Shown here one piece after another: positions 1 to 64,000 of a stretch of 64,000 nt of DNA; the first letter of the stretch is position 1; the number at the start of each line of letters is the position of its first letter. The position numbers and the translations under genes are program-made. Source of the DNA: Imbricaverruca yamaguchii (Eukaryota; Arthropoda; Thecostraca; Neoverrucidae); the NCBI GenBank assembly GCA_034440575.1, contig JAOTOL010001343.1, forward strand, positions 460,001 through 524,000, in the 5' to 3' direction. The notes beneath the pieces were generated by a model that ran no database searches, was not told the DNA's origin, and was given only the letters and a program-made list of their open reading frames with translations.

Positions 1-1443
1 TGTATGGTTGCAATAGAGATATTTATATGTTAATTATGAACTATCCGTACATCATAGTTTTGTCCGATAATCCGCTAACTGCTAAGTAGCGCACCTTAGT
101 TTTTCGTTAACGATTAGCATTTCCGATAACTTCGAAAACCGTCAGCGGCCCGATTAGTTACCGCTTAAATTGTAGCTTCGCCAATTTGAGTTGCGCTAAC
201 TTTAAGTCCGCTAACATTTGTGCTTTGTCGCTGGTAAATGAAATCGTATCGCCTCGAAGCGGCGGACGCGATCGCAGCGCCTCTGGTGGCTGGTCGGAGC
301 GTCACAGCTGGCGGAGAGCGGCCAGCATTATGTTCCTGTTTGCTGTGAGCGTGTCTACAGCAGTCAGTCTGACGCGCTGCTGGCTACGCTGTCGCGATAC
401 TGGCAGGCATCGCGAAGAGATGTGAGGCCCTCCTAGAAGACCAGGAGTGCCAGCTGGCCGCTGTGTTCCACCGGAGGTTTCGCCTGTTCTGGCTGGCGAA
501 ACATAATCACAGCCAGCTTAGCATGGTAAAGAGGCCATTGAGACCGCCGCGGAGGAAGTCCTGAGGGCTGAGTGAGACCAGTGAGGAGGGCAGCAGCACC
601 ACCAGCAATGAAGGCAGGGAAGTGATGCTTGTTCAGCAACATCAGCATCAGCGGCAGCTTGTGTGCAGCTTCTTCAGCAGCACCACTCAGCTCCAGAACA
701 GGAGCCACAGGTCACAGAAGTCCAAGGCGCATAACTTGGTGAAGCCCTAGCTGGAGGTCGGCTCGAAGGCGTCCTGACTGACGTCGCTTTATTGAGCGAG
801 CAAGTGTTGATCGACCTGTTCATCAAGTACAGTCCAGTCATCCCATCCAGTGCTGCAGTCAAGTACCTGTTCTTCATAGGCAAGGGCACCATGAGGGCCA
901 AGAGAGTCACCCTGTCAGATGCCAACCTTGAGAGGCTGATGTTCATGAAGGACAACCAGTGGCACATTGAAGCCATAGGGAAGGAACATGCCATGGTGAA
1001 TGCATCAATTGGGTTATTTAATTTATTTTCTACGCGTACTTCTTTTTCTGAATATCTTTTATTCGCTTTATAATTATATCACTGTATACGAACAGTATGT
1101 TTAATGTTGACTAATGTTTAATTGTTCGATTTAATTGGTTCGTTTCATTATTGATATACACCTCCATTGCCATCTGATCTTCCATGCTGTACCTTTTTGG
1201 AAATAGCAATATCTCAGCCACAATATATTACACTTCCAGCTCTCTAGGTCTGTTTTGAAGGATGTAGAAGCAAATAACGAAACCGAAGCTAAATTCATAC
1301 AACAAAAGTTATGAGTTAGCTGTTATCGTTAGCTTCCGCTATTTTTTAGCGGTTTATCGGTTTAACGTTATCAAGGCTAACTTTTGAGCTGGCGGATTAA
1401 CGGTTATCGAAGCTAACTTTTTGGTTAGCTGTGCCTACCACTG
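1..1443 (+). mobile_element. hAT-superfamily DNA transposon remnant, 3' part
   Basis: The right end at 1429-1443 reads, on the minus strand, CAGTGGTAGGCACAG, followed by subterminal GTTAGCT / GATAACC motifs, a hAT-like terminal inverted repeat beginning CAGNG. Related GCTAAC/GATAAC-rich sequence occupies about 60-230, which would be the 5' subterminal part. Between them are fragments of a hAT transposase (370-1010). The left terminus lies outside the window or has decayed, so no target-site duplication can be checked. Confidence 0.55.
370..1010 (+). pseudogene. hAT transposase C-terminal fragments, frameshifted
   Basis: Reading from about 398 gives EALLEDQECQLAAVFH then FRLFWLAKHNHSQLSMVK. 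The frame then shifts near 535 and continues as AIETAAEEVLRAE before a stop. A third segment at 792-1010 gives VKYLFFIGKG, KRVTLSDANLERLMFMKDNQ. These resemble the C-terminal dimerisation region of hAT/BED-type transposases, where a residue run like PKR..LSD..FE.L.FLK is common. Several stops and at least one frameshift make it non-functional. The assignment rests on remembered family patterns, not a search. Confidence 0.5.
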
Positions 1444-1974
1444 GTTTCGGCACCTGCCAAAATGGTAACGCTTGTCGACGAGCATACGGCTGTTGATCCA
1501 GGCGATTCTCTGCTCTGGATTCTGTGCCGGATTCCCAACGCAAATCATGTCCTGTATATCCTGCGGCACCCTTATTAAATGTCTCAGAATGGACGTGCAC
1601 TGCGCAATAATCTGTTGTCGACACGCCTCTAAATCTCATGGTGTCGTTGGCGCCTGGTCGGCGTCTATGGCTTCCGTTAGAAACGTTAGTTAGTTATCGA
1701 GGCGTTTGTACACATTTGCTGCACTGTCTGCGGTTTCTATCACGCAATGATAATACCGCCGACAGGATGAATCTTCCTTTAAGTTATCTACGCATCAGTC
1801 TTCTGTATGTTTCTTGCTTTCTGTTCGTGTTGGGTCTTCTCACACGGTGGTGAGTGTGTTTCTAGACGACGGTCGGTTGATTTTACTGTTGCATTAAGTG
1901 CCATGTGGCCATCATGGATTATCGAGTTTAGTTTCCTGCCGCCCCAATAGCTGATGCCGTCTGGCGGGTGGGGG
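1444..1974. other. No gene seen
   Basis: Non-repetitive sequence with short overlapping open frames on both strands, none with recognisable protein features. Confidence 0.5.
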
Positions 1975-2230
1975 CGGATCCAGTACCCTAGTCTTGGACC
2001 GGTTTTGGAAGAGGGCAATGCAACAATATTTGATGCTGAAATTACCTTCAGATTTTAACAGCTGGCATTCGCCGACCCTCCCTCGGACAATATTTGTTTC
2101 ATGAAATGTTTTTCGGTTTCTAAAAAATGTGATTGTCGTGCAATATTTCGGCAAAATCGACTTTTGGGGGATGCTCCCTACAACATCCCTACCTCTCCCT
2201 CCATAAATCCGCCGGTGCTGGTGGTTGTGG
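1975..2230. repeat. Possible MITE-like interspersed repeat
   Basis: One edge carries GGGGGCGGATCCAGTACCC and the other, on the opposite strand, CCAGCACCGGCGGATTTATGG. Both contain GGCGGAT, a motif common at the ends of short non-autonomous DNA elements in invertebrates. No second full copy was found in the window. Confidence 0.25.
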
Positions 2231-2317
2231 TAGTCGTTGACGAACCTCGGTGAGCAGCCAACCATACGTCAGTGTGATGTGCGTCAAAGTATGCTTGACC
2301 GGCACACGTGGTGGCGG

Positions 2318-2474
2318 TGGTGGTTATTGGTTTTACGACACGTCGACCGTTGAGTCATGTAGCGTCGCCAATCTCTCACGCCGATTGGTTGCGGGCGAAG
2401 AGTAGCGACAGGCGATACTCGAACGCACGATCTTACGATTGTGAGACAGGCAACTTACCCGTAGACTACTCGTC
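2318..2474 (-). mobile_element. tRNA-derived SINE, family C (copy 1)
   Basis: On the minus strand the element starts GGGGACGAGTAG with a pol III A box and, about 35 nt later, a B-box-like stretch around GTTCGAGTA. It continues into a body containing GGCGACGCTACATGACTC and a tail ending AAAACCAATAACC. A second copy at 28446-28614 is alignable over its full length. This copy has B-box substitutions and is probably inactive. Confidence 0.75.
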
Positions 2475-2519
2475 CCCTAGCATCTATGGCGGAAATAACA
2501 GCTTGTTTCTGGATGTTTG

Positions 2520-3340
2520 ACGTCCAGAACATTATCCTATCTAGAATAGTATTGTCTCATCTTTCTCATTTAGAGGTCGAATGGTGCTGTTTGATAATGC
2601 ACTGGCCTGTGACAAAGTGTTCTAGATTCATTGGAAAGTACAAACTTAACTTCTGTTGTTGCAGGTTTGCAGAAAATATCCACTCCATATTCGATTGCAC
2701 AGTAATTTTGTCCCCCACGTCGAAACTACACAGTACATACACTCATACGTACTCTCGTACGTTTTGGTGTGAACTTTGTACGGTATGGTTTTTATGAAGT
2801 ATGTGTGTCAATTTTTCCTGGATGGTCTTCACCTTTGGAGACGGTGCCGTTGTCGATTTGCTGTGGCCAGTTCAGGGGTCACGTGGATCAATTTACCGTG
2901 CTCAGCTGAGGGATTGTGTGGGCTATTTTATCGCGGTGAACTGGGCGGGGAGGGGAGGGGAGGGCCAGCTTACCGTGCTCTGTTGGGGGTTGCGCGGGTC
3001 AGTTTACTGGTCAGATCTGTGTCAGACGCGACCGCGGTTTCCTGTCGGCCTTGCAGCAGTTTCACACAATTAGCCGACTGCGCCGGGCTGTAGAGAACAC
3101 CACAAGGAAGCCCACATGACAACGCAACAATACATGGTGAACACATGGCAGCACACAACAACACATGACAACACATGGCAACACACATGGCAACACGCCG
3201 ACAACGTGGAGGGACGACGCCGAACGTGACATCGGCGGATGTCAGTAGTTGTGACGGTTTGCCGCCGAGTCGCGACCGGTCGTGAGGCAGCTGCCGGGCC
3301 GAGTGTTGCTGGCGGGCCGGCCCTACTCCAGCGACTCGTG
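2520..3340. other. No gene; short ACACATGGC repeats near the end
   Basis: No supportable coding region. From 3092 to 3198 there is a degenerate array of CACATGGCAACA-type words. The rest is single-copy in appearance, with G-rich patches near 2945. Confidence 0.45.
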
Positions 3341-4376
3341 GACGGCCGCCGGCCGGTCAGGGCGACCACGTGACACGTGAGTAGTGTCGGCCGGCCGGTC
3401 AGGGCGACCACGTGACACGTGAGCAGTGTCGGCCGGCCGGTCAGGGCGACCACGACCGGATGTGGCGGCGGTCAGGGTGACCACGTGACACGTGAGCAGT
3501 GTCGGCCGGCCGGTCAGGGCGACCACGTGACACGTGAGCAGTGTCGGCCGGCCGGTCAGGGCGACCACGTGACACGTGAGCAGTGTCGGCCGGCCGGTCA
3601 GGGCGACCACGTGACACGTGAGCAGTGTCGGCCGGCCGGTCAGGGCGACCACGTGACACGTGAGCAGTGTCGGCCGGCCGGTCAGGGCGACCACGTGACA
3701 CGTGAGCAGTGTCGGCCGGCCGGTCAGGGCGACCACGTGACACGTGACGTGTGGCGGCCGGCGGGAGGGCGACCACGTGACACGTGAGCAGTGTCGGCCG
3801 GCCGGTCAGGGCGACACGCACGTGAGCAGTGTCGGCCGGCCGGTCAGGGCGACCACGTGACACGTGAGCAGTGTCGGCCGGCCGGTCAGGGCGACCACGT
3901 GACACGTGAGCAGTGTCGGCCGGCCGGTCAGGGCGACCACGTGACACGTGAGCAGTGTCGGCCGGCCGGTCAGGGCGACCACGTGACACGTGAGCAGTGT
4001 CGGCCGGCCGGTCAGGGCGACCACGTGACACGTGAGCAGTGTCGGCCGGCCGGTCAGGGCGACCACGTGACACGTGAGCAGTGTCGGCCGGCCGGTCAGG
4101 GCGACCACGTGACACGTGAGCAGTGTCGGCCGGCCGGTCAGGCGGACAGGATCAGTGTGGCCGGCGGGGCGACCACGTGACACGTGAGCAGTGGCGGCCG
4201 GCCGGTCAGGGCGACCACGTGACACGTGAGCAGTGTCGGCCGGCCGGTCAGGGCGACCACGTGACACGTGAGCAGTGTCGGTCGGCCGGTCAGGGCGACC
4301 ACGTGACACGTGAGCAGTGGCGGCCGGCCGGTCAGGGCGACCACGTGACACGTGAGCAGTGGCGGCCGGCCGACGC
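3340..4376. repeat. 42-bp minisatellite with two CACGTG E-boxes per unit
   Basis: The unit runs GTGACACGTGAGCAGTGTCG + GCCGGCCGGTCAGGGCGACCAC and recurs about 24 times with few substitutions. Each junction reads CCACGTGACACGTGAG, so the palindrome CACGTG appears twice per unit. Two or three units (around 3450, 3750, 3815, 4140) are shortened or rearranged. Because 42 is divisible by three, the array gives long open frames on both strands that are not evidence of protein. Confidence 0.95.
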
Positions 4377-4523
4377 TCCGCTGTTCCACTCGCCGTGCTG
4401 GTTGGGACCGGCGCACCGCGCTGTGGGCGGTGTGTCGGGCGTCGTGATGTCAGCGCGTGTCTCACGCTCCGAGGAGGTCGGTCTGAGCAACGCACGCCGC
4501 CCCGGCCCGTGGCCGCCCTGCTG

Positions 4524-4592
4524 TGACGCCCCCGCCCCGTCCCCGCCCCGCCCCCGCCCCCGCCCCCGCCCCCGCCCCACGCGCACGGGTGT
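4524..4592. promoter_or_regulatory. GC-box / G-quadruplex-prone tract
   Basis: A run of CCCCCGCCCCGTCCCCGCC-type blocks, with GCCCCC repeated several times. On the minus strand it offers more than four G-runs of four or more separated by single C residues, compatible with a G-quadruplex and with multiple Sp1-like GC boxes. No adjacent gene is visible, so a promoter role is only possible. Confidence 0.4.
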
Positions 4593-4659
4593 GTTGGTGT
4601 TGCTGTCGTGTCCGACCCGCCCAGGTGCGCCGGGCCCGTCCAGGAGTACCGTGTCGACT

Positions 4660-5302
4660 GGAGCGGCGTTTGTCAGCTACACTGGCCGTGCCGTGTTGAC
4701 TGGAGAGGCGTGTGTCAGCTACACTGGCCGTGCCGTGCTGACTGGAGAGGCGTGTGTCAGCTACACTGGCCGTGCCGTGTTGACTGGAGAGGCGTGTGTC
4801 AGCTACACTGGCCGTGCCGTGCTGACTGGAGAGGCGTGTGTCAGCTACACTGACCGTGCCGTGTCGACTGGAGAGGCGTGTGTCAGCTACACTGACCGTG
4901 CCGTGCTGACTGGAGAGGCGTGTGTCAGCTACACTGACCGTGCCGTGTTGACTGGAGAGGCGTGTGTCAGCTACACTGGCCGTGCCGTGTTGACTGGAGA
5001 GGCGTGTGTCAGCTACACTGGCCGTGCCGTGCTGACTGGAGAGGCGTGTGTCAGCTACACTGGCCGTGCCGTGTTGACTGGAGAGGCGTGTGTCAGCTAC
5101 ACTGGCCGTGCCGTGCTGACTGGAGAGGCGTGTGTCAGCTACACTGGCCGTGCCGTGTTGACTGGAGAGGCGTGTGTCAGCTACACTGGCCGTGCCGTGT
5201 TGACTGGAGAGGCGTGTGTCAGCTACACTGGCCGTGCCGTGTTGACTGGAGAGGCGTGTGTCAGCTACACTGGCCGTGCCGTGTTGACTGGAGAGGCGTG
5301 CC
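4660..5302. repeat. Second 42-bp minisatellite
   Basis: The unit is GTGTTGACTGGAGAGGCGTG + TGTCAGCTACACTGGCCGTGCC, about 15 copies. Units differ mainly at GTGTTGAC/GTGCTGAC/GTGTCGAC and CTGGCC/CTGACC. It has the same period as the array just upstream but unrelated sequence. The 14-residue repeat it would encode (VSYTGRAVLTGEAC) has no recognised function. Confidence 0.95.
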
Positions 5303-5935
5303 GCGGCAGCAGAGCGTGAGACGCCTCCATCGACGGCGCCGCACCGTCTCCCGCTCGTGGCGAGGCGGCCTGGCGGCAGGGGCGCGCTCAGGAAACAACT
5401 CCCGGGTGCTCGACAGACACTGGCGCGTGCGGTGTCCTCGGATGGCCGGCGCTCGGGGCGCGATTGCGGCGACGGTGGCGACTGCGTGTCGCCACCTTCG
5501 GTTCATTTCTCCGGTTGATGCCACCGACGGTTCGCCTTGGTACGCCCCTTTGCGGGAGCATATGACGTGCAGCCGGCGGTCTGTCTTCAACGTGCGGCCC
5601 CTCCCCGAGAGGCGGACCTGTGACTGCCGCCTGATTGGAGCAATGCAGCTGACTGGAGCATTGGAGTCCTGCCAGACAGCCGCCATTATTCTCTTCCCGT
5701 GCAATCGCATGGGTTTTGTGGCAGATTGAGATTTGCGCAGTGGTTATGGGCGCTAAATGATCAAACCTGTTCGACACGTCGTTGTGAATCTGAAATAGCC
5801 AACCGACGAGATGTGCGCGGGGAGAAGTCCATTCTCCATTTACTCGTCAGTGCCGGGACCGGGAATGCAGCTGGTTTTATGGGTCATATTTTATGTGTGA
5901 CGTCAGGGATTATGCCAGGATGAAAGGTTATGGAG
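5303..5935. other. No gene seen
   Basis: GC-rich single-copy sequence following the array. Open frames on both strands have no recognisable domain. Confidence 0.45.
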
Positions 5936-7133
5936 CGGCAAGGAGACACTGACGTATTTATGTAGCGGAGATGTTCCTCTCTTAGTGGGTTACGTAGCGG
6001 CAGAGAAGCAAACCCCGGCGTGTGTACGCAGGGGAGATGCTCCGCTCCTGGTAGGGTTATGGAGCGACAGAAAGGTGCACCATGTGTGCATACGCAGGGG
6101 AGATGCTCCGCTCCTGGTAGGGTTATGGAGCGACAGAGAGGCACACCCCCGTGTGTGCATGCAGGGGAGATGCGCCGCACCTGGTGGGTGTGTGCAGGGG
6201 AGATGTGCCGCACCTGGTGGGTGTGTGCAGGGGAGATGAGCCGCACCTGGTGGGTGTGTGCATGGGAGATGTGCCGCACCTGGTGGGTGTGTGCAGGGGA
6301 GATGTGCCGCACCTGGTGGGTGTGTGCAGGGGAGATGTGCCGCACCTGGTGGGTGTGTGCAGGCGAGATGTGCCGCACCTGGTGGGTGTGTGCAGGGGAG
6401 ATGTGCCGCACCTGGTGGGTGTGTGCAGGGGAGATGTGTCGCACCTGGTGGGTGTGTGCACGGGAGATGTGCCGCACCTGGTGGGTGTGTGCAGGCGAGA
6501 TGAGCCGCACCTGGTGGGTGTGTGCAGGGGAGATGTGTCGCACCAGGTGGGTGTGTGCAGGCGAGATGTGCCGCACCTGGTGGGTGTGTGCAGGGGAGAT
6601 GTGCCGCACCTGGTGGGTGTGTGCAGGCGAGATGTGCCGCACCTGGTGGGTGTGTGCAGGCGAGATGTGCCGCACCTGGTGCGTGTGTGCAGGGGAGATG
6701 AGCCGCACCTGGTGGGTGTGTGCAGGGGAGATGTGCCGCACCTGGTGGATGTGTGCCGCACCTGGTGGGTGTGTGCAGGGGAGATGAGCCGCACCTGGTG
6801 GGTGTGTGCAAGTGAGATGTGCCGCACCTGGTGGGTGTGTACGCAGGGGAGATGTGTCGCACCTGGTGGGTGTGTGCAGGGGAGATGTGCCGCACCTGGT
6901 GGGTGTGTGCAGGCGAGATGTGCCGCACCTGGTGGGGTGGGTATGTGCATGGGGAGATGTGCCGCACCTGGTGGGTGTGTGCAGGGGAGATGAGCCGCAC
7001 CTGGTGGGTGTGTGCAGGCGAGATGTGCCGCACCTGGTGGGTATGTGCAGGGGAGATGTGCCGCACCTGGTGGGTGTGTGCAGGGGAGATGTGCCGCACC
7101 TGGTGGGTGTGTGCAGGGGAGATGTGCCGCTCA
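5936..7133. repeat. 33-bp minisatellite with a longer-period 5' variant
   Basis: The core unit GTGTGTGCAGGGGAGATGTG + CCGCACCTGGTGG repeats about 29 times from 6165. The leading part (5960-6160) has two to three longer units carrying GCTCCTGGTAGGGTTATGGAGCGACAG, suggesting that the core array grew from a truncated version of the longer unit. The period is a multiple of three, so several long spurious open frames arise on both strands. Confidence 0.95.
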
Positions 7134-8235
7134 ACGTGTCGTCTCGTGCTTGGTCGCCTCCAGCCCAGTTGAATAGATCCGACATTGTCCGCCGTTGGTA
7201 ATATGGTAATTGTATGGTCGATTATATAGTATTGGTATTATGCATAAATAGAATTGTCCGTGGTCCAAATGATATTCCAAATGATCCAGCCCTCCCTCAT
7301 TATCTGCGTTGGTCATGCTACTATCAAGCAGTCACCGCATACAATGATGTGACACGGTACATGTTTTATCTTCGAGCTTTTATTCACGTGACCAGCATCG
7401 CGAAGTGACTGTTCAGTCGCTTCTATGTTTTCTATGTTCACTATGTTTTCAAAAACATAGTGTTCCCGAAGTCAACGGTTCTCTATATACTGTTAGCTGT
7501 TGTTGTTGATATTGCTGGGCATTGGTCGGTCGACCAACCATCCAATTGTGATGACTGCTTAGCCGTCCTATGTGCCAACAACATGTGTACGGCAGGTATG
7601 GAATGAGAGGGGCAGTATATATAGTGTCGAACATCGGCGAATCCAGTACGCTAGAACAGGGCGCTGCATAGCCAATACAGTTCTTGCACTCATCAGCTTG
7701 AATAGAAAAACGTGGCAGCACCCCAGTTTTTAAGGCAAAGACAAAAGAAGAGTCACTGATGAATTCCTTTCAATATATCTAGAGCAACTTTGAATTTATT
7801 AACAAAATGTCCAAGCTAGGATGATTTAGAATCTATGCATAATGCCAATAATCGATTTGTTATATTTCCGTATGAAATAAAAAACCCGTCTTGAAAAATT
7901 CCTTTTCCTCACACATGGCTGTATATACCGAGTGGTTCGGGTTTCGAACCTCCTAATTTGGTACCCTCATAATGTTAAGTGATCGTTTTCCATATTGAAT
8001 ATGAAAATGTGTCCCGAAAATATAAACCTGGACTCTTGGTTTAGTTAGATATGTTTAGCCTTTTCCTCAAAGCACGCTGGCCAAACTAACCGTCTTGCTT
8101 CCCATGTTGTGTTCTTTTTTGTGAAGCCCCATCCTAATACCCCATCGTAAGACCCGTCCGAGACAACAGCAGCCATCGTAATGTTGCATGTAGTCTAATG
8201 TTATCTGTATCATTTGATATTTATTTATATCTGCA

Positions 8236-8237
<2 letters not shown>
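7134..8237. other. No gene seen
   Basis: AT-richer sequence with only short open frames and no recognised repeat or RNA gene. Confidence 0.45.
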
Positions 8238-8330
<93 letters not shown>

Positions 8331-8347
8331 CGTGTAATATATATATA
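8238..8347. repeat. (TA)n microsatellite
   Basis: About 50 TA dinucleotides interrupted by TATGTATGTATA. Confidence 0.97.
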
Positions 8348-8639
8348 GCACATCATGTAGAATCGACATATTTACCAGTTCATAAGGAATGTTCCATACG
8401 GTCTGAAATCATTGTCGTTGGCGGCCGCCGGAATCTTCTTAACGCCGCTCCTTGCGGCATAGTCTTCCATAAAAATATTGGGGAGGTTCGTGACAACAGT
8501 GATTTTAGATAGCGTATCCGCATCCAGCAACACACTTGATACTGCTGGACTTCTAGACTGTAGAGCTTATCAGGCAACCGCACCCATGGCCGATACTTTC
8601 GGCATCCGAACCACAGAGGCATGGATACAGGGAAGGAGA

Positions 8640-8905
8640 ACTGGGGGAATGTACCCTCCCCACGTGAAAATGCGGCGCCCCTCTGACCGAGAAAAGGTGC
8701 ACCTCTAACCCCCAAGCCCCATTCTCACGCTCAGTGTTTTTTTTTTAAATAGCCAACTACACCCAGCAGAGGAAGAGGCGTCCATCCAGTACATTACCCT
8801 CTCCTCGCTGAACGAATTTTCAGCCGAAGGCGCTCCTCCAGGGACTTCAGCGGTGGTGCCCCTCCAGACGAGTGCCCCCCCCCCTCCCGATGAAACGTGC
8901 TGGAT
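8640..8905 (-). repeat. Interspersed repeat E, copy 1
   Basis: The minus strand carries GCGCCTTCGGCTGAAAATTC followed by GTTCAGCGAGGAGAGGGT. A related stretch on the plus strand at 61358-61400 reads GGGCGCCTTCGGCTGAAAAT then CTGTTGAGCGGGGAGGGT. Flanks contain CTCTGACCGA in both, so the similarity spans more than the core. Probably a non-autonomous DNA element. Confidence 0.5.
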
Positions 8906-9119
8906 CCGTCCTTGCTGTACCATCGGCTGTAAGCAGACCAGAGCGAGTGGAGCGTTCTTGGGCCGCTGGCAGCCTGTCGACGACAACAGTCACGATGAAG
9001 TCGGCGGCGGCGACGGCCGTCACCCGGCTGCTCTTTCCGTGGCGTTGTCGTGGACGGCCGGCCGGTCGGTCGGTCGTCGGCTTCGGTGCGTGGTGTCGGC
9101 CTGTGGGCCCTGTACTCCG

Positions 9120-9645
9120 CACTCAGACATACCGACACCCATACACTCCGACTTCCCTACACCGACATCCACACACTCCGACATCCCTACACTCCGACAT
9201 CCTGGCCACCTGCCACCCCGACGCCCGAACACCGCGACATCCTCAACCCTGACATTCTCACACGCTGACAACGAAACACCCTGACACATCGACATCATCT
9301 CTATGCCCCGACACTCTGACACACCGACTGTCCGACGCTCTGACATCCCGACACTCCGACACACTGACAACCCGACACATTCACATCCTGACACCTTGAC
9401 ATCCTCACACCCCGACATCCTCACGCCATGAAATCCAGACATCCTTACATCCCGACACACCGGCATCTCTACACCCCGACACAATGATATCCCGACGCTT
9501 CGATTCCATGACAACACGACACCCCGACACCTTGACGATCGACACTCCAACACTGACATCATGACACCTCGACAAGCCGACACCCTGACATCCCGACACC
9601 GTGGCGCCCATAACATACTTATACCCCGACATCCCGATACGTATC
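9120..9645. repeat. Degenerate CCGACA(T/C)(C/T)C short-period array
   Basis: Dozens of words such as CCGACATCC, CCGACACTC and CTGACACCC with an irregular period of roughly 8-14 bp. The array is old and diverged compared with the minisatellites at 3.3-7.1 kb. Confidence 0.85.
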
Positions 9646-9756
9646 AGCTGGGGTGATGTAGGGACTCGATTGAGAGTTGGACTTGGAGCGCAATTGGGTC
9701 CAACAACGTCTTCCTCGTATTGGCTCTAAGTATGGGTGTTGTTTCATATATTTGTT

Positions 9757-9920
9757 TAGGGGAAATTGCCCCTTCAATGTTGGTTTTGCCCACTCCCCCA
9801 ATAATTTAAACTTCTAACATGGGATACTAGTGTGTCCTCAACCAATTTGGTCCCGCAAATTGCCTTCATGTATTATGCCCGCTCCCCGAAAATCTCCAGA
9901 AATAAACGCCCGTGGCTCTT
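9757..9920 (+). repeat. Interspersed repeat R, copy 1
   Basis: Shares ordered blocks with 20098-20290 and 20445-20605: TGTTGGTTTTGCCC, TAACATGG, TTGCCTTCATGTATT, GCTCCCC and AAATAAA...TGG..CTTAG. It lies just upstream of the HEXIM-like gene. No coding capacity or terminal repeats were seen. Confidence 0.7.
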
Positions 9921-10173
9921 AGAGTACTCGGCTTTTGAACACAAGCACAGCTTTTTGCAGTGTTGGAAGTCTTTCGCACCTATGCGTTGGAACCGGGTGG
10001 GTCATGGAAATTCAGCCGTGAATGACGTTTTTGTTTTTCATGCGGTATTACGCGATTAAAGGCAATTGCGGACAATTCACGGAAACGGTGTGGGCGTGCT
10101 GCGATATTGCGCTTCGTCAGCTGACGTGTGGTGTTTCAGGTGTCAGACCGGCTGCCAGCGCCGCCGCCGAGAG

Positions 10174-11028
10174 ATGGCTACCTCGCCTGCTGCCGACGTG
10201 CTTGTCATGGGCACGCCCGGCACCAGGCCCGTCGACGACTTGGACGACTTCACCAGCCTCGACGTGCCGGACGAGGGGAAAAACTCTGGCCTCCTGATCG
10301 AGTCGAGCAAGACCGACGACGCCACCAACGCCGCGCCCGGCAAACGGAAGAAGACGCGCAGGGGCAAGAAGAAGTTCCGTCGCGGCCCGGACGGCGGCGA
10401 CACCGTCGCCGCGGACAGCGGTAAAGGTGGCGCCACCGGCGCGCGCCAGCAGGACAAGGCAGCTGCTACAGAGGCCGCCGACGACGAGGGCGCCGCGGCC
10501 GTGCCGGGCAAGAAGCCGCGGCTGAATCGGCGCCAGCGGCGGCGCCGCTCCGGCCGGTACCCGGCGCCCATCCTGCGGCCGCTCGAGGTTCCGCGCGCGC
10601 CGTTCAACTCCACGTCGTTCATCATCGACGACCACGAGAATTCCGCCTTCTACATCGACTTCGACGCGGCGGCGCGGCGCACCCCGACCGGCCCCTCGGA
10701 CGGCGGCTCGCTGCTCGAGTCGTCGACGGCCGACGACGAGGACGAGGAGGAGGCCGCCTACCAGTTCTCGATGAAGGACTTCGAGGAGGTGTACCGGCAC
10801 GCGCGCGAGGAGGAGCTGGCGCAGCTGGCGCGGCCGGAGCTGGTCGACTGCGTGCGCCAGCTGGAGGCCCGCGTGCGTGAGCTGGAGACGCAGCTGGCGC
10901 TCTACGATCCCGAGGTGTGGGTCACCAATCTCCAGAACCAGCTGCTGCACCTCCAGGAGGAGAATCGGCTCCTGAAGAAGACACGCGAGGTCCTCGTCAA
11001 GAAGTTCGGCGGCGACGACGAGGCATGA
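10174..11028 (+). CDS. HEXIM: HEXIM-like 7SK/P-TEFb regulator
   Basis: HEXIM proteins bind 7SK snRNA and cyclin T and so hold the P-TEFb kinase inactive in the nucleus. This 284-residue product shows the family order. Basic arginine-rich stretches lie at residues 57-70 (KRKKTRRGKKKFRR) and 113-125 (KKPRLNRRQRRRR). The inhibitory PYNT-type motif appears at 143-154 as PFNSTSFIIDDH. An acidic patch follows at 182-194, then FSMKDFEEVYRHA with RPELVDCVRQLE, matching the start of the cyclin-T-binding domain, and a leucine-rich coiled coil to about 275. Start: the ATG at 10174 follows a good acceptor (GGTGTTTCAG at 10130-10139), so a 5' non-coding exon is likely and the CDS is one exon, as in vertebrate HEXIM. 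The segment between basic region and PFNS is much shorter than in vertebrates, and PYNT is PFNS. Recognition is from motif order; no search was run. Confidence 0.85.
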   Translation: MATSPAADVLVMGTPGTRPVDDLDDFTSLDVPDEGKNSGLLIESSKTDDATNAAPGKRKKTRRGKKKFRRGPDGGDTVAADSGKGGATGARQQDKAAATEAADDEGAAAVPGKKPRLNRRQRRRRSGRYPAPILRPLEVPRAPFNSTSFIIDDHENSAFYIDFDAAARRTPTGPSDGGSLLESSTADDEDEEEAAYQFSMKDFEEVYRHAREEELAQLARPELVDCVRQLEARVRELETQLALYDPEVWVTNLQNQLLHLQEENRLLKKTREVLVKKFGGDDEA

Positions 11029-12442
<1,414 letters not shown>

Positions 12443-12924
12443 ACCTTAGTAATCGAGGACGGCAACGTCAGGAATGCAGACCAATTCCTGCGTGCTGTGC
12501 ATGTCCCTTAAGTGGAGGGTATACAGCCGCGGAACAGCTCTTGGTCGGGGCGCTTGTGTGGACTCTGCGCGTTTGCAATGACATATGCAGTAGCGAGTGA
12601 AGGCCTCGCGCAGCGTGGAATCTAATCTAATGTCTACAACTAATAGCGCAGCATGGAAGCTTTTCTGGGCTTTAGAATCTTACGTTCGAGGATCATGGGG
12701 GAGGGGGTGGCAGTAGCAGCAGGGACTGAAGGATTTCATTTTTCTGACCTGGAATATTCTTCGCCTGCATCGAATGGTAACCTCCGTTTAGGACTCCTAT
12801 CACTTTCTTCATAGTAGCTAAAGCCCAATCGTGAACAATGATTATCTCGAAGAATAATAATTATACAGACATCTGCCTAACCATGTGAGCGACTGGAACT
12901 TTGCAACGGGGCTAATTATTGTTG
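12443..12924. other. No gene seen
   Basis: Single-copy sequence between the microsatellite and the 3' end of the LINE; no recognised feature. Confidence 0.4.
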
Positions 12925-13093
12925 TTAAAGACATAAAAGACATAAAAGATCAGTGCAACTCTGAGCCACAAGGGCCCTTCTTGGTTGCACTCTGTACACT
13001 GAACCAGTTGCCCACCAAATCTGCCAATCAGCCCTCCCTGTAATACTGAAAAGCAAGCCCTCTATTCTTATAATGATTGTCTATGCTGTTTTT

Positions 13094-15160
13094 TTATGCT
13101 GACTTTGTACCATTTAGCATCACTCTTTGCTGTCTATCTGAAAGCCACAACTCTATCCATTTTAAGATGCTACCTGCAATACCATGGGACTGAAGCTGTA
13201 TCATTAACCGTTTATGGGGTACCTTGTCAAAGGCCTTACTAAAGTCAAGATATGCTACATCAACCTGATTTCCCTGATCAATTTGTTCTGTGGCGAAGTT
13301 CAAAAAGTCCAAGAGGTTTGTGAGACACGATCGTCCTTTTCTAAATCCATGTTGAGTATCTTGAATCAATCTGCTACCTTCCAGATAACTAACTATTCTA
13401 TCCTTGATAATTGATTCGAGTACCTTGCAGACTAGGGATGTGAGACTTATTGGCCTATAGTTTTCAACTTTCCCTCTTTCTCCTTTCTTGAAAATAGGAA
13501 CTACATTTGCCCTTTTCCAATCGGTTGGAATTTCATTATGTGAAACTGATCTACAAAATATTATACTAAGTGGAAATGCCAGTTCCTTTTCAGTTTCCCG
13601 CAACACCCTAGCATAAATATCATCAGGTCCTGCTGCCTTATTTGGCTTTATTTTCCTGATATGATTGTAAACAACATCACTACCAATGAAATCAACATCA
13701 TTTGTCAGATCCCATGTATCTGAACTATGGTGTACGGTCGGCAGATTGGTCATATCTTCCAATGTAAACACTGATTTGAACTGCTTGCTCAGCTCCTCAA
13801 CCATCTCACTATCCTCCCCCAATGTAGTCCCGTTTACTTCCAGTGGACCAATTGTGTTAGAAACTTTACTCAGCTTGTAGAAACTAAATAACTTTTTACT
13901 GTCCCCATTACAGTTTCTAGCTAAATCCAGTTCCTTTGCTCGCTTTGCTGCTCTGGTTTTTTGCTTCACAGTGTCTCTAGCTTTTCGATACGCCTTTAGA
14001 TTAATGACATTTGAGGCTTCTTTAAAAACTCTAAATGCAGTTTTCTTAGCCCTAATTGCTTTTATCACGTCTGGTGTAAGCCATGCTGGCTTTCCTACCC
14101 TTCTTTTGCGTCTTTGCTTTTGGGGGACATGTCTAATCTGAGTTTCCTTTAAGTAAGATTTGAACTTTTCCCATATTTCACAGGCATTTAAATTGGAGAA
14201 TTCTTCTTCCCATCTGATGGCACTTAAAGCCGCTCTCATGCCGTTAAAGTCTGCTTTGTTGAAATTTGGAACCTTTACCAAATTATCCTTGATAGTTTCC
14301 CCTACATGTGCCTTGAATCTAACTATGTTATGGTCACTTTTTCCCAGAGTTTCGCCTACAGTCAAGTCTTGAACCAAGTCACTTAAATCCGAGAATACAA
14401 GGTCCAAGAATGAACCATGCCTGGTAGGTTTCGATACAAACTGGTGTAAGAACAGGTCCTCTTCAAGGCATTTCCTGAACATTTTGCATGATGGGGAGCC
14501 AACACCAGCATTTTCATAACCTTTTAGATTAAAGTCACCGAGAATAAGGCACTTCCTCTTAAAGTTTCTACTGATTTCCTCACAAATCACCTTGTCAAGC
14601 TCCAGTTGCTGAGAATGTGGCAGGGTTCCTGATCGGTAGAAAGCTCCTATCCTAAGAGTATTGCTGTTGCCTTTTCCCACAGTGACATCAAGCCAAATGG
14701 ACTCCACAGACACATTTTTATCCCCACCTGCTACTTTTTGAGAACTGAATAAGCTATTCACATAGAGCATTACACCACCCCCTTTCATTGCTGGACCCCT
14801 ATTGCACGAAAACATATTGTATCCCTGGATCTCATAGTCCTGTAAGTTATCTCCAAAATATCCTTCACTGACCCATGCCTCCGTAATGCAAACAAAATCC
14901 GGTTCCTCCTCAGCAACATAACACTTGAACTCATCAAATTTGGAACGGATACTCTGAGCATTAAACATCATACACTTAACAAATGCTCCATAACCACCTT
15001 TGGCTTTTTCATATTGAGGAGTTCTTTTATCACTAGATGAACTATAACTCTGTCCCCTTGAGTTGCTGCTGTCCCTATTTGCAGACTTTGAGGTTCTATT
15101 GCCTTGGCTGACACTATTGGAATATTCCTGAGTTGGCAATACAATTTCATCCCTCCCCAC
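13094..15160 (-). CDS. LINE ORF2: endonuclease and truncated reverse transcriptase
   Basis: The 688-residue open frame has an N-terminal apurinic/apyrimidinic-type endonuclease, with NAQSIRSKFDEF, CLILGDFNLKG and LGKSDHNIVRF as catalytic-region motifs. It continues into a reverse transcriptase with DWKRANVVPIFKKGE, NYRPISLTS, QHGFRKGRSCLTNL and VAYLDFSKAFDKVPH (motif A, catalytic Asp present). It stops after QQRVMLNGTKSA. The downstream block with the FADD-type catalytic pair, the thumb and the C-terminus are absent, so the enzyme cannot polymerise. The start at 15160 is the first ATG after the ORF1 stop; the two frames are only a few bases apart. Codons are uninterrupted over 2 kb, so the insertion is fairly young. 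Confidence 0.85.
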   Translation of the reverse strand: MGRDEIVLPTQEYSNSVSQGNRTSKSANRDSSNSRGQSYSSSSDKRTPQYEKAKGGYGAFVKCMMFNAQSIRSKFDEFKCYVAEEEPDFVCITEAWVSEGYFGDNLQDYEIQGYNMFSCNRGPAMKGGGVMLYVNSLFSSQKVAGGDKNVSVESIWLDVTVGKGNSNTLRIGAFYRSGTLPHSQQLELDKVICEEISRNFKRKCLILGDFNLKGYENAGVGSPSCKMFRKCLEEDLFLHQFVSKPTRHGSFLDLVFSDLSDLVQDLTVGETLGKSDHNIVRFKAHVGETIKDNLVKVPNFNKADFNGMRAALSAIRWEEEFSNLNACEIWEKFKSYLKETQIRHVPQKQRRKRRVGKPAWLTPDVIKAIRAKKTAFRVFKEASNVINLKAYRKARDTVKQKTRAAKRAKELDLARNCNGDSKKLFSFYKLSKVSNTIGPLEVNGTTLGEDSEMVEELSKQFKSVFTLEDMTNLPTVHHSSDTWDLTNDVDFIGSDVVYNHIRKIKPNKAAGPDDIYARVLRETEKELAFPLSIIFCRSVSHNEIPTDWKRANVVPIFKKGERGKVENYRPISLTSLVCKVLESIIKDRIVSYLEGSRLIQDTQHGFRKGRSCLTNLLDFLNFATEQIDQGNQVDVAYLDFSKAFDKVPHKRLMIQLQSHGIAGSILKWIELWLSDRQQRVMLNGTKSA

Positions 15161-15168
15161 CCCATTTC

Positions 15169-16124
15169 CTAGTTTCCCTGAAGGACATGCTCATATACTT
15201 TGCCTAACACATGGACCCCCTTCTCAGAAAAATGCAGGCCATCCTTCTGATAGAGGTCCCACGATGCATAAAAACTGCTCCACTCGTCTACAAATGTAAA
15301 ACCTAGCTCCTGGCAGAGCTTTCCTACCCTGGTGTTAGCTGCCAGTGCCCTAGAGCTCCACTCAGGGGAGGCTCTAGCCCTAGGCAAAATTCCTGTTACA
15401 AGCACTCTATTGGTACCCTTCAGGGTGGCCAGAAGGGCCCTGTACTCCCGCAGAAGCTCCTCGCTCCTAGTATGACCTATGTTATTTACCCCTACATGCA
15501 CTATGACTGTGTTAAACTGGTGATCACTGGTGACCTGTGCCACCGCAGGTACCAGGTCCTTCACCTTGGCACCAGGCCTGGTGATGCACCTCCTGTCCCT
15601 CCTACCTTTACAAAATACCCGCTCTAAATGACGCACACGAGAGTCTCCTATGACCAGCACTGACTCCTTACTATTGCTATCCTGGGGGCAGTCATCCAAT
15701 GCCTGGAACATATTTGTTGTTACTATGCCTGCCCGCTGGGCCGGTCGGCTACACTTCCTCCCGCTCCTACCACCTGCCACCTGCCACTCACTGACCCTTT
15801 CCTTAGGTTCGCGTCTCCAAATCCTCCACCCCCTGACCTCATGCCACTCCCCTCCTGTGACCTACCAGAACTACCCCTCCTCTGTTCACTATTAACACTA
15901 TTAACACTCCCCTCTTGAGAGATCCCAGCCACCTCCACAGTAGGGGAAACCTCAGCTACCTGGTGGCCTGCGACCACCTGGGCATATGATGTCCCTGCTA
16001 CGGATTGACCCCTTGTTGCTTTATCTTGCCTACCCTGTGCAACAAGGGCAGCCTTGAGGTTGGAAACCTCTGCCTTAAGGGTCCTAATTTCTTCCTCTAG
16101 TGCCTGCATCCTGGTCGAAACCAT
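15169..16124 (-). pseudogene. LINE ORF1: coiled coil plus SGNH/esterase-like domain, one frameshift
   Basis: Upstream part (16124-15723) begins MVSTRMQALEEEIRTLKAEV, a short coiled coil, followed by a Ser/Gly-rich linker. The downstream frame (about 15780-15169) has VLVIGDSRVRHLERVF, HVGVNNIGHTRSEELL and DGLHFSEKGVHVLG, the GDS, GxxN and DxxHxS blocks of an SGNH hydrolase. Esterase-like domains of this kind are known in ORF1 of some CR1 elements. The two parts are in different frames and overlap near a GGCAGGTGGCAGGTGG duplication at about 15770-15790. A single indel there restores continuity, so ORF1 is one broken or mis-sequenced gene. Confidence 0.75.
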
Positions 16125-16169
16125 CCTAAACGCTGCAGCTTATGCCTAGATTTAGATTCAAATTAACTT

Positions 16170-16598
16170 GCTAAATTAACTTGCTAAACAACCGACAAAA
16201 AAGCTAACTATCATTCACTATAAATCGCTACCTCCTATACTGTCAGTTAAATATCTGAGTGCCTCAAGAAAAGCAGAAACTATTAAACAATTGTTTGTTT
16301 TTTGTTTTGTTTTCTTTTTAAATAAATTAAATAACTAAACAAGATGTCTAATCTAATTGTCTTCCGCACAAGTAGCAACTATATAAATATCCCTTTGATA
16401 TCACTTATGGCTAGACAGAAAATGAACAGTCACACAGCACTTATGAATACCCCAACTTACTACTAATTAAACTATCTTAAACTTCAACACCAAACACACT
16501 TGCTAAACAACCACAAAAAGCTACTATCATCACTTAAGCGCTACCTCTATACTGTCGTTAAATATCTGAGTGCCTCAAAAAAAAAAAAAAAAAATAAA

Positions 16599-16654
<56 letters not shown>

Positions 16655-16668
16655 AAATAAAAAAATTA

Positions 16669-16706
<38 letters not shown>

Positions 16707-16835
16707 TTTAATTTTTTTTTTTTTTAGACAGAAAATGAACAGTCACACAGCACTTATGAATACCCCCAACTTACTTCTAATTAAACTATCTTAAACTTCA
16801 ACACCAAACACACTATGCACACCAAAAATAAATAA
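16170..16835 (-). repeat. Tandem ~330-bp duplication in the LINE 5' untranslated region
   Basis: Two copies (about 16170-16497 and 16498-16835) share GTTAAATATCTGAGTGCCTC, AGACAGAAAATGAACAGTCA and TTCAACACCAAACACACT. Tandem 5' monomers can act as LINE promoters. The second copy has its centre replaced by homopolymers. Confidence 0.8.
16578..16726. other. A/T homopolymer block, probable assembly artefact
   Basis: About 150 bases of almost pure A-runs and T-runs replace the unique central part present in the neighbouring copy. Around it, the second copy lacks one base at many positions relative to the first (for example ACCGAC to ACCAC, CCTCC to CCTC), the pattern of uncorrected long-read error. 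Confidence 0.6.
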
Positions 16836-16869
16836 AGTATGTTAGGATAGTATGAATGTTGTCTAATGT

Positions 16870-18110
16870 ACTTATCAAATCTAGTAGAAATCTGCACGCA
16901 CATCGCACCGCCCCGCCACCAAACTATGCTGACTAAACTATTGACCTTGAAAACTCGGCAGCAGGGCGGTAGGCCGGCGGGCGGTCGTCAGCGGTCCGTG
17001 GACTTTGCATCTCCACAGTTCCTATATTTACGAACTGACTTCAAAATTGCAGTTGCATATGATGCGGTGATCAATTTTCAACAGTCACAAGATTTCACTA
17101 CCACATTCTTTCCGCTTATCCCTGCATCGTCGAAAAACAAGATTGTCGGGCGTAATGACGATTACAGCAACGAACGGAGGAGGTTCCTTTAATGGTGACG
17201 ATAGCCATTGCAGGTCCTAAGCATTTTTCTTTCCAGCCTGCTGTTTTCAGCCATACTGCACTATGCGGTACATGTTCCAGTGGCGGAACAACTGTAACGC
17301 GTCTAAAACAGAACCTCTAATGCTCTTGTCTCTAACGGTTCAAAACATCTAGGAATCAAAAGGACTTAGGGTCATAACCTCTAAATTCGGAGATTTGATT
17401 CCGTATTCCAAATGGAGCTCAAAGCATCCACAGACTCAAGAGCATGAACGATCAAAAGTTCTTGGTGTTAAAAACCTCGAAGTTACTAAATAATCTAATC
17501 CACAAAAACAGCAAGAGTTCATTCCGTCCAATATCAAACGAGTTCAGAACCTCTAGCGATAAAAACCTTTAGCGTGTTCAAAACCACTAATCAAGAACTT
17601 CTCGCCTTGAAGAATTGTGATATTTCTCCGAAAGGTGCCGCGAGAGCGACACAATTCAAGCAAACATTTTCTTCCCAAGTTTTCACATATGAACTCCACA
17701 CCTTTCCCTTCCACAAACGTAATTTAACCGGAATAACGTACACCTGCCCGACGACGGCACCGAGCGCTTCACGCACACTCAGTGATTTTACAATGTTCTT
17801 GATTTATATGATTTGAGCGCACATTACTTCCGAGGTTTAGAAGTTTTGAACGCTTAGAGGTTTTGAACGTTATGGCTTCTGAACCTTAGAGGTTTTGAAC
17901 GTTTTAGAGATTTTAGATGTTAGCTGCTTTGCGTGCTTTGAGGCTGTGAATTCTAGGTATTTTGATGCAGTAGTAATTTTTAACCGTTAGGCTTAATAAA
18001 GTTAGTTGATTTGAACGTTCTGATATTTTACCGTTTTAGAGGTTTTCAACAGTTTTAGATGCTTTGATACGTTAGAAGTTTTGAACCTCCCAACAGAAGG
18101 AAGCTTTCAC
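16870..18110. other. No gene; weak GTTCAAAACCTCTA-type repeats
   Basis: From about 17330 to 18110 words like TTCAAAACCTCTA and, on the other strand, TAGAGGTTTTGAACG recur irregularly on both strands. No coding signal. Confidence 0.45.
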
Positions 18111-20097
18111 GGACGAGACGTTTTGTACCATTAGATGAATTGAAGTTTATAATATTTTGGAAGTTCTTAACTATTTGATGTTCGGAATTCTTAGACATTC
18201 TGATACAGCCCCTTCTCAACCAATAACAGGGGATACAAGTAGTGACGACACCGTGCTGCCCCACAGTCCGTGATGGCAGCTTCCTGAAGGTTTTCCTTGC
18301 CCGCAGGACCTTTACCGTATACGTTATGTTCGCCGCCGCTTCGCTGCTCTTCCTAGAAAGTTACTCACACTGTGCGTATTTCCGTTAGTTTGGCACACGT
18401 TTAATTCATATTCGTCACACGCCAACGATCTCATTCTGAAGCTAATTTGGCTAAATTCGCAAGCTGTGTATTCACACCGAATTTGGTATGAATACCCACA
18501 CAGTTTATGTCGTTATTTGTAAAGATAGCATTTGACAAACGCCATGAGGTAGCAAAAGTACCCGATCCAAATGCAGGTGCATTGTTTGTTAATCACAAGC
18601 TAGGAGCGAATGTGTATCACTTGATTCATTTTTTGTAGGTATTTCACTAGGGTGAATTGTCAACAATTTTGGCCAATATCCACACCAATTGTGATAACAC
18701 ATGTTCTAGGTTGTGTTAATTTTGATGGATAGTAGCATACATCATTAATAAAATGACAAATTGATATTCCAGTAATTTTGATTATTTGGATACTTATATG
18801 CTTGATTCTATTTTTATGAATTTCAGCAGTTCAAGCCTGTTCCCACATTGGCCTTCATGCTTACACTGTGAGTGTCAATGTCAAGCTTATTTTCTTGTTC
18901 AGGGTTTATGGAATTGGATACCATTGTTTGAAAAGAAATATAATATTGGTATGTACATCATTCAGTCTTGTTTGTTGGCTATTCATCATGCTATTTATTT
19001 GACAATGTTTTACCACTTAATTTCCATTGAAAACATGATGTTATTCTGGAATATATAGGTTGCTTTATCAATGAAAGGTATTATAAAATCTCATTGTAAG
19101 GCAATCATAGAATCTTGTCTGATTTACAGTTCATGGCTACCAACAAAGACTTTTGTCCAATGTGATTTAGCACAGTTTGTAATTTGTATGACACTTTGTA
19201 AACTGCTAGGTAGAGTTTTGTGGTATAATTTGAACTACTCATTATATATTCCCAAACCTGTGCTCCAATATGTGGCCATTGAACAAATCAGTCAAATGAA
19301 TCTCCTATGCATGAGTTGTGATGTGAATATCTACTGCTTGGGCAGTGTGAGCATATCAGGAGCATTAGGTAAGATGCATTAACTCATTGACATATATGAA
19401 ATATGCTTTTGTTATCATTTCATTCATTGTAGCCTTGGAAAAAAGCTTTAAATGTACCACTTTTTAATTTAAATTTAGCACTAATGCTTCCATCTAGCAG
19501 CCATATGTTGAGCTCATCTTATTTGCTGATATTCACAAGTATACATTTTCTTATTTCAGCTGCATCATGAGTAAAGGCCATTTTATACTTCAAATCATTA
19601 TGATAATTATAATTACTGACAGTTTCTAATTTATGCTGATCATTAATGACAGGTCTTCTTGCAGTATTTTGTTCCTGAACCCATGTGACATGCAAGCAAT
19701 AAGCCAGTGTATAGCTGCCTATTACCACCCATCCCTGCCAGATGAATGATACATGCAATTTCACATCTACAGGGCATGCAAATGTGGAGAACAGGGTTGT
19801 ATTTATGCTTTTAAATCATGGATATGAAATATAAATTTCCAGGAAATTCAACTTTGGAGATGAGAATTTGCATTCTGTTCTTGACGTGTTGGATTATTTA
19901 TGTCAATAATTACTTTGTACACCTACTTCCAGTCGGGTTAGGAATGGTTAACAAGGAGTAATAAGTTTGCAGCTGCTCACAAATAACTATTGATTTATTT
20001 TGGGGGAAAATTGAAGATGATTATCTTAATAGGGTAATGTTTTGAATGCCACACCTCTTGTAATCCAGGACAAGACCAGGTTTCTAACCAGGGTGTT
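18111..20097. other. AT-rich single-copy region, no gene seen
   Basis: Lower GC than either flank, only short open frames, no recognised RNA or repeat. Confidence 0.45.
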
Positions 20098-20290
20098 GTT
20101 ATACTTTTGAGGGGCAAATGCCCCCTCACTGTTGGTTTTGCCCTCTCACAATAAGTTCAACTCTCAACATGGAATCCTATGGAGTAGGTGCCACAATCCA
20201 TTTGGGGCTGTTCATTGCCTTCATGTATTTTGCTCCCCCCACACCTGAGTAATTTTCAGAAATCAACAACTCCAACCCTGATGAAGAATT
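20098..20290 (+). repeat. Interspersed repeat R, copy 2
   Basis: Best-preserved copy: GGGGCAAATGCCCCCTCACT, TGTTGGTTTTGCCCTC, CTCAACATGG, TTCATTGCCTTCATGTATTT. Aligns with 9757-9920 and 20445-20605. Confidence 0.7.
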
Positions 20291-20444
20291 CATCAGCTTG
20301 TCCTTATACATTTAATTTGGCCTAATTTCTCACATGTGCAATGTCATGTAATGCAGTATTCAAGTAGTTCTGTTGTGATGTCTAACCAGGATTTATGGGA
20401 AGAACAATGATTGTTAGAAACATAGCATAGTTTTAGTGCCAGGG

Positions 20445-20605
20445 GTGTTGCTCTACACCCTTTTGAGGGAGCACATGCCCCACCAAAATGTTTGCATCCA
20501 CCCCAATAACTTTATCTTAACATGGACCCTTTGGAAAGTGCTCCCCCAATGCATATGTGCCATTCCATTTCCTCAATATTGTTTTATAAATAAATTCCTA
20601 TGGTC
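20445..20605 (+). repeat. Interspersed repeat R, copy 3
   Basis: Diverged copy: GAGGGAGCACATGCCCC, CACCCCAATAACTTTA, TTAACATGGA, AAATAAATTCCTATGGTC. Its 3' end matches copy 1 (AAATAAA..CC..TGG..CTTAG). Confidence 0.55.
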
Positions 20606-20917
20606 TTAGTCCTACCCAACTGCAGAAAGTGTGCAGTGAGGAATGGCCCAGTCACTCAGGTCGTTTATGGTTTCTTCACTGATATGCATGTTAAAATAGC
20701 CTGAGTAACTCATGAGCAACAGCTGAATTTAGTAGTTGAAGATCAATATGTCATGCACCCTGGTTCTGTTAATTCTGCATTGAATTTCTCAACATGTTTA
20801 TGGTTACATCAAAAGCTGCAGTTTTCTTTTGGTATGTAATATCCAAAATGTTTTGCATTTTTGCTTTTTTTTCTTCTTAAAGTCAGCCCCCATTGATCAT
20901 CTCCCGGTAACCGGGCA

Positions 20918-21282
20918 AATGTACGTAAAACAAATGTACGTATGGCAGATGTACGCAAATGTACGTAAACACATGTACATAGGAGCAGATGTATGTATGT
21001 CAATTGTATGTAAACACAGATACACTTATGGCTAATGTATGTAAGCGCAAATGCACGTACGGAAAATGTACGTATTGACAGAAGTATGTATTCCCAAATG
21101 TACGTAGTCGCAAATGTACGTAAGTGCAAATGTACGTATGCGGAAATGTACGTAAGCGCGAATGCACGTATGCGCAAAAGTACGTATGCGAAACTGTATG
21201 CAAGCACAAATGTATGTATGTGCAAAAGTATGTATCCGCAAATGTACCTAAGCACAAATGTACGTAAGCTCATATGCACGGG
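20918..21282. repeat. 16-bp AAATGTACGTA minisatellite, left half
   Basis: The unit AAATGTACGTAAGCGC repeats about 20 times with substitutions; most units contain TGTACGTA or TGTATGTA. It is separated from an identical-type array at 21627-21850 by a SINE and a poly-A tract. Confidence 0.85.
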
Positions 21283-21460
21283 GCGGGGATGGCCGAGTGA
21301 TTAAGGGGTCGGGCTGTGGGTACCAAAGGTCCCGGATTCGACACTAGCGCCACTCCGGACATTTCCTAATCCCACGGCCCACCGGCGAAACAGTGTGGGT
21401 GGCGCCATTAGTCTTGAATGTGCATAAAGTGTGTTGAACTACCCAATAAAAAAAAGAAAG
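21283..21460 (+). mobile_element. tRNA-Ser/Leu-like SINE, family A
   Basis: A box TGGCCGAGTGATTAAGG at 21290-21306 and B-box region GGTCCCGGATTCGACAC at 21328-21344 have the spacing of a pol III promoter and resemble class II (Ser/Leu) tRNAs. The body ends GAATGTGCATAAAGTGTGTT then ACTACCCAATAAAAAAAAG. A fragment of the same tail lies at 36610-36690. It is inserted in the 16-bp minisatellite. Confidence 0.8.
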
Positions 21461-21534
21461 GGAGCACGGCACTTAAGAGGAAGAAATAAATACTTTAAAC
21501 AAACGAAACAAAAGAAAGTTTCTTCGCCCTTACC

Positions 21535-21535
<1 letters not shown>

Positions 21536-21621
<86 letters not shown>
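21536..21621. repeat. Poly-A tract (~86 nt)
   Basis: Uninterrupted A-run on the plus strand following the SINE body. Either an unusually long SINE tail or an inflated homopolymer in the assembly. Confidence 0.9.
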
Positions 21622-21622
<1 letters not shown>

Positions 21623-21626
21623 ACAA

Positions 21627-21850
21627 ACAAACAAGCACATATGTATGTAAGGCCAAACGTACATATGCACACATGTACATATGGCAATTGTACATATGCG
21701 CAAATGTATGTATGCACAAATGTACAAAGAGCAAAATGTACCTGCATTGGCTTATGCCAACAATTGCTCATACATTCTTTTACGTTTAGGAACTGTTGTG
21801 CTTACATACATTTACTTACATACATCTGCCATATGTACATTTGGCCTAGA
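21627..21850. repeat. 16-bp minisatellite, right half
   Basis: Continues the AAATGTACRTATGCAC-type units after the SINE/poly-A insertion, more diverged towards 21850 where the units also occur inverted (TACATACATTTAC). Confidence 0.75.
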
Positions 21851-22071
21851 ATCCATCTCCCCTGTAAGACATCACAACAAGCATTATGGTCTGGCAATGA
21901 GGAAACAAAGTGTGACATGCTACAGGGAGCCTGAATCAGAGTTTTTGTGCAAACATTGTAAGTAAGAGATTAACTGTCGACACCTTTAGTACACCCAACT
22001 CATGGGCCAGCATGCATTCTGGACGTTAGTGGGGAACTGCACTCTTGGGTGCACAGGGTTGTGTTCAGAAA

Positions 22072-22136
22072 GCTGTCGCGCTGTATGACCGAAGCAGTCG
22101 ATGCGCCCCTAAGCCCAAATGACCAACCCAAATCAG
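22072..22136 (+). mobile_element. SINE 3'-body fragment, family D (copy 1)
   Basis: GCTGTATGACCGAAGCAGTC followed by TAAGCCCAAATGACCAACCC. It matches 60322-60376 (+) and 41254-41303 (-), and aligns with the 3' part of family C. Confidence 0.6.
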
Positions 22137-22291
22137 AAACATGTCGAGGATGCGATGACGCAAGTGTCCCCGGTCGCCAGTCGCCGGCACAGTATCCGTA
22201 TCAGAGGTCGCCAAACCCACTCAACAGAAGTGCTGATATCGACCAGAGAGATCCTTGATTGGGATGACGTTGGGGCTGGGTACATTGATAG

Positions 22292-22380
22292 GCGGATTGT
22301 GGCTTTACAATGCACTTAGCAGCTGAGACCATATGGCGTCGCCTGCCTCTCACCCTGGCAGGAGGTTTGGTTTATGGTCT
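22292..22380 (-). mobile_element. SINE family B fragment (copy 2)
   Basis: The plus strand reads CACTTAGCAGCTGAGACCAT then GGCGTCGCCTGCCTCTCACC, the reverse complement of the body of the SINE at 31503-31720. The tRNA-like head is missing. Confidence 0.7.
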
Positions 22381-23589
22381 CTAGGAAGTTCTTGATGGGA
22401 TCCATGCTTACTCGGGAGTCATTGCTTACTCCGGAAGCCATAGTCGTTCAGTCCTTGCCTGACTAACTGACTCCCTGCAGTATACATTGTGAACAATGGG
22501 AAATGTGATGTGTTGTGATCGTGGGGCCATAGCTACAATGGCCGATGCTCTTGCTCCCTGCCATCAGACTGCTAGGAGAGGCCCTATAGCTCCAATTAGG
22601 ACACACACAGTCTCCTGTCTCGACCCAGTTACTTCTCGCTCCAATAGGTCGAGCACCAGAAGCATATCCTGGTAGCAGCCTCTTCATGTCCATCCCAATT
22701 GCAATTCCGGGTCCGCGCATGCAGGAACAGCTGATGCCCTCACCCAGGGGCTTACTTGGAAATTCACCAAGTGTCCGCGAAGTCAAGACCTCATGAAACA
22801 CATAAAGGTGCCATATGGGAGGGGTACCAAACTGGTAAATGAAACTGTTGACAGGGGAAGATTTTATCTCTGATCTTTCAAAGATCCACTTGTTTTGCTC
22901 AGAGGTGCCCTTGGCCGAAAGATATACGTGCGGGGGAGGGGTCCAAAGGTTTCCTGAAGTGATGCCACCTGCTGATCAGAGCAGTGCTCTGAAATGCTCA
23001 TATCTGAGTGGAGAACATGTCCTGCACGAGCGATTCGCACGCGTTATCTATTCTATGTTCATCATGTGTGCATTATTACTATATACTTTGTCATATATAG
23101 TAAAGGTGGCCAACTCATTTTTGGGTTCTGATCTTGGGTTCTGATATTTTGTGTCACCATGTACCAGTATTTAGGAAGCATGTGAGATATGTGAGGCAAG
23201 CTGTGATCTGGTAGCACCCATTAATTTGAACTGGATGTTTTTCATGTTTATCTACAGCTTTCTTTTGCTTGAGTTCTTCAAAGTTGCATTCAAATTGCAT
23301 GTTAAATTCTGTGATGTTCGTCGATAATTATATTGTGAAGTGTCAGAATTGAATTGCCACCTTATATTGTACAGGACAAAATGTGTACATTTACTGTGCT
23401 CTTTGTTACCTTCTGAGTCATGCTGAGCTCTAAGTAAGATAAATGGTACTTCCCATTGCCACGTATGACATGAGTCACTGTTGGCTTATGGCTGGTCATG
23501 ACTATCTTGAGGATGCTTTCAATATAATCAGGTGCAGGTTGCAGGTTAGTCTCGCAGAGGTCTTGGTCTAGTTGACTGCAGGCGGAGGT
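22381..23589. other. No gene seen
   Basis: Single-copy in appearance; no recognised feature on either strand. Confidence 0.4.
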
Positions 23590-23935
23590 GGTGACCGGTC
23601 AAATTCTACCAGACCGAACAGAATCGAACTGACCTACTCTGAACTGCCATATTTGACCCAATCCCAGTCCAACACATGGTCTACCCAACGTCTGGCGTGA
23701 TCTGTAGCTTGACCTGTTGTCACGCTACAGATGAGCTGACAGCAGGCGTGAACTGATCTGATCTGACCTGACCTTACCTGACCTGCTGTGCTACGTGCAG
23801 GTGAGATGGCCGCCCGCTGACGACTGACCGCCGGCATGACCTGATCTGACATGACCTGACCTGGCCTGGCCCGACATGATCTGACCTGACCCGATCCGAC
23901 ATGACCTGACCATACCCGCCGTGTCGCACCCAGGT
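23590..23935. repeat. TGACCTGACC-type short repeats before the first uridylyltransferase exon
   Basis: Words TGACCTGACC, TGATCTGAC and CCCGACATGA recur irregularly. A larger duplication is visible: CAGGTGAGATGGCCGCC occurs at about 23798 and again at about 23931. Similar TGACCTGACC words recur in introns 3 and 5. Confidence 0.75.
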
Positions 23936-24004
23936 GAGATGGCCGCCTGCTGACGACTCGCCGTCGGCGCCAGGCCGGCCGAGCCGGTCCGTTTTACTCA
24001 CGAG

Positions 24005-24298
24005 ATGGAGGCGCGCAGCGACGGCCCGCCTCGGGAGCCGGCCGCCGGGCTGGCCGGCCCGCGGCTGGAGGCGGCCGGCGCGCGGCCCGCCTCGCCCGCC
24101 TCGCCCGCCTCGGACGCGCCGCCGGCCGGCCGGTACCGCTGGCGGCTGGCCGAGCCCGGCGCCCACTGCTGGCCGCCGCCCACCACGCTCGAGCTGCCCG
24201 CGCAGGAGCTGGCCAGGGAGGCCGACAACAAACGGTACCGGCCGCAGGGGCCCGTCAAGAGACTGCTCGAGACGCACCACATCTTCACACTGAAGAAG
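24005..24298 (+). CDS. TUT4/7: TUT exon 1 (N-terminus)
   Basis: 98 codons from ATG at 24005 (context CACGAGATGG) to donor AAGAAG|GTGGGA. The Pro/Ala-rich beginning leads to [16 protein letters not shown]. Further 5' exons cannot be excluded. Confidence 0.7.
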
Positions 24299-27200
24299 GT
24301 GGGACGCGTGTGCGATCGGCACGGTTGTTGACGCCGATGACGTCATCCGTGTTTTCTTCGGCTTAAAACAAGCTCCCCTTTGAGTGTAGTCGATGATTCG
24401 ATTTGGGTTCCAATGTAGTTTCCTCGTCAATCTCATTCGTTGCCATATTCTGCTTTGTTCATGATATTTTCCCTCTGATGACCTGGTCACACCGATGCCT
24501 TTTTGGAATTTCGGACTCTCGAAAATGCGCGTGGATGACGTCATCACACATCGAATTACATTTCCCGATAAGAGTACAAGGAGCCGCTCATGCGCGTCTT
24601 GTGCGGAAAATGTGGGAGGGTCAAATTGACTTGTGGTGGGCGCGGTGCGTTGTGTATGCGCCGCTCCCCCCCCGCCCCCAGTATGCGCCACTCGGACCCG
24701 ACTCAGGCGTGGCTGTTGCAGCCATGTCTGAGAAGATGCAGGATACGTTCCCTCGAAGTTCATGGGATCGATTTAATTTTAAATCTGAGTTTGATACGTT
24801 CATTGAAATTGAATTTTCTGGATGCAGACGGCTAAGCCTGTTCAAAGTACGACGGTGACGAAACAGATGTGTGCCCACGTGATCTACACTTCAAACGTGT
24901 GCCCATGTGATCAGGCCACTAAGACGCGCATCTACACGTCAAACGTGTGTCCATGTGGTCAAACCATTAAGACACGCATCTACACGTCAAACGTGTGCCC
25001 ATGTGATCAGGCCATTAAGACAGGCATCCACACGTCAAACGTGTGCCTGTGTGGTGAGGCCATTAATAACACGTTGACGGAAATGTCGACATCTTGCTTT
25101 CATTGTATGGCTCGTCAAGCTGGAGACGATGGTTTAGACTGTACGTTGCAGATTCTAAATATGGAAATACGAGTCATATGGGGCATGTTGCACAAATATA
25201 TGCTGTGTAAGTGGTAAGGTCTGGTGATGTATGCACCTGTTCGCTTTGCTACAATATTCGGCATTTCATTCAGTCAGTTCTGACGTCGTGGGGACTGTTA
25301 TAACACCCAAACAGGGTTCACAAATTCACCCAGCTTGGCATCAGGATGTAAGTAAAATAAGCTATCCCTGGATAGTTTGTGATAGGCAATGGAATTGGAA
25401 CTGCATTCAGTTGGTATGCAGTTTCCAGGCAAGGAATGGAATGCGGGAGGATCAAGGCAAGTCATGTTATGTGATAATTAAGTTAGATAATTAACCATAA
25501 TTTGGTGGCTCGGTTTATGTAAAGATAGCTGGGGTGAGCATCAATTTATGCATCACTAGGCCCATAAATGAGCGGTACCAAGTTGGGTGCCTGGCTGGCT
25601 GCATGATTGTGTGAGGACTTGCTGGGTGATCGCGGCGTAGGAAGTTTAGTTCGAATCGGCTAGCATTGTTGAAACGCCATCAGTTGCGAAGGTGGCGGAG
25701 ATGTCCGCTTCCGTTCTCACTGCTGTGCCACTCACAGGCGCCATCCCACCACAAGAACGCCAAGTTCGTGTGCAGGCTGTGTGAACTGCACTGGGACACA
25801 CTGCCGGCCGCTCAGCAGCACGTAGCCAACGAGAAGCACGTCGCCAACTGTAAGGTGGGTGTGCGGCGGTGTTGTGGACCATGGTCTTGCCTGCGGCGTC
25901 TGGTCCTTTACCGCGTCGTTCACGCTCGTGTGACCCAGTCAAGTCCAGCCACGAGATCTGGCTCCCCTCCCGCACCACCCCGCTGCAAAATGCGCTCCAA
26001 AACGCCGGGTGCAAAATAACCCAATTGGGGTTAACGCATCCAAAAACCCTAAGAAGCAAAGAAACAAACAAGCTTCAAAACGCCAAGCCCCACCACAATT
26101 ATCTAAAGGCACGGTTTTAAACAAAAAATACTCCTTTGTAGTTCACAAGCAAAAACACATTTTTGCTTGTGAACTCCAAAGGAGTATTAAAGAAATACAT
26201 TTTTTCTATGTATAGCAGGTTTATTAAATTTTGATGTTTGAGGGGACCCACACTCAATGACAATTCGTCACTTTCTCATTAGCTTCTAGTAGTGACGTAT
26301 TTTGGGCCCCGATTCCAATTGGTAGTCAAATGAAGTTTCATTTGCGATATAACCCGGCGATGCCACCTGGTGACGAACAGTTAGGTGACATTTACCCACC
26401 CCACAGACGACCCGGCAACGCTCCCGGCCATTGGAATTTAGACTCGCGTCCGGCCGCTGCCGCGGCGCGGGCCGTCGGCAAGCCACCGGCCGACTCAAGT
26501 TCATGAGTTGCATGTCGACTAGCTTACGGGGTCACAGCATTTACAGCATTTACAGACCAGCATTATGGTACTATGCTAGTATACATATTTTACGGTTAAA
26601 ACGGTACAATTTTAGAAACTTTGTTTCAACTTATAGAAATCGGATCACCTTTAGAATATTACCCACATATCCTAATCTCGAAAGTACTATGGCCATTTTT
26701 GGAGACAAAAATATTGGTGGCGCGGCGTGCCACGTTCCTTCTGTCGTGCAGCTTCTCCGTTCAGCTTATGCCATAATACAACTGTTGAGCGTGGCGTATT
26801 GTCCACACTGTCACCAAGCCGGCCAGTCACCCAGTCCCTATCATGCAGGTCACGTGAAATGTAGCCGGGTGACAGACGGCGGACACAATGCAGAGGGCAT
26901 GTGGACGTCACACGCGCCGTCATGAGCCATTTCGTTCAACACAAATACGGGTACTCGGAGGAAGTATTGCAATGATGGCTGACGCAAATGAAAGTTTAGA
27001 GGCGAGGTTTGCTTCTGACTGAAATCAAAATCACAAATTGAAGTGTGACAAAAGCACAAAAAAAATGAATTCCAAAGCGTGACGGTGCTGTCGGTTTGTT
27101 CATGTTAGCCTTCTTCACATCCGCACGGATGTGAGCTCCTAGAGATTCGCCCTCACTCGTGATTATATACTTAATGGGTGGCATAGCGTTACCTTAAGAC

Positions 27201-30200
27201 CACCCGGCTACTGGTCTGTGTGTCTGTCAGCTAATGTGACCTTTCCCCTCATCAGCGACTGGAGGAGGTGACGGCTGCCAACACCCTGCCGAGCCCCACT
27301 CGCGCCCAGACGGCCTGTCTGACGTCACTGCTGACGTCACTGTACGCGGCGGAAGGTCTGACGTCGCAGCGGCTGGCGGCGCGCTGCCGGGTGGCCGATG
27401 AGCTGCGCACCACCGTGCTGGACGCGCTGCGCGACAGGTTTGACGGAGCCGGTACGTCCGGGGTAACCTCACCGGGTCAAGACACACAGCACACAGCCAC
27501 AGCCGCAGCCTGGCTGTGGGTATGGCTGTGTATGATTACGAACGAGACTCTGGCCTATTAAACTTGACGCCGCTAGTCCTTGCCCAGTAGTCATATTTTG
27601 TGGCTGTGGCTCTGGCTGTGTATCTTGCCCAGCAGTCGTATTCGGTCTGCTGGCCTTTGTGTGAGGACAAGTGGGGGTGGGGTTGAAGCTGAGCCACCTA
27701 AAGTTAAGTTGTTGCGCGTTTTTGTCGTTCCAGCTGACGTTAGAAATTTCGTCTGCACAGTTGGTCAAGGTTACTGGTGCAATTCGTTTGGGTTCGTGTT
27801 CGTGGTGCGCTCGGAGAGTTGGACCGAGTGCCAATCTAATCGGACTCCGTGCAACCTGTGTGTCGAGTGGTCAGATCGATTTATGCTTGTGCACCGATCT
27901 GACCTGATACGGATACCCTGAAGGCAGTGTGTGGGCGAGTTTTTATTCAGCCAATCCTTACAGCCTAACATGACGTTACCACCGAATCGTGTGCTCGATG
28001 AGGCGACGTGCTGTTCTGACCTGACCTGTGTGCTCAGCAGTGACCCGACCTTACCTGTCGGGTGTGTTCAGTGATGACCTGATTTGACTTGACCTGTCGG
28101 GGGTTCTTGGAGCTGACGTGACCTCACCTGACCGATGTAGTCAGCGCTGATATGACAGCGGTTATGCCTGGTGCTGATCTGATCTTGCCTGACCTGACCA
28201 TCGCAGTGGTAAATTATTTGTGAAATAGGGTGGAATAGGCCACTTCACTTTCACAATACTGAATCAACAACCTTTCCAAAGAGGTGTCGACGTAGTGCTT
28301 CTCGATGAGTGTTTGTGGAGTCTACATGCCTCGTTTCTAAGAGTATCTCGTTTTTAGGCATAATGTGTATGCTCTCTATGACGAACACGAACATCTCGTA
28401 GGGTATTTGCAGGTAAATTAATTGCCTATGATGTGGTATGTAATGTTGGTTGGTTGGTTATTGGTTTTACGACACATCGACCTTCGAGTCATGTAGCGTC
28501 GCCAATCTCTCGCGCCGATTGGTCGCGGTCGAAGAGTAGCGACAGGTGTGACTCGAACCCACAACATTTCGATTGTAAGACGAGCTGCTTACCCCTAGGC
28601 TACTCGTCCCCTGGTGTGTTATGTAATAACAGCTTGCGCTTTAGGCATTTTGTATCGCTGTTAATATTGGTATCCCTCAGTTGGGTGTCTCTTAGAACTT
28701 AAATTAAAATACCAGTCATCAGTATTCTACCGGCAAAAATTGAGTTTGGATGATCTAAGGAGTATTTTAAGTGGTATTACTGCCTTGGCCAATCTCGACA
28801 TCGTACTATGCTCGTTTGGACAGCTCACTTGTAACGAAAAACGTTTATTTTAACGCTGGACCGCTGGGCATCGTTGCTCTGACCTGGCGTATGCCCAGCG
28901 CTGACCTGACCTGACCTGTACAGAGTGCACACTGGCCGAGTTCGGCTCGGCGGGGCACGGCTGCGGGTTCTCCGACTCGTGTCTGGACCTGGCGCTGCTG
29001 GTGCCGGACGGCAGCCTGGGCGCCGCCGAGCTCACCTACATCGTCACCATTCTGGAGCACAGCGACCTCTTCACGTGCGTCTCTGAGTCGGGATGGCAGG
29101 GGGCTAGACTGACAATGGCCGAGGCTGGTCTGATTCGGCCCTAAGGGTGGTCTGATCCGAGTAGGTGGGGTCTGACTCAGGCCTGAGGGTGGTCGGATCC
29201 TAGCCCGATGGCGGTCCGATCTGGATAGGGGATGGTCTGACCCAGGCAAGGGCGCTGTCTGCCCCGGTTATTTCAGTCTGCTTCTTTCGGCCGGGGGCCA
29301 CCGGCACACGACATGAGGGGTATGGACGCGGTCCAGCTGTACCCGACTGGCAGTCGCCGTTCCACTGGGCTTCCTTGACTCTGGTGGTGGTGGAATCGGT
29401 GTGTCCTCACTCCCGACGGCGTCGAGCGTACGGTGGTCGCCTCGTCACTCCTGGTCTGTCTCACCGCGCCACGTCTGTCTCGCCGTGATGCATCTTCACA
29501 ACCATGCTCTGTCTGTCTCACCGCGCCGCGTCTGTCTCACCGTGATGCATCTTCACTACCATACCCAGTCTGTCTCACCGCGCCACGTTGCCGTGATGCA
29601 TTTCTCAACCCGTTTTGCGCCGCGTCTGTCTCACCGTGATGCATCTTCACAACCATGCTCTGTCTGTCTCACCGTGCCCCGTCTTGCTCACCGTTCTCCG
29701 TATTCCTTACCGTGCGGTGTCGGTCTCACTGCGACGTTTTCCTCATCGTGCCCCGTCTGTCTCACCGTGCCCCATCTGTCACCGTTCCCCGTCTTCCTCA
29801 CCGTTCCCCGTCTTCCTCATCGTCCTCCGTCTTTCTCGCCGTTCTCCGTCTTCCTCACCGTTCCCTGTCTTCCTCGCCGTTCCCCGTCTTCCTCACCGTG
29901 TGGTGTAGGTCTCACACCACGGCGTCTTCCTCATAGTGTTGGCAGTCACATGGTGTGGTGTCAGTCTCACCGTACGGCGTCTGTCTCACCGTTCCTCATC
30001 TGTCTCACCGTACCCCGTCTGTCTCACCATACCCCGTCTGTCTCACCGTACCCCGTCTGCCTCACCGTTCCTCATCTGTCTCACTATACCCCGTCTGTCT
30101 CACCGTGCCCCATCTGCCGCCGACAGGGACGTGCAGCACGACTTCGAGAGTGCCGTGCCCAGCGTGCAGTGCAAGCACGCTGTGAGCGGTCAGCGGTGTC

Positions 30201-33200
30201 AGTTGGCGCTGTGTGCCGAGCGTGACGTGCAGCTGGCGCGCCTGGTGCGGCTCTACGTGTCGCTGGACAGCCGCGTGGCGCCGCTGGCCACCGCGCTCCG
30301 CAAACTCGCCAGGGTGAGCACCGCCCCCTCCCCCACCGCGCACCGCAAACGCGCCAGGGTGAGCACCGCCCCTCCCCCACCGCGCCCCGCAAACTCGCCA
30401 GGGTGAGCACCGCCCCCTCCCCCACCGCGCACCGCAAACTCGCCAGGGTGAGCACCGCCCCCTCCCCCACCGCGCCCCGCAAACTCGCCAGGGTGAGCAC
30501 CGCCCTCTCCACCGCGCTCTGTAAACTCGCCAGGGTGAGCACCACCCCTCCCCCACCGCGCTCTGTAAACTCGCCAAGGTGAGCACCCCCCCCCCCCAGA
30601 TGGACCAGCACCGGGCCGGATCACTGACCTGGCCTGGCCTGACCTGATCTGACCTGATATGACGTGTGCTCGGCCGGCAGGTGTGTGAGATGGACCAGCC
30701 CCGGGCCGGGACGCTGCCGCCGGCGGCGTTCCTGCTGATGACGCTGTACTTCCTGCAGCAGTGTCAGCCACCCGTGCTGCCCGTGCTGCACGAGCTAGTT
30801 GGCTGTACACAGGATGACCTTGACCTCGGTATGTGTGCCCTGCTGTGCTCAACGAAGTGCCCTTCTCTGCTGTAGGACAATGACACCGATTAGTACATGC
30901 AATGTGGAATCATGGGGTGGACACTGCACGCCTCTGTCTGCCGGTCTGTCTGCATTTCTGTCTTGATGGTTGTCCTTCATTTTAACTTTGATGTAATGTC
31001 CTCCATTTTGACCTTGATGTAATGTCCTCCATTTGACCTGTGTCTGTCTGTCTGTCTGTCTGTCTATGTATGTTTGTGTCTGTATGTCTGCGACTATGCC
31101 TGTCTGACTGTATGCCTGTCTATCTGTCTATCTGACTATTCAACTGTGTGTTTGTGTGTCTATGTGTATTTGTAGGTATGCCTGTGTATGTGTGCCTATC
31201 TGTATCTATAGGTATGTCTGTGTCCTTGTCTGTTCTGCACTGCTGTATGAATATTATCTTTGTTTTCCTGTGTGCCAGTTTTCCCGGTATTTCCGGTTTC
31301 CCTGGTATGTATTTCATTTTGTCTCCGTCACCTTGGTCCGTTCCCATCACTATGTGTCAACTCCCCCCTTGTGTCCGCTGACAGGTGTAACAACTGGATG
31401 AGGGGCCCGGGGGATGTGTACTCACAATAGCCGGCTAAGCACTGCATTGCTCTTTGCATTTTGCATATTGAAAAAGAATTTGAGTTCGGACATATGCTGC
31501 CTGGGGCGTCGGTAGCTCGGTGGTTAAGCTGAGCGTCTGGCAAGCCAGAGGTACGGGTTCGATTCCCCGCGGCGCCCGCCCTTCCTGCCGGGGTGAGAGG
31601 CAGACGACGTCATATGGCCTCAGCTGCTTAGTGCGTCGTGAAGTCACAGTAAAGTCACAATTACCTAGGACATGTGCCTCCCCCAAATCCCAAATATTAA
31701 AGGCTGAACGCACGAAGCGGATTTGATTTTGGAATGGATCACGATAAGGATGGGCAATGGGCGATCATGGATTTGGAAGGGATATTTGCTTGGTATCGAA
31801 TTTGTCAGCATGTTTTTATTTTCCTTTCACCAGAGACACTGCTTTAATGCTCCCGTACTTTGAAATGCCGAATTCAAGTGTATAATTTAGCAATGTGATT
31901 ATGAAACATCGGTAGCCCTCCCCCAAGCAAAAAACAGGGTATATCAGATATGGCAATTTTTACACAACTACCCAGTCTACTATTATCGTGATGAAAGGCC
32001 GGGCTTAGAAACCCACATGAGTACATACAAACTCAAAGAGCACGAAGTTTGCACCCTCAAGCCTTCTCGCAAGCAAAATGAGAGTGCATTTTCTTTGGAG
32101 GGAATGATGTCGAGAATGACAGAAATCTAGCATAATGGTGCTTTCCAGCCATGTGCACAACTCTGTCTGCTTAACCCTACCTCTATATGCCTTTTCCATG
32201 TACTATGCATCTGCATTGTATCGATGTATTTGTCGGTCCCCGACTCTTACATGCATTTGTCGGTGTATTTGTCGGTCCCCGATTTGCTATACACGGTCCC
32301 TGATCGTTTGTGACTCTCCTGATCTCTCTAGAGGCGGCCAAAGCGGCGGCAGCAGACCGCTGGAGGACAAACAACACCGCCTGTCTGGGAGAGCTCTGGC
32401 TGCGGATGCTGCAGTTCTACCCGCCGCTGCTGACCTCCACTGACCTGGTGGTGTCCATACGTCAGCTGGAGCCGGTCACCAGGGCCGACAAAGCCTGGGG
32501 AAACAAGAAGATGTCGATTGAAGGTCAGTGGTCGGCCGGCGCGCGCCTCGTGCTCGCCTCCATGCTCTGCGGTCGGCAAGCGTTCCGCGCGCGCTCACGC
32601 TCGTTGGCCCGGTGGTGTTGTTGTCGCCTCGCCCCACTTGTAGCCGAAGAGCTGCAGGACCCAGGCCCCCTGTCCACGCAGGCCGCGTGGAGTGAGTGTG
32701 ACGATGCTGCGCGGCGAACCTCACCAACACGCGTCTGTCGAATGGGTCAATTTTGTCATTGCCGGCCGTCAAGTGCTTAAGTTATCTTAAATGAAAAGCT
32801 AACAAAGCCCCTCAAGAAAGTGATGTTTTGCCACGCAATACGCATGGATGTGCTGTGTCTGTTTTTGCTTCGATGCGACCAAGTGGACGAAACCTGAATC
32901 ATGCTGGAATCTAGTCTGCTTGAGCCACTAAATGGCCTAAAACCTGTTCCATCTGGCTGGCTTAATCAATGGTTTTGACCGTTTAAAAATGTGCGGCGGA
33001 GTAAACTATCCAGCGCTGTTCTCCGGTCGTAGAGAGCCCGCTCCTCCCAGGAGCGGGCTCCCTACGACTCCTAGATGGCTCTCACCAAAGCCCCTTTTGA
33101 TATGCAATCGCATGGTTGAGGTAGCTCAACGCGGCCGTGTCTCGTAGACACCAAGTGAATGTCGGCGCCGGCCGAGATTCGAACCCCGGCCCTGAGAGGC

Positions 33201-36200
33201 GGTTTTCGTTGTCAAACTGGCATCAGGTGTGGGCGGTGATGGCTCAAAATCGTTTTAGAGAAGTGGAAATGCTTTGTAAGACGTGGGAAAAAAATGCACT
33301 TCATATGCGGAACTTGAAGAATATTGCTCTATTGTCCCAAACCGTGGTCGCTTTGTTCTATCGGAATTTTCTTTACTTGTATTGTACTGTTTAGATGAAT
33401 TACCCTAAAGTTACATGGATATGCATTTGCTTTTTATCGAAATTAATTACCCTGATGAATACAATTTAGATTGTGAATTGTGAATTGTGCTCTGTCAACC
33501 CGCACACCTTGACGTGCTAACCCGCGCACCGTAGGTCCGGTACAGCCGTTAGCCCGCGCACCTCGGTGTGTCGCCGCAGACCAGATACAGCCGTTAACCC
33601 ACGCACCTCCGCGTGTTAGCCCGCTTACCTCGGCGTGTTAGTTCGCTTACCTCGGCGTGTTAGTCCGCGCACCTCGTCGTGTTAGCCCGCGCACCTCGTT
33701 TTGTTAATCCGCGCACCTTGGTGTGTCGCTGCAGACCCGATACTGTTGTTAACCCACGCACCTCGGCGTGTTATCCCGCTCATCTCGTCGTGTTAACCCG
33801 CTTACCTCGGCGTGTTAACCCGCTCACCTCGGCGTGCCAGCCCGCTTACCTCGGCGTTCCAGCCCGCTTACCTCGGTGTGCCAGCCCGCTTACCTTGGTG
33901 TGCCCGCTTACCTTGGTGTGCCAGCCCGCTTACCTCGGCGTGTCGCCGCAGACCCGGTACAGCCGAAGCGGAACGTGTCGCGCTCCATCAGCCGGCCGGT
34001 GGTGGCCGACGTGATGGTGGACCGGCTGCGCGCCGCCTGCCTGCTGTTCGGCGTGCCGCGCACCGCCGCCGGTGCTGCCATCTGTCTGCGGCCGGCCGAC
34101 CCCGCCGCCGCCGACGACGGCGACGACGACCTGGCGCCGACGCTGGACGCCATCGCCGAGCACATCTTCGTCTACAGCTTCGACGTGACGCTGCTGTGCG
34201 GCCATACGGTGAGCCGGGTGGGCTGCTGGCTGGCTGCTGCCGCCCCGCGGGCTGTACGTCAGTTGCCAGATTTCGACGGAGCTTCCCGGTGACGTGAGTT
34301 ACTCTGAGCGGCGATGATTGTGTTGTCAGCCCAAGTTGCGATGCCTATTGAATGGTATTAGTTATCATGGCAGAGCATGTCGGTGTTGTTGCTGTATGCC
34401 TCTATTCTGACAGCTTATACCGGCTGTATAACTCTATGTAAGCCAGGCGAGGGTAGTGTGGCGATTCCTGCGCTCCGGCAATAGTTCTGATTGTCAATGT
34501 CCACCTATGGCGGAGCATGCTTCTAATGGGATCACGGCAGATTGTGACTATGCACATGTATCCTGGCACGGTATACTGATGTTGTGACTACCTGTACCCA
34601 GGTAGAGTATACCGGTGGTGTGACTGTGTGCCTGTACCCAGGCACAGTACACTGGTGATGTGACTATGCACCTGTACCCTGGCAGAGTATACCGGCGGTG
34701 TGCCTGTGTATCTCTACCCCGGCAGAGTATGTCGGTGGTGTGGCTGTGTGCCTGCACCCTGACAGACTATACCGGTAGTGTGACTGTGTGCTTGTACCCT
34801 GCCAGAGTATGCCAGCGGTGTGACTGTGTGCCTGTACCCCGGCAGAGTATACCGGCGGTGTGACTGTGCCTGTACCCCGCCAGAGTATACCAGCGGTGTG
34901 ACTGTGCCTGTACCCTGGCAGAGTATGCCGGCGGTGTGATTGTGCCTGTACCCTGGCAGAGTATGCCGGCGGTGTGTCTGTGTGTCTGTACCCCGGCAGA
35001 GTATACCAGCGGTGGCCTGTACCCCGGCAGAGTATACCAGCGGTGTGACTGTGCCTGTACCCCGGCAGAGTATACCGGCGGTGTGACTGTGCCTGTACCC
35101 CGACAGAGTATACCGGCGGTGTGACTGTGTCTGTACTCCGGCAGAGTATACCAGCGGTGTGACTGTGTCTGTACTCCGGCAGAGTATACCAGCGGTGGCC
35201 TGTACCCCGACAGAGTATACCGGCGGTGTGACTGTGCCTGTAGGGACCCTGGCAGAGTATGCCGGCGGTGTGTCTGTGTCTGTACCCCGGCAGAGTATAC
35301 CAGCGGTGTGACTGTGTCTGTACTCCGGCAGAGTATACCAGCGGTGTGACTGTGCCTGTACCCTGGCAGAGTATGCCGGCGGTGTGATTGTGTCTGTACC
35401 CCGGCAGAGTATACCAGCGGTGTGACTGTGCCTGTACCCCGGCAGAGTATACCAGCGGTGTGACTGTGCCTGTACCCCGGCAGAGTATGCCAGCAGTGTG
35501 ACTGTGTCTGTACCCTGGCAGAGTATGCCGGCGGTGTGACTGTGCCTGTACCCCGACAGAGTATGCCAGCTGTGTGACTGTGCCTGTACCCCAGAAGAGT
35601 ATGCCAGCGGTGTGCCTGTGTGTCTGTACCCCGGCAGAGTATGCCAGCGGTGTGACTGTGCCTGTACCCCGCCAGAGTATACCAGCGGTGTGACTGTGCC
35701 TGTACCCTGGCAGAGTATGCCGGCGGTGTGCCTGTGTGTCTGTACCCCGGCAGAGTATATCAGCGGTGTGACTGTGCCTGTACTCCGGCAGAGTATGCCA
35801 GCGGTGTGACTGTGTCTGTACCCTGGCAGAGTATGCCGGTGGTGTGACTGTGTCTGTACCCCGGCAGAGTGTACCAGCGGTGTGACTGTGCCTGTACCCC
35901 GGCAGAGTATGCCGGCGGTGTGACTGTGCCTGTACCCCGGCAGAGTATACCAGCGGTGTGACTGTGCCTGTACCCCGGCAGAGTATGCCAGCAGTGTGAC
36001 TGTGCCTGTACCCCGGCAGAGTATACCAGCGGTGTGACTGTGCCTGTACTCCGGCAGAGTATGCCGGCGGTGTGACTGTGCCTGTACTCCGGCAGAGTAT
36101 GCCGGCGGTGTGACTGTGCCTGTACCCCGGCAGAGTATGCCGGTGGTGTGCAGCGTCTGCCAGAAGACCGGCCACCTGATCAACGAGTGTCCGACGCTGG

Positions 36201-39200
36201 TGGTGCCGCCGCCGGAGCCGCTGCCGGCCCTCTCCGACAGCTTCACCGTGCTGGACAACATCTGCTGGGACGTGTTCAGTGAGTGACGCGCTCAGCGCAG
36301 TCGGCCGCCACGTGCTTACTCTGTGCCGGCCGGCTAATGCTGGACGGTACCGCGGCTGGCGGCGGTGGAAGCTTCTCATTTCATCATTTTAAATTTCAGC
36401 ATTAAAATGGTATAATGCTTCTTCCAACTTTGTGCACTAACTTTCTACTTTAATTCCATCAGTTCCAACTTTAAGACACTAGCAGCGACCTTTTGCACTT
36501 ACAAACAACTAATACACCTATATTTACCACTGTTTCACCACACAAAAGTCGCCGGTTCTAGTTCAAAAATAGCCTTTAACCCCACATTTGCGGGAGTATT
36601 CAGTCAACTTCAGGTGGCTTAGGAGGCCATTATCCGTGAATGTGCATGAAGTGCGTCGTGAACCACCCAATAAACAAACAAGGTTGCTGAGGAGGAAGAT
36701 ATATGGGAGGATATATCCTGGAGAGGAACTGGAGAGGGCTCTCAGATATCCTCTCGGTATCTCAAGAACCAATGGGCCAATTTAGCTGATTCAAAGTGCC
36801 CGGGAACGTGTGACCCGCCACCACCGAGGTCACCAGTGACATCACCGGTTGATTCAAGTAAAACAATTTGATGACTGGGAATCTGTCTTCATCGAAGGTT
36901 CAACCAGAGATGCAGCCAAGGGGCGTATTCTGTGGGCTGGCATTGTCCCTTTGGGTACGAAAAGTAACATAAAAAACGAAGCACACAAACTATTTAAATA
37001 GCACATTTAAAGTGGTCTCAATCCGAGGACTTCTTGATTTTAAGTGCTTACGAGGGCAGTACTTCGTCCCGTCATTAGCCTATCACTAATATGCTATGCT
37101 AGATTGCCTCCCGAATTTTACGCGCGCTCCTATGTACTTTAGGGGCAAGCCACTTCTCAGAATTTATAGCCGCCGTATATCGTCTATACTAGGTTAACAT
37201 TAAAGCTTAGTATATTGTACAAATTCCAGGTCAAATTTCAGCATGGAGAAACAAAAATCTTAAAACATGGTATTAATAAGTGCAAGTGAACATTGAAAAG
37301 TTGGGCATGAGTGTTCAAGCACTACAGATAAGTAAGGAGAGTACAACATCTAAGAAGTGTGGAGCGAAGTGATTTTATGGTGAAAAAGTAATAAAACCTT
37401 ATATGAGGAAAACAGTTCGAAAAACAGATTCGTAACTTGTTCATTGATTGCATGGAAAACAAATGTCCATTTTGTCATGGTGCAATATTGTCGACTTTTT
37501 CGCCGTATCAGTACTTTGATATGTGGTTGCATGCAGTGTTACCTAACTTGGCTGTATTTCCATATCGTGCAAATTATATTTTGTAGGAAATATGCACTAA
37601 AATTGCATTATTTTAAACTCGTCATAGTTGTACATTGGGGTCGTGACGTTCAATCCGAGGTCAAGCCCTGACGATAGGTATAGAACATTGGCTCTGTACC
37701 GAACTATGGTCCTGTGACTGACCGTGGTCCCGTACCTGACAGTGATCTCTCACCTGATAGTGGTCCTGTGACTGACCGTGGTCCCGTACCTGACAGTGAT
37801 CTCTCACCCGATAGTGGTCCTGTGACTGACCGTGGTCCCGTACCTGGTCGTGGTCCTGTGCCTGACCGTGGTCCACTACCTGACAGTGATCTCTCACCTG
37901 ACAGTGGTCCTGTGACTGACCGTGGTCCCGTACCTGACAGTGATCTCTCACCTGACAGTGGTCCTGTGACTGAACGTGGTCCCGTACCTGACAGTGATCT
38001 CTCACCTGACCGTGGTCCCTTACCTGACCGTGGTCCTGTGACTGACCGTGGTCCCGTACCTGACAGTGATCTCTCACCTGACCGTGGTCCATTACCTGAC
38101 AGTGGTCCTGTGACTGACCGTGGTCCCGTACCTGACTGCGATCCCTCACCTGACCGTGTCCTGTGACTGACCGTGGTCCCGTACCTGGTCGTGGTCCTGT
38201 GCCTGACCGTGGTCCTGTACCTGACAGTGATCTCTCACCTGACAGTGGTCCCTTACCGGACCATGTTCCAGTACCTGACTGCGATCCCTCACCTGACGGT
38301 GGCCCCGTAGCCGGCCATGGTCCTGTACCCGACCGTGGTCCTGCACTCGACCGTGGTCCCGAACTCACGGCACGCGGCGGCCGGCAGAGGGGTGCGCCCC
38401 GCCGCGCCAGGAGTACGTCCAGCGCCAGAAGATGCTCGCCGACATGGAGGCGTACATCCGGCAGCACGCGTTCCCGTCGGCGCGCCTCAGGCTCTTCGGC
38501 TCCAGCTGCAACGGCTTCGGCTTCCGCGACTCGGATCTGGACATCTGCATGACGTTCGACGACTGCTGCGACTCGCAGGTGAGCCGGCCGCTGCTGGGGC
38601 GTAGCGGTGGGCGCGCTGCCGGTCCGTCGGCCGCCGGTCGGCCGCCGCTGGGGCGTAGCGGTGGGCGCGCTGCCGGTCCGTCGACCGCCGGTCGGCCGCC
38701 GCTGGGGCGTAGCGGTGGGCGCGCTGCCGGTCCGTCGGCCGCGGTCGGCCGCCGCTGGGCGTAGCGGTGGGCGCTCTGCCGGTCCGTCGTCAGCCGGTCG
38801 GCCGCCGCTGGGGCGTAGCGGTGGGCGCTCTGCCGGTCCGTCGGCCGCCGGTCGGCCGCCGCTGGGGCGTAGCGGTGGGCGCGCTGCCGGTCCGTCGGCC
38901 GCCGGTCGGCCGCCGCTGGGGCGTAGCGGTGGGCGCGCTGCCGGTCCGTCGGCCGCCGGTCGGCCGCCGCTGGGGCGTAGCGGTGGGCGCTCTGCCGGTC
39001 CGTCGGCCGCCGGTCGGCCGCCGCTGGGGCGTAGCGGTGGGCGCGCTGCCGGTCCGTCGGCCGCCAGTCGGCCGCCGCTGGGGCGTAGCGGTGGGCGCGC
39101 TGCCGGTCCGTTGTCGCGCCGCGTCGGCCGCCGCTGGGGCGTAGCGGTGGGCGCGCTGCCGGTCCGTCGGCGCCGGTCGGCCGCCGCTGGGGCGTAGCGG

Positions 39201-42200
39201 TGGGCGCGCTGCCGGTCGTCGCGCCGGTCGGCCGCCGCTGGGGCGTAGCGGTGGGGCGCCGGTCCGTCGGCGCCGCTGGGGCGTAGCGGTGGGCGCGCTG
39301 CCGGTCCGTCGTCAGCCGGTCGGCCGCCGCTGGGGCGTAGCGGTGGGCGCGCTGCCGGTCCGTCGGCCGCCGGTCGGCCGCCGCTGGGGCGTAGCGGTGG
39401 GCGCGCTGCCGGTCCGTCGTCAGCCGGTCGGCCGCCGCTGGGGCGTAGCGGTGGGCGCTCTGCCGGTCCGTCGGCCGCCGGTCGGCCGCCGCTGGGGCGT
39501 GCAGGTGGACACGCCGCAGGTCCGCTGCACGTCTCGACGATGGTGTCGATGCAAGAAGCTTTGGCTGGCTGAATGTGTTTGGTTTTCACTTCTCGGTCAT
39601 GGAACTTGAGTGTATAATCCTTGCGTTTGTGAAGTCATGGGGGTGTTATGTGTGTGTGCCTAACTGGTGCGATGTATTTATTTTGTAGGTGTTAATACAA
39701 ATATGTATTGATTTAGCATGCATACAAGGCATTTACAATGTCCGTCCAAAGTCTGATTTGGATTTGATCAAGCATTGGCATTTAAAGGTTGATCAGTGTA
39801 TTTCGGCTTGCAATATGTAGCAGCCCGGCAGAGTCAGTGTCACCACGGTCGGTGGCACTGTCGACTGTCTTCCTGCACTTTGCAGACTGGCCAGAATGTT
39901 TACATACTGTGTAAGCTATGCACATTGTGTTGTGAACAAAGACACGTTTGATGATATGCAATGTATTAGTGAGTATTATCAATGCAAAGAATATTAATGC
40001 ACTTCCTTTTGCACATATAAAGAAAAAAGTTAAAAGGGAAAATATACGCATATTTAATCACTGAACATTCCTCAACACTAGTTATTCCTCAGGGTGCACA
40101 AAAATAGTACAAAAACAGCGACATTAAGCAGGACAATACGATTTAATAAAACGCGGACTAGAGATCGTCCCGGGAAGACTAGCCCATCCAAATTCCGCAA
40201 GAATATCACGTCAAGATGAGAGTAAATACGTAATTATAGCTCGTTCCTGTGATCTTTTCTAACACATTAATCGTTCCATATATTTATTGAGTATACATTA
40301 ACACTCATGTTGATGCATATGTAAATCGCAATGGTAACAAGTTATAATTCCTGATACGCGACATGGTTCAGAAGGCACCAGGAGGATGTGTGTCTGTGTG
40401 CGTGCGAGTGCGTGCTTAGTGAAAAAGGTTGGTTGCAAATTTATATTTGTATCAGCTATTTTCTATTATTGTGCATCCTTACGACCTCTGATACTTGTCT
40501 ACCAGGGATGATTTGGGACTTTTTCTGTCATGTGGATGCGCCGAATGCGTATAATCGCCTTAGAAGCTGTTAAGCATTTTGTTCTTGTCGTCCCTTAGAT
40601 GTTCATTTTCCCCTTGATTCTTCAGCTTAATTTCTCAATTCAGCAATAGCAATTGGCAATGTGTGATGAAGAAAGCTGTGAAGTATTGATTAGTTTTCTT
40701 TCTGCACCATATGAGGAATTCAAATGTTGGATTGGATAAATACTTATTGTAGTGTGTCTAACCATAGCTCGTAATGCGTAGTGCAGAGTTCGTGCTTTAT
40801 AATTCAATCTTGTCAAGTGGAACAAGTCGTATTAGCCTACATCTCGGCACCGTAATTGGAATAGGGAAGGATTAATGAGTTGTATAAGAACTTCAGTTAT
40901 CGGCGTGTAATAAAGTACTTCGCTCTCCCTATAATACCTACATTTTAACTAATGATTGCTGCTGCATAATCTGTGTGTACATCTTAGGTCAGTTTTTCAT
41001 GCAACACCACAAGATAGTTGATGTGCTGCTCTTTATTCACTTTTGTGGAGTGAATCATTTACCCGTAGCATTACTAAGAGGCCGAACATGAGCTTGATTA
41101 TTGATTTTTGAAACAATCGGTGGCAGCCTATTTCCTTGAAACTATTCCGTTAGCTCTGTGACATTATTGCTGGTTCTATTTTGTAACTCATTTATATGTC
41201 TAGCCTTGACAAGAATAGCTGTCACGAGCTAACATAATTGTTGCTGTTATTTCGTTGGTTATTTGGGCTTAGGGACACGTCGACTGCGTTGGACATACAG
41301 CGTCCATGTTTCCTGTTGTTAATGTTATTCTATATACTATATTTTTAGGCGATGTCGTCTCGCACACTCATCATAGCAGTTGCAGCGTTTCCCACTGGAA
41401 AAGCAGCTGGGTGCAGTGAGCGAATGTACCGCTGTATTTATTGTATTGCCCTACTTAATGTGGCCTTTTTTTGTCTTTATAAAAACGTTTTCACCGAGGA
41501 AGGCCAAATAATGAAGAACTAATAACAATTATTTTACACGTCTGGTGTGATCAGCGATATCGAGAGAACACACAAGCAATGAACCGATTAACGTTACGCT
41601 GTCCACCAGCACCAACATCACGATGTCCACCAACACCAACCCCCGGCTGACCACCAACACCTGCCGCACTCTTCCACCAGACGCTGGACCAGGCCGAGAT
41701 CATCCAGAAGCTGGCGCGCTGTTTGTCCCAGCTGCGCGTGCTCTACAACATCATCCCCATCACGTCGGCCAAGGTGCCGATCGTCAAGTTCACGGACCGC
41801 CGCTCGCGACTGGAGGGCGACATCAGTCTGTACAACACACTGGCGCAGCACAACACGCTGCTGCTCTATACATACGCCCAGCTGGACCGGCGTGCCAGGG
41901 TGAGGACCGAGACGGGCCGGGGAGTCCGGGCGAGGACGGGAGCGGACCGGCGAGTCGAAATGATGACGGGCACAGGCCGGGAGGTCGACGTGAGAAGTGG
42001 GACGGGTCGGAGAGTCTGGTGAGGAATGCTACAGGCCGGGGAATCAGGTGAGGGGAGGAACGCGGACCGGGGCGACCATGACGGGGATTGGGGTGAATCT
42101 CGGCGGAGAGGGTGAGGTCTAGTGGTGCCAAATACCAAAAAGGGACCGAAGGTAATGAAGTTGTTAGATGTGTACTGGATGCTTGCTGGCCGGAATGTTG

Positions 42201-45200
42201 AAATGTGCCTCACAAAATGCACAATGATTATCATTAGTTTTTTTTTTACATGGGAAAGAAAAATCGCATTAATTAAAAAAATAACTGGAAGACCCATTTA
42301 CAGACCGGCATACATTCCAAGACCGATCAAAAATCCCTCCGGTCCTGGCCAGACTTTCTGGCCGGGCTTCCGGTCCTTACATCTGCCACCTCTAGTCAGG
42401 ACTTTGACAAATCTGGGAGCTGATGCTTTGACGGCGAGGGTATAACTGTCAGGGTGGGGTTTGTGGACTGTACGGAACTGAGTAATGAAGCTGAAACGAT
42501 CAGGGTGAGTACTGTGGTCCGTTGATACGAGTTGACTGAGCCGACTCTAATAGTCTCAGACACAAGCATCTTGAGTGCTCGATTCAAGATCCGTGCGCTA
42601 TCACTGTCTGGCACGAGTCTGATCATAGACTGCTGTCTCACACGGTGACTACGCTACGCTATAACGTAAAGACTTGTTGGACCTGACGAAGCTGGAAGCG
42701 CCATAAGAAGCTCCGCTGCTGGTAAACCTGAACAGCCTCTGCTAGTTGGGGTCCTGCTGGTGAACCTTTCTTGGCAAGCTGCTAGCGTGTATGCCCAGAT
42801 CCCCATTTAATCCACCCCTAATCGAACAACCTCATGAATCAGGAATATACGATAGGCCGCTTAGGTTACTTGGTAGGCCATTGTTTCACCGTAACTGCTA
42901 ATTCTTCCAGGATGGTGGTATGGAACGCGTGTACAATTTCAGTGTATTGCCGGCAGGACAGACTAGCGACTAATCTCAACATATTGCAGGTGCTAGGGTA
43001 CATGGTGAAGTTGATGGCGAAGATCTGTGGCATTTGCGACGCCTCCCGCGGCAGTCTGTCCAGCTACGCCTACACGCTGATGATGATCTACTACCTGCAG
43101 CAGTGCGACCCGCCTGTGCTGCCTGTGCTGCAGGTGGGTCGGGTGAGGTCAGGTGGTGGGTGCGGCGGTAGCGTGATCTGGATGCAGGCTGGCTGCCACA
43201 TCAGGTAGCACGCTCTGGTGGGGAGCGCCACAGCTGGTACGTGGGCTGTGTGATGTCCAGACCAGCTGAAGTCGCACGGCGGATGTCGGGTCGCTATTAG
43301 ATAAGCTCCAGTTGTTGAATTATACCTTGAAAGTCTCCCAACTTCAAGTTGTCTATCAAACAATGTCGGGGACGGGGGGGGAAGTACCAGACATTAATGG
43401 ATTCTTAACTCCATTAAAATGCTGTTGTTTGGCCCCGATTTTTCCAGTTTTGGTGTTCTTCGTTCTTTTCTTCCTCCGGTCTTTTTTTTTTGCTTTTCCA
43501 TTGTTCGTATTATTTTGCATGTTTCTTCATGTTGGTTATAGTTCACGAAGCGAAAACTTTGACGCCAGGACCGTGTATTCCTCAGCGCTTCGCGGTAACC
43601 AGACTGCCCCCGCACAGCCCACACACTCCCAGGTCAATTCGCCACCGCTCCTGCGCTTCCGACATCCCCGATCGCTGATTGGTCCATCCTGCACACGCCC
43701 CACCACGCCACGTATCCGGCCGGTCCGTCCAGGTCACGAGGTCGCCGCACTGGATGACTCATCTGGCGGACCTGGGCTAGTACCATGGCTACATCTACAG
43801 GCATCCTGGGGCTAGTACCAGTGCCACCTCATATACATCCTGGGGCTAGTACCAGTGCCACCTCACATTCAATCTCACTACATTGGTGTAGGATGTTTCC
43901 TAATGTTCATGATGAAAAATAGCCAAAGGTTTGCATGTTGTATTTCAGTATCGTTCACCTGTCCATGTTTCGTCTGGCATCAAATGCTTTCAAGACAGGC
44001 CAGGTCGGTCACGTTCGTCAAGTTCTTGTATAAACTTCAGATAAAAATAGACACCGCATCTTGTGCAACAAGCGCAACATCTCTTGTTGTGCTTGTTGCA
44101 TATCATTCCCACATCTACCCGTTTTCATGCCTCACGCTTGTGATCCTAACTTTGACCCAACATAACGTTGCGGGGTTCGACGCACGTTTGCGTGGGGATT
44201 ACTGAGCCTGCCTTATATAACTTGCTTCCGACTCGGTAAGGCGCTGCGTTTGAAGCACCATCCGACCCTGGCGTCACCCTGACCCAGACGCACTCCCGAC
44301 CCTGGCGTCATCCCGACCATGACGTACTCCCGACCCTGGCGTCACCCTGGACCCAGACGTTACCCTGGACCGTGACGTCACCCTGGATCGTGACGTCACC
44401 TCGACCCTGGCGTCATCCCAACCATGACGTACTCCCGACCCTGGCGCCACCCCGACCATGACGTCACCCTGGACCGTAACGTCACCCTGGACCGTGACGT
44501 CGCCCCGGACCGTGACGTCACCCTGGACCGTGACGTTACCATGGACCGTGACGTCACCCTGTACCGTGACGTCACCCGACCATGACGTCACCCTGGACCG
44601 TAACGTCACCCTGGACCGTAACGTCACCCTGGACCGTGACGTCGCCCCGGACCGTAACGTCACTCCGGACCGTGACGTCACCCTGGACCGTGACGTCACC
44701 CTGGACCGTGACGTCACCCTGACCGTGACGTCACCGGACCGTGACGTCGCCCCGGACCGTGACGTCACCCTGGACCGTGACATGCCGCCGTTCCCAGGAG
44801 GTGGCCGCCGTCGACCGCAAGCCCCAGCTGGTGGAGGGCTCCGACGTGAGCTTCTTCTCCGACCTGCCGACGCTGAGCCGCCACTGGCCCGACGCCGGCC
44901 GCAACAAGCTGGGCGCCGGCGCGCTCTGGGTGGGCTTCCTGCGCTTCTACTGCGAACGGTTCGACTTCGACCGGCACGTGGTGTGCATACGCAGCCGGCG
45001 CCTGCTCACCAAGTTCGAGAAGCTCTGGAACGGCTCGTTCGTCGCCATCGAGGACCCGTTCCTGCACTGCCATAATCTGGGCGCCGGCGTGCGCAGGAAA
45101 AGTATGTCCATTAGCCTGTGTCGATAATTTTCAAAGTAGTGTTATCAAAAACGGCTACTGTTTTTATTTTGCCTTGATATGTGCCTAACAATTCGGCATA

Positions 45201-48200
45201 AAAATTAAATCGCTGGGCAATCGGGATTTTTTCCACAAAATGCGTTTGAAAAAGGCTCTGTTTTGGGCATTTGGCGCCATATTGGCTGTGAGAACCAATC
45301 CGGATACGTGGATCAAATAGTACCTCTTTTTGATTGACACAATTGACTGAGTCGATTGACACAACGCGATATTGTCGAAAAATCGATAGTTAAGAAAATA
45401 TTGGTTATCTTATGTCTTTTAATACACCAGCAAATGTCCATTTCTGGGCATATAAGGAACTTATGGAAATAATGATACAACCGCTGTTTCTGCACTTACC
45501 CATTTGAAGACTTCAACATCACTCACTGGGCATATAAATATAGACAAAGCTTCATATTTATTCGCTGTTTGAACTACATATCAGCATGATTAAGGGAGGC
45601 TGCTTTGTACGCATGTGCATCACATATCAAATACAAGGCTATCTGGAAAGGCTATGTGAATGTCTCAACATACAACGAATAGGTAGGTATTTGGTGTGTG
45701 ATACACATGCGTACAAAGCAGCCTCCCTCAATCATGCTCCTATGTAGTTCAAACAGCGAATACATATGAAGCTTTGTCTATATTTCTATGCCCAGTGAGT
45801 AATGCTGAAGTCTTCAAATGAGTAATTGCCGAAACCGCAGCTGTATCAAGATTTTTACTTGTTTAAACCTCAGAGTTCCGTGTATGCCACGAAATGGACA
45901 TTTGTTGGTGTATTAGAAGGCATAAGATAGCCGATATTTTCTCAACTATCGATTTTTCGCCAATGGTGCGTTGCTTCAATCCACTCAGTTCGTGGAGACG
46001 GATCAAAAGAGATACTATTTGACCCACATATCTGGATTGGTTCTCACAGCCAATATGGCGCCGAATGCCGAAAACGGTCTTTTTCAAACACATTTTGAGA
46101 AAAAATCCGATATCCCAGCGATCTAATTTTTATACCAAATTGTTTGGCACATATCAAGGCAAAATAAAAACAGTAGCCGTTTTTGATAACACCACTTTGA
46201 AAATTATCGACACAGGCTAATGTGCAGACGGGGCAGAGGAGGGAGAGGGGGAGGGGGTTCTGTGGGGTCTTCATGCCACCGTAAGGTGATGCGCATTGGA
46301 GATGGGGACAAGCGTCAGCTTTCAGCAGAACTGTCATGCCTCTGTTGCTTGGCGTGCAAGTAAAACAGCTGCATCGCATTTCTTCAAGGTTGTGCGCTAA
46401 GATTGGACAAATCGTTCTTCTTTGCAGGGTTCGATATTGTGGTCGATGTCGTAGGACATCAATGTGTCTTGATGAGGTCTAAAGTAATATTTAATGTTAT
46501 GCATGTTATCTTCCGTTAAATCGTTCTTTATATTACCAAATATGTCGCCTGAACATCACGGAATCGCGAAGAAAATATAGTTTTCTTGCATGCGGTGAGA
46601 ATATCCCCCTGTTGTATTTCCAAGCATTGTACGTAAGACCCAATCAGACTGGTTTTAACAATTCTTCTCTTCTCAGAATTACGGATTTCTATAAGGTGAT
46701 AATATCGAGTGACGTCCTGAGGGTTCTCGCCTGGCTTCTTGTGGCGGACTATAAATGTTGAGTCATTCTCGCAGCGCTAGCCTGATTTCCCGTGATTGGT
46801 CGTTTTGTCGTGCTGTTGTCAGGACACTGGCCAACGTTATGACACGGGGCGCCCGCCACACGGACCGATAACCACCACACGGACCATTACCCGCCACACC
46901 GACCGTAACCCGCCACACCGACCGTAACCCGCCACACCGACCGTAACCCGCCACACCGACCGTTACCCGCCACACCGACCGTAACCCGCCACACCGACCG
47001 TAACCCGCCACACCGACCGTTACCCGCCACACGGACCGTAACCCGCCACATGGACCATAACCCGCCACACCAACCGTAACCCGCCACACCGACCATAACC
47101 CGCCACACCAACCGTAACCCGCCACACGGACCGATAACCGCCACACGGACCATTACCCGCCACACCGACCGTAACCCGCCACACGGACCATTACCCGCCA
47201 CCCGGACCATTACCCGCCACACGGACCGTAACCCGCCACACCGACCGTAACCCGCCACACCGACCGTAACCCGCCACACCGACCGACACCCGCCACACCG
47301 ACCGATAACCGCCATACTAATGGTAACCCGCTACATGAACCGTTACCCGCCGCACCGATCGACAGCCGCCGGACCGACCGTCACCACCACCCGGACCGTT
47401 GCCGGCGACACTGACCCGGTGATTGTCCGTCAGTGGCTGTGTTCATCCGACGTACCCTGTTGAAGTGGCGGAGGCACCACTGCATCATGCCTGGCCGCCC
47501 GCCGACCGACCCCAGATACCTGATGGTGAGTCTGCCCTGCACTACAGGCTGCCCCACAATGCTGGTCCTCTCCTCGCCCTTCGTGAGGTGCAGGAATTGC
47601 CGGGACAGGTGTCACACCCAGCGCGATGACGCCGTAGCTGGCCAGTCGGTGTGACTGTGTGCGGTTAACCAGGACGTTGGGGGTTTATGTAAAGATGATG
47701 GCCACATCTCTGTCACTAAATGCATATCCTGATTGCATTCAAGATCACGATTGACAAGCTAATCGTACCTATTTGTCAGGTTGGCCTTTGCATAGTTATG
47801 CTCGCGTCTGGCCAAGCCTACTTAACAAGCGCGACCGAGGGCCTCTCGCATAACGCTGCCCGGAGTGGAGGGGGGGGGGGGCGGTGTCGCCCCCGCCCCA
47901 CCTCAAGATCTCGAGAACCACTGAAGCTAGAGGCACAGAATGAGGAGGATAGATTACGGCTGTAGTGAACTTGCAGCATAATTCGCATGACCATCGGTCA
48001 ATGCCTCCAAGGTCAAATGAGGTCACGATCGGCCGGCACACCGCATCGACTTCACCTTTGTGACCTCGAACGCTCGACGGCCGTTCGGCTAATCGGTCGT
48101 CTTTGCAACCTCACCTCCCCCCCCCCAGTTCATATACTTCCAACGAATTTTTTTTTTTTTTTTATAGAATATGCTTATCGTTGTTTAACGGTCACAACAT

Positions 48201-49286
48201 TTCATTACAATATCCCTGTCTTCATGAGGTATCGTCGAAAAACTAGTGGGCGGATTCCGCCCCCCCCCCCGTGGTGTGCGTGTTAAGTTGGATGGTGTGA
48301 AGGCTACAATTATGTTTAGGTACATTGCAGTTGTCCCTAGTTTCAGGTTTCATATTTTATATTCTCTAATGTATTGCACTAGGGGATGCATTGAATGCCC
48401 GCTAACGCCACGAAGGGAATCAACTTTCCATGCGGATTTTAATTTTAGGTCCGGGAAATTACTTTCTCCAATGGACTTCCTTTTGCATTGTTGTCATGTG
48501 GGCCAATTACAGAGGTCCTGGATAATTTGAATTGCAAATGCGTTTCAGATCTGAAAATCACATCATTTGGTGAATATTTACAACTTTCAATGAGTATATT
48601 CCAAATGTACGAAGTGTTGCATTTTTTTTTGCATCGCAATTAACCATCATGTTAAGAATTAACTTCTGTAAAATGTACAAGCAAATTTAAAGTTCTTCAA
48701 AAGGTTCTTCAATGCTCGGAGTGCGTTTCCTTTCAACCGTGGCTCGACACAAACCACAAACATAAGAAGTGCCATGGTGCCATGGTCAATTATCATGGTT
48801 ACGTATGACATTGCCTAAGTTCTATCAGTGGTAAGTGCAAAGAAGAAGGTACAAACATATATATGTAATCTCTGAGTAGATTATTAGTACGCTTCTGTAT
48901 GACATTCGTTCCTTCGTGCTTCCCTTCGTTTTATCCGCTAATGTAATGCTTCCGTTGACGTCACAGTATTCCCTACTAGCGGGTGTCAATTGCTCCTTGC
49001 CACATACATTGCATGATGGTGATTGCGTGCTGCCCGGACCATCGGCGGCTGGGCTGTACGTCGGCGCCCGCGGCTCCCGCTCCGACCCGCACCGTCTCTG
49101 TCGACAGTCGTATCTGATGTCCGAGGAGAAGCTGTGCGAGGGCGCGCCGCCCAACTCGAGCGGCTGCTACATGTGCGGCCGCATCGGCCACTGGGCGGTC
49201 GATTGTCCACAACGGCGGGGTCGCGCCAAAGGTAAACACCCGCCAAAGCGCGTGCAGGTGCCGGCCAAGAGCAAGGGTGTCAGGCA

Positions 49287-49324
<38 letters not shown>

Positions 49325-52300
49325 AGATAGAAGGTGACGGGCGGGTACCGCCAGCGGCGGTGGCGGCGACGGCGAAGGGCGAAGGTGGCAAGCAGGCGAC
49401 GGCGGGACAGGTGGCGGTGGCGGTCGAGAGCCAAGGTAGCGAACAGGTGCCGCCGGGAGAGGCGGCAGTGGCACTAGCAGTTGCGGCGAAGCAGGCGAGG
49501 CGTGCTGCGAAACGGGCGGCGAGGCGTGCGGCGAAGGCGGTGAAACAAACGGAGCCAGCCGTAGACCAGACGGCTGGTTCGGTAGAGGAGGAAGCCCCGA
49601 TGCTTCCAGTCCTCACTACGACGACGGTGGCAACTTCACCTGCCGAAGACGTCGCTGTCGACGCCCTTGCCAACGCCGCTGTCGACGCCGCTGCCGACGC
49701 CGCTGTCAACGCCGCTGTCGACGCCGCTGTCGACGCCGCTGCCGACGCCGCTACCGACGCCGCTGCCGACGCTCTTGCCGACGCCCTTGCCCTAGCCGGT
49801 AAGACGAAGAAGAAGAAGAAGAGGCGGCCTCGTCACCGCCGGCGGCCGGACGCCGCCCCGGACGCCGCCCCGGACGCGATGGACGCGCCTGCTGCCGACC
49901 GCTCTCTGGTGTGCGCCAACTCGCAGCCGGCTGGAGAGGAGGCCGGCGGGTCGGCAGAGCTGCCGAACAGTTGCCGCTCTCTGGTGTGCGCCAACTCGCA
50001 GCCGGCTGGAGAGGAGGCCGGCGGGTCGGCAGAGCTGCCGAACAGTTGCCGCTCTCTGGTGTGCGCCAGCTCGCAGCCGGCCGGAGAGGAGGCCGGCGGG
50101 TCGGCAGGCTGCCGAACAGTTGCCGCTCTCTGGTGTGCGCCAGCTCGCAGCCGGCTGGAGAGGAGGCCGGCGGGTCGGCAGAGCTGCCGAACAGTTGCCC
50201 CGACGCCGCGTCCGTGTGAGGTCCCGCGTGGACCTCACAATGTGGTGCGGGCCAGGTGCTCCGGTCCTCCAGCGCCCCCATATCGTATCTTGCCCGCGAC
50301 CTGGCGCCCACTCTTGCCTGTCGTATCTTGCCCACGAACCAATGTTTTACCTGCATCGATGACGTTTGTACTGGACGTGAGCGGTTGCTGCGGCGCGAGT
50401 TTTATGGCGGGGTGGCGTGGCGCGGACGACAGAGGTCGAGGACGCTTGCGGTCGGCGACTGTCGTTCTTGGTCACGGGGCACGGGACTGGCTGCGACAGT
50501 TCCAGGGAAGGTTCATCAGTCTCAGTCTTCACTCTCAGGGAAGGTGCATCAGTCTTCATCATATCAAATGAAGCTGCCCTCTGTGGCAGACGGGTCCACT
50601 CACTCGAAATTGGTGCAGCCTGTGCCGACGTCGATTGGTCGCTAAGACCGAGTTGAGCTGTTGAGAAGTTGGTTGCTTGGTTTGATACCTGGAATATATT
50701 TAAATCACAAGTCAGAGTTTGTTGTCGCCCAGTTAAGACCTTCGCTGGAACTGTTGCGGCTGGGCACGTCTGCTGGACCGCCATCGACGTCTTGAAGCAC
50801 ATCGGCACCCAGTCCACTCGGTAGCTGGCGCACGCTCAACCGATCCCCAAGTTTGCACCACGTGGCGAGTATTGGGTCTTAGCTGGTTAATACTCACTAA
50901 TTTATCAGTTTGTTTACCTTTGCATTGTATGGTGTCGGCGCCATTTGTACAGTTGTTCGTGGACATCGGCAGCGAATGGCCACGATTGTCGGTGCCGATT
51001 CCCTCCCTGGCTTTATGCTTCCGCTTGGCGCGCCGTACTCTTAATGTAAGAAGAACGCACACGCTGGCTCGCGGGTCACAGTGTGTGCTGCCCCGCCAAG
51101 GAAAACCGTCAAGCTGTTCCAGCTTCATTGCTGAATATTTGGGAGGTGGAATGTGGGAAGGAACGGGTGGGAGGTAGTTATGTAGGAATTAGTAGGTGCG
51201 AGGGGGGGATGTGGGAATAAATATGTGGGAGGTAAGGATGTGTGAATGAATGGGTGGGATGTAGGGATGTGTTAATGAGTGGGAGGTGGGGTGCGGGGAT
51301 GAATATTTTGAATGTGGGAATTGATATATTGGAGGTGGAGATGTGAAAATGGAGATGGAGAAAAAGAGCAATAGCGAGATAAAAATATGTTGAAATACCG
51401 ATGAGACGTGGAAAGCAAGACTGCGGGTAGTTCGTCGCCAGAGCAGACATACGTGCGCTGGTGTTCCATCGTTGTCCAACAGGCGGACGACACACCCGTT
51501 CCTTCCCACATTCCACCTCCCAAATATTCAGCAATGAAGCTGGAACGGCTTGACAGTGTTCCTTGGCGGGGCAGCACACACTGTGACCCGCGAGCCAGCG
51601 CGTGGGTTCTTCTTACATTAAGAGTACGGCGCGTCAAGCGGAAGCATAAAGCCAGGGAGGGAATCGGCACCGACTATCGTGGCCATTCGCTGCCGATGTC
51701 CACGAACAGCTGGACAAATGGCGCCGACACCATACAATGCAAAGGTAAACAAACTGATAAATTAGTGAGTATTAACCAGCTAAGACCCAATACTCGCCAC
51801 GTGGTGCAACTTGGGGATCAGTTGAGCGTGCGCCAGCTACCGAGTGGACTGGGTGCCGATGTGCTTCAGGACTTTCTCTCTTTCTTCTTTGACACAAATT
51901 TTTCGCGCCATGGGGACCGAATGTCTTGGACTACTTGCGGGGCGTATTATAGCGAAAGCAGCAATGTTTGGCGGAGTCCCGGTTGTGTGTGTTCCGTGAA
52001 TAGTGCGGGAGACGCATGAATTCCAACTGGTGGTTTCGATATCGCTCCTTTCCGAAGAGCGGTCAGGTCATTTGATCGTTCGGCCACACTCCACTATGGA
52101 TTCATATGGAGACAGACATTTCGGATGCGAATAGGCGCCTTGGCATTTTTCAGCTCTTGATCATCAGGTCTTGTGTAAGTTAAGGCGACAGTTCGTGCAT
52201 TGCCACGTTGAAACGAATTGGTACCACACTGCGGTACGTGTGGCATTCTGTGTTAGATCCATACCATCGGCTTCCGTCAGCTGTGGTGTAAGGCATCCCT

Positions 52301-55150
52301 CGCTACGCTGCGATGTGTGTCGTACCCAGCATTACATGTTTCTCTGGGCGCTACATTATCAATGTAGTCCATACTCCCTAAAGCCCCCTAATAACTAACA
52401 TGTTTCTCATCGGCTTTTGTTAGCTATGTTGTGGCGTATTACTAGCGATAGATAGATGCTCAGTTAGATGGATGTATAGCAACTTTTTTTAACGCTAGGT
52501 TTAACCATTGAGAAAGCGGTCCCAGTACTTCTAAGATCCTACATGCAAATTTTCAGTACGATCTGAGAATCGCTACTATGGGTGCATCGACGATGAACAA
52601 ACTTCTGGCGAGTCAGCCAGCGAGCTGTGGTGTGGGATGTTACCCGTTATTTTGCTATGTGTGTCAAACTCAGCATTACTATTCTTCTCACCAGCTTGTT
52701 GGCTGGAGTGTGAGGTGATACTCGCCATGCTGCGATGTGCGTCGTACTCAGCGACACACAGCGACTCGTACAGTGCGTTTCATCCGTAGCGTCTGCTGAG
52801 AAACCCGCTAGCGGACAAAAATACGCGGTGCATGTTAGCTCAGATAGTTTATGGCAGCTGCCAGTCCCCTTCCAACCGTATGAGTTCCTGTCAAATGTTG
52901 TGAAGCATTAACTTCGACAATCAATGCGGATCAAGTTGGACATGATGCTGACTGTCTACGAGCTCCGCATGCTGCGACTGTATAATGTACCAGGAACGTC
53001 GTCTACCCTGTTCAAATGGATGTGCTGTCCGATATTTACTTGCTGACCCTTGTACTTAAATAGAAAATGATTAATGTTTGTGAGAACATTGGAGGAATTG
53101 CGTCGTTGCAGTCCGACCGAGCTTTTTCTTGCTATTGAGCGCGATCTCAGAAGAAATAAGACCCCTCCCCTGAAGGCACGCGTTACGTCGCCTGCTGCCT
53201 TCCCTGGTTGGCGATTGCCGCGCCAATTTGTCCACGTGTAGATACTGTGCCGGTACTGTCCACACACTCACTGGTGACCACCCACGTGGCTGTTGCAGAC
53301 GACACACGACCACCTCGCCGCGAGCAGCAGCAGCCTGACCGGCCCACCCATCAGCGCGAGCGACAGGAGCCTGACCGGCCCACCCATCAGCGCGAGAGAC
53401 AGGAGCCTGACCGGCCCACCCATCAGCGCGAGCGACAGGAGCCTGACCGGCCCACCCATCAGCGCGAGAGACAGGACCCTGACCGGCCCACCCATCAGCG
53501 CGAGAGACAGGAGCCTGACCGGCCCACCCATCAGCGCGAGCGACAGGAGCCTGACCGGCCCACCCATCAGCGCGAGCGTCAGGAGCCTGACCGGCCCACC
53601 CATCAGCGCGAGCGACAGGAGCCTGACCGGCTCACCCACCAGCGCGAACGGCAGCAGCCTGACCGGCCCACCCATCAGCGCGAGAGACAGGACCCTGACC
53701 GGCCCACCCATCAGCGCGAGCGTCAGGAGCCTGATCGGCCCACCCAGCAGCAGCCTGACCGGCCCACCCATCAGCGCGAGCGTCAGGAGCCTGACCGGCC
53801 CACCCATCAGCGCGAGCGTCAGGAGCCTGATCGGCCCACCCAGCAGCAGCCTGACCGGCCCACCCATCAGCGCGAGCGACAGGAGCCTGACCGGCCCACC
53901 CGTCAGCGCGAGCGACAGGAGCCTGACCGGCCCACCCATCAGCGCGAGCGTCAGGAGCCTGATCGGCCCCCCATCAGCGCGAGCGACAGGACCTGAGGCC
54001 CACCTCAGCGGCCCCCAGGCAGGAGCCTGACCGGCCCACCCATCAGCGCGAGCGACAGGATCCTGACCGGCCCACCCATCAGCGCGAGAGACAGGAGCCT
54101 GACCGGCCCACCCATCAGCGCGAGAGACAGGACCCTGACCGGCCCACCCGTCAGCGCGAGCGTCAGGAGCCTGACCGGCCCACCCATCAGCGCGAGAGAC
54201 AGGACCCTGACCGGCCCACCCACCAGCGCGAGCGTCAGGAGCCTGACCGGCCCACCCAGCAGCAGCCTGACCGGCCGGCGGCGGTGTGCGCCGCCGACGA
54301 CAGGACGGCACTGGACGCTGTCATGGCCCGACTGCGGCCGGCCACGGTCGCCACGTATCGAGCCGCCGTGCCGCCGGCCGGTGCCGATAGCTGGCCGCCG
54401 GGCCGGCCTCTGGTGAACGGCGAGGCACACCCGGCGGACGGCGGCGCTCAGCTGCTGGCGCTGCTGGGCGCGCCGGCGGCCGAGGCGGGCCGGCGCGTCG
54501 CGGCCGCCGTGGCCGCCGGCGAGCCGGCCCCGGCCCGCCGCGTGCACGGCACTCACCGGGCGGAGAGTCTCGAGCCGCAGCTGGCGGCCGCCGGCCGGCC
54601 CGCCGCACCGCCGCCCGGCTTCTCGGCGCCCGACCTCACCCAGCAGCTGCTGGCCAAGCTTCAGCTGTCGCAGCAGCTGGGTCTGCAGGGGATGCGAAGG
54701 CAGTTGCTTGAGCAGCAGATGTCGCAGCAGCATCAGGGGCACGTGTCTCAACTGATGGCGCAGCAGCTGGAGCGGCAGGCGCCTCAGCAGCTGGAGCTGC
54801 AGCAGGTGCAGCAGTTGCAGCAGCAGTGGCAACCGATGACCAGTGCGCCGCTTGTGCCTCAGCTGTTCGCTCAGGTGCAGCCGCCCGACCTGCACGGAGC
54901 TCTGCAGCCTGGTGCAGCACCTGGTCTGGTGCCGCACCCTCTCGCTCTGCTGCCGTCCAATCCCCAGCAGCTGCTGTACCAGCCGCAGCTGCTGTACCAC
55001 CCGCAGCTGCCGTACCAGCCGCTACAGCCGGCGGTGAAGCTGCTGTCGCAGGTGGCGGCGCTGGAGGACGGCGGACAGTGCGACGGCGCCGACCCGGCGG
55101 CGGGCCGCCAGCCGGCCTGCTCATTAACCACCTCCCCACCCTTCTCCTGA
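24005..55150 (+). CDS. TUT4/7: Terminal uridylyltransferase, TUT4/TUT7 type (16 exons)
   Basis: TUT4/TUT7 enzymes add uridines to RNA 3' ends, marking mRNAs and let-7 precursors for decay or processing in the cytoplasm. Exons: 24005-24298, 25738-25854, 27256-27451, 28924-29074, 30127-30313, 30681-30828, 32332-32523, 33952-34208, 36134-36278, 38388-38578, 41681-41899, 42990-43133, 44798-45101, 47434-47525, 49108-49231, 53299-55150. All exon 1-16 junctions are GT-AG and join in phase. Residues about 99-137 hold a C2H2 finger, 138-315 a degenerate nucleotidyltransferase, 316-514 its PAP-associated half, 521-534 a CCHC knuckle, 563-699 an active nucleotidyltransferase, 700-879 its PAP-associated half, about 893-906 a second CCHC, then a repeat and a Q-rich tail. 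Expected length is about 1,530 residues, close to vertebrate TUT4/7. A third CCHC of the vertebrate proteins is not seen. Internal frame continuity in exon 16 is broken once. Confidence 0.9.
24299..25737. other. TUT intron 1, with a 48-bp repeat
   Basis: Contains about four and a half copies of a 48-bp unit at 24860-25070 (ACACGTCAAACGTGTGCCCA then TGTGATCAGGCCATTAAGAC). Nothing else recognised. Confidence 0.7.
25738..25854 (+). CDS. TUT4/7: TUT exon 2, C2H2 zinc finger
   Basis: 39 codons, phase 0 to 0. [14 protein letters not shown]...QQHVANEKH gives C-x2-C-x12-H-x5-H, the U1/matrin-like finger found near the N-terminus of TUT4/7, where with the first nucleotidyltransferase it forms the Lin28-interacting module. 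Confidence 0.85.
25855..27255. other. TUT intron 2, with a miRNA-like hairpin
   Basis: The only structured element seen is the inverted repeat at 26127-26188. Confidence 0.5.
26127..26188. ncRNA. Short inverted repeat, possible pre-miRNA-like hairpin
   Basis: AATACTCCTTTGTAGTTCAC pairs with GTGAACTCCAAAGGAGTATT, extending inward through AAGCAAAA/TTTTGCTT. This gives a 28-bp stem with one mismatch around a six-base ACACAT loop. It is symmetrical, so either strand could form it. It may be a small MITE rather than an RNA gene, and a pre-miRNA would normally have more bulges. Confidence 0.35.
27256..27451 (+). CDS. TUT4/7: TUT exon 3, start of first nucleotidyltransferase module
   Basis: Phase 0 to 1. 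Encodes [20 protein letters not shown] then [17 protein letters not shown], a helical segment preceding the Gly-Ser motif. Donor GCCG|GTACGT. Confidence 0.8.
27452..28923. other. TUT intron 3, with TGACCTGACC words and a SINE
   Basis: Short ACCTGACCTG repeats at 28010-28200 and just before the acceptor at 28900-28922; SINE C at 28446-28614; otherwise nothing recognised. Confidence 0.6.
28446..28614 (-). mobile_element. tRNA-derived SINE, family C (copy 2)
   Basis: Minus strand: GGGGACGAGTAGCCTAGGGG (A box TAGCCTAGGGGTAAG) and B box GGGTTCGAGTCACA, with cloverleaf-like spacing and a possible TAC anticodon. The body GGCGACGCTACATGACTCG continues to a tail AACCAATAACCAACCAACC. Better preserved than copy 1. 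Confidence 0.85.
28924..29074 (+). CDS. TUT4/7: TUT exon 4, degenerate catalytic loop of module 1
   Basis: Phase 1 to 2. [20 protein letters not shown] aligns with the [17 protein letters not shown] motif. The first metal-binding Asp of DSDLD is Cys here, and GS is kept. This matches the known inactive N-terminal nucleotidyltransferase of TUT4/7. Confidence 0.9.
29075..30126. repeat. TUT intron 4, with an 18-bp CCCCGTCTGTCTCACCGT array
   Basis: From about 29440 to 30110, units related to CCCCGTCTGTCTCACCGT repeat some 30 times, in parts as longer units including GATGCATCTTCACAACCATG. The array continues up to the acceptor at 30125-30126. A short GGTCTGATCC-type run lies at 29100-29260. Confidence 0.85.
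30127..30313 (+). CDS. TUT4/7: TUT exon 5
   Basis: Phase 2 to 0. Encodes [20 protein letters not shown] and [20 protein letters not shown], the end of nucleotidyltransferase module 1 (compare VPVVxC and ...RVRPLVLxFRxWA in the family). The third catalytic Asp position is not acidic here. Donor CGCCAGG|GTGAGC. Confidence 0.85.
30299..30596 (+). repeat. Minisatellite made of the exon 5 donor junction
   Basis: A unit of about 46-50 bp, seven copies, each with CGCAAACTCGCCAGGGTGAG + CACCGCCCC. It repeats the last 15 bases of exon 5, the 5' splice site and about 30 bases of intron. Later copies read CTCTGTAAACTCGCC. Only the first copy is in phase with the upstream exon. Confidence 0.92.
30681..30828 (+). 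CDS. TUT4/7: TUT exon 6, PAP-associated region of module 1
   Basis: Phase 0 to 1. [20 protein letters not shown] matches the conserved [17 protein letters not shown] block of TUT4/7. Confidence 0.9.
31030..31220. repeat. (TCTG)n/(TGTC)n microsatellite
   Basis: TCTGTCTGTCTGTCTG followed by degenerate TATGTCTG/TATCTGTC words. Confidence 0.9.
31503..31720 (+). mobile_element. tRNA-derived SINE, family B (copy 1)
   Basis: The head is nearly a tRNA: acceptor halves GGCGTCG/CGGCGCC pair, A box TAGCTCGGTGGTTAAGC, an anticodon-arm hairpin TCTGGCAAGCCAGA, and B box GGGTTCGATTCC at about 31555. One extra base before the D arm and weak T-stem pairing argue against a functional tRNA. The body runs to about 31720 and is shared with 22292-22380. 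Confidence 0.8.
32332..32523 (+). CDS. TUT4/7: TUT exon 7
   Basis: Phase 1 to 1. [40 protein letters not shown] and NKKMSIE fit the PAP-associated domain of module 1. Donor GAAG|GTCAGT. Confidence 0.9.
33028..33066. other. GC-rich perfect hairpin
   Basis: CGTAGAGAGCCCGCTCCT, CCC loop, then AGGAGCGGGCTCCCTACG: 18 paired positions with a single A/C mismatch. Function unknown. Confidence 0.6.
33120..33205 (-). mobile_element. Degenerate tRNA-like sequence
   Basis: Minus strand has GCCGGGGTTCGAATCTCGGC, a good B box with T-arm pairing. No convincing A box at the expected distance. Probably the remains of a tRNA-derived SINE. Confidence 0.35.
33490..33960 (+). repeat. 22-bp array with embedded copies of the exon 8 acceptor
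   Basis: Units such as TTACCTCGGCGTGTTAGCCC repeat about 20 times. At about 33570 (GTCGCCGCAGACCAGATACA) and 33727 (GTCGCTGCAGACCCGATACT) the array contains diverged copies of the true junction at 33945-33966 (TCGCCGCAG|ACCCGGTACAG). A third partial copy lies at about 33532 (GTCCGGTACAGCCG). Confidence 0.88.
33952..34208 (+). CDS. TUT4/7: TUT exon 8
   Basis: Phase 1 to 0. Begins [13 protein letters not shown], corresponding to the EDPF..KRNVARS block at the end of PAP-associated domain 1, followed by [15 protein letters not shown]. An Asp-rich stretch ([12 protein letters not shown]) is an insertion relative to vertebrates as I remember them. Confidence 0.9.
34209..36133. other. TUT intron 8, mostly a 38-bp array
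   Basis: First 350 bp non-repetitive, then the array described at 34560-36150, running into the acceptor. Confidence 0.8.
34560..36150 (+). repeat. 38-bp array carrying the exon 9 acceptor in every unit
   Basis: Unit GTGACTGTGCCTGTACCCCG + GCAGAGTATACCAGCGGT, roughly 40 copies, with variants AGTATGCC/AGTATACC and occasional shorter units. The true exon 9 begins within the last unit (CCCCGGCAG|AGTATGCCGG), so each unit is a copy of polypyrimidine tract, AG and about 14 exon bases. On the minus strand the units give a 571-residue spurious open frame. Confidence 0.93.
36134..36278 (+). CDS. TUT4/7: TUT exon 9, first CCHC zinc knuckle
   Basis: Phase 0 to 1. [14 protein letters not shown] is C-x2-C-x4-H-x4-C, the knuckle between the two catalytic modules. 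It is followed by a Pro-rich linker and [12 protein letters not shown]. Its first four codons come from repeat-unit sequence (SMPV). Confidence 0.9.
36610..36690 (+). mobile_element. SINE family A tail fragment
   Basis: GAATGTGCATGAAGTGCGTC then GAACCACCCAATAAACAAAC, matching the 3' part of the SINE at 21283-21460. Confidence 0.7.
37690..38350. repeat. 18-bp GACCGTGGTCCCGTACCT array with 54-bp higher order
   Basis: Alternating 18-bp words (GACCGTGGTCCCGTACCT, GACAGTGATCTCTCACCT, GACAGTGGTCCTGTGACT) form 54-bp composite units. The array stops about 35 bp before the exon 10 acceptor. Confidence 0.93.
38388..38578 (+). CDS. TUT4/7: TUT exon 10, active catalytic motif
   Basis: Phase 1 to 0. [20 protein letters not shown] is an intact GS...DxD nucleotidyltransferase signature. 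The exon start (CCGGCAG|AGGGGTGCG) is chosen because it restores phase with exon 9. Confidence 0.95.
38579..39510. repeat. 54-bp minisatellite starting at the exon 10 donor
   Basis: Unit GGGGCGTAGCGGTGGGCGCG + CTGCCGGTCCGTCGGCCGCCGGTCGGCCGCCGCT, about 17 copies. It begins directly after GTGAGCCGGCC and has short deletion variants near 38745, 39110-39280. The period is a multiple of three and gives spurious frames on both strands. Confidence 0.95.
39511..41680. other. Rest of TUT intron 10, no gene seen
   Basis: AT-rich non-repetitive sequence. Only a SINE-like fragment at 41254-41303 (minus) was recognised. Confidence 0.5.
41254..41303 (-). mobile_element. SINE family D fragment (copy 3)
   Basis: Minus strand GGACGCTGTATGTCCAACGC and GTGTCCCTAAGCCCAAATAA match the fragments at 22072-22136 and 60322-60376. 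Confidence 0.55.
41681..41899 (+). CDS. TUT4/7: TUT exon 11
   Basis: 73 codons, phase 0 to 0. [15 protein letters not shown] then [19 protein letters not shown]; the Asp of EGD supplies the third catalytic carboxylate. Almost invariant block of TUT4/7. Confidence 0.95.
41900..42989. other. TUT intron 11
   Basis: Starts with a diverged GGTGAGGACCGAGACGGGCC-type repeat (41899-42060), in which GGTGAG donor-like words recur; otherwise no recognised feature. Confidence 0.55.
42990..43133 (+). CDS. TUT4/7: TUT exon 12
   Basis: 48 codons, phase 0 to 0. [20 protein letters not shown] then [12 protein letters not shown], the conserved start of the PAP-associated domain of module 2. Donor CTGCAG|GTGGGT. 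Confidence 0.95.
43134..44797. other. TUT intron 12
   Basis: Non-repetitive for about 1.1 kb except a short GGGGCTAGTACCAGTGCCAC duplication at 43800-43862, then the 18-bp array. Confidence 0.55.
44262..44785. repeat. 18-bp array rich in TGACGTCA (CRE-like) palindromes
   Basis: Units GACCGTGACGTCACCCTG repeat some 25-30 times with variants GACCGTAACGTCAC and GACCCTGGCGTC. Many units contain the full cAMP-response-element palindrome TGACGTCA. The array ends about 12 bp before the exon 13 acceptor. Confidence 0.93.
44798..45101 (+). CDS. TUT4/7: TUT exon 13, PAP-associated domain 2
   Basis: Phase 0 to 1. [20 protein letters not shown] and [19 protein letters not shown] match the conserved ...IEDPFDLNHNLGAGV block. 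The donor AAAA|GTATGT sits 2 bp before a palindromic element. Confidence 0.95.
45109..46222. mobile_element. 1.1-kb fold-back element (near-perfect palindrome) at a splice donor
   Basis: Left edge CATTAGCCTGTGTCGATAAT; right edge ATTATCGACACAGGCTAATG. The arms (about 45109-45640 and 45690-46222) match along most of their length, for example GGAGGCTGCTTTGTACGCAT against ATGCGTACAAAGCAGCCTCC, with scattered differences. The spacer is only about 50 bp. No open frame is preserved. It resembles a fold-back/long-TIR MITE; target duplication not clear. Confidence 0.85.
46223..46849. other. No gene seen
   Basis: Remaining middle of TUT intron 13; no recognised feature apart from a GGGAGAGGGGGAGGGGG patch at 46238. 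Confidence 0.45.
46850..47405. repeat. 19-bp ACCGTAACCCGCCACACCG array
   Basis: About 25 units, variants with GGACCATT or GATAACC. Reaches to within about 30 bp of the exon 14 acceptor and becomes more diverged towards it. Confidence 0.93.
47434..47525 (+). CDS. TUT4/7: TUT exon 14
   Basis: Phase 1 to 0. With the last base of exon 13 it starts [16 protein letters not shown] and ends [10 protein letters not shown], replacing the RKMTNFI.KAF..GR region of vertebrate proteins. A short exon, supported mainly by phase and position. Confidence 0.75.
47526..49107. other. TUT intron 14, no other feature
   Basis: Non-repetitive, with three homopolymer runs (poly-G 47872-47882, poly-T 48150-48164, poly-C 48260-48270). 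No gene. Confidence 0.5.
49108..49231 (+). CDS. TUT4/7: TUT exon 15, second CCHC zinc knuckle
   Basis: Phase 0 to 1 if the donor is [26 protein letters not shown] is C-x2-C-x4-H-x4-C, followed by basic QRRGRAK. The reading frame stays open to 50571 if this donor is skipped, so an alternative, much longer exon or terminal exon is possible. Confidence 0.9.
49232..50571 (+). other. In-frame Ala-rich extension of TUT exon 15 (alternative coding or intron)
   Basis: 447 further codons stay open after the knuckle. They include a run of 12 Ala, an Arg/Lys/Ala-rich helix-like part ([19 protein letters not shown]), a 12-bp repeat giving AVDAAADAA, a basic [15 protein letters not shown] block and four copies of a 75-bp unit (25 residues containing [16 protein letters not shown]). 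The composition looks protein-like before about 50220 and less so after it. Antisense frames are also open, so GC content alone could explain it. Confidence 0.35.
49897..50212. repeat. 75-bp minisatellite, four copies
   Basis: Unit CTCTCTGGTGTGCGCCAACT + CGCAGCCGGCTGGAGAGGAG + GCCGGCGGGTCGGCAGAGCT + GCCGAACAGTTGCCG. The third-to-fourth boundary lacks two bases (GGCAGGCTGCC), which shifts frame. Confidence 0.95.
50789..51873. mobile_element. Second ~1.1-kb fold-back element
   Basis: Arms of about 385 bp: GTCTTGAAGCACATCGGCAC at the left and, reversed, GTGCCGATGTGCTTCAGGAC at the right. Inner ends are GGAATGTGGGAAGGAACGGG (51148) and CCCGTTCCTTCCCACATTCC (51496). The arms are roughly 95% identical by eye. 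The 320-bp spacer is a degenerate GTGGGA.GTAGGGATGTG repeat. Unrelated in sequence to the element at 45109-46222. Confidence 0.85.
51874..53298. other. End of TUT intron 15, no gene seen
   Basis: Non-repetitive sequence; CTGCGATGTGYGTCGTACYCAGC occurs twice in diverged form (about 52308 and 52731), perhaps an old duplication. Confidence 0.45.
53299..55150 (+). CDS. TUT4/7: TUT exon 16: coding 36-bp repeat and Gln-rich C-terminus
   Basis: Acceptor TGTTGCAG|ACGACACA; with the last G of exon 15 it reads [19 protein letters not shown] and enters a 12-residue repeat ([12 protein letters not shown]). After 53996 this frame meets a stop; the same repeat resumes in frame two bases away from about 54020 and leads without interruption into [19 protein letters not shown], then a Gln/Leu-rich tail ([27 protein letters not shown]) and a stop at 55148-55150. 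A Gln/Pro-rich tail is typical of TUT4/7. The break lies in one scrambled unit (53965-54015), so it may be a sequencing error. Confidence 0.65.
53320..54278. repeat. 36-bp coding minisatellite
   Basis: Unit CAGGAGCCTGACCGGCCCAC + CCATCAGCGCGAGCGA, about 25 copies; some shortened units read CCCAGCAGCAGCCTGACC. The period keeps the reading frame. One block (53965-54015) contains several indels. Confidence 0.95.
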
Positions 55151-55881
55151 ACCCCTCATTCTCGGATCCCGCACGCCATCCTCTCTTCACGTGCCGTACG
55201 TACAAATTGATCCGTCCGGCGCCTGCTGGACGAACCTGGGGCGATGCATTGTCGATCGACTGTACACAGTGTGCGTGGGTTGTAATGGGGTGTCCGTCGG
55301 TGCCCCGGTTGTAGAAATCGATCAGCCCATCGCTTTTCTTTTAGCCTGTTTTTAGCCTGATTTCATCCTGTTTTTTCCCGATGTATTCCAGTGACGATTT
55401 AGCTGCTGTGGAGTGGTTGCGTACGTTATTATTATTGTCTTAGCCGGTTGTGTCGGTCGCGACGGTGACCTTACCTTTTACGGTGGCGACTTTTACACAG
55501 TTGTTGTTTCACACTGGTCCGGGTGAGGTGACCGACCCGGGCGCGATCTCCGTGTATTCGCGTGAGCCGGCGTCAGTCGGCCAAGACCTCAGCAATACAC
55601 CTGGCGTCGCCGGACACTGGTCTGCGGCCGGGCCTCGGCCCCAGCCGGACGCCCCACCGGCGGGCCACAGCTATCGGTACAATCACCGTACAACCACCAC
55701 CGACGGTAGATAGCATGGTGAACAGGTCCGGCCGGCGGCCGGCGCGGGCAGCAGCGCGACCGTGTCCACGAAGCGGAGGGAGGCGGATCCGGTGGCGCGC
55801 GACCGGCGGCTCAGTTCGCATCGACGCGACGTCCGACTGGTGCTGCAGTCTACTACAGTGTTGGGGCGCCGTCGGCGGAGT
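55151..55881. other. Intergenic, between convergent 3' ends
   Basis: Must contain the 3' untranslated regions and polyadenylation sites of both convergent genes. No AATAAA is visible in the expected place on either strand. Confidence 0.45.
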
Positions 55882-56114
55882 CTAGTATCCGCCGCCACCA
55901 CCACCGCCTCCGCCGCCACCGCCACCGCCACCAGCGCCGCAGTCGGGCTGCGCCGACTGGGAGGTGTGGCGGAGGCGTGTGCCCGTCAGCGGGTCGACGC
56001 AGTAGCACTGGCTGCCGACACACTGGCGCGGCTGGTAGTCGCCTCGGGCGTCGCAGGACACGGTCAGACCGCGCACGTGGCCGCGCCGCACCTCGTACTC
56101 GCGCCGGGCGCAGT
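55882..56114 (-). CDS. TY-1 gene, last exon (module 6, poly-Gly end)
   Basis: Acceptor GTCCCGGCAG|ACTGCG. H-CARREYEVRRGHVRG, LTVSCDARGDYQPRQC, GSQCYCVDPLTGTRLR, SAQPDC form a complete six-Cys module. Then GA, a run of 15 Gly (GGN repeats with mixed third bases), Tyr and TAG at 55884-55882. Confidence 0.9.
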
Positions 56115-59100
56115 CTGCCGGGACGACACGCACGTCTGGTCAGGGACAGAGCCTCCAGGTCAGGGGTGCATGTCAGCTGTACCCTGCAGAGACAGGGTAC
56201 AGAGCCTCCAGGTCAGGGGTGCACGTCAGCTGACCCTACAGAAGCTCCAGGTAAGGTGTACACGTCAGCTGTACCCTGCAGAGACTCAAGGTCAGGGGTG
56301 CACGTCAGCTGTACCCTGCAGAGACTCAAGGTCAGGGGTACACGTCAGCTGTACCTTGCAGAAGCTCCAGGTAAGGGTACCCATCAGCTGAACTCTGCAT
56401 AGGCTCAAGGTCAGGTGTTCACATCAGTTGTACCCTACAGAGGCTCCAGGTAGGGTGTACACGTCAGCTGTATCTACAGAGGCTTCAGGTCACGTCCATA
56501 CCTATGTCAGATGTACCTAACAGAAACTCCAGGTGCCCATCAGGTCGAGTACATGATGGGTACAGCAGACAGCACATAGAAGCATGTGATAGTTGTGGTG
56601 GCGCTGTCCTGCTGATACTTACGGCCTTCTTCGGGCGAACAAGTCTGCTTATTTGCCTCTGAACTGCGCCAAAGCGTAGTTGCCAGACAGTTAACGGTCA
56701 CACCTGGCTTACTGCTTGCGGGCATCACCCTTCAAAAGGTGGCCAGAAACAACCACCAAGCCGGGAGATTTTGCATGAACAAGTCACGTCGTCGGATGAC
56801 TGGTACAGCCTTTGTTTTATGCGCCCTATCCGACCACATCAAGAGGAGAAATTACGTCTATGATGCTTGAGTATGCCACATACTGCTGGCGGATCGGGTG
56901 TGATATATCAACTGACACGCCTGTCCCTCGGTGGGTCAGGCGTGCTGTTCCCTGTCCCTCGGTGGGTCAGGCGTGCTGTTCCCTGTCCCTCGGTGGGTCA
57001 GGCGTGCTGTTCCCTGTCCCTCGGTGGGTCAGGCGTGCTGTTCCCTGTCCCTCGGTGGGTCAGGCGTGCTGTTCCCTGTCCCTCGGTGGGTCAGGCGTGC
57101 TGTTCCCTGTCCCTCGGTGGGTCAGGCGTACTGTTCCCTGTCCCTCGGTGGGTCAGGTGTGCTGTACCCCGTCCCTCGGTGGGTCAGGCGTGCTGTTCCC
57201 TGTCCCTCGGTGGGTCAGGCGTGCTGTTCCCTGTCCCTCGGTGGGTCAGGCGTGCTGTTCCCTGTCCCTCGGTGGGTCAGGCGTGCTGTTCCCTGTCCCT
57301 CGGTGGGTCAGGCGTGCTGTTCCCTGTCCCTCGGTGGGTCAGGGCGTGCTGTTCCCTGTCCCTCGGTGGGTCAGGCGTGCTGTACCCTGTCCCTCGGTGG
57401 GTCAGGCGTGCTGTTCCCTGTCCCTCGGTGGGTCAGGCGTGCTGTACCCTGTCCCTCGGTGGGTCAGACGTGCTGTTCCCTGTCCCTCGGTGGGTCAGGC
57501 GTGCTGTACCCTGTCCCTCGGTGGGTCAGGTGTGCTGTACCCCGTCCCTCGGTGGGTCAGGCGTGCTGTTCCCTGTCCCTCGGTGGGTCAGGCGTGCTGT
57601 ACCCTGTCTCTCGGTGGGTCAGGCGTGCTGTACCCTGTCCCTCGGTGGGTCAGACGTGCTGTACCCTGTCACTCGGTGGGTCAGGAGTGCTGTACCCTGT
57701 CCCTCGGTGGGTCAGGCGTGCTGTACCCTGTCCCTCGGTGGGTCAGGCGTGCTGTTCCCTGTCCCTCGGTGGGTCAGGCGTGCTGTACCCTGTCCCTCGG
57801 TGGGTCAGGCGTGCTGTACCCTGTCCCTCGGTGGGTCAGGCGTGCTGTTCCCTGTCCCTCGGTGGGTCAGGCGTGCTGTTCCCTGTCCCTCGGTGGGTCA
57901 GGTGTGCTGTACCCTGTCCCTCGGTGGGTCAGGCGTGCTGTACCCTGTCCCTCGGTGGGTCAGGCGTGCTGTTCCCTGTCCCTCGGTGGGTCAGGTGTGC
58001 TGTTCCCACTACCTGCCCTCGGTGGGTCAGGTGAGCTGTACCCTGTCCCTCGGTGGGTCAGGCGTGCTGTACCCCGTCCCTCGGTGGGTCAGGCGTGCTG
58101 TTCCCTGTCCCTCGGTGGGTCAGGCGTGCTGTTCCCTGTCCCTCGGTGGGTCAGGCGTGCTGTACCCTGTCCCTCGGTGGGTCAGGCGTGCTGTACCCTG
58201 TCCCTCGGTGGGTCAGGCGTGCTGTACCCTGTCCCTCGGTGGGTCAGGCGTGCTGTACCCCGTCCCTCGGTGGGTCAGGTGTGCTGTACCCCGTCCCTCG
58301 GTGGGTCAGACGTGCTGTACCCTGTCCCTCGGTGGGTCAGGCGTGCTGTACCCTGTCCCTCGGTGTGTCAGGCGTGCTTTATCCTGTCCCTCGATGGGTC
58401 AAGCGTGCTGTGCCCTGTCCCTCGGTGGGTCAGGCGTGCTGTACCCTGTCCCTCGGTGTGTCAGGCGTGCTTTACCCTGTCCCTCGATGGGTCAAGCGTG
58501 CTGTACCCTGTCCTCGATGGGTCAAGCGTGCTGTACCCTGTCCCTGGTGTGTCAGGCGTGCTGTACCCTGTCCCTCGGTGGGTCAGGAGTGCTGTACCCA
58601 GTCCCTCGGTGGGTCAGGAGTGCTGTACCCCGTCCCTCGGTGGGTCAGGCGTGCTGTGCCGCCGACTGACACGCCTGTCCCTCGGTGGGTCAGGCGTGCT
58701 GTACCCTGTCCCTGGGTGGGTCAGGGTGTGCTGTACCCCGTCCCTCGGTGGGTCAGGTGTGCTGTACCCTGTCCCTCGGTGGGTCAGGTGTGCTGTACCC
58801 TGTCCCTCGGTGGGTCAGGTGTGCTGTACCCTGTCCCTCGGTGGGTCAGGCGTGTTGCACCCTGTCTCTCGGTAGGTCAGACGTGCTGTACCCTGTCTAT
58901 CGGTGGGTCAGACGTGCTGTACCCTGTCTATCGGTGGGTCAGGCGTGCTGTACCCTGTCCCTCGGTGGGTCAGACGTGCTGCACCCTGTCCCTCGGTGGG
59001 TCAGGCGTGCTGTACCCTGTCCCTCGGTGGGTCAGGCGTGCTGTACCCTGTCCCTCGGTGGGTCAGGCGTGCTGTACCCTGTCCCTCGGTGGGTCAGGCG

Positions 59101-62100
59101 TGCTGTACCCTGTCCCTCGGTGGGTCAGGCGTGCTGTACCCTGTCCCTCGGTGGGTCAGGCGTGCTGTACCCTGTCCCTCGGTGGGTCAGGTGTGCTGTA
59201 CCCTGTCCCTCGATGGGTCAGGCGTGCTGTACCCTGTCCCTCGGTGGGTCAGGCGTGCTGTACCCTGTCCCTCGGTGGGTCAGGCGTGCTGTACCCTGTC
59301 CCTCGGTGGGTCAGGCGTGCTGTACCCTGTCCCTCGGTGGGTCAGGCGTGCTGTACCCTGTCCCTCGGTGGGTCAGGCGTGCTGTACCCTGTCCCTCGGT
59401 GGGTCAGGAGTGCCACCGCGCGCCACTCACGACAGGTGGCGCTGTCCTCCGGCCGAGACTGGTACCCAGACAGCTGTGTGCCGGCGGGGTCGGCGCAGAA
59501 GCAGAGGCCGCGGTGGCACTGTCTGGCGGCGTACCCGCCGTCCCGGTCACACTGGGGCTGACGACCGGTGCCGGCCAGGCGAGCCGCGGCCACCTCACAC
59601 GCCCGGTCACCGGGGGTGTCCTGCTGTCTGGTGCCGGTCACCGGGTCCACCTGTGGTACAGTCACAGTCCCGGTCACCGGGGGTGTCCTGCTGTCTGGTG
59701 CCGGTCACCGGGTCCACCTGTGGTACAGTCACAGTTCAGGTCACCGGGGGTGTCCTGCTGTCTGGTGCCGGTCACCGGGTCCACCTGTGGCACAGTCACA
59801 GTCCCGGTCACCGGGGGTGTCCTGCTGTCTGGTGCCGGTCACCGGGTCCACCTGTGGCACAGTCACAGTCCCGGTCACCGGGGTGTCCTGCTGTCTGGTG
59901 CCGGTCACCGGGTCCACCTGTGGCACAGTCACAGTCCCGGTCACCGGGGGTGTCCTGCTGTCTGGTGCCGGTCACCGGGTCCACCTGCGGTACAGTCACA
60001 GTCACAGTCCCGGTCACCGGGGGTGTCCTGCTGTCTGGTGCCGGTCACCGGGTCCACCTGCGGTACAGTCACAGTCACAGTCCCGGTCACCGGGGGTGTC
60101 CTGCTGTCTGGTGCCGGTCACCGGGTCCACCTGCGGTACAGTCACAGTCACAGTCCCGGTCACCGGGGGTGTCCTGCTGTCTGGTGCCGGTCACCGGGTC
60201 CACCTTCAGTACAGTCACAGTCACAGTCACAGTCACAGTCCCGGTCACCGGGGATGTCCTGCTGTCTGGTGCCCGTCACCAGGTCCACCTGTGGCAACAG
60301 TTACAGTCGCAGTCCATGGGCGCTGATGACCGAAGCAGTCCATGCGTCCCTAAGCCCAAATGACCAACCAACCAACAGTCGCAGTCCCGGTCACCGGGGG
60401 TGTCCTGCTGTCTGGTGCCCGTCGCCGGGCTTGGGTCCGGTGTTCGGCACGGTGCAGCTGATACCGCCGTACCACTGGTAACGCTGCGCCACCGACAGCG
60501 GCCATACCGCTGGCAACGCCCGTACCGGGTAGCATTCGGAGCCGATGCACTGTCGCAGCTCGTAGTTGCCGAGCGAGTCGCAGCGCAGCGAGCGTCCGAG
60601 CAGCCCCTGGCGGCGAATCTCCCACTGGCGGCGCGCGCAGTGACAGTGCATCTGCGCCGACTGCGAAATGTGCGCCGAGTAGTCGGACAGCGGCCGGTTC
60701 TCCGGGTCCACGCAGCTGCACCGGCTGCCCTGCAGACGCGTGCGAGAGGGGAGGGCACTGTCAGCAGACTCTACCGGTGGGATTGGGCCGACACATCGAA
60801 CGACTGGTCGCGTCCGAAACTGGAACACGCTCGACACAACAACAAAAAAACAAATATGGTAGGAAAGCTTAGTGATGCAAATTTGGGTACGTCACCTGTT
60901 ACAGCATTCCTCAGTAAGCGAACCGAAAAGCAAGTAGCCAAATAGAACAAGACACGCGACATAGCACAAGAAAAGAACGGAAAACTGTCGCTGATAGACT
61001 GAGGCGCAGCCAAGCGGAGGGCATGCGCCCCGGGCCCGTCTCCATTAGCACCAAAAAGACGCTAGGTCGAGGAAGATATTTTGAGATTTTCGCCACGCAA
61101 TACCATATTTTTTGTACGCATCAAGTGCGCCTAAAGCCTTTTCTATTTCATTACATTTCGGGAAAATCTCCCCCTACCCTTAGGAAAACCCTGGGTGCGT
61201 CACTGCTGGTAGAGTATTATTAAGCAAACTTAATGAGTTCCAGACTTCTACCGAGCCGGGAACCTTGGTCCTGACGGATGGAACCGTCGTCCAATAACGG
61301 ATGCAGATATTTTCATTGGGAGGGAGACGTCTGGACAAACGCCATTGCGGAAGTCCATGAAGGGCGCCTTCGGCTGAAAATCTGTTGAGCGGGGAGGGTG
61401 TGTGAACTTGAGTGTATTGAAGGAGAACTTTTGCTTTCATGTGAGCGCCTGCACCTCTGAGAGGGTCCTCTGACCGATAATTAGATACAGGGGGAGGGGT
61501 GAACTTGGGACTCCTCTGAGCGGCACCTTCTCCAGGCTACAGGAGCGCCACTTTTCCATGGTGAGGAAGGAAGTGCTAGTGGTACATGCCCCAGTACCCC
61601 CACCCCTGTATCCGCCCCCTGTCGTCGCCTGTGGCTGTGCCCGGCGACGGCTAGTGGTGTGACGCACCTGGCACTGTTTGGCGGCGTACTGTCCGTGGAT
61701 GTCGCAGACGGGCGCAGCGGCGCCCAGCCGTGTCGGGCCGCCGCCGGCAGTCAGTCGCTTCTGCTCGTCCCAGCACTTGTGGTTGGCGCCGAGCGGCGCG
61801 CAGATGGCATCCAGTCGCTCCACCTCCGAGACGTGTACACTCTGGTGCCACATAGGTCACATATAGGTCACACAAAGGTCACAGTTCAGCGGGACGTCTT
61901 CTCCAGCCGCTCCACCTCCGACACGTGTACTCTGATGCCACATAGGTCATACATAGGTCACACATAGGGTACATATAGGTCACAGTTCGGTGGGACTCCC
62001 TTTCCAGTAGCTCCACCTCCGACACGCTTGCACGCTTGAGTTTGGTGAAATAAGTCGCATGTGACTGAGGACGTTACTTCAGCTTCAGCCCTTCCATCGC

Positions 62101-63766
62101 CGACATGTACATATTTTGAGATATAAGCTCCAATAGCTATACTGCGCACACCATTTGCGTCAAGTTTTGGCGGAAGTGCAAGCATTCCATCAATGATGTA
62201 CAACTAATGCTAAAATATCGGCATGATGCATTCAAATTGAAATACCGGTACGGAATTCGGCAGTGTCCTGGTTTCGAATACAGTGGAACCAATTTCGGCT
62301 GAAGCACATTTCATAAAGTTCGTAATTATTCATTGGCGGATTGGGTCGTCGAATGCTATATACAGTGCAGACATATTTGCTTTCAATGTGCCGCGCTTGT
62401 ATGCAAGAGGTTCTTGCAGTGGCGCAACCAGGAATTTCCAAAGGAGAGAGCGACGAAGAAAATATTTGAAGGAACAAAGAAAGCGTTCAGCGTGCAGAAA
62501 CTTTCCGATTTCTGTGATGAAAATGTCAAATTTATCGTTTGATCTAGTGCATTTTCGGTTGGTAAGGGAAGTTTTCATGCAATTGGCCGTAAATGGCATC
62601 ATCCTGAACGCATGGACTCTTGACCTTGACTGTTTGCTGACACTGTAGTGACATGTCCGACTGTCTTCCTAGGTGAAAACTGATCCTGGTTACTTGCGGC
62701 ATTGATTGTTTCATACTATTAACGGACTCTTCATGCCACCTCGTAAATTTATCCACTGTCACTGACCTTCAACCTGAAACATTGACTTCAAAATGTTGGA
62801 GCGACAGTACAATCATAATGCAGGCTTTAGAAACTCCTAATGCAGCTAAACCCGAGGATATTTGGGAACGCCACGGGACTATCAAATGTGTCCGCATAAC
62901 CCAAAAGCGATTATCCCTCCCAAGCGAGCCTGGATCCGCCCCTGCAGCTGCGACCCCACTGACCTCCAGGCCGGGCCGCTTCTGGCCGGTGAGGTGGTCG
63001 ACGCAGTAGCAGCTGGAGCCGAGGCACTGGTGGGTGTGGAAGTTGCCCAGCTCGTTGCACGTGATGGACACGCCCACACGACGGCCGGCGGCCAGCTCGT
63101 ATTTGCGGCGGGGACAATCTGGGGTGGGGGCGGTGTCAAGGTCAGTCGACTGACGGCTGGCTGCAGGATCGCCGTGGCGACGTGTGCAGATGCTGTCCCA
63201 CAGGTGCGCTACGCCCACGTGGCAGCGGCGTGACACGAACTGACACGTGTGACAACGACATGCATGAGTGCATATGCTACCTGGTGCAGTTTGTCCCGAA
63301 TCATGCGTGCGGTGCTGTTCCTCTTGCGGACTGATCCACTCCATCCAGTGCTATGTGGCCTAATATTGAATTATTGAAGTTTCGGTGGTATTCGATCAAC
63401 AGCTGAGAACGTCGCACCCAGTGGCGCAGCCAGGATTTCCCTGAGGGGCCGACTAAAGATAACGTGACGAAAAATAGGAAGCTTCCGGCGCACGAGACGC
63501 GCCGAAAATCCAGGATTTTGTGTGGTGAAAATATCAATTGTTAATTTGATTTGGTGTATATTTGGTTGTCAAGAGGAGGCCAGGTCCCTAACTTGGTTGC
63601 GTCTCTGATCACACCCCACGTCCGGCACAGCCACCCTCGCCTGGCAGCACTCTGCCAGAGCCGGACAGTGACACTCACGGCACTGCATGTCCTTGGCGTC
63701 CCAGATGTGTCTCTCGTAGCCGTCGATGGTGTTCCCCTCCGGATCGACGCAGCGACATTTGGAACC
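55882..63766 (-). CDS. Multi-domain thyroglobulin type-1 protein (3' part, 6 exons)
   Basis: Exons in transcription order: 63766-63679, 63118-62964, 61823-61668, 60729-60526, 59650-59431, 56114-55882. Every junction is GT-AG and in phase, giving 351 residues. They form the second half of one and five further thyroglobulin type-1 (TY-1) modules, with QC, CxCV and closing Cys motifs. TY-1 modules are cysteine-rich extracellular domains that in several proteins inhibit papain-like or aspartic proteases. The last module is followed directly by GA, 15 Gly, Tyr and a stop. The 5' end, signal peptide and other domains lie beyond the window, so the protein cannot be named; a secreted TY-1 repeat inhibitor or matrix protein is the best guess. 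Introns hold large minisatellites and DNA-element fragments. Confidence 0.85.
56150..56535. repeat. ~42-bp CAGCTGTACCCTGCAGAG array
   Basis: About nine diverged units with GTCAGCTGTACCCTGCAGAG and CTCCAGGTCAGGGGTGCAC. It adjoins the acceptor of the last TY-1 exon but does not contain exon sequence. Confidence 0.85.
56536..56924. other. No gene seen
   Basis: Non-repetitive intron sequence between two arrays. Confidence 0.45.
56925..59412. repeat. 31-bp minisatellite, about 80 copies
   Basis: Unit CCCTGTCCCTCGGTGGGTCA + GGCGTGCTGTA/T. Very homogeneous on the left; variants (CCCGTCCC, GTGTGTCAGG, CGATGGGTCA) cluster at 58340-58560 and 58860-58990. Since 31 is not divisible by three but the unit has no stop in any plus frame, three long overlapping frames arise, all spurious. 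It fills the intron 3' of TY-1 exon e and ends 18 bp from its donor. Confidence 0.97.
59431..59650 (-). CDS. TY-1 gene, exon e (end of module 4, module 5)
   Basis: 73 codons plus one base. VDPVTGTRQQDTPGDRACEV then GRQPQCDRDGGYAARQC and GLCFCADPAGTQLSGYQ, ending DSATC|GTGAGT. Only one Cys (DRAC) is present where the last Cys of module 4 and first of module 5 would both be expected. Confidence 0.85.
59640..60420 (-). repeat. ~66-bp array carrying the acceptor of TY-1 exon e
   Basis: Minus-strand unit contains CACAGGTGGACCCGGTGACC + GGCACCAGACAGCAGGACAC + CCCCGGTGACCGGGACTGTG, 11 copies. Exon e itself begins at the last one (CACAG|GTGGACCC), so each unit is a copy of the 3' splice site plus about 55 exon bases. 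(GTGACT)n expansions occur at 60000-60240. Confidence 0.95.
60322..60376 (+). mobile_element. SINE family D fragment (copy 2) inside the array
   Basis: GCTGATGACCGAAGCAGTCC then CCTAAGCCCAAATGACCAAC and CAACCAAC, matching 22072-22136. It interrupts the penultimate repeat unit. Confidence 0.65.
60526..60729 (-). CDS. TY-1 gene, exon d (end of module 3, module 4)
   Basis: 68 codons, phase 0 to 0. GSRCSCVDPENRPLSDYS to AQMHC closes module 3. HCARRQWEIRRQG to CIGSECYP opens module 4. At the exon end the usual CxC reads C-Y-P, so Cys 5 is missing. Confidence 0.85.
60940..61225 (-). repeat. Possible non-autonomous DNA element end
   Basis: Minus strand begins CCAGCAGTGACGCACCCAGG, like the CAGTGRCGYA..CCAGG ends of many MITEs. 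The opposite end was not delimited. Confidence 0.3.
61330..61560 (+). repeat. Interspersed repeat E, copy 2
   Basis: GGGCGCCTTCGGCTGAAAAT and GAGCGGGGAGGGTGTG match the minus strand of 8640-8905. Confidence 0.5.
61668..61823 (-). CDS. TY-1 gene, exon c (end of module 2, start of module 3)
   Basis: 52 codons, phase 0 to 0. VERLDAICAPLGANHKC gives the closing Cys of module 2 and first Cys of module 3, then PVCDIHGQYAAKQCQ|GTGCGT. The acceptor (GTCTCGGAG|GTGGAG) has a weak pyrimidine tract and is duplicated upstream in the intron. Confidence 0.8.
61824..62040 (-). repeat. Short array duplicating the acceptor of TY-1 exon c
   Basis: The exon start (GTCTCGGAG|GTGGAGCGACTGG) recurs upstream as GTGTCGGAGGTGGAGCGGCT (about 61920-61901) and GTGTCGGAGGTGGAGCTACT (about 62024-62005), each separated by TGTGACCTATRTGTGACCTA words. 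Confidence 0.85.
62041..62400. other. No gene seen
   Basis: Intron sequence of the TY-1 gene without recognised features. Confidence 0.4.
62418..62590 (+). repeat. MITE-like element, copy 1
   Basis: Starts CAGTGGCGCAACCAGGAATT; later GATGAAAATGTCAAATTTAT and CATTTTCGGTTGGTAAG. Aligns with 63418-63590. Confidence 0.55.
62880..62963. other. Short DNA-element-like end beside exon b
   Basis: Minus strand reads GCAGGGGCGGATCCAGGCTC, a GGCGGATCCAG motif as at other MITE-like ends. It starts about 10 bp downstream of the exon b donor. Confidence 0.3.
62964..63118 (-). CDS. TY-1 gene, exon b (module 2)
   Basis: Phase 1 to 0. Starts H-CPRRKYELAAGRRVG; contains SITCNELGNFHTHQC and SSCYCVDHLTGQKRPG. 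Donor CTGGAG|GTCAGT. Confidence 0.9.
63418..63590 (+). repeat. MITE-like element, copy 2
   Basis: Starts CAGTGGCGCAGCCAGGATTT; ends GGTGAAAATATCAATTGTTA and TATATTTGGTTGTCAAG. Shares order of blocks with copy 1. Confidence 0.55.
63679..63766 (-). CDS. TY-1 gene, exon a (C-terminal half of module 1)
   Basis: Acceptor CTCTCAACAG|GGTTCC, donor CAGTGCC|GTGAGT, phase 0 to 1. GSKCRCVDPEGNTIDGYERH ... DAKDMQC supplies cysteines 4, 5 and 6 of a module begun upstream. Confidence 0.85.
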
Positions 63767-63834
63767 CTGTTGAGAGAGGGAACAGTGAACAGCCAAACCC
63801 GTGTATTTTCTTCTTCAGGAGAGTGAGAGTAAGT

Positions 63835-64000
63835 GAGATATGAATAGAGTGATTGAGTGAGAGAATGAGATTGAGGGTGGGAGTGAGATAGATAGATAGA
63901 TGGATAGATGGATGGATGAATAGATATATAGATAGGTAGATGGATAGGCAGATAGATAGAGATAGATATATAGACCGATAGATAGGTAGATAGATATAAT
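63835..64000. repeat. (GATA)n / (GATG)n microsatellite
   Basis: GATAGATAGATGGATAGATG and related words continue to the window end; preceded by a GAGTGAGA-rich stretch from 63820. Confidence 0.95.

Follow-up and report, generated by a model that had tools for sequence, protein, structure and literature searches.

Tandem arrays that copy splice junctions at exon edges in a barnacle-like genome, probably mirage-type minisatellites

The window analysed here, a stretch of 64,000 nucleotides, holds two genes in which tandem arrays copy the splice junction beside them, and it raises the question of whether such arrays come from a process aimed at splice sites or from repeat growth that reaches exon edges along with everything else. 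The first gene is a terminal uridylyltransferase (TUT): the joined translation of its exons 1-13 matches the human TUT4 chain 9w4r_A (1.6e-156), Pfam TUTase and PAP_assoc domains are matched in the translation, and exons 14-16 were modelled from reading frame and splice sites alone. In the TUT protein, the alignment to human TUT4 flanks the exon 5 donor, the exon 8 acceptor and the exon 9 acceptor on either side. The second gene carries Thyroglobulin type-1 (TY-1) repeats (Pfam PF00086, 8.6e-38), and its closest match is a thyroglobulin-like protein of the barnacle Pollicipes pollicipes (63% identity). The features of both genes are collected in Table 1.

Table 1. Genes and tandem arrays of the window, with positions counted from its first nucleotide.
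Feature	Positions	Strand	Unit, copies and relation to exon	Basis
TUT4/7-type terminal uridylyltransferase gene	24005-55150	+	16 modelled exons	exon models, homology
Crossing array, TUT exon 5 donor	30288-30598	+	junction 30313/30314; unit ~45 bp, 6 further copies, GT kept in 6/6	
Array of partial copies, TUT exon 8 acceptor	33554-33943	+	exon start 33952; 3 further copies	
Crossing array, TUT exon 9 acceptor	34591-36150	+	exon start 36134; 38-bp unit, ~41 copies	
Array before TUT exon 10 acceptor	37707-38359	+	18/54-bp unit, ends 28.5 bp before acceptor; no junction copy	
Array after TUT exon 10 donor	38585-39524	+	54-bp unit, starts 6.5 bp past donor; no junction copy	
Degenerate array over TUT exon 11 donor	41884-41956	+	junction 41899/41900; 30-bp unit; absent from the first-pass annotation	TRF
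Array before TUT exon 13 acceptor	44264-44781	+	18-bp unit, ends 16.5 bp before acceptor; no junction copy	
Array before TUT exon 14 acceptor	46852-47385	+	19-bp unit, ends 48.5 bp before acceptor; no junction copy	
Coding array within TUT exon 15	49899-50199	+	75-bp unit	
Coding array within TUT exon 16	53319-54263	+	unit a multiple of 3 (36/72/108 bp)	
Thyroglobulin type-1 (TY-1) repeat gene	55881-63766	-	6 modelled exons (a, c to g)	Pfam, exon models
Array near TY-1 exon c donor	56920-59413	.	31-bp unit, ~80 copies, 17.5 bp from donor; no junction copy	
Crossing array, TY-1 exon c acceptor	59595-60315	-	exon 59431-59650; 67-bp unit, 9 further copies	
Duplicated TY-1 exon e acceptor	61842-61984	-	exon 61668-61841; 1 full copy at offset 92	

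All 40 modelled junctions of the window were searched for copies by gapped local alignment, a copy being counted when it lay on the intron side, covered 8 bp or more of exon and 6 bp or more of intron, and scored at least 30, a score reached by 0 of 512 shuffled controls. Copies were found at five junctions (one donor and four acceptors), exactly those that the first-pass annotation had named, while an ungapped version of the test was positive at only three of the 40. The best copy of the TUT exon 8 acceptor spans 14 bp of exon and 12 bp of intron. In the array at the TUT exon 9 acceptor the units match at 86% and the AG is kept in 40 of 41 copies, and in that of the TY-1 exon c acceptor it is kept in 9 of 9. 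The crossing of the TUT exon 11 donor reported by TRF was unconfirmed by the alignment tests. Units differ in sequence and length from one window array to another, which rejects a single repeat family, and unrelated genes, those of myosins and kinesins, bear such arrays too (see below); the annotation was thus right to see a recurrent process.

Other arrays lie beside exons and copy no junction. The annotation had placed them within 0-40 bp of an exon, which holds for TUT exons 10 and 13, while the array at exon 14, 48.5 bp off, is therefore slightly outside this range. For the last TY-1 exon, which ends at 56114, the claim stands by a two-copy TRF row (56141-56242, about 26 bp away) and falls by the merged array row, which starts 83.5 bp away.

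The annotation had picked the window for its exon-edge arrays, so that figures from outside it are the fairer ones. We therefore turned to myosin and kinesin genes of the same genome, where exons were modelled from profile matches together with a generic splice matrix, so that unannotated exons persist within the 'introns'. The myosin sample comprised 56 exons in 20 stretches, from the 72 matches listed, and gave 99 of 112 possible junctions; the kinesin sample comprised 45 of 126 matches, in 12 stretches selected for having exons near one another, and gave 81 of 90. Junctions lacking a splice site scoring at least 3 were excluded. Copies were present at 16 of these 180 junctions (10 donors and 6 acceptors), a further myosin donor match (L016, offset 1337) having been set aside because it was read as a neighbouring paralogous exon. 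Overall, 21 of 220 junctions, about 10% of those sampled, carry such arrays. Our results show that exon-edge arrays are real and common in the sampled genes.

Whether they are commoner than the repeats around them is another matter. About one fifth of the introns of the sampled genes is tandem repeat, and a copy was found in 21.2% of 108518 intronic position tests versus 7.8% of 8129 exonic ones (3.1% in myosins, 0.8% in kinesins and 24% in the window, whose figure includes its coding arrays). In the window, 12.5% of junctions are covered, as opposed to 27.8% of 5122 tests at random intronic positions, and array coverage near junctions never exceeds the intronic plateau. The excess of exon-boundary overlaps over array density, on which the annotation had let its idea depend, is absent from the sampled genes: outside the window 16 of 180 junctions are covered, against 33.6 expected from intronic density. 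Array ends also fall in the last 60 bp of exons at the GC-matched rate (22 versus 19.6 expected, P=0.32; outside the window, 17 versus 15.7), which speaks against the suggestion that slippage or repair is focused on splice-junction sequence. A different result is obtained with an alignment-based null for array birth. Birth climbs with GC content, the rate going from 1.8% to 6.0% over the bins, and mean GC at junctions is 60%; with GC matched, 21 junction arrays were observed versus 10.2 expected, an excess of about two-fold, and outside the window 16 versus 8.1 (P=0.008, P-values here assuming independent junctions). The observed number falls to 14 (P=0.034) without the two arrays shared by the second kinesin copy, and to 12 (P=0.11) when two weak arrays are also removed. 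Whether junctions appear to have more arrays than chance hence hinges on the choice of null.

Taken at this level, the exon-crossing arrays need no process aimed at splice sites and mostly look like ordinary repeat growth; high repeat density and GC content can explain most of what looks like a striking pattern beside exons. The annotation knew of no standard description of such arrays, and in this it was wrong: the structure has been named 'mirage' in amphioxus, where such minisatellites occur in Adh3, the globin genes BflGb6 and BflGb9, troponin C and PGBD5 (PMC3087553, PMC3902484). As described there, amphioxus mirages share with the arrays studied here tandem units that span the exon/intron boundary (PMC3087553, PMC3902484), and also the involvement of both 5' and 3' boundaries, units of 10 to about 160 bp, and an AG or GT retained in many units (PMC3087553). 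Their copy number varies between haplotypes. Here it may be unstable as well: two related kinesin copies, the only pair that could be compared, have the same two junction arrays with 10.7 versus 9.7 and 8.3 versus 10.0 copies. The differences lie in scale and in lineage. The reports considered treat amphioxus mirages gene by gene, whereas here about one in ten sampled junctions is concerned and one of them has about 41 units; and the present genome, barnacle-like, belongs to a different phylum. Among the open-licence literature matches listed, the name in its minisatellite sense was found only for amphioxus. Mirage-type arrays are thus known in amphioxus and now in another phylum.

We consider it likely, with a probability of roughly three in four, that the exon-edge arrays are mirage-type minisatellites grown by ordinary tandem duplication in a repeat-rich genome. 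Under this explanation a short, often GC-rich segment would duplicate in tandem, in a genome rich in intronic repeats, and units would then be gained and lost through slippage or unequal exchange. Where the founding segment straddled an exon/intron border, the extra copies, with their splice dinucleotide, would end up on the intronic side, and the exon would keep the outermost copy as part of itself. Such a duplication would probably be tolerated because the gene retains an intact exon. Splicing would have to pass over the copies by position, through exon definition, since copies often score like the true site: in 20 of 21 arrays at least one decoy scores equal to or above the true site with a generic matrix. 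Normal splicing is assumed here; in amphioxus it is suggested by the Adh3 data and by RT-PCR of the globins (PMC3087553). With some 10% of junctions bearing arrays, this genome could therefore show at scale how splicing ignores equally good decoys. It could also show whether exon-edge arrays ever alter gene structure. A human case is the 31-bp VNTR of CBS at the exon 13/intron 13 boundary, a minisatellite over the splice donor in which donor sites are repeated. It is a single polymorphic locus, unlike the many junctions found here. Human internal tandem repeats resemble the present arrays in that minisatellites alter gene structure, some of them at exon-intron boundaries, and differ in that they belong to paralogues in segmental duplications and half of the repeats are coding (PMC2812944).

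Mirage-type growth does not explain one feature of the data, a pile-up of array ends over the initial 30 bp of introns. Overall, 26 ends fall there versus 8.3 expected with GC matching, and outside the window 16 versus 6.8 (P=0.002). The explanation that best survives beside mirage-type growth, and that is compatible with it, is that selection acts as a wall: array borders would drift outward and halt where splice signals would suffer, so that ends gather just inside introns. It accounts for the pile-up and agrees with its restriction to bp 0-30, the count at 30-400 bp into the intron being as expected (50 versus 52.5). We hold it as possible, and tentatively so, as exon edges do receive array ends at the base rate. 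Moreover, in the 15 abutting arrays that could be tested no similarity in phase to the exon is left (mean percentile 0.49 versus 0.56 for 306 control ends), and they are hence unlike worn-down crossing arrays; that eroded crossing arrays underlie the pile-up is accordingly unsupported.

A second explanation is that duplication is focused on splice junctions after all, DNA damage linked to transcription or splicing, for example R-loops at intron starts, seeding the exon-edge arrays. The pile-up itself would follow from it, as would a coverage that, at every tested distance from -40 to +200, lies above the highest value reached when array positions were permuted 60 times, with and without GC weighting, although these permutations may seat too few arrays near junctions because they spread them over stretches that include unannotated exons and extragenic sequence. 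Arrays with at least 85% matches likewise cover 9.5% of junctions at +30, versus 3.0% of GC-matched free points. Against this stand the exon side, which has no excess of array ends, the coverage near junctions, which stays at or below the intronic plateau, and the origin of the pile-up outside the window, which comes from the myosins (15 versus 3.8) and is missing in the kinesins (1 versus 3.0). Junction-focused damage thus seems to us an improbable source of the arrays. We judge it just as doubtful that a DNA process linked to splicing or transcription locally favours the birth of arrays at intron ends, in the 30 bp or so next to splice sites, the crossing arrays being its visible tail; if true, the genome would be a mutational map of exon borders.

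Tandem duplication is also a route to new introns, and the arrays could be the remnant of an intron-making event in which exon sequence containing AGGT was duplicated. Zhuo in 2007, and Gao and Lynch in 2009, are said to have described how introns arise from tandem arrays or are gained by tandem duplication. Published cases exist in other organisms, and in potato a tandem duplication crosses the intron-exon boundary (Ma 2016). What is shared, in these accounts, is that the duplicated sequence holds splice signals. The intron gained there is new, whereas here an intron's donor edge does not match its acceptor edge, for which reason we reject this explanation as very unlikely: over 58 introns, pairing the two edges of one intron gives no higher similarity than pairing edges at random (mean score 12.3 versus 12.5; top score 22 versus 24). 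Array junctions do share an intron position with sampled paralogues somewhat less often than others (2 of 16 versus 57 of 163, Fisher P=0.09), but a comparison restricted to array-bearing loci shows no significant difference (2 of 16 versus 10 of 44, P=0.49), and two array junctions lie at intron positions common to a paralogue that lacks the array.

Selection for decoy splice sites, another suggestion of the annotation, is most improbable as the reason why the copies persist, and so is a regulatory role for them in splicing. The dinucleotides are indeed intact in 121 of 128 copies, their columns are 97.9% identical versus 94.8% for other intron columns, and of the 21 arrays 12 retain them better than other AG or GT, 3 less well and 6 equally well; yet other AG and GT of the same arrays are kept in 1021 of 1103 cases and the per-array comparison gives P=0.21 (Wilcoxon). 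It is equally hard to believe that local mis-joins of reads made false tandem copies at exon edges. Certain short-unit copies are almost identical, as at the L021 donor (offset 85 bp), but in several arrays the units have diverged, like those at 86% over some 41 copies, and the structure is found again in many contigs.

In the two window genes, finally, the coding arrays have units that are multiples of 3, the mark that selection for reading frame would leave. Across the sample, 13 of 15 coding arrays have a period divisible by 3, as do 106 of 273 intronic arrays and 9 of 20 edge arrays. Twelve of the 15 coding arrays lie in the window, all with such a period. Against the explanation stand the three exonic arrays outside it, of which only one has such a period, two of the three being made up of roughly two units each, 14 bp long in one and 22 bp in the other.

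Copies of each splice junction were sought on its intron side by gapped alignment, using models of the two genes in the window (22 exons, 40 junctions). Tandem arrays copying the exon edge and splice site had been proposed at five junctions by the first-pass annotation, and the test was positive at exactly those five. A sixth, degenerate array detected by TRF crosses the TUT exon 11 donor, where the alignment test for junction copies was negative. Neighbouring arrays end within 40 bp of an exon about as claimed, except for the exon 14 array, at 48.5 bp. About 90 bp before TUT exon 6, and next to the array at the exon 5 donor, the beginning of exon 6 is partly duplicated without its acceptor site. 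The genome holding the window measures 767 Mb. Judging from the match of joined exons 1-13 to human TUT4 (1.6e-156, three matching stretches), the plus-strand gene is a TUT4/7 terminal uridylyltransferase (TUT); the minus-strand gene, with a match to Pfam PF00086, encodes a thyroglobulin type-1 repeat protein (TY-1). Of three protein matches to its product the best, at 63% identity, belongs to the goose barnacle Pollicipes pollicipes, which points to a barnacle or a near relative as the probable source of the DNA.

Junction arrays and other features (window positions, unless a sampled stretch, L016, L024 or L025, is named)
Feature	Position	Strand	Detail
TUT exon 5 donor array		+	6 intron-side copies
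TUT exon 8 acceptor array		+	3 intron-side copies
TUT exon 9 acceptor array		+	41 intron-side copies
TY-1 exon e acceptor array		-	1 intron-side copy
TY-1 exon c acceptor array		-	9 intron-side copies
Partial copy of TUT exon 6 start	30590-30640		
Nested inverted repeat, TUT intron 13	45102-46229		four pairs of arms (71-168 nt; complementarity 85-92%)
TUT exon 15 coding array with frame shift	49899-50199		
Inverted repeat between TUT exons 15 and 16	50789-51872		arms 324 and 65 nt, 96-97% complementary
TUT exon 16 coding array with frame shift	53319-54263		
Kinesin exon, L024	1541-3066		crossing arrays at acceptor (74-bp unit) and donor (57-bp unit)
Kinesin exon, L025	1565-3119		as in L024
Myosin donor copy, L016	offset 1337		set aside

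Outside the window the survey took in myosin and kinesin genes from this genome, and 17 of 180 called junctions had an intron-side copy. One of these, at a myosin donor, was interpreted as an adjacent paralogous exon and excluded, which leaves 16/180. Junction arrays are therefore general among the sampled genes, with units unlike one another. Two of the 16 reappear in a second, related copy of a kinesin gene (L024 and L025, both on one contig; 95.7% and 93.6% identity over the two longest aligned pieces), and array copy numbers differ between the two gene copies. In the L016 myosin stretch, three adjacent exons match near-identical myosin-head positions (376-439), as in mutually exclusive exons.

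These junction arrays are of a kind already known from amphioxus, although the phylum is different. In PMC3087553, tandem arrays spanning exon/intron borders of amphioxus Adh3 are named mirages and are described in globin genes too; the authors report length instability, and take their Adh3 data, together with RT-PCR on globins, as suggesting that splicing is regular. Troponin C and PGBD5 are further mirage genes in PMC3902484. Within the open-licence literature searched, the name mirage was found for amphioxus only.

Three nulls were applied to the junction arrays; their answers differ, and all are given. Under the density null, 21.2% of intronic test positions have a copy; outside the window 16 junctions were observed against 33.6 expected from intronic density (P=2e-4, that is, fewer), and in the window 5/40 (P of so few = 0.03). 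TRF coverage is about 22% on the intron plateau, 9.5% at the junction itself and 0.5% once 60 bp into the exon, a falling profile without a junction peak. The special claim that arrays favour exon boundaries is thus refuted by the comparison with array density that the first-pass annotation had itself proposed.

Under the birth null, in which every array is cut to one unit and randomly placed, 21 junction arrays were observed against 7.1 expected, or 10.2 with GC matching (P=0.0015); mean junction GC is 60%, and array birth increases with GC content. Outside the window the figures are 16 against 8.1 (P=0.008, weakening to 0.034 and then 0.11 on dropping shared and then weak cases). With arrays placed at random in the stretches, predicted coverage is 2.5% (junction) and 5.2% (+30 bp), or 3.2% and 6.6% with GC weighting; the observed 9.5% and 21.8% exceed all 60 permutations of each kind. 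When array-free points serve as the start, an array is met by +30 bp at 10.4% of 163 array-free junctions outside the window, versus 4.7% of GC-matched array-free points.

The third null walks outward from exons and compares array starts with GC-matched intron. Over 220 junctions, the first 30 bp of intron hold 26 array ends against 8.3 expected (three-fold, P=6e-7); the last 60 bp of exon hold 22 against 19.6 (P=0.32), and intron at 30-400 bp holds 50 against 52.5. Outside the window the first 30 bp give 16 against 6.8 (2.4-fold, P=0.002). Myosins account for 15 of these (3.8 expected) and kinesins for 1 (3.0 expected); the exon-side counts there are 12 for kinesins (7.1 expected, P=0.06) and 5 for myosins (8.6 expected). 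We conclude that exon-crossing arrays occur at or near base rate, with a GC-matched excess of at most about two-fold. The build-up of array ends immediately inside introns is separate and uneven, and neither GC content nor, in the cases tested, erosion of exon copies explains it. Hidden similarity to the exon was looked for in the 15 testable arrays that abut a junction without crossing it; none was found, so these arrays do not resemble eroded remnants of crossing arrays.

Unit length is divisible by three in 13/15 coding-exon arrays, 106/273 intronic arrays and 9/20 edge arrays. Because the coding figure is 12/12 in the window's two genes and 1/3 outside, a reading-frame filter on coding arrays is shown for the window only. 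As a border-crossing array leaves one exon edge intact, it would escape such a filter. Copied splice dinucleotides (decoys) are kept about as well as other AG/GT of the same arrays (121/128 and 1021/1103 copies intact, respectively; by array, higher in 12, lower in 3 and equal in 6; Wilcoxon P=0.21). Since a decoy scores at least as high as the true site in 20/21 arrays with a generic matrix, splicing would presumably be guided by position or exon definition. An origin as AGGT-type new introns is disfavoured, as donor and acceptor edges compared in 58 introns were not alike.

Three-frame translation of this assembly shows that the arrays within the coding sequence of TUT exons 15 and 16 shift frame partway along, which may represent a real allele or sequence error. 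The long nested inverted repeat of TUT intron 13 resembles a fold-back element, and a further inverted repeat lies between exons 15 and 16.
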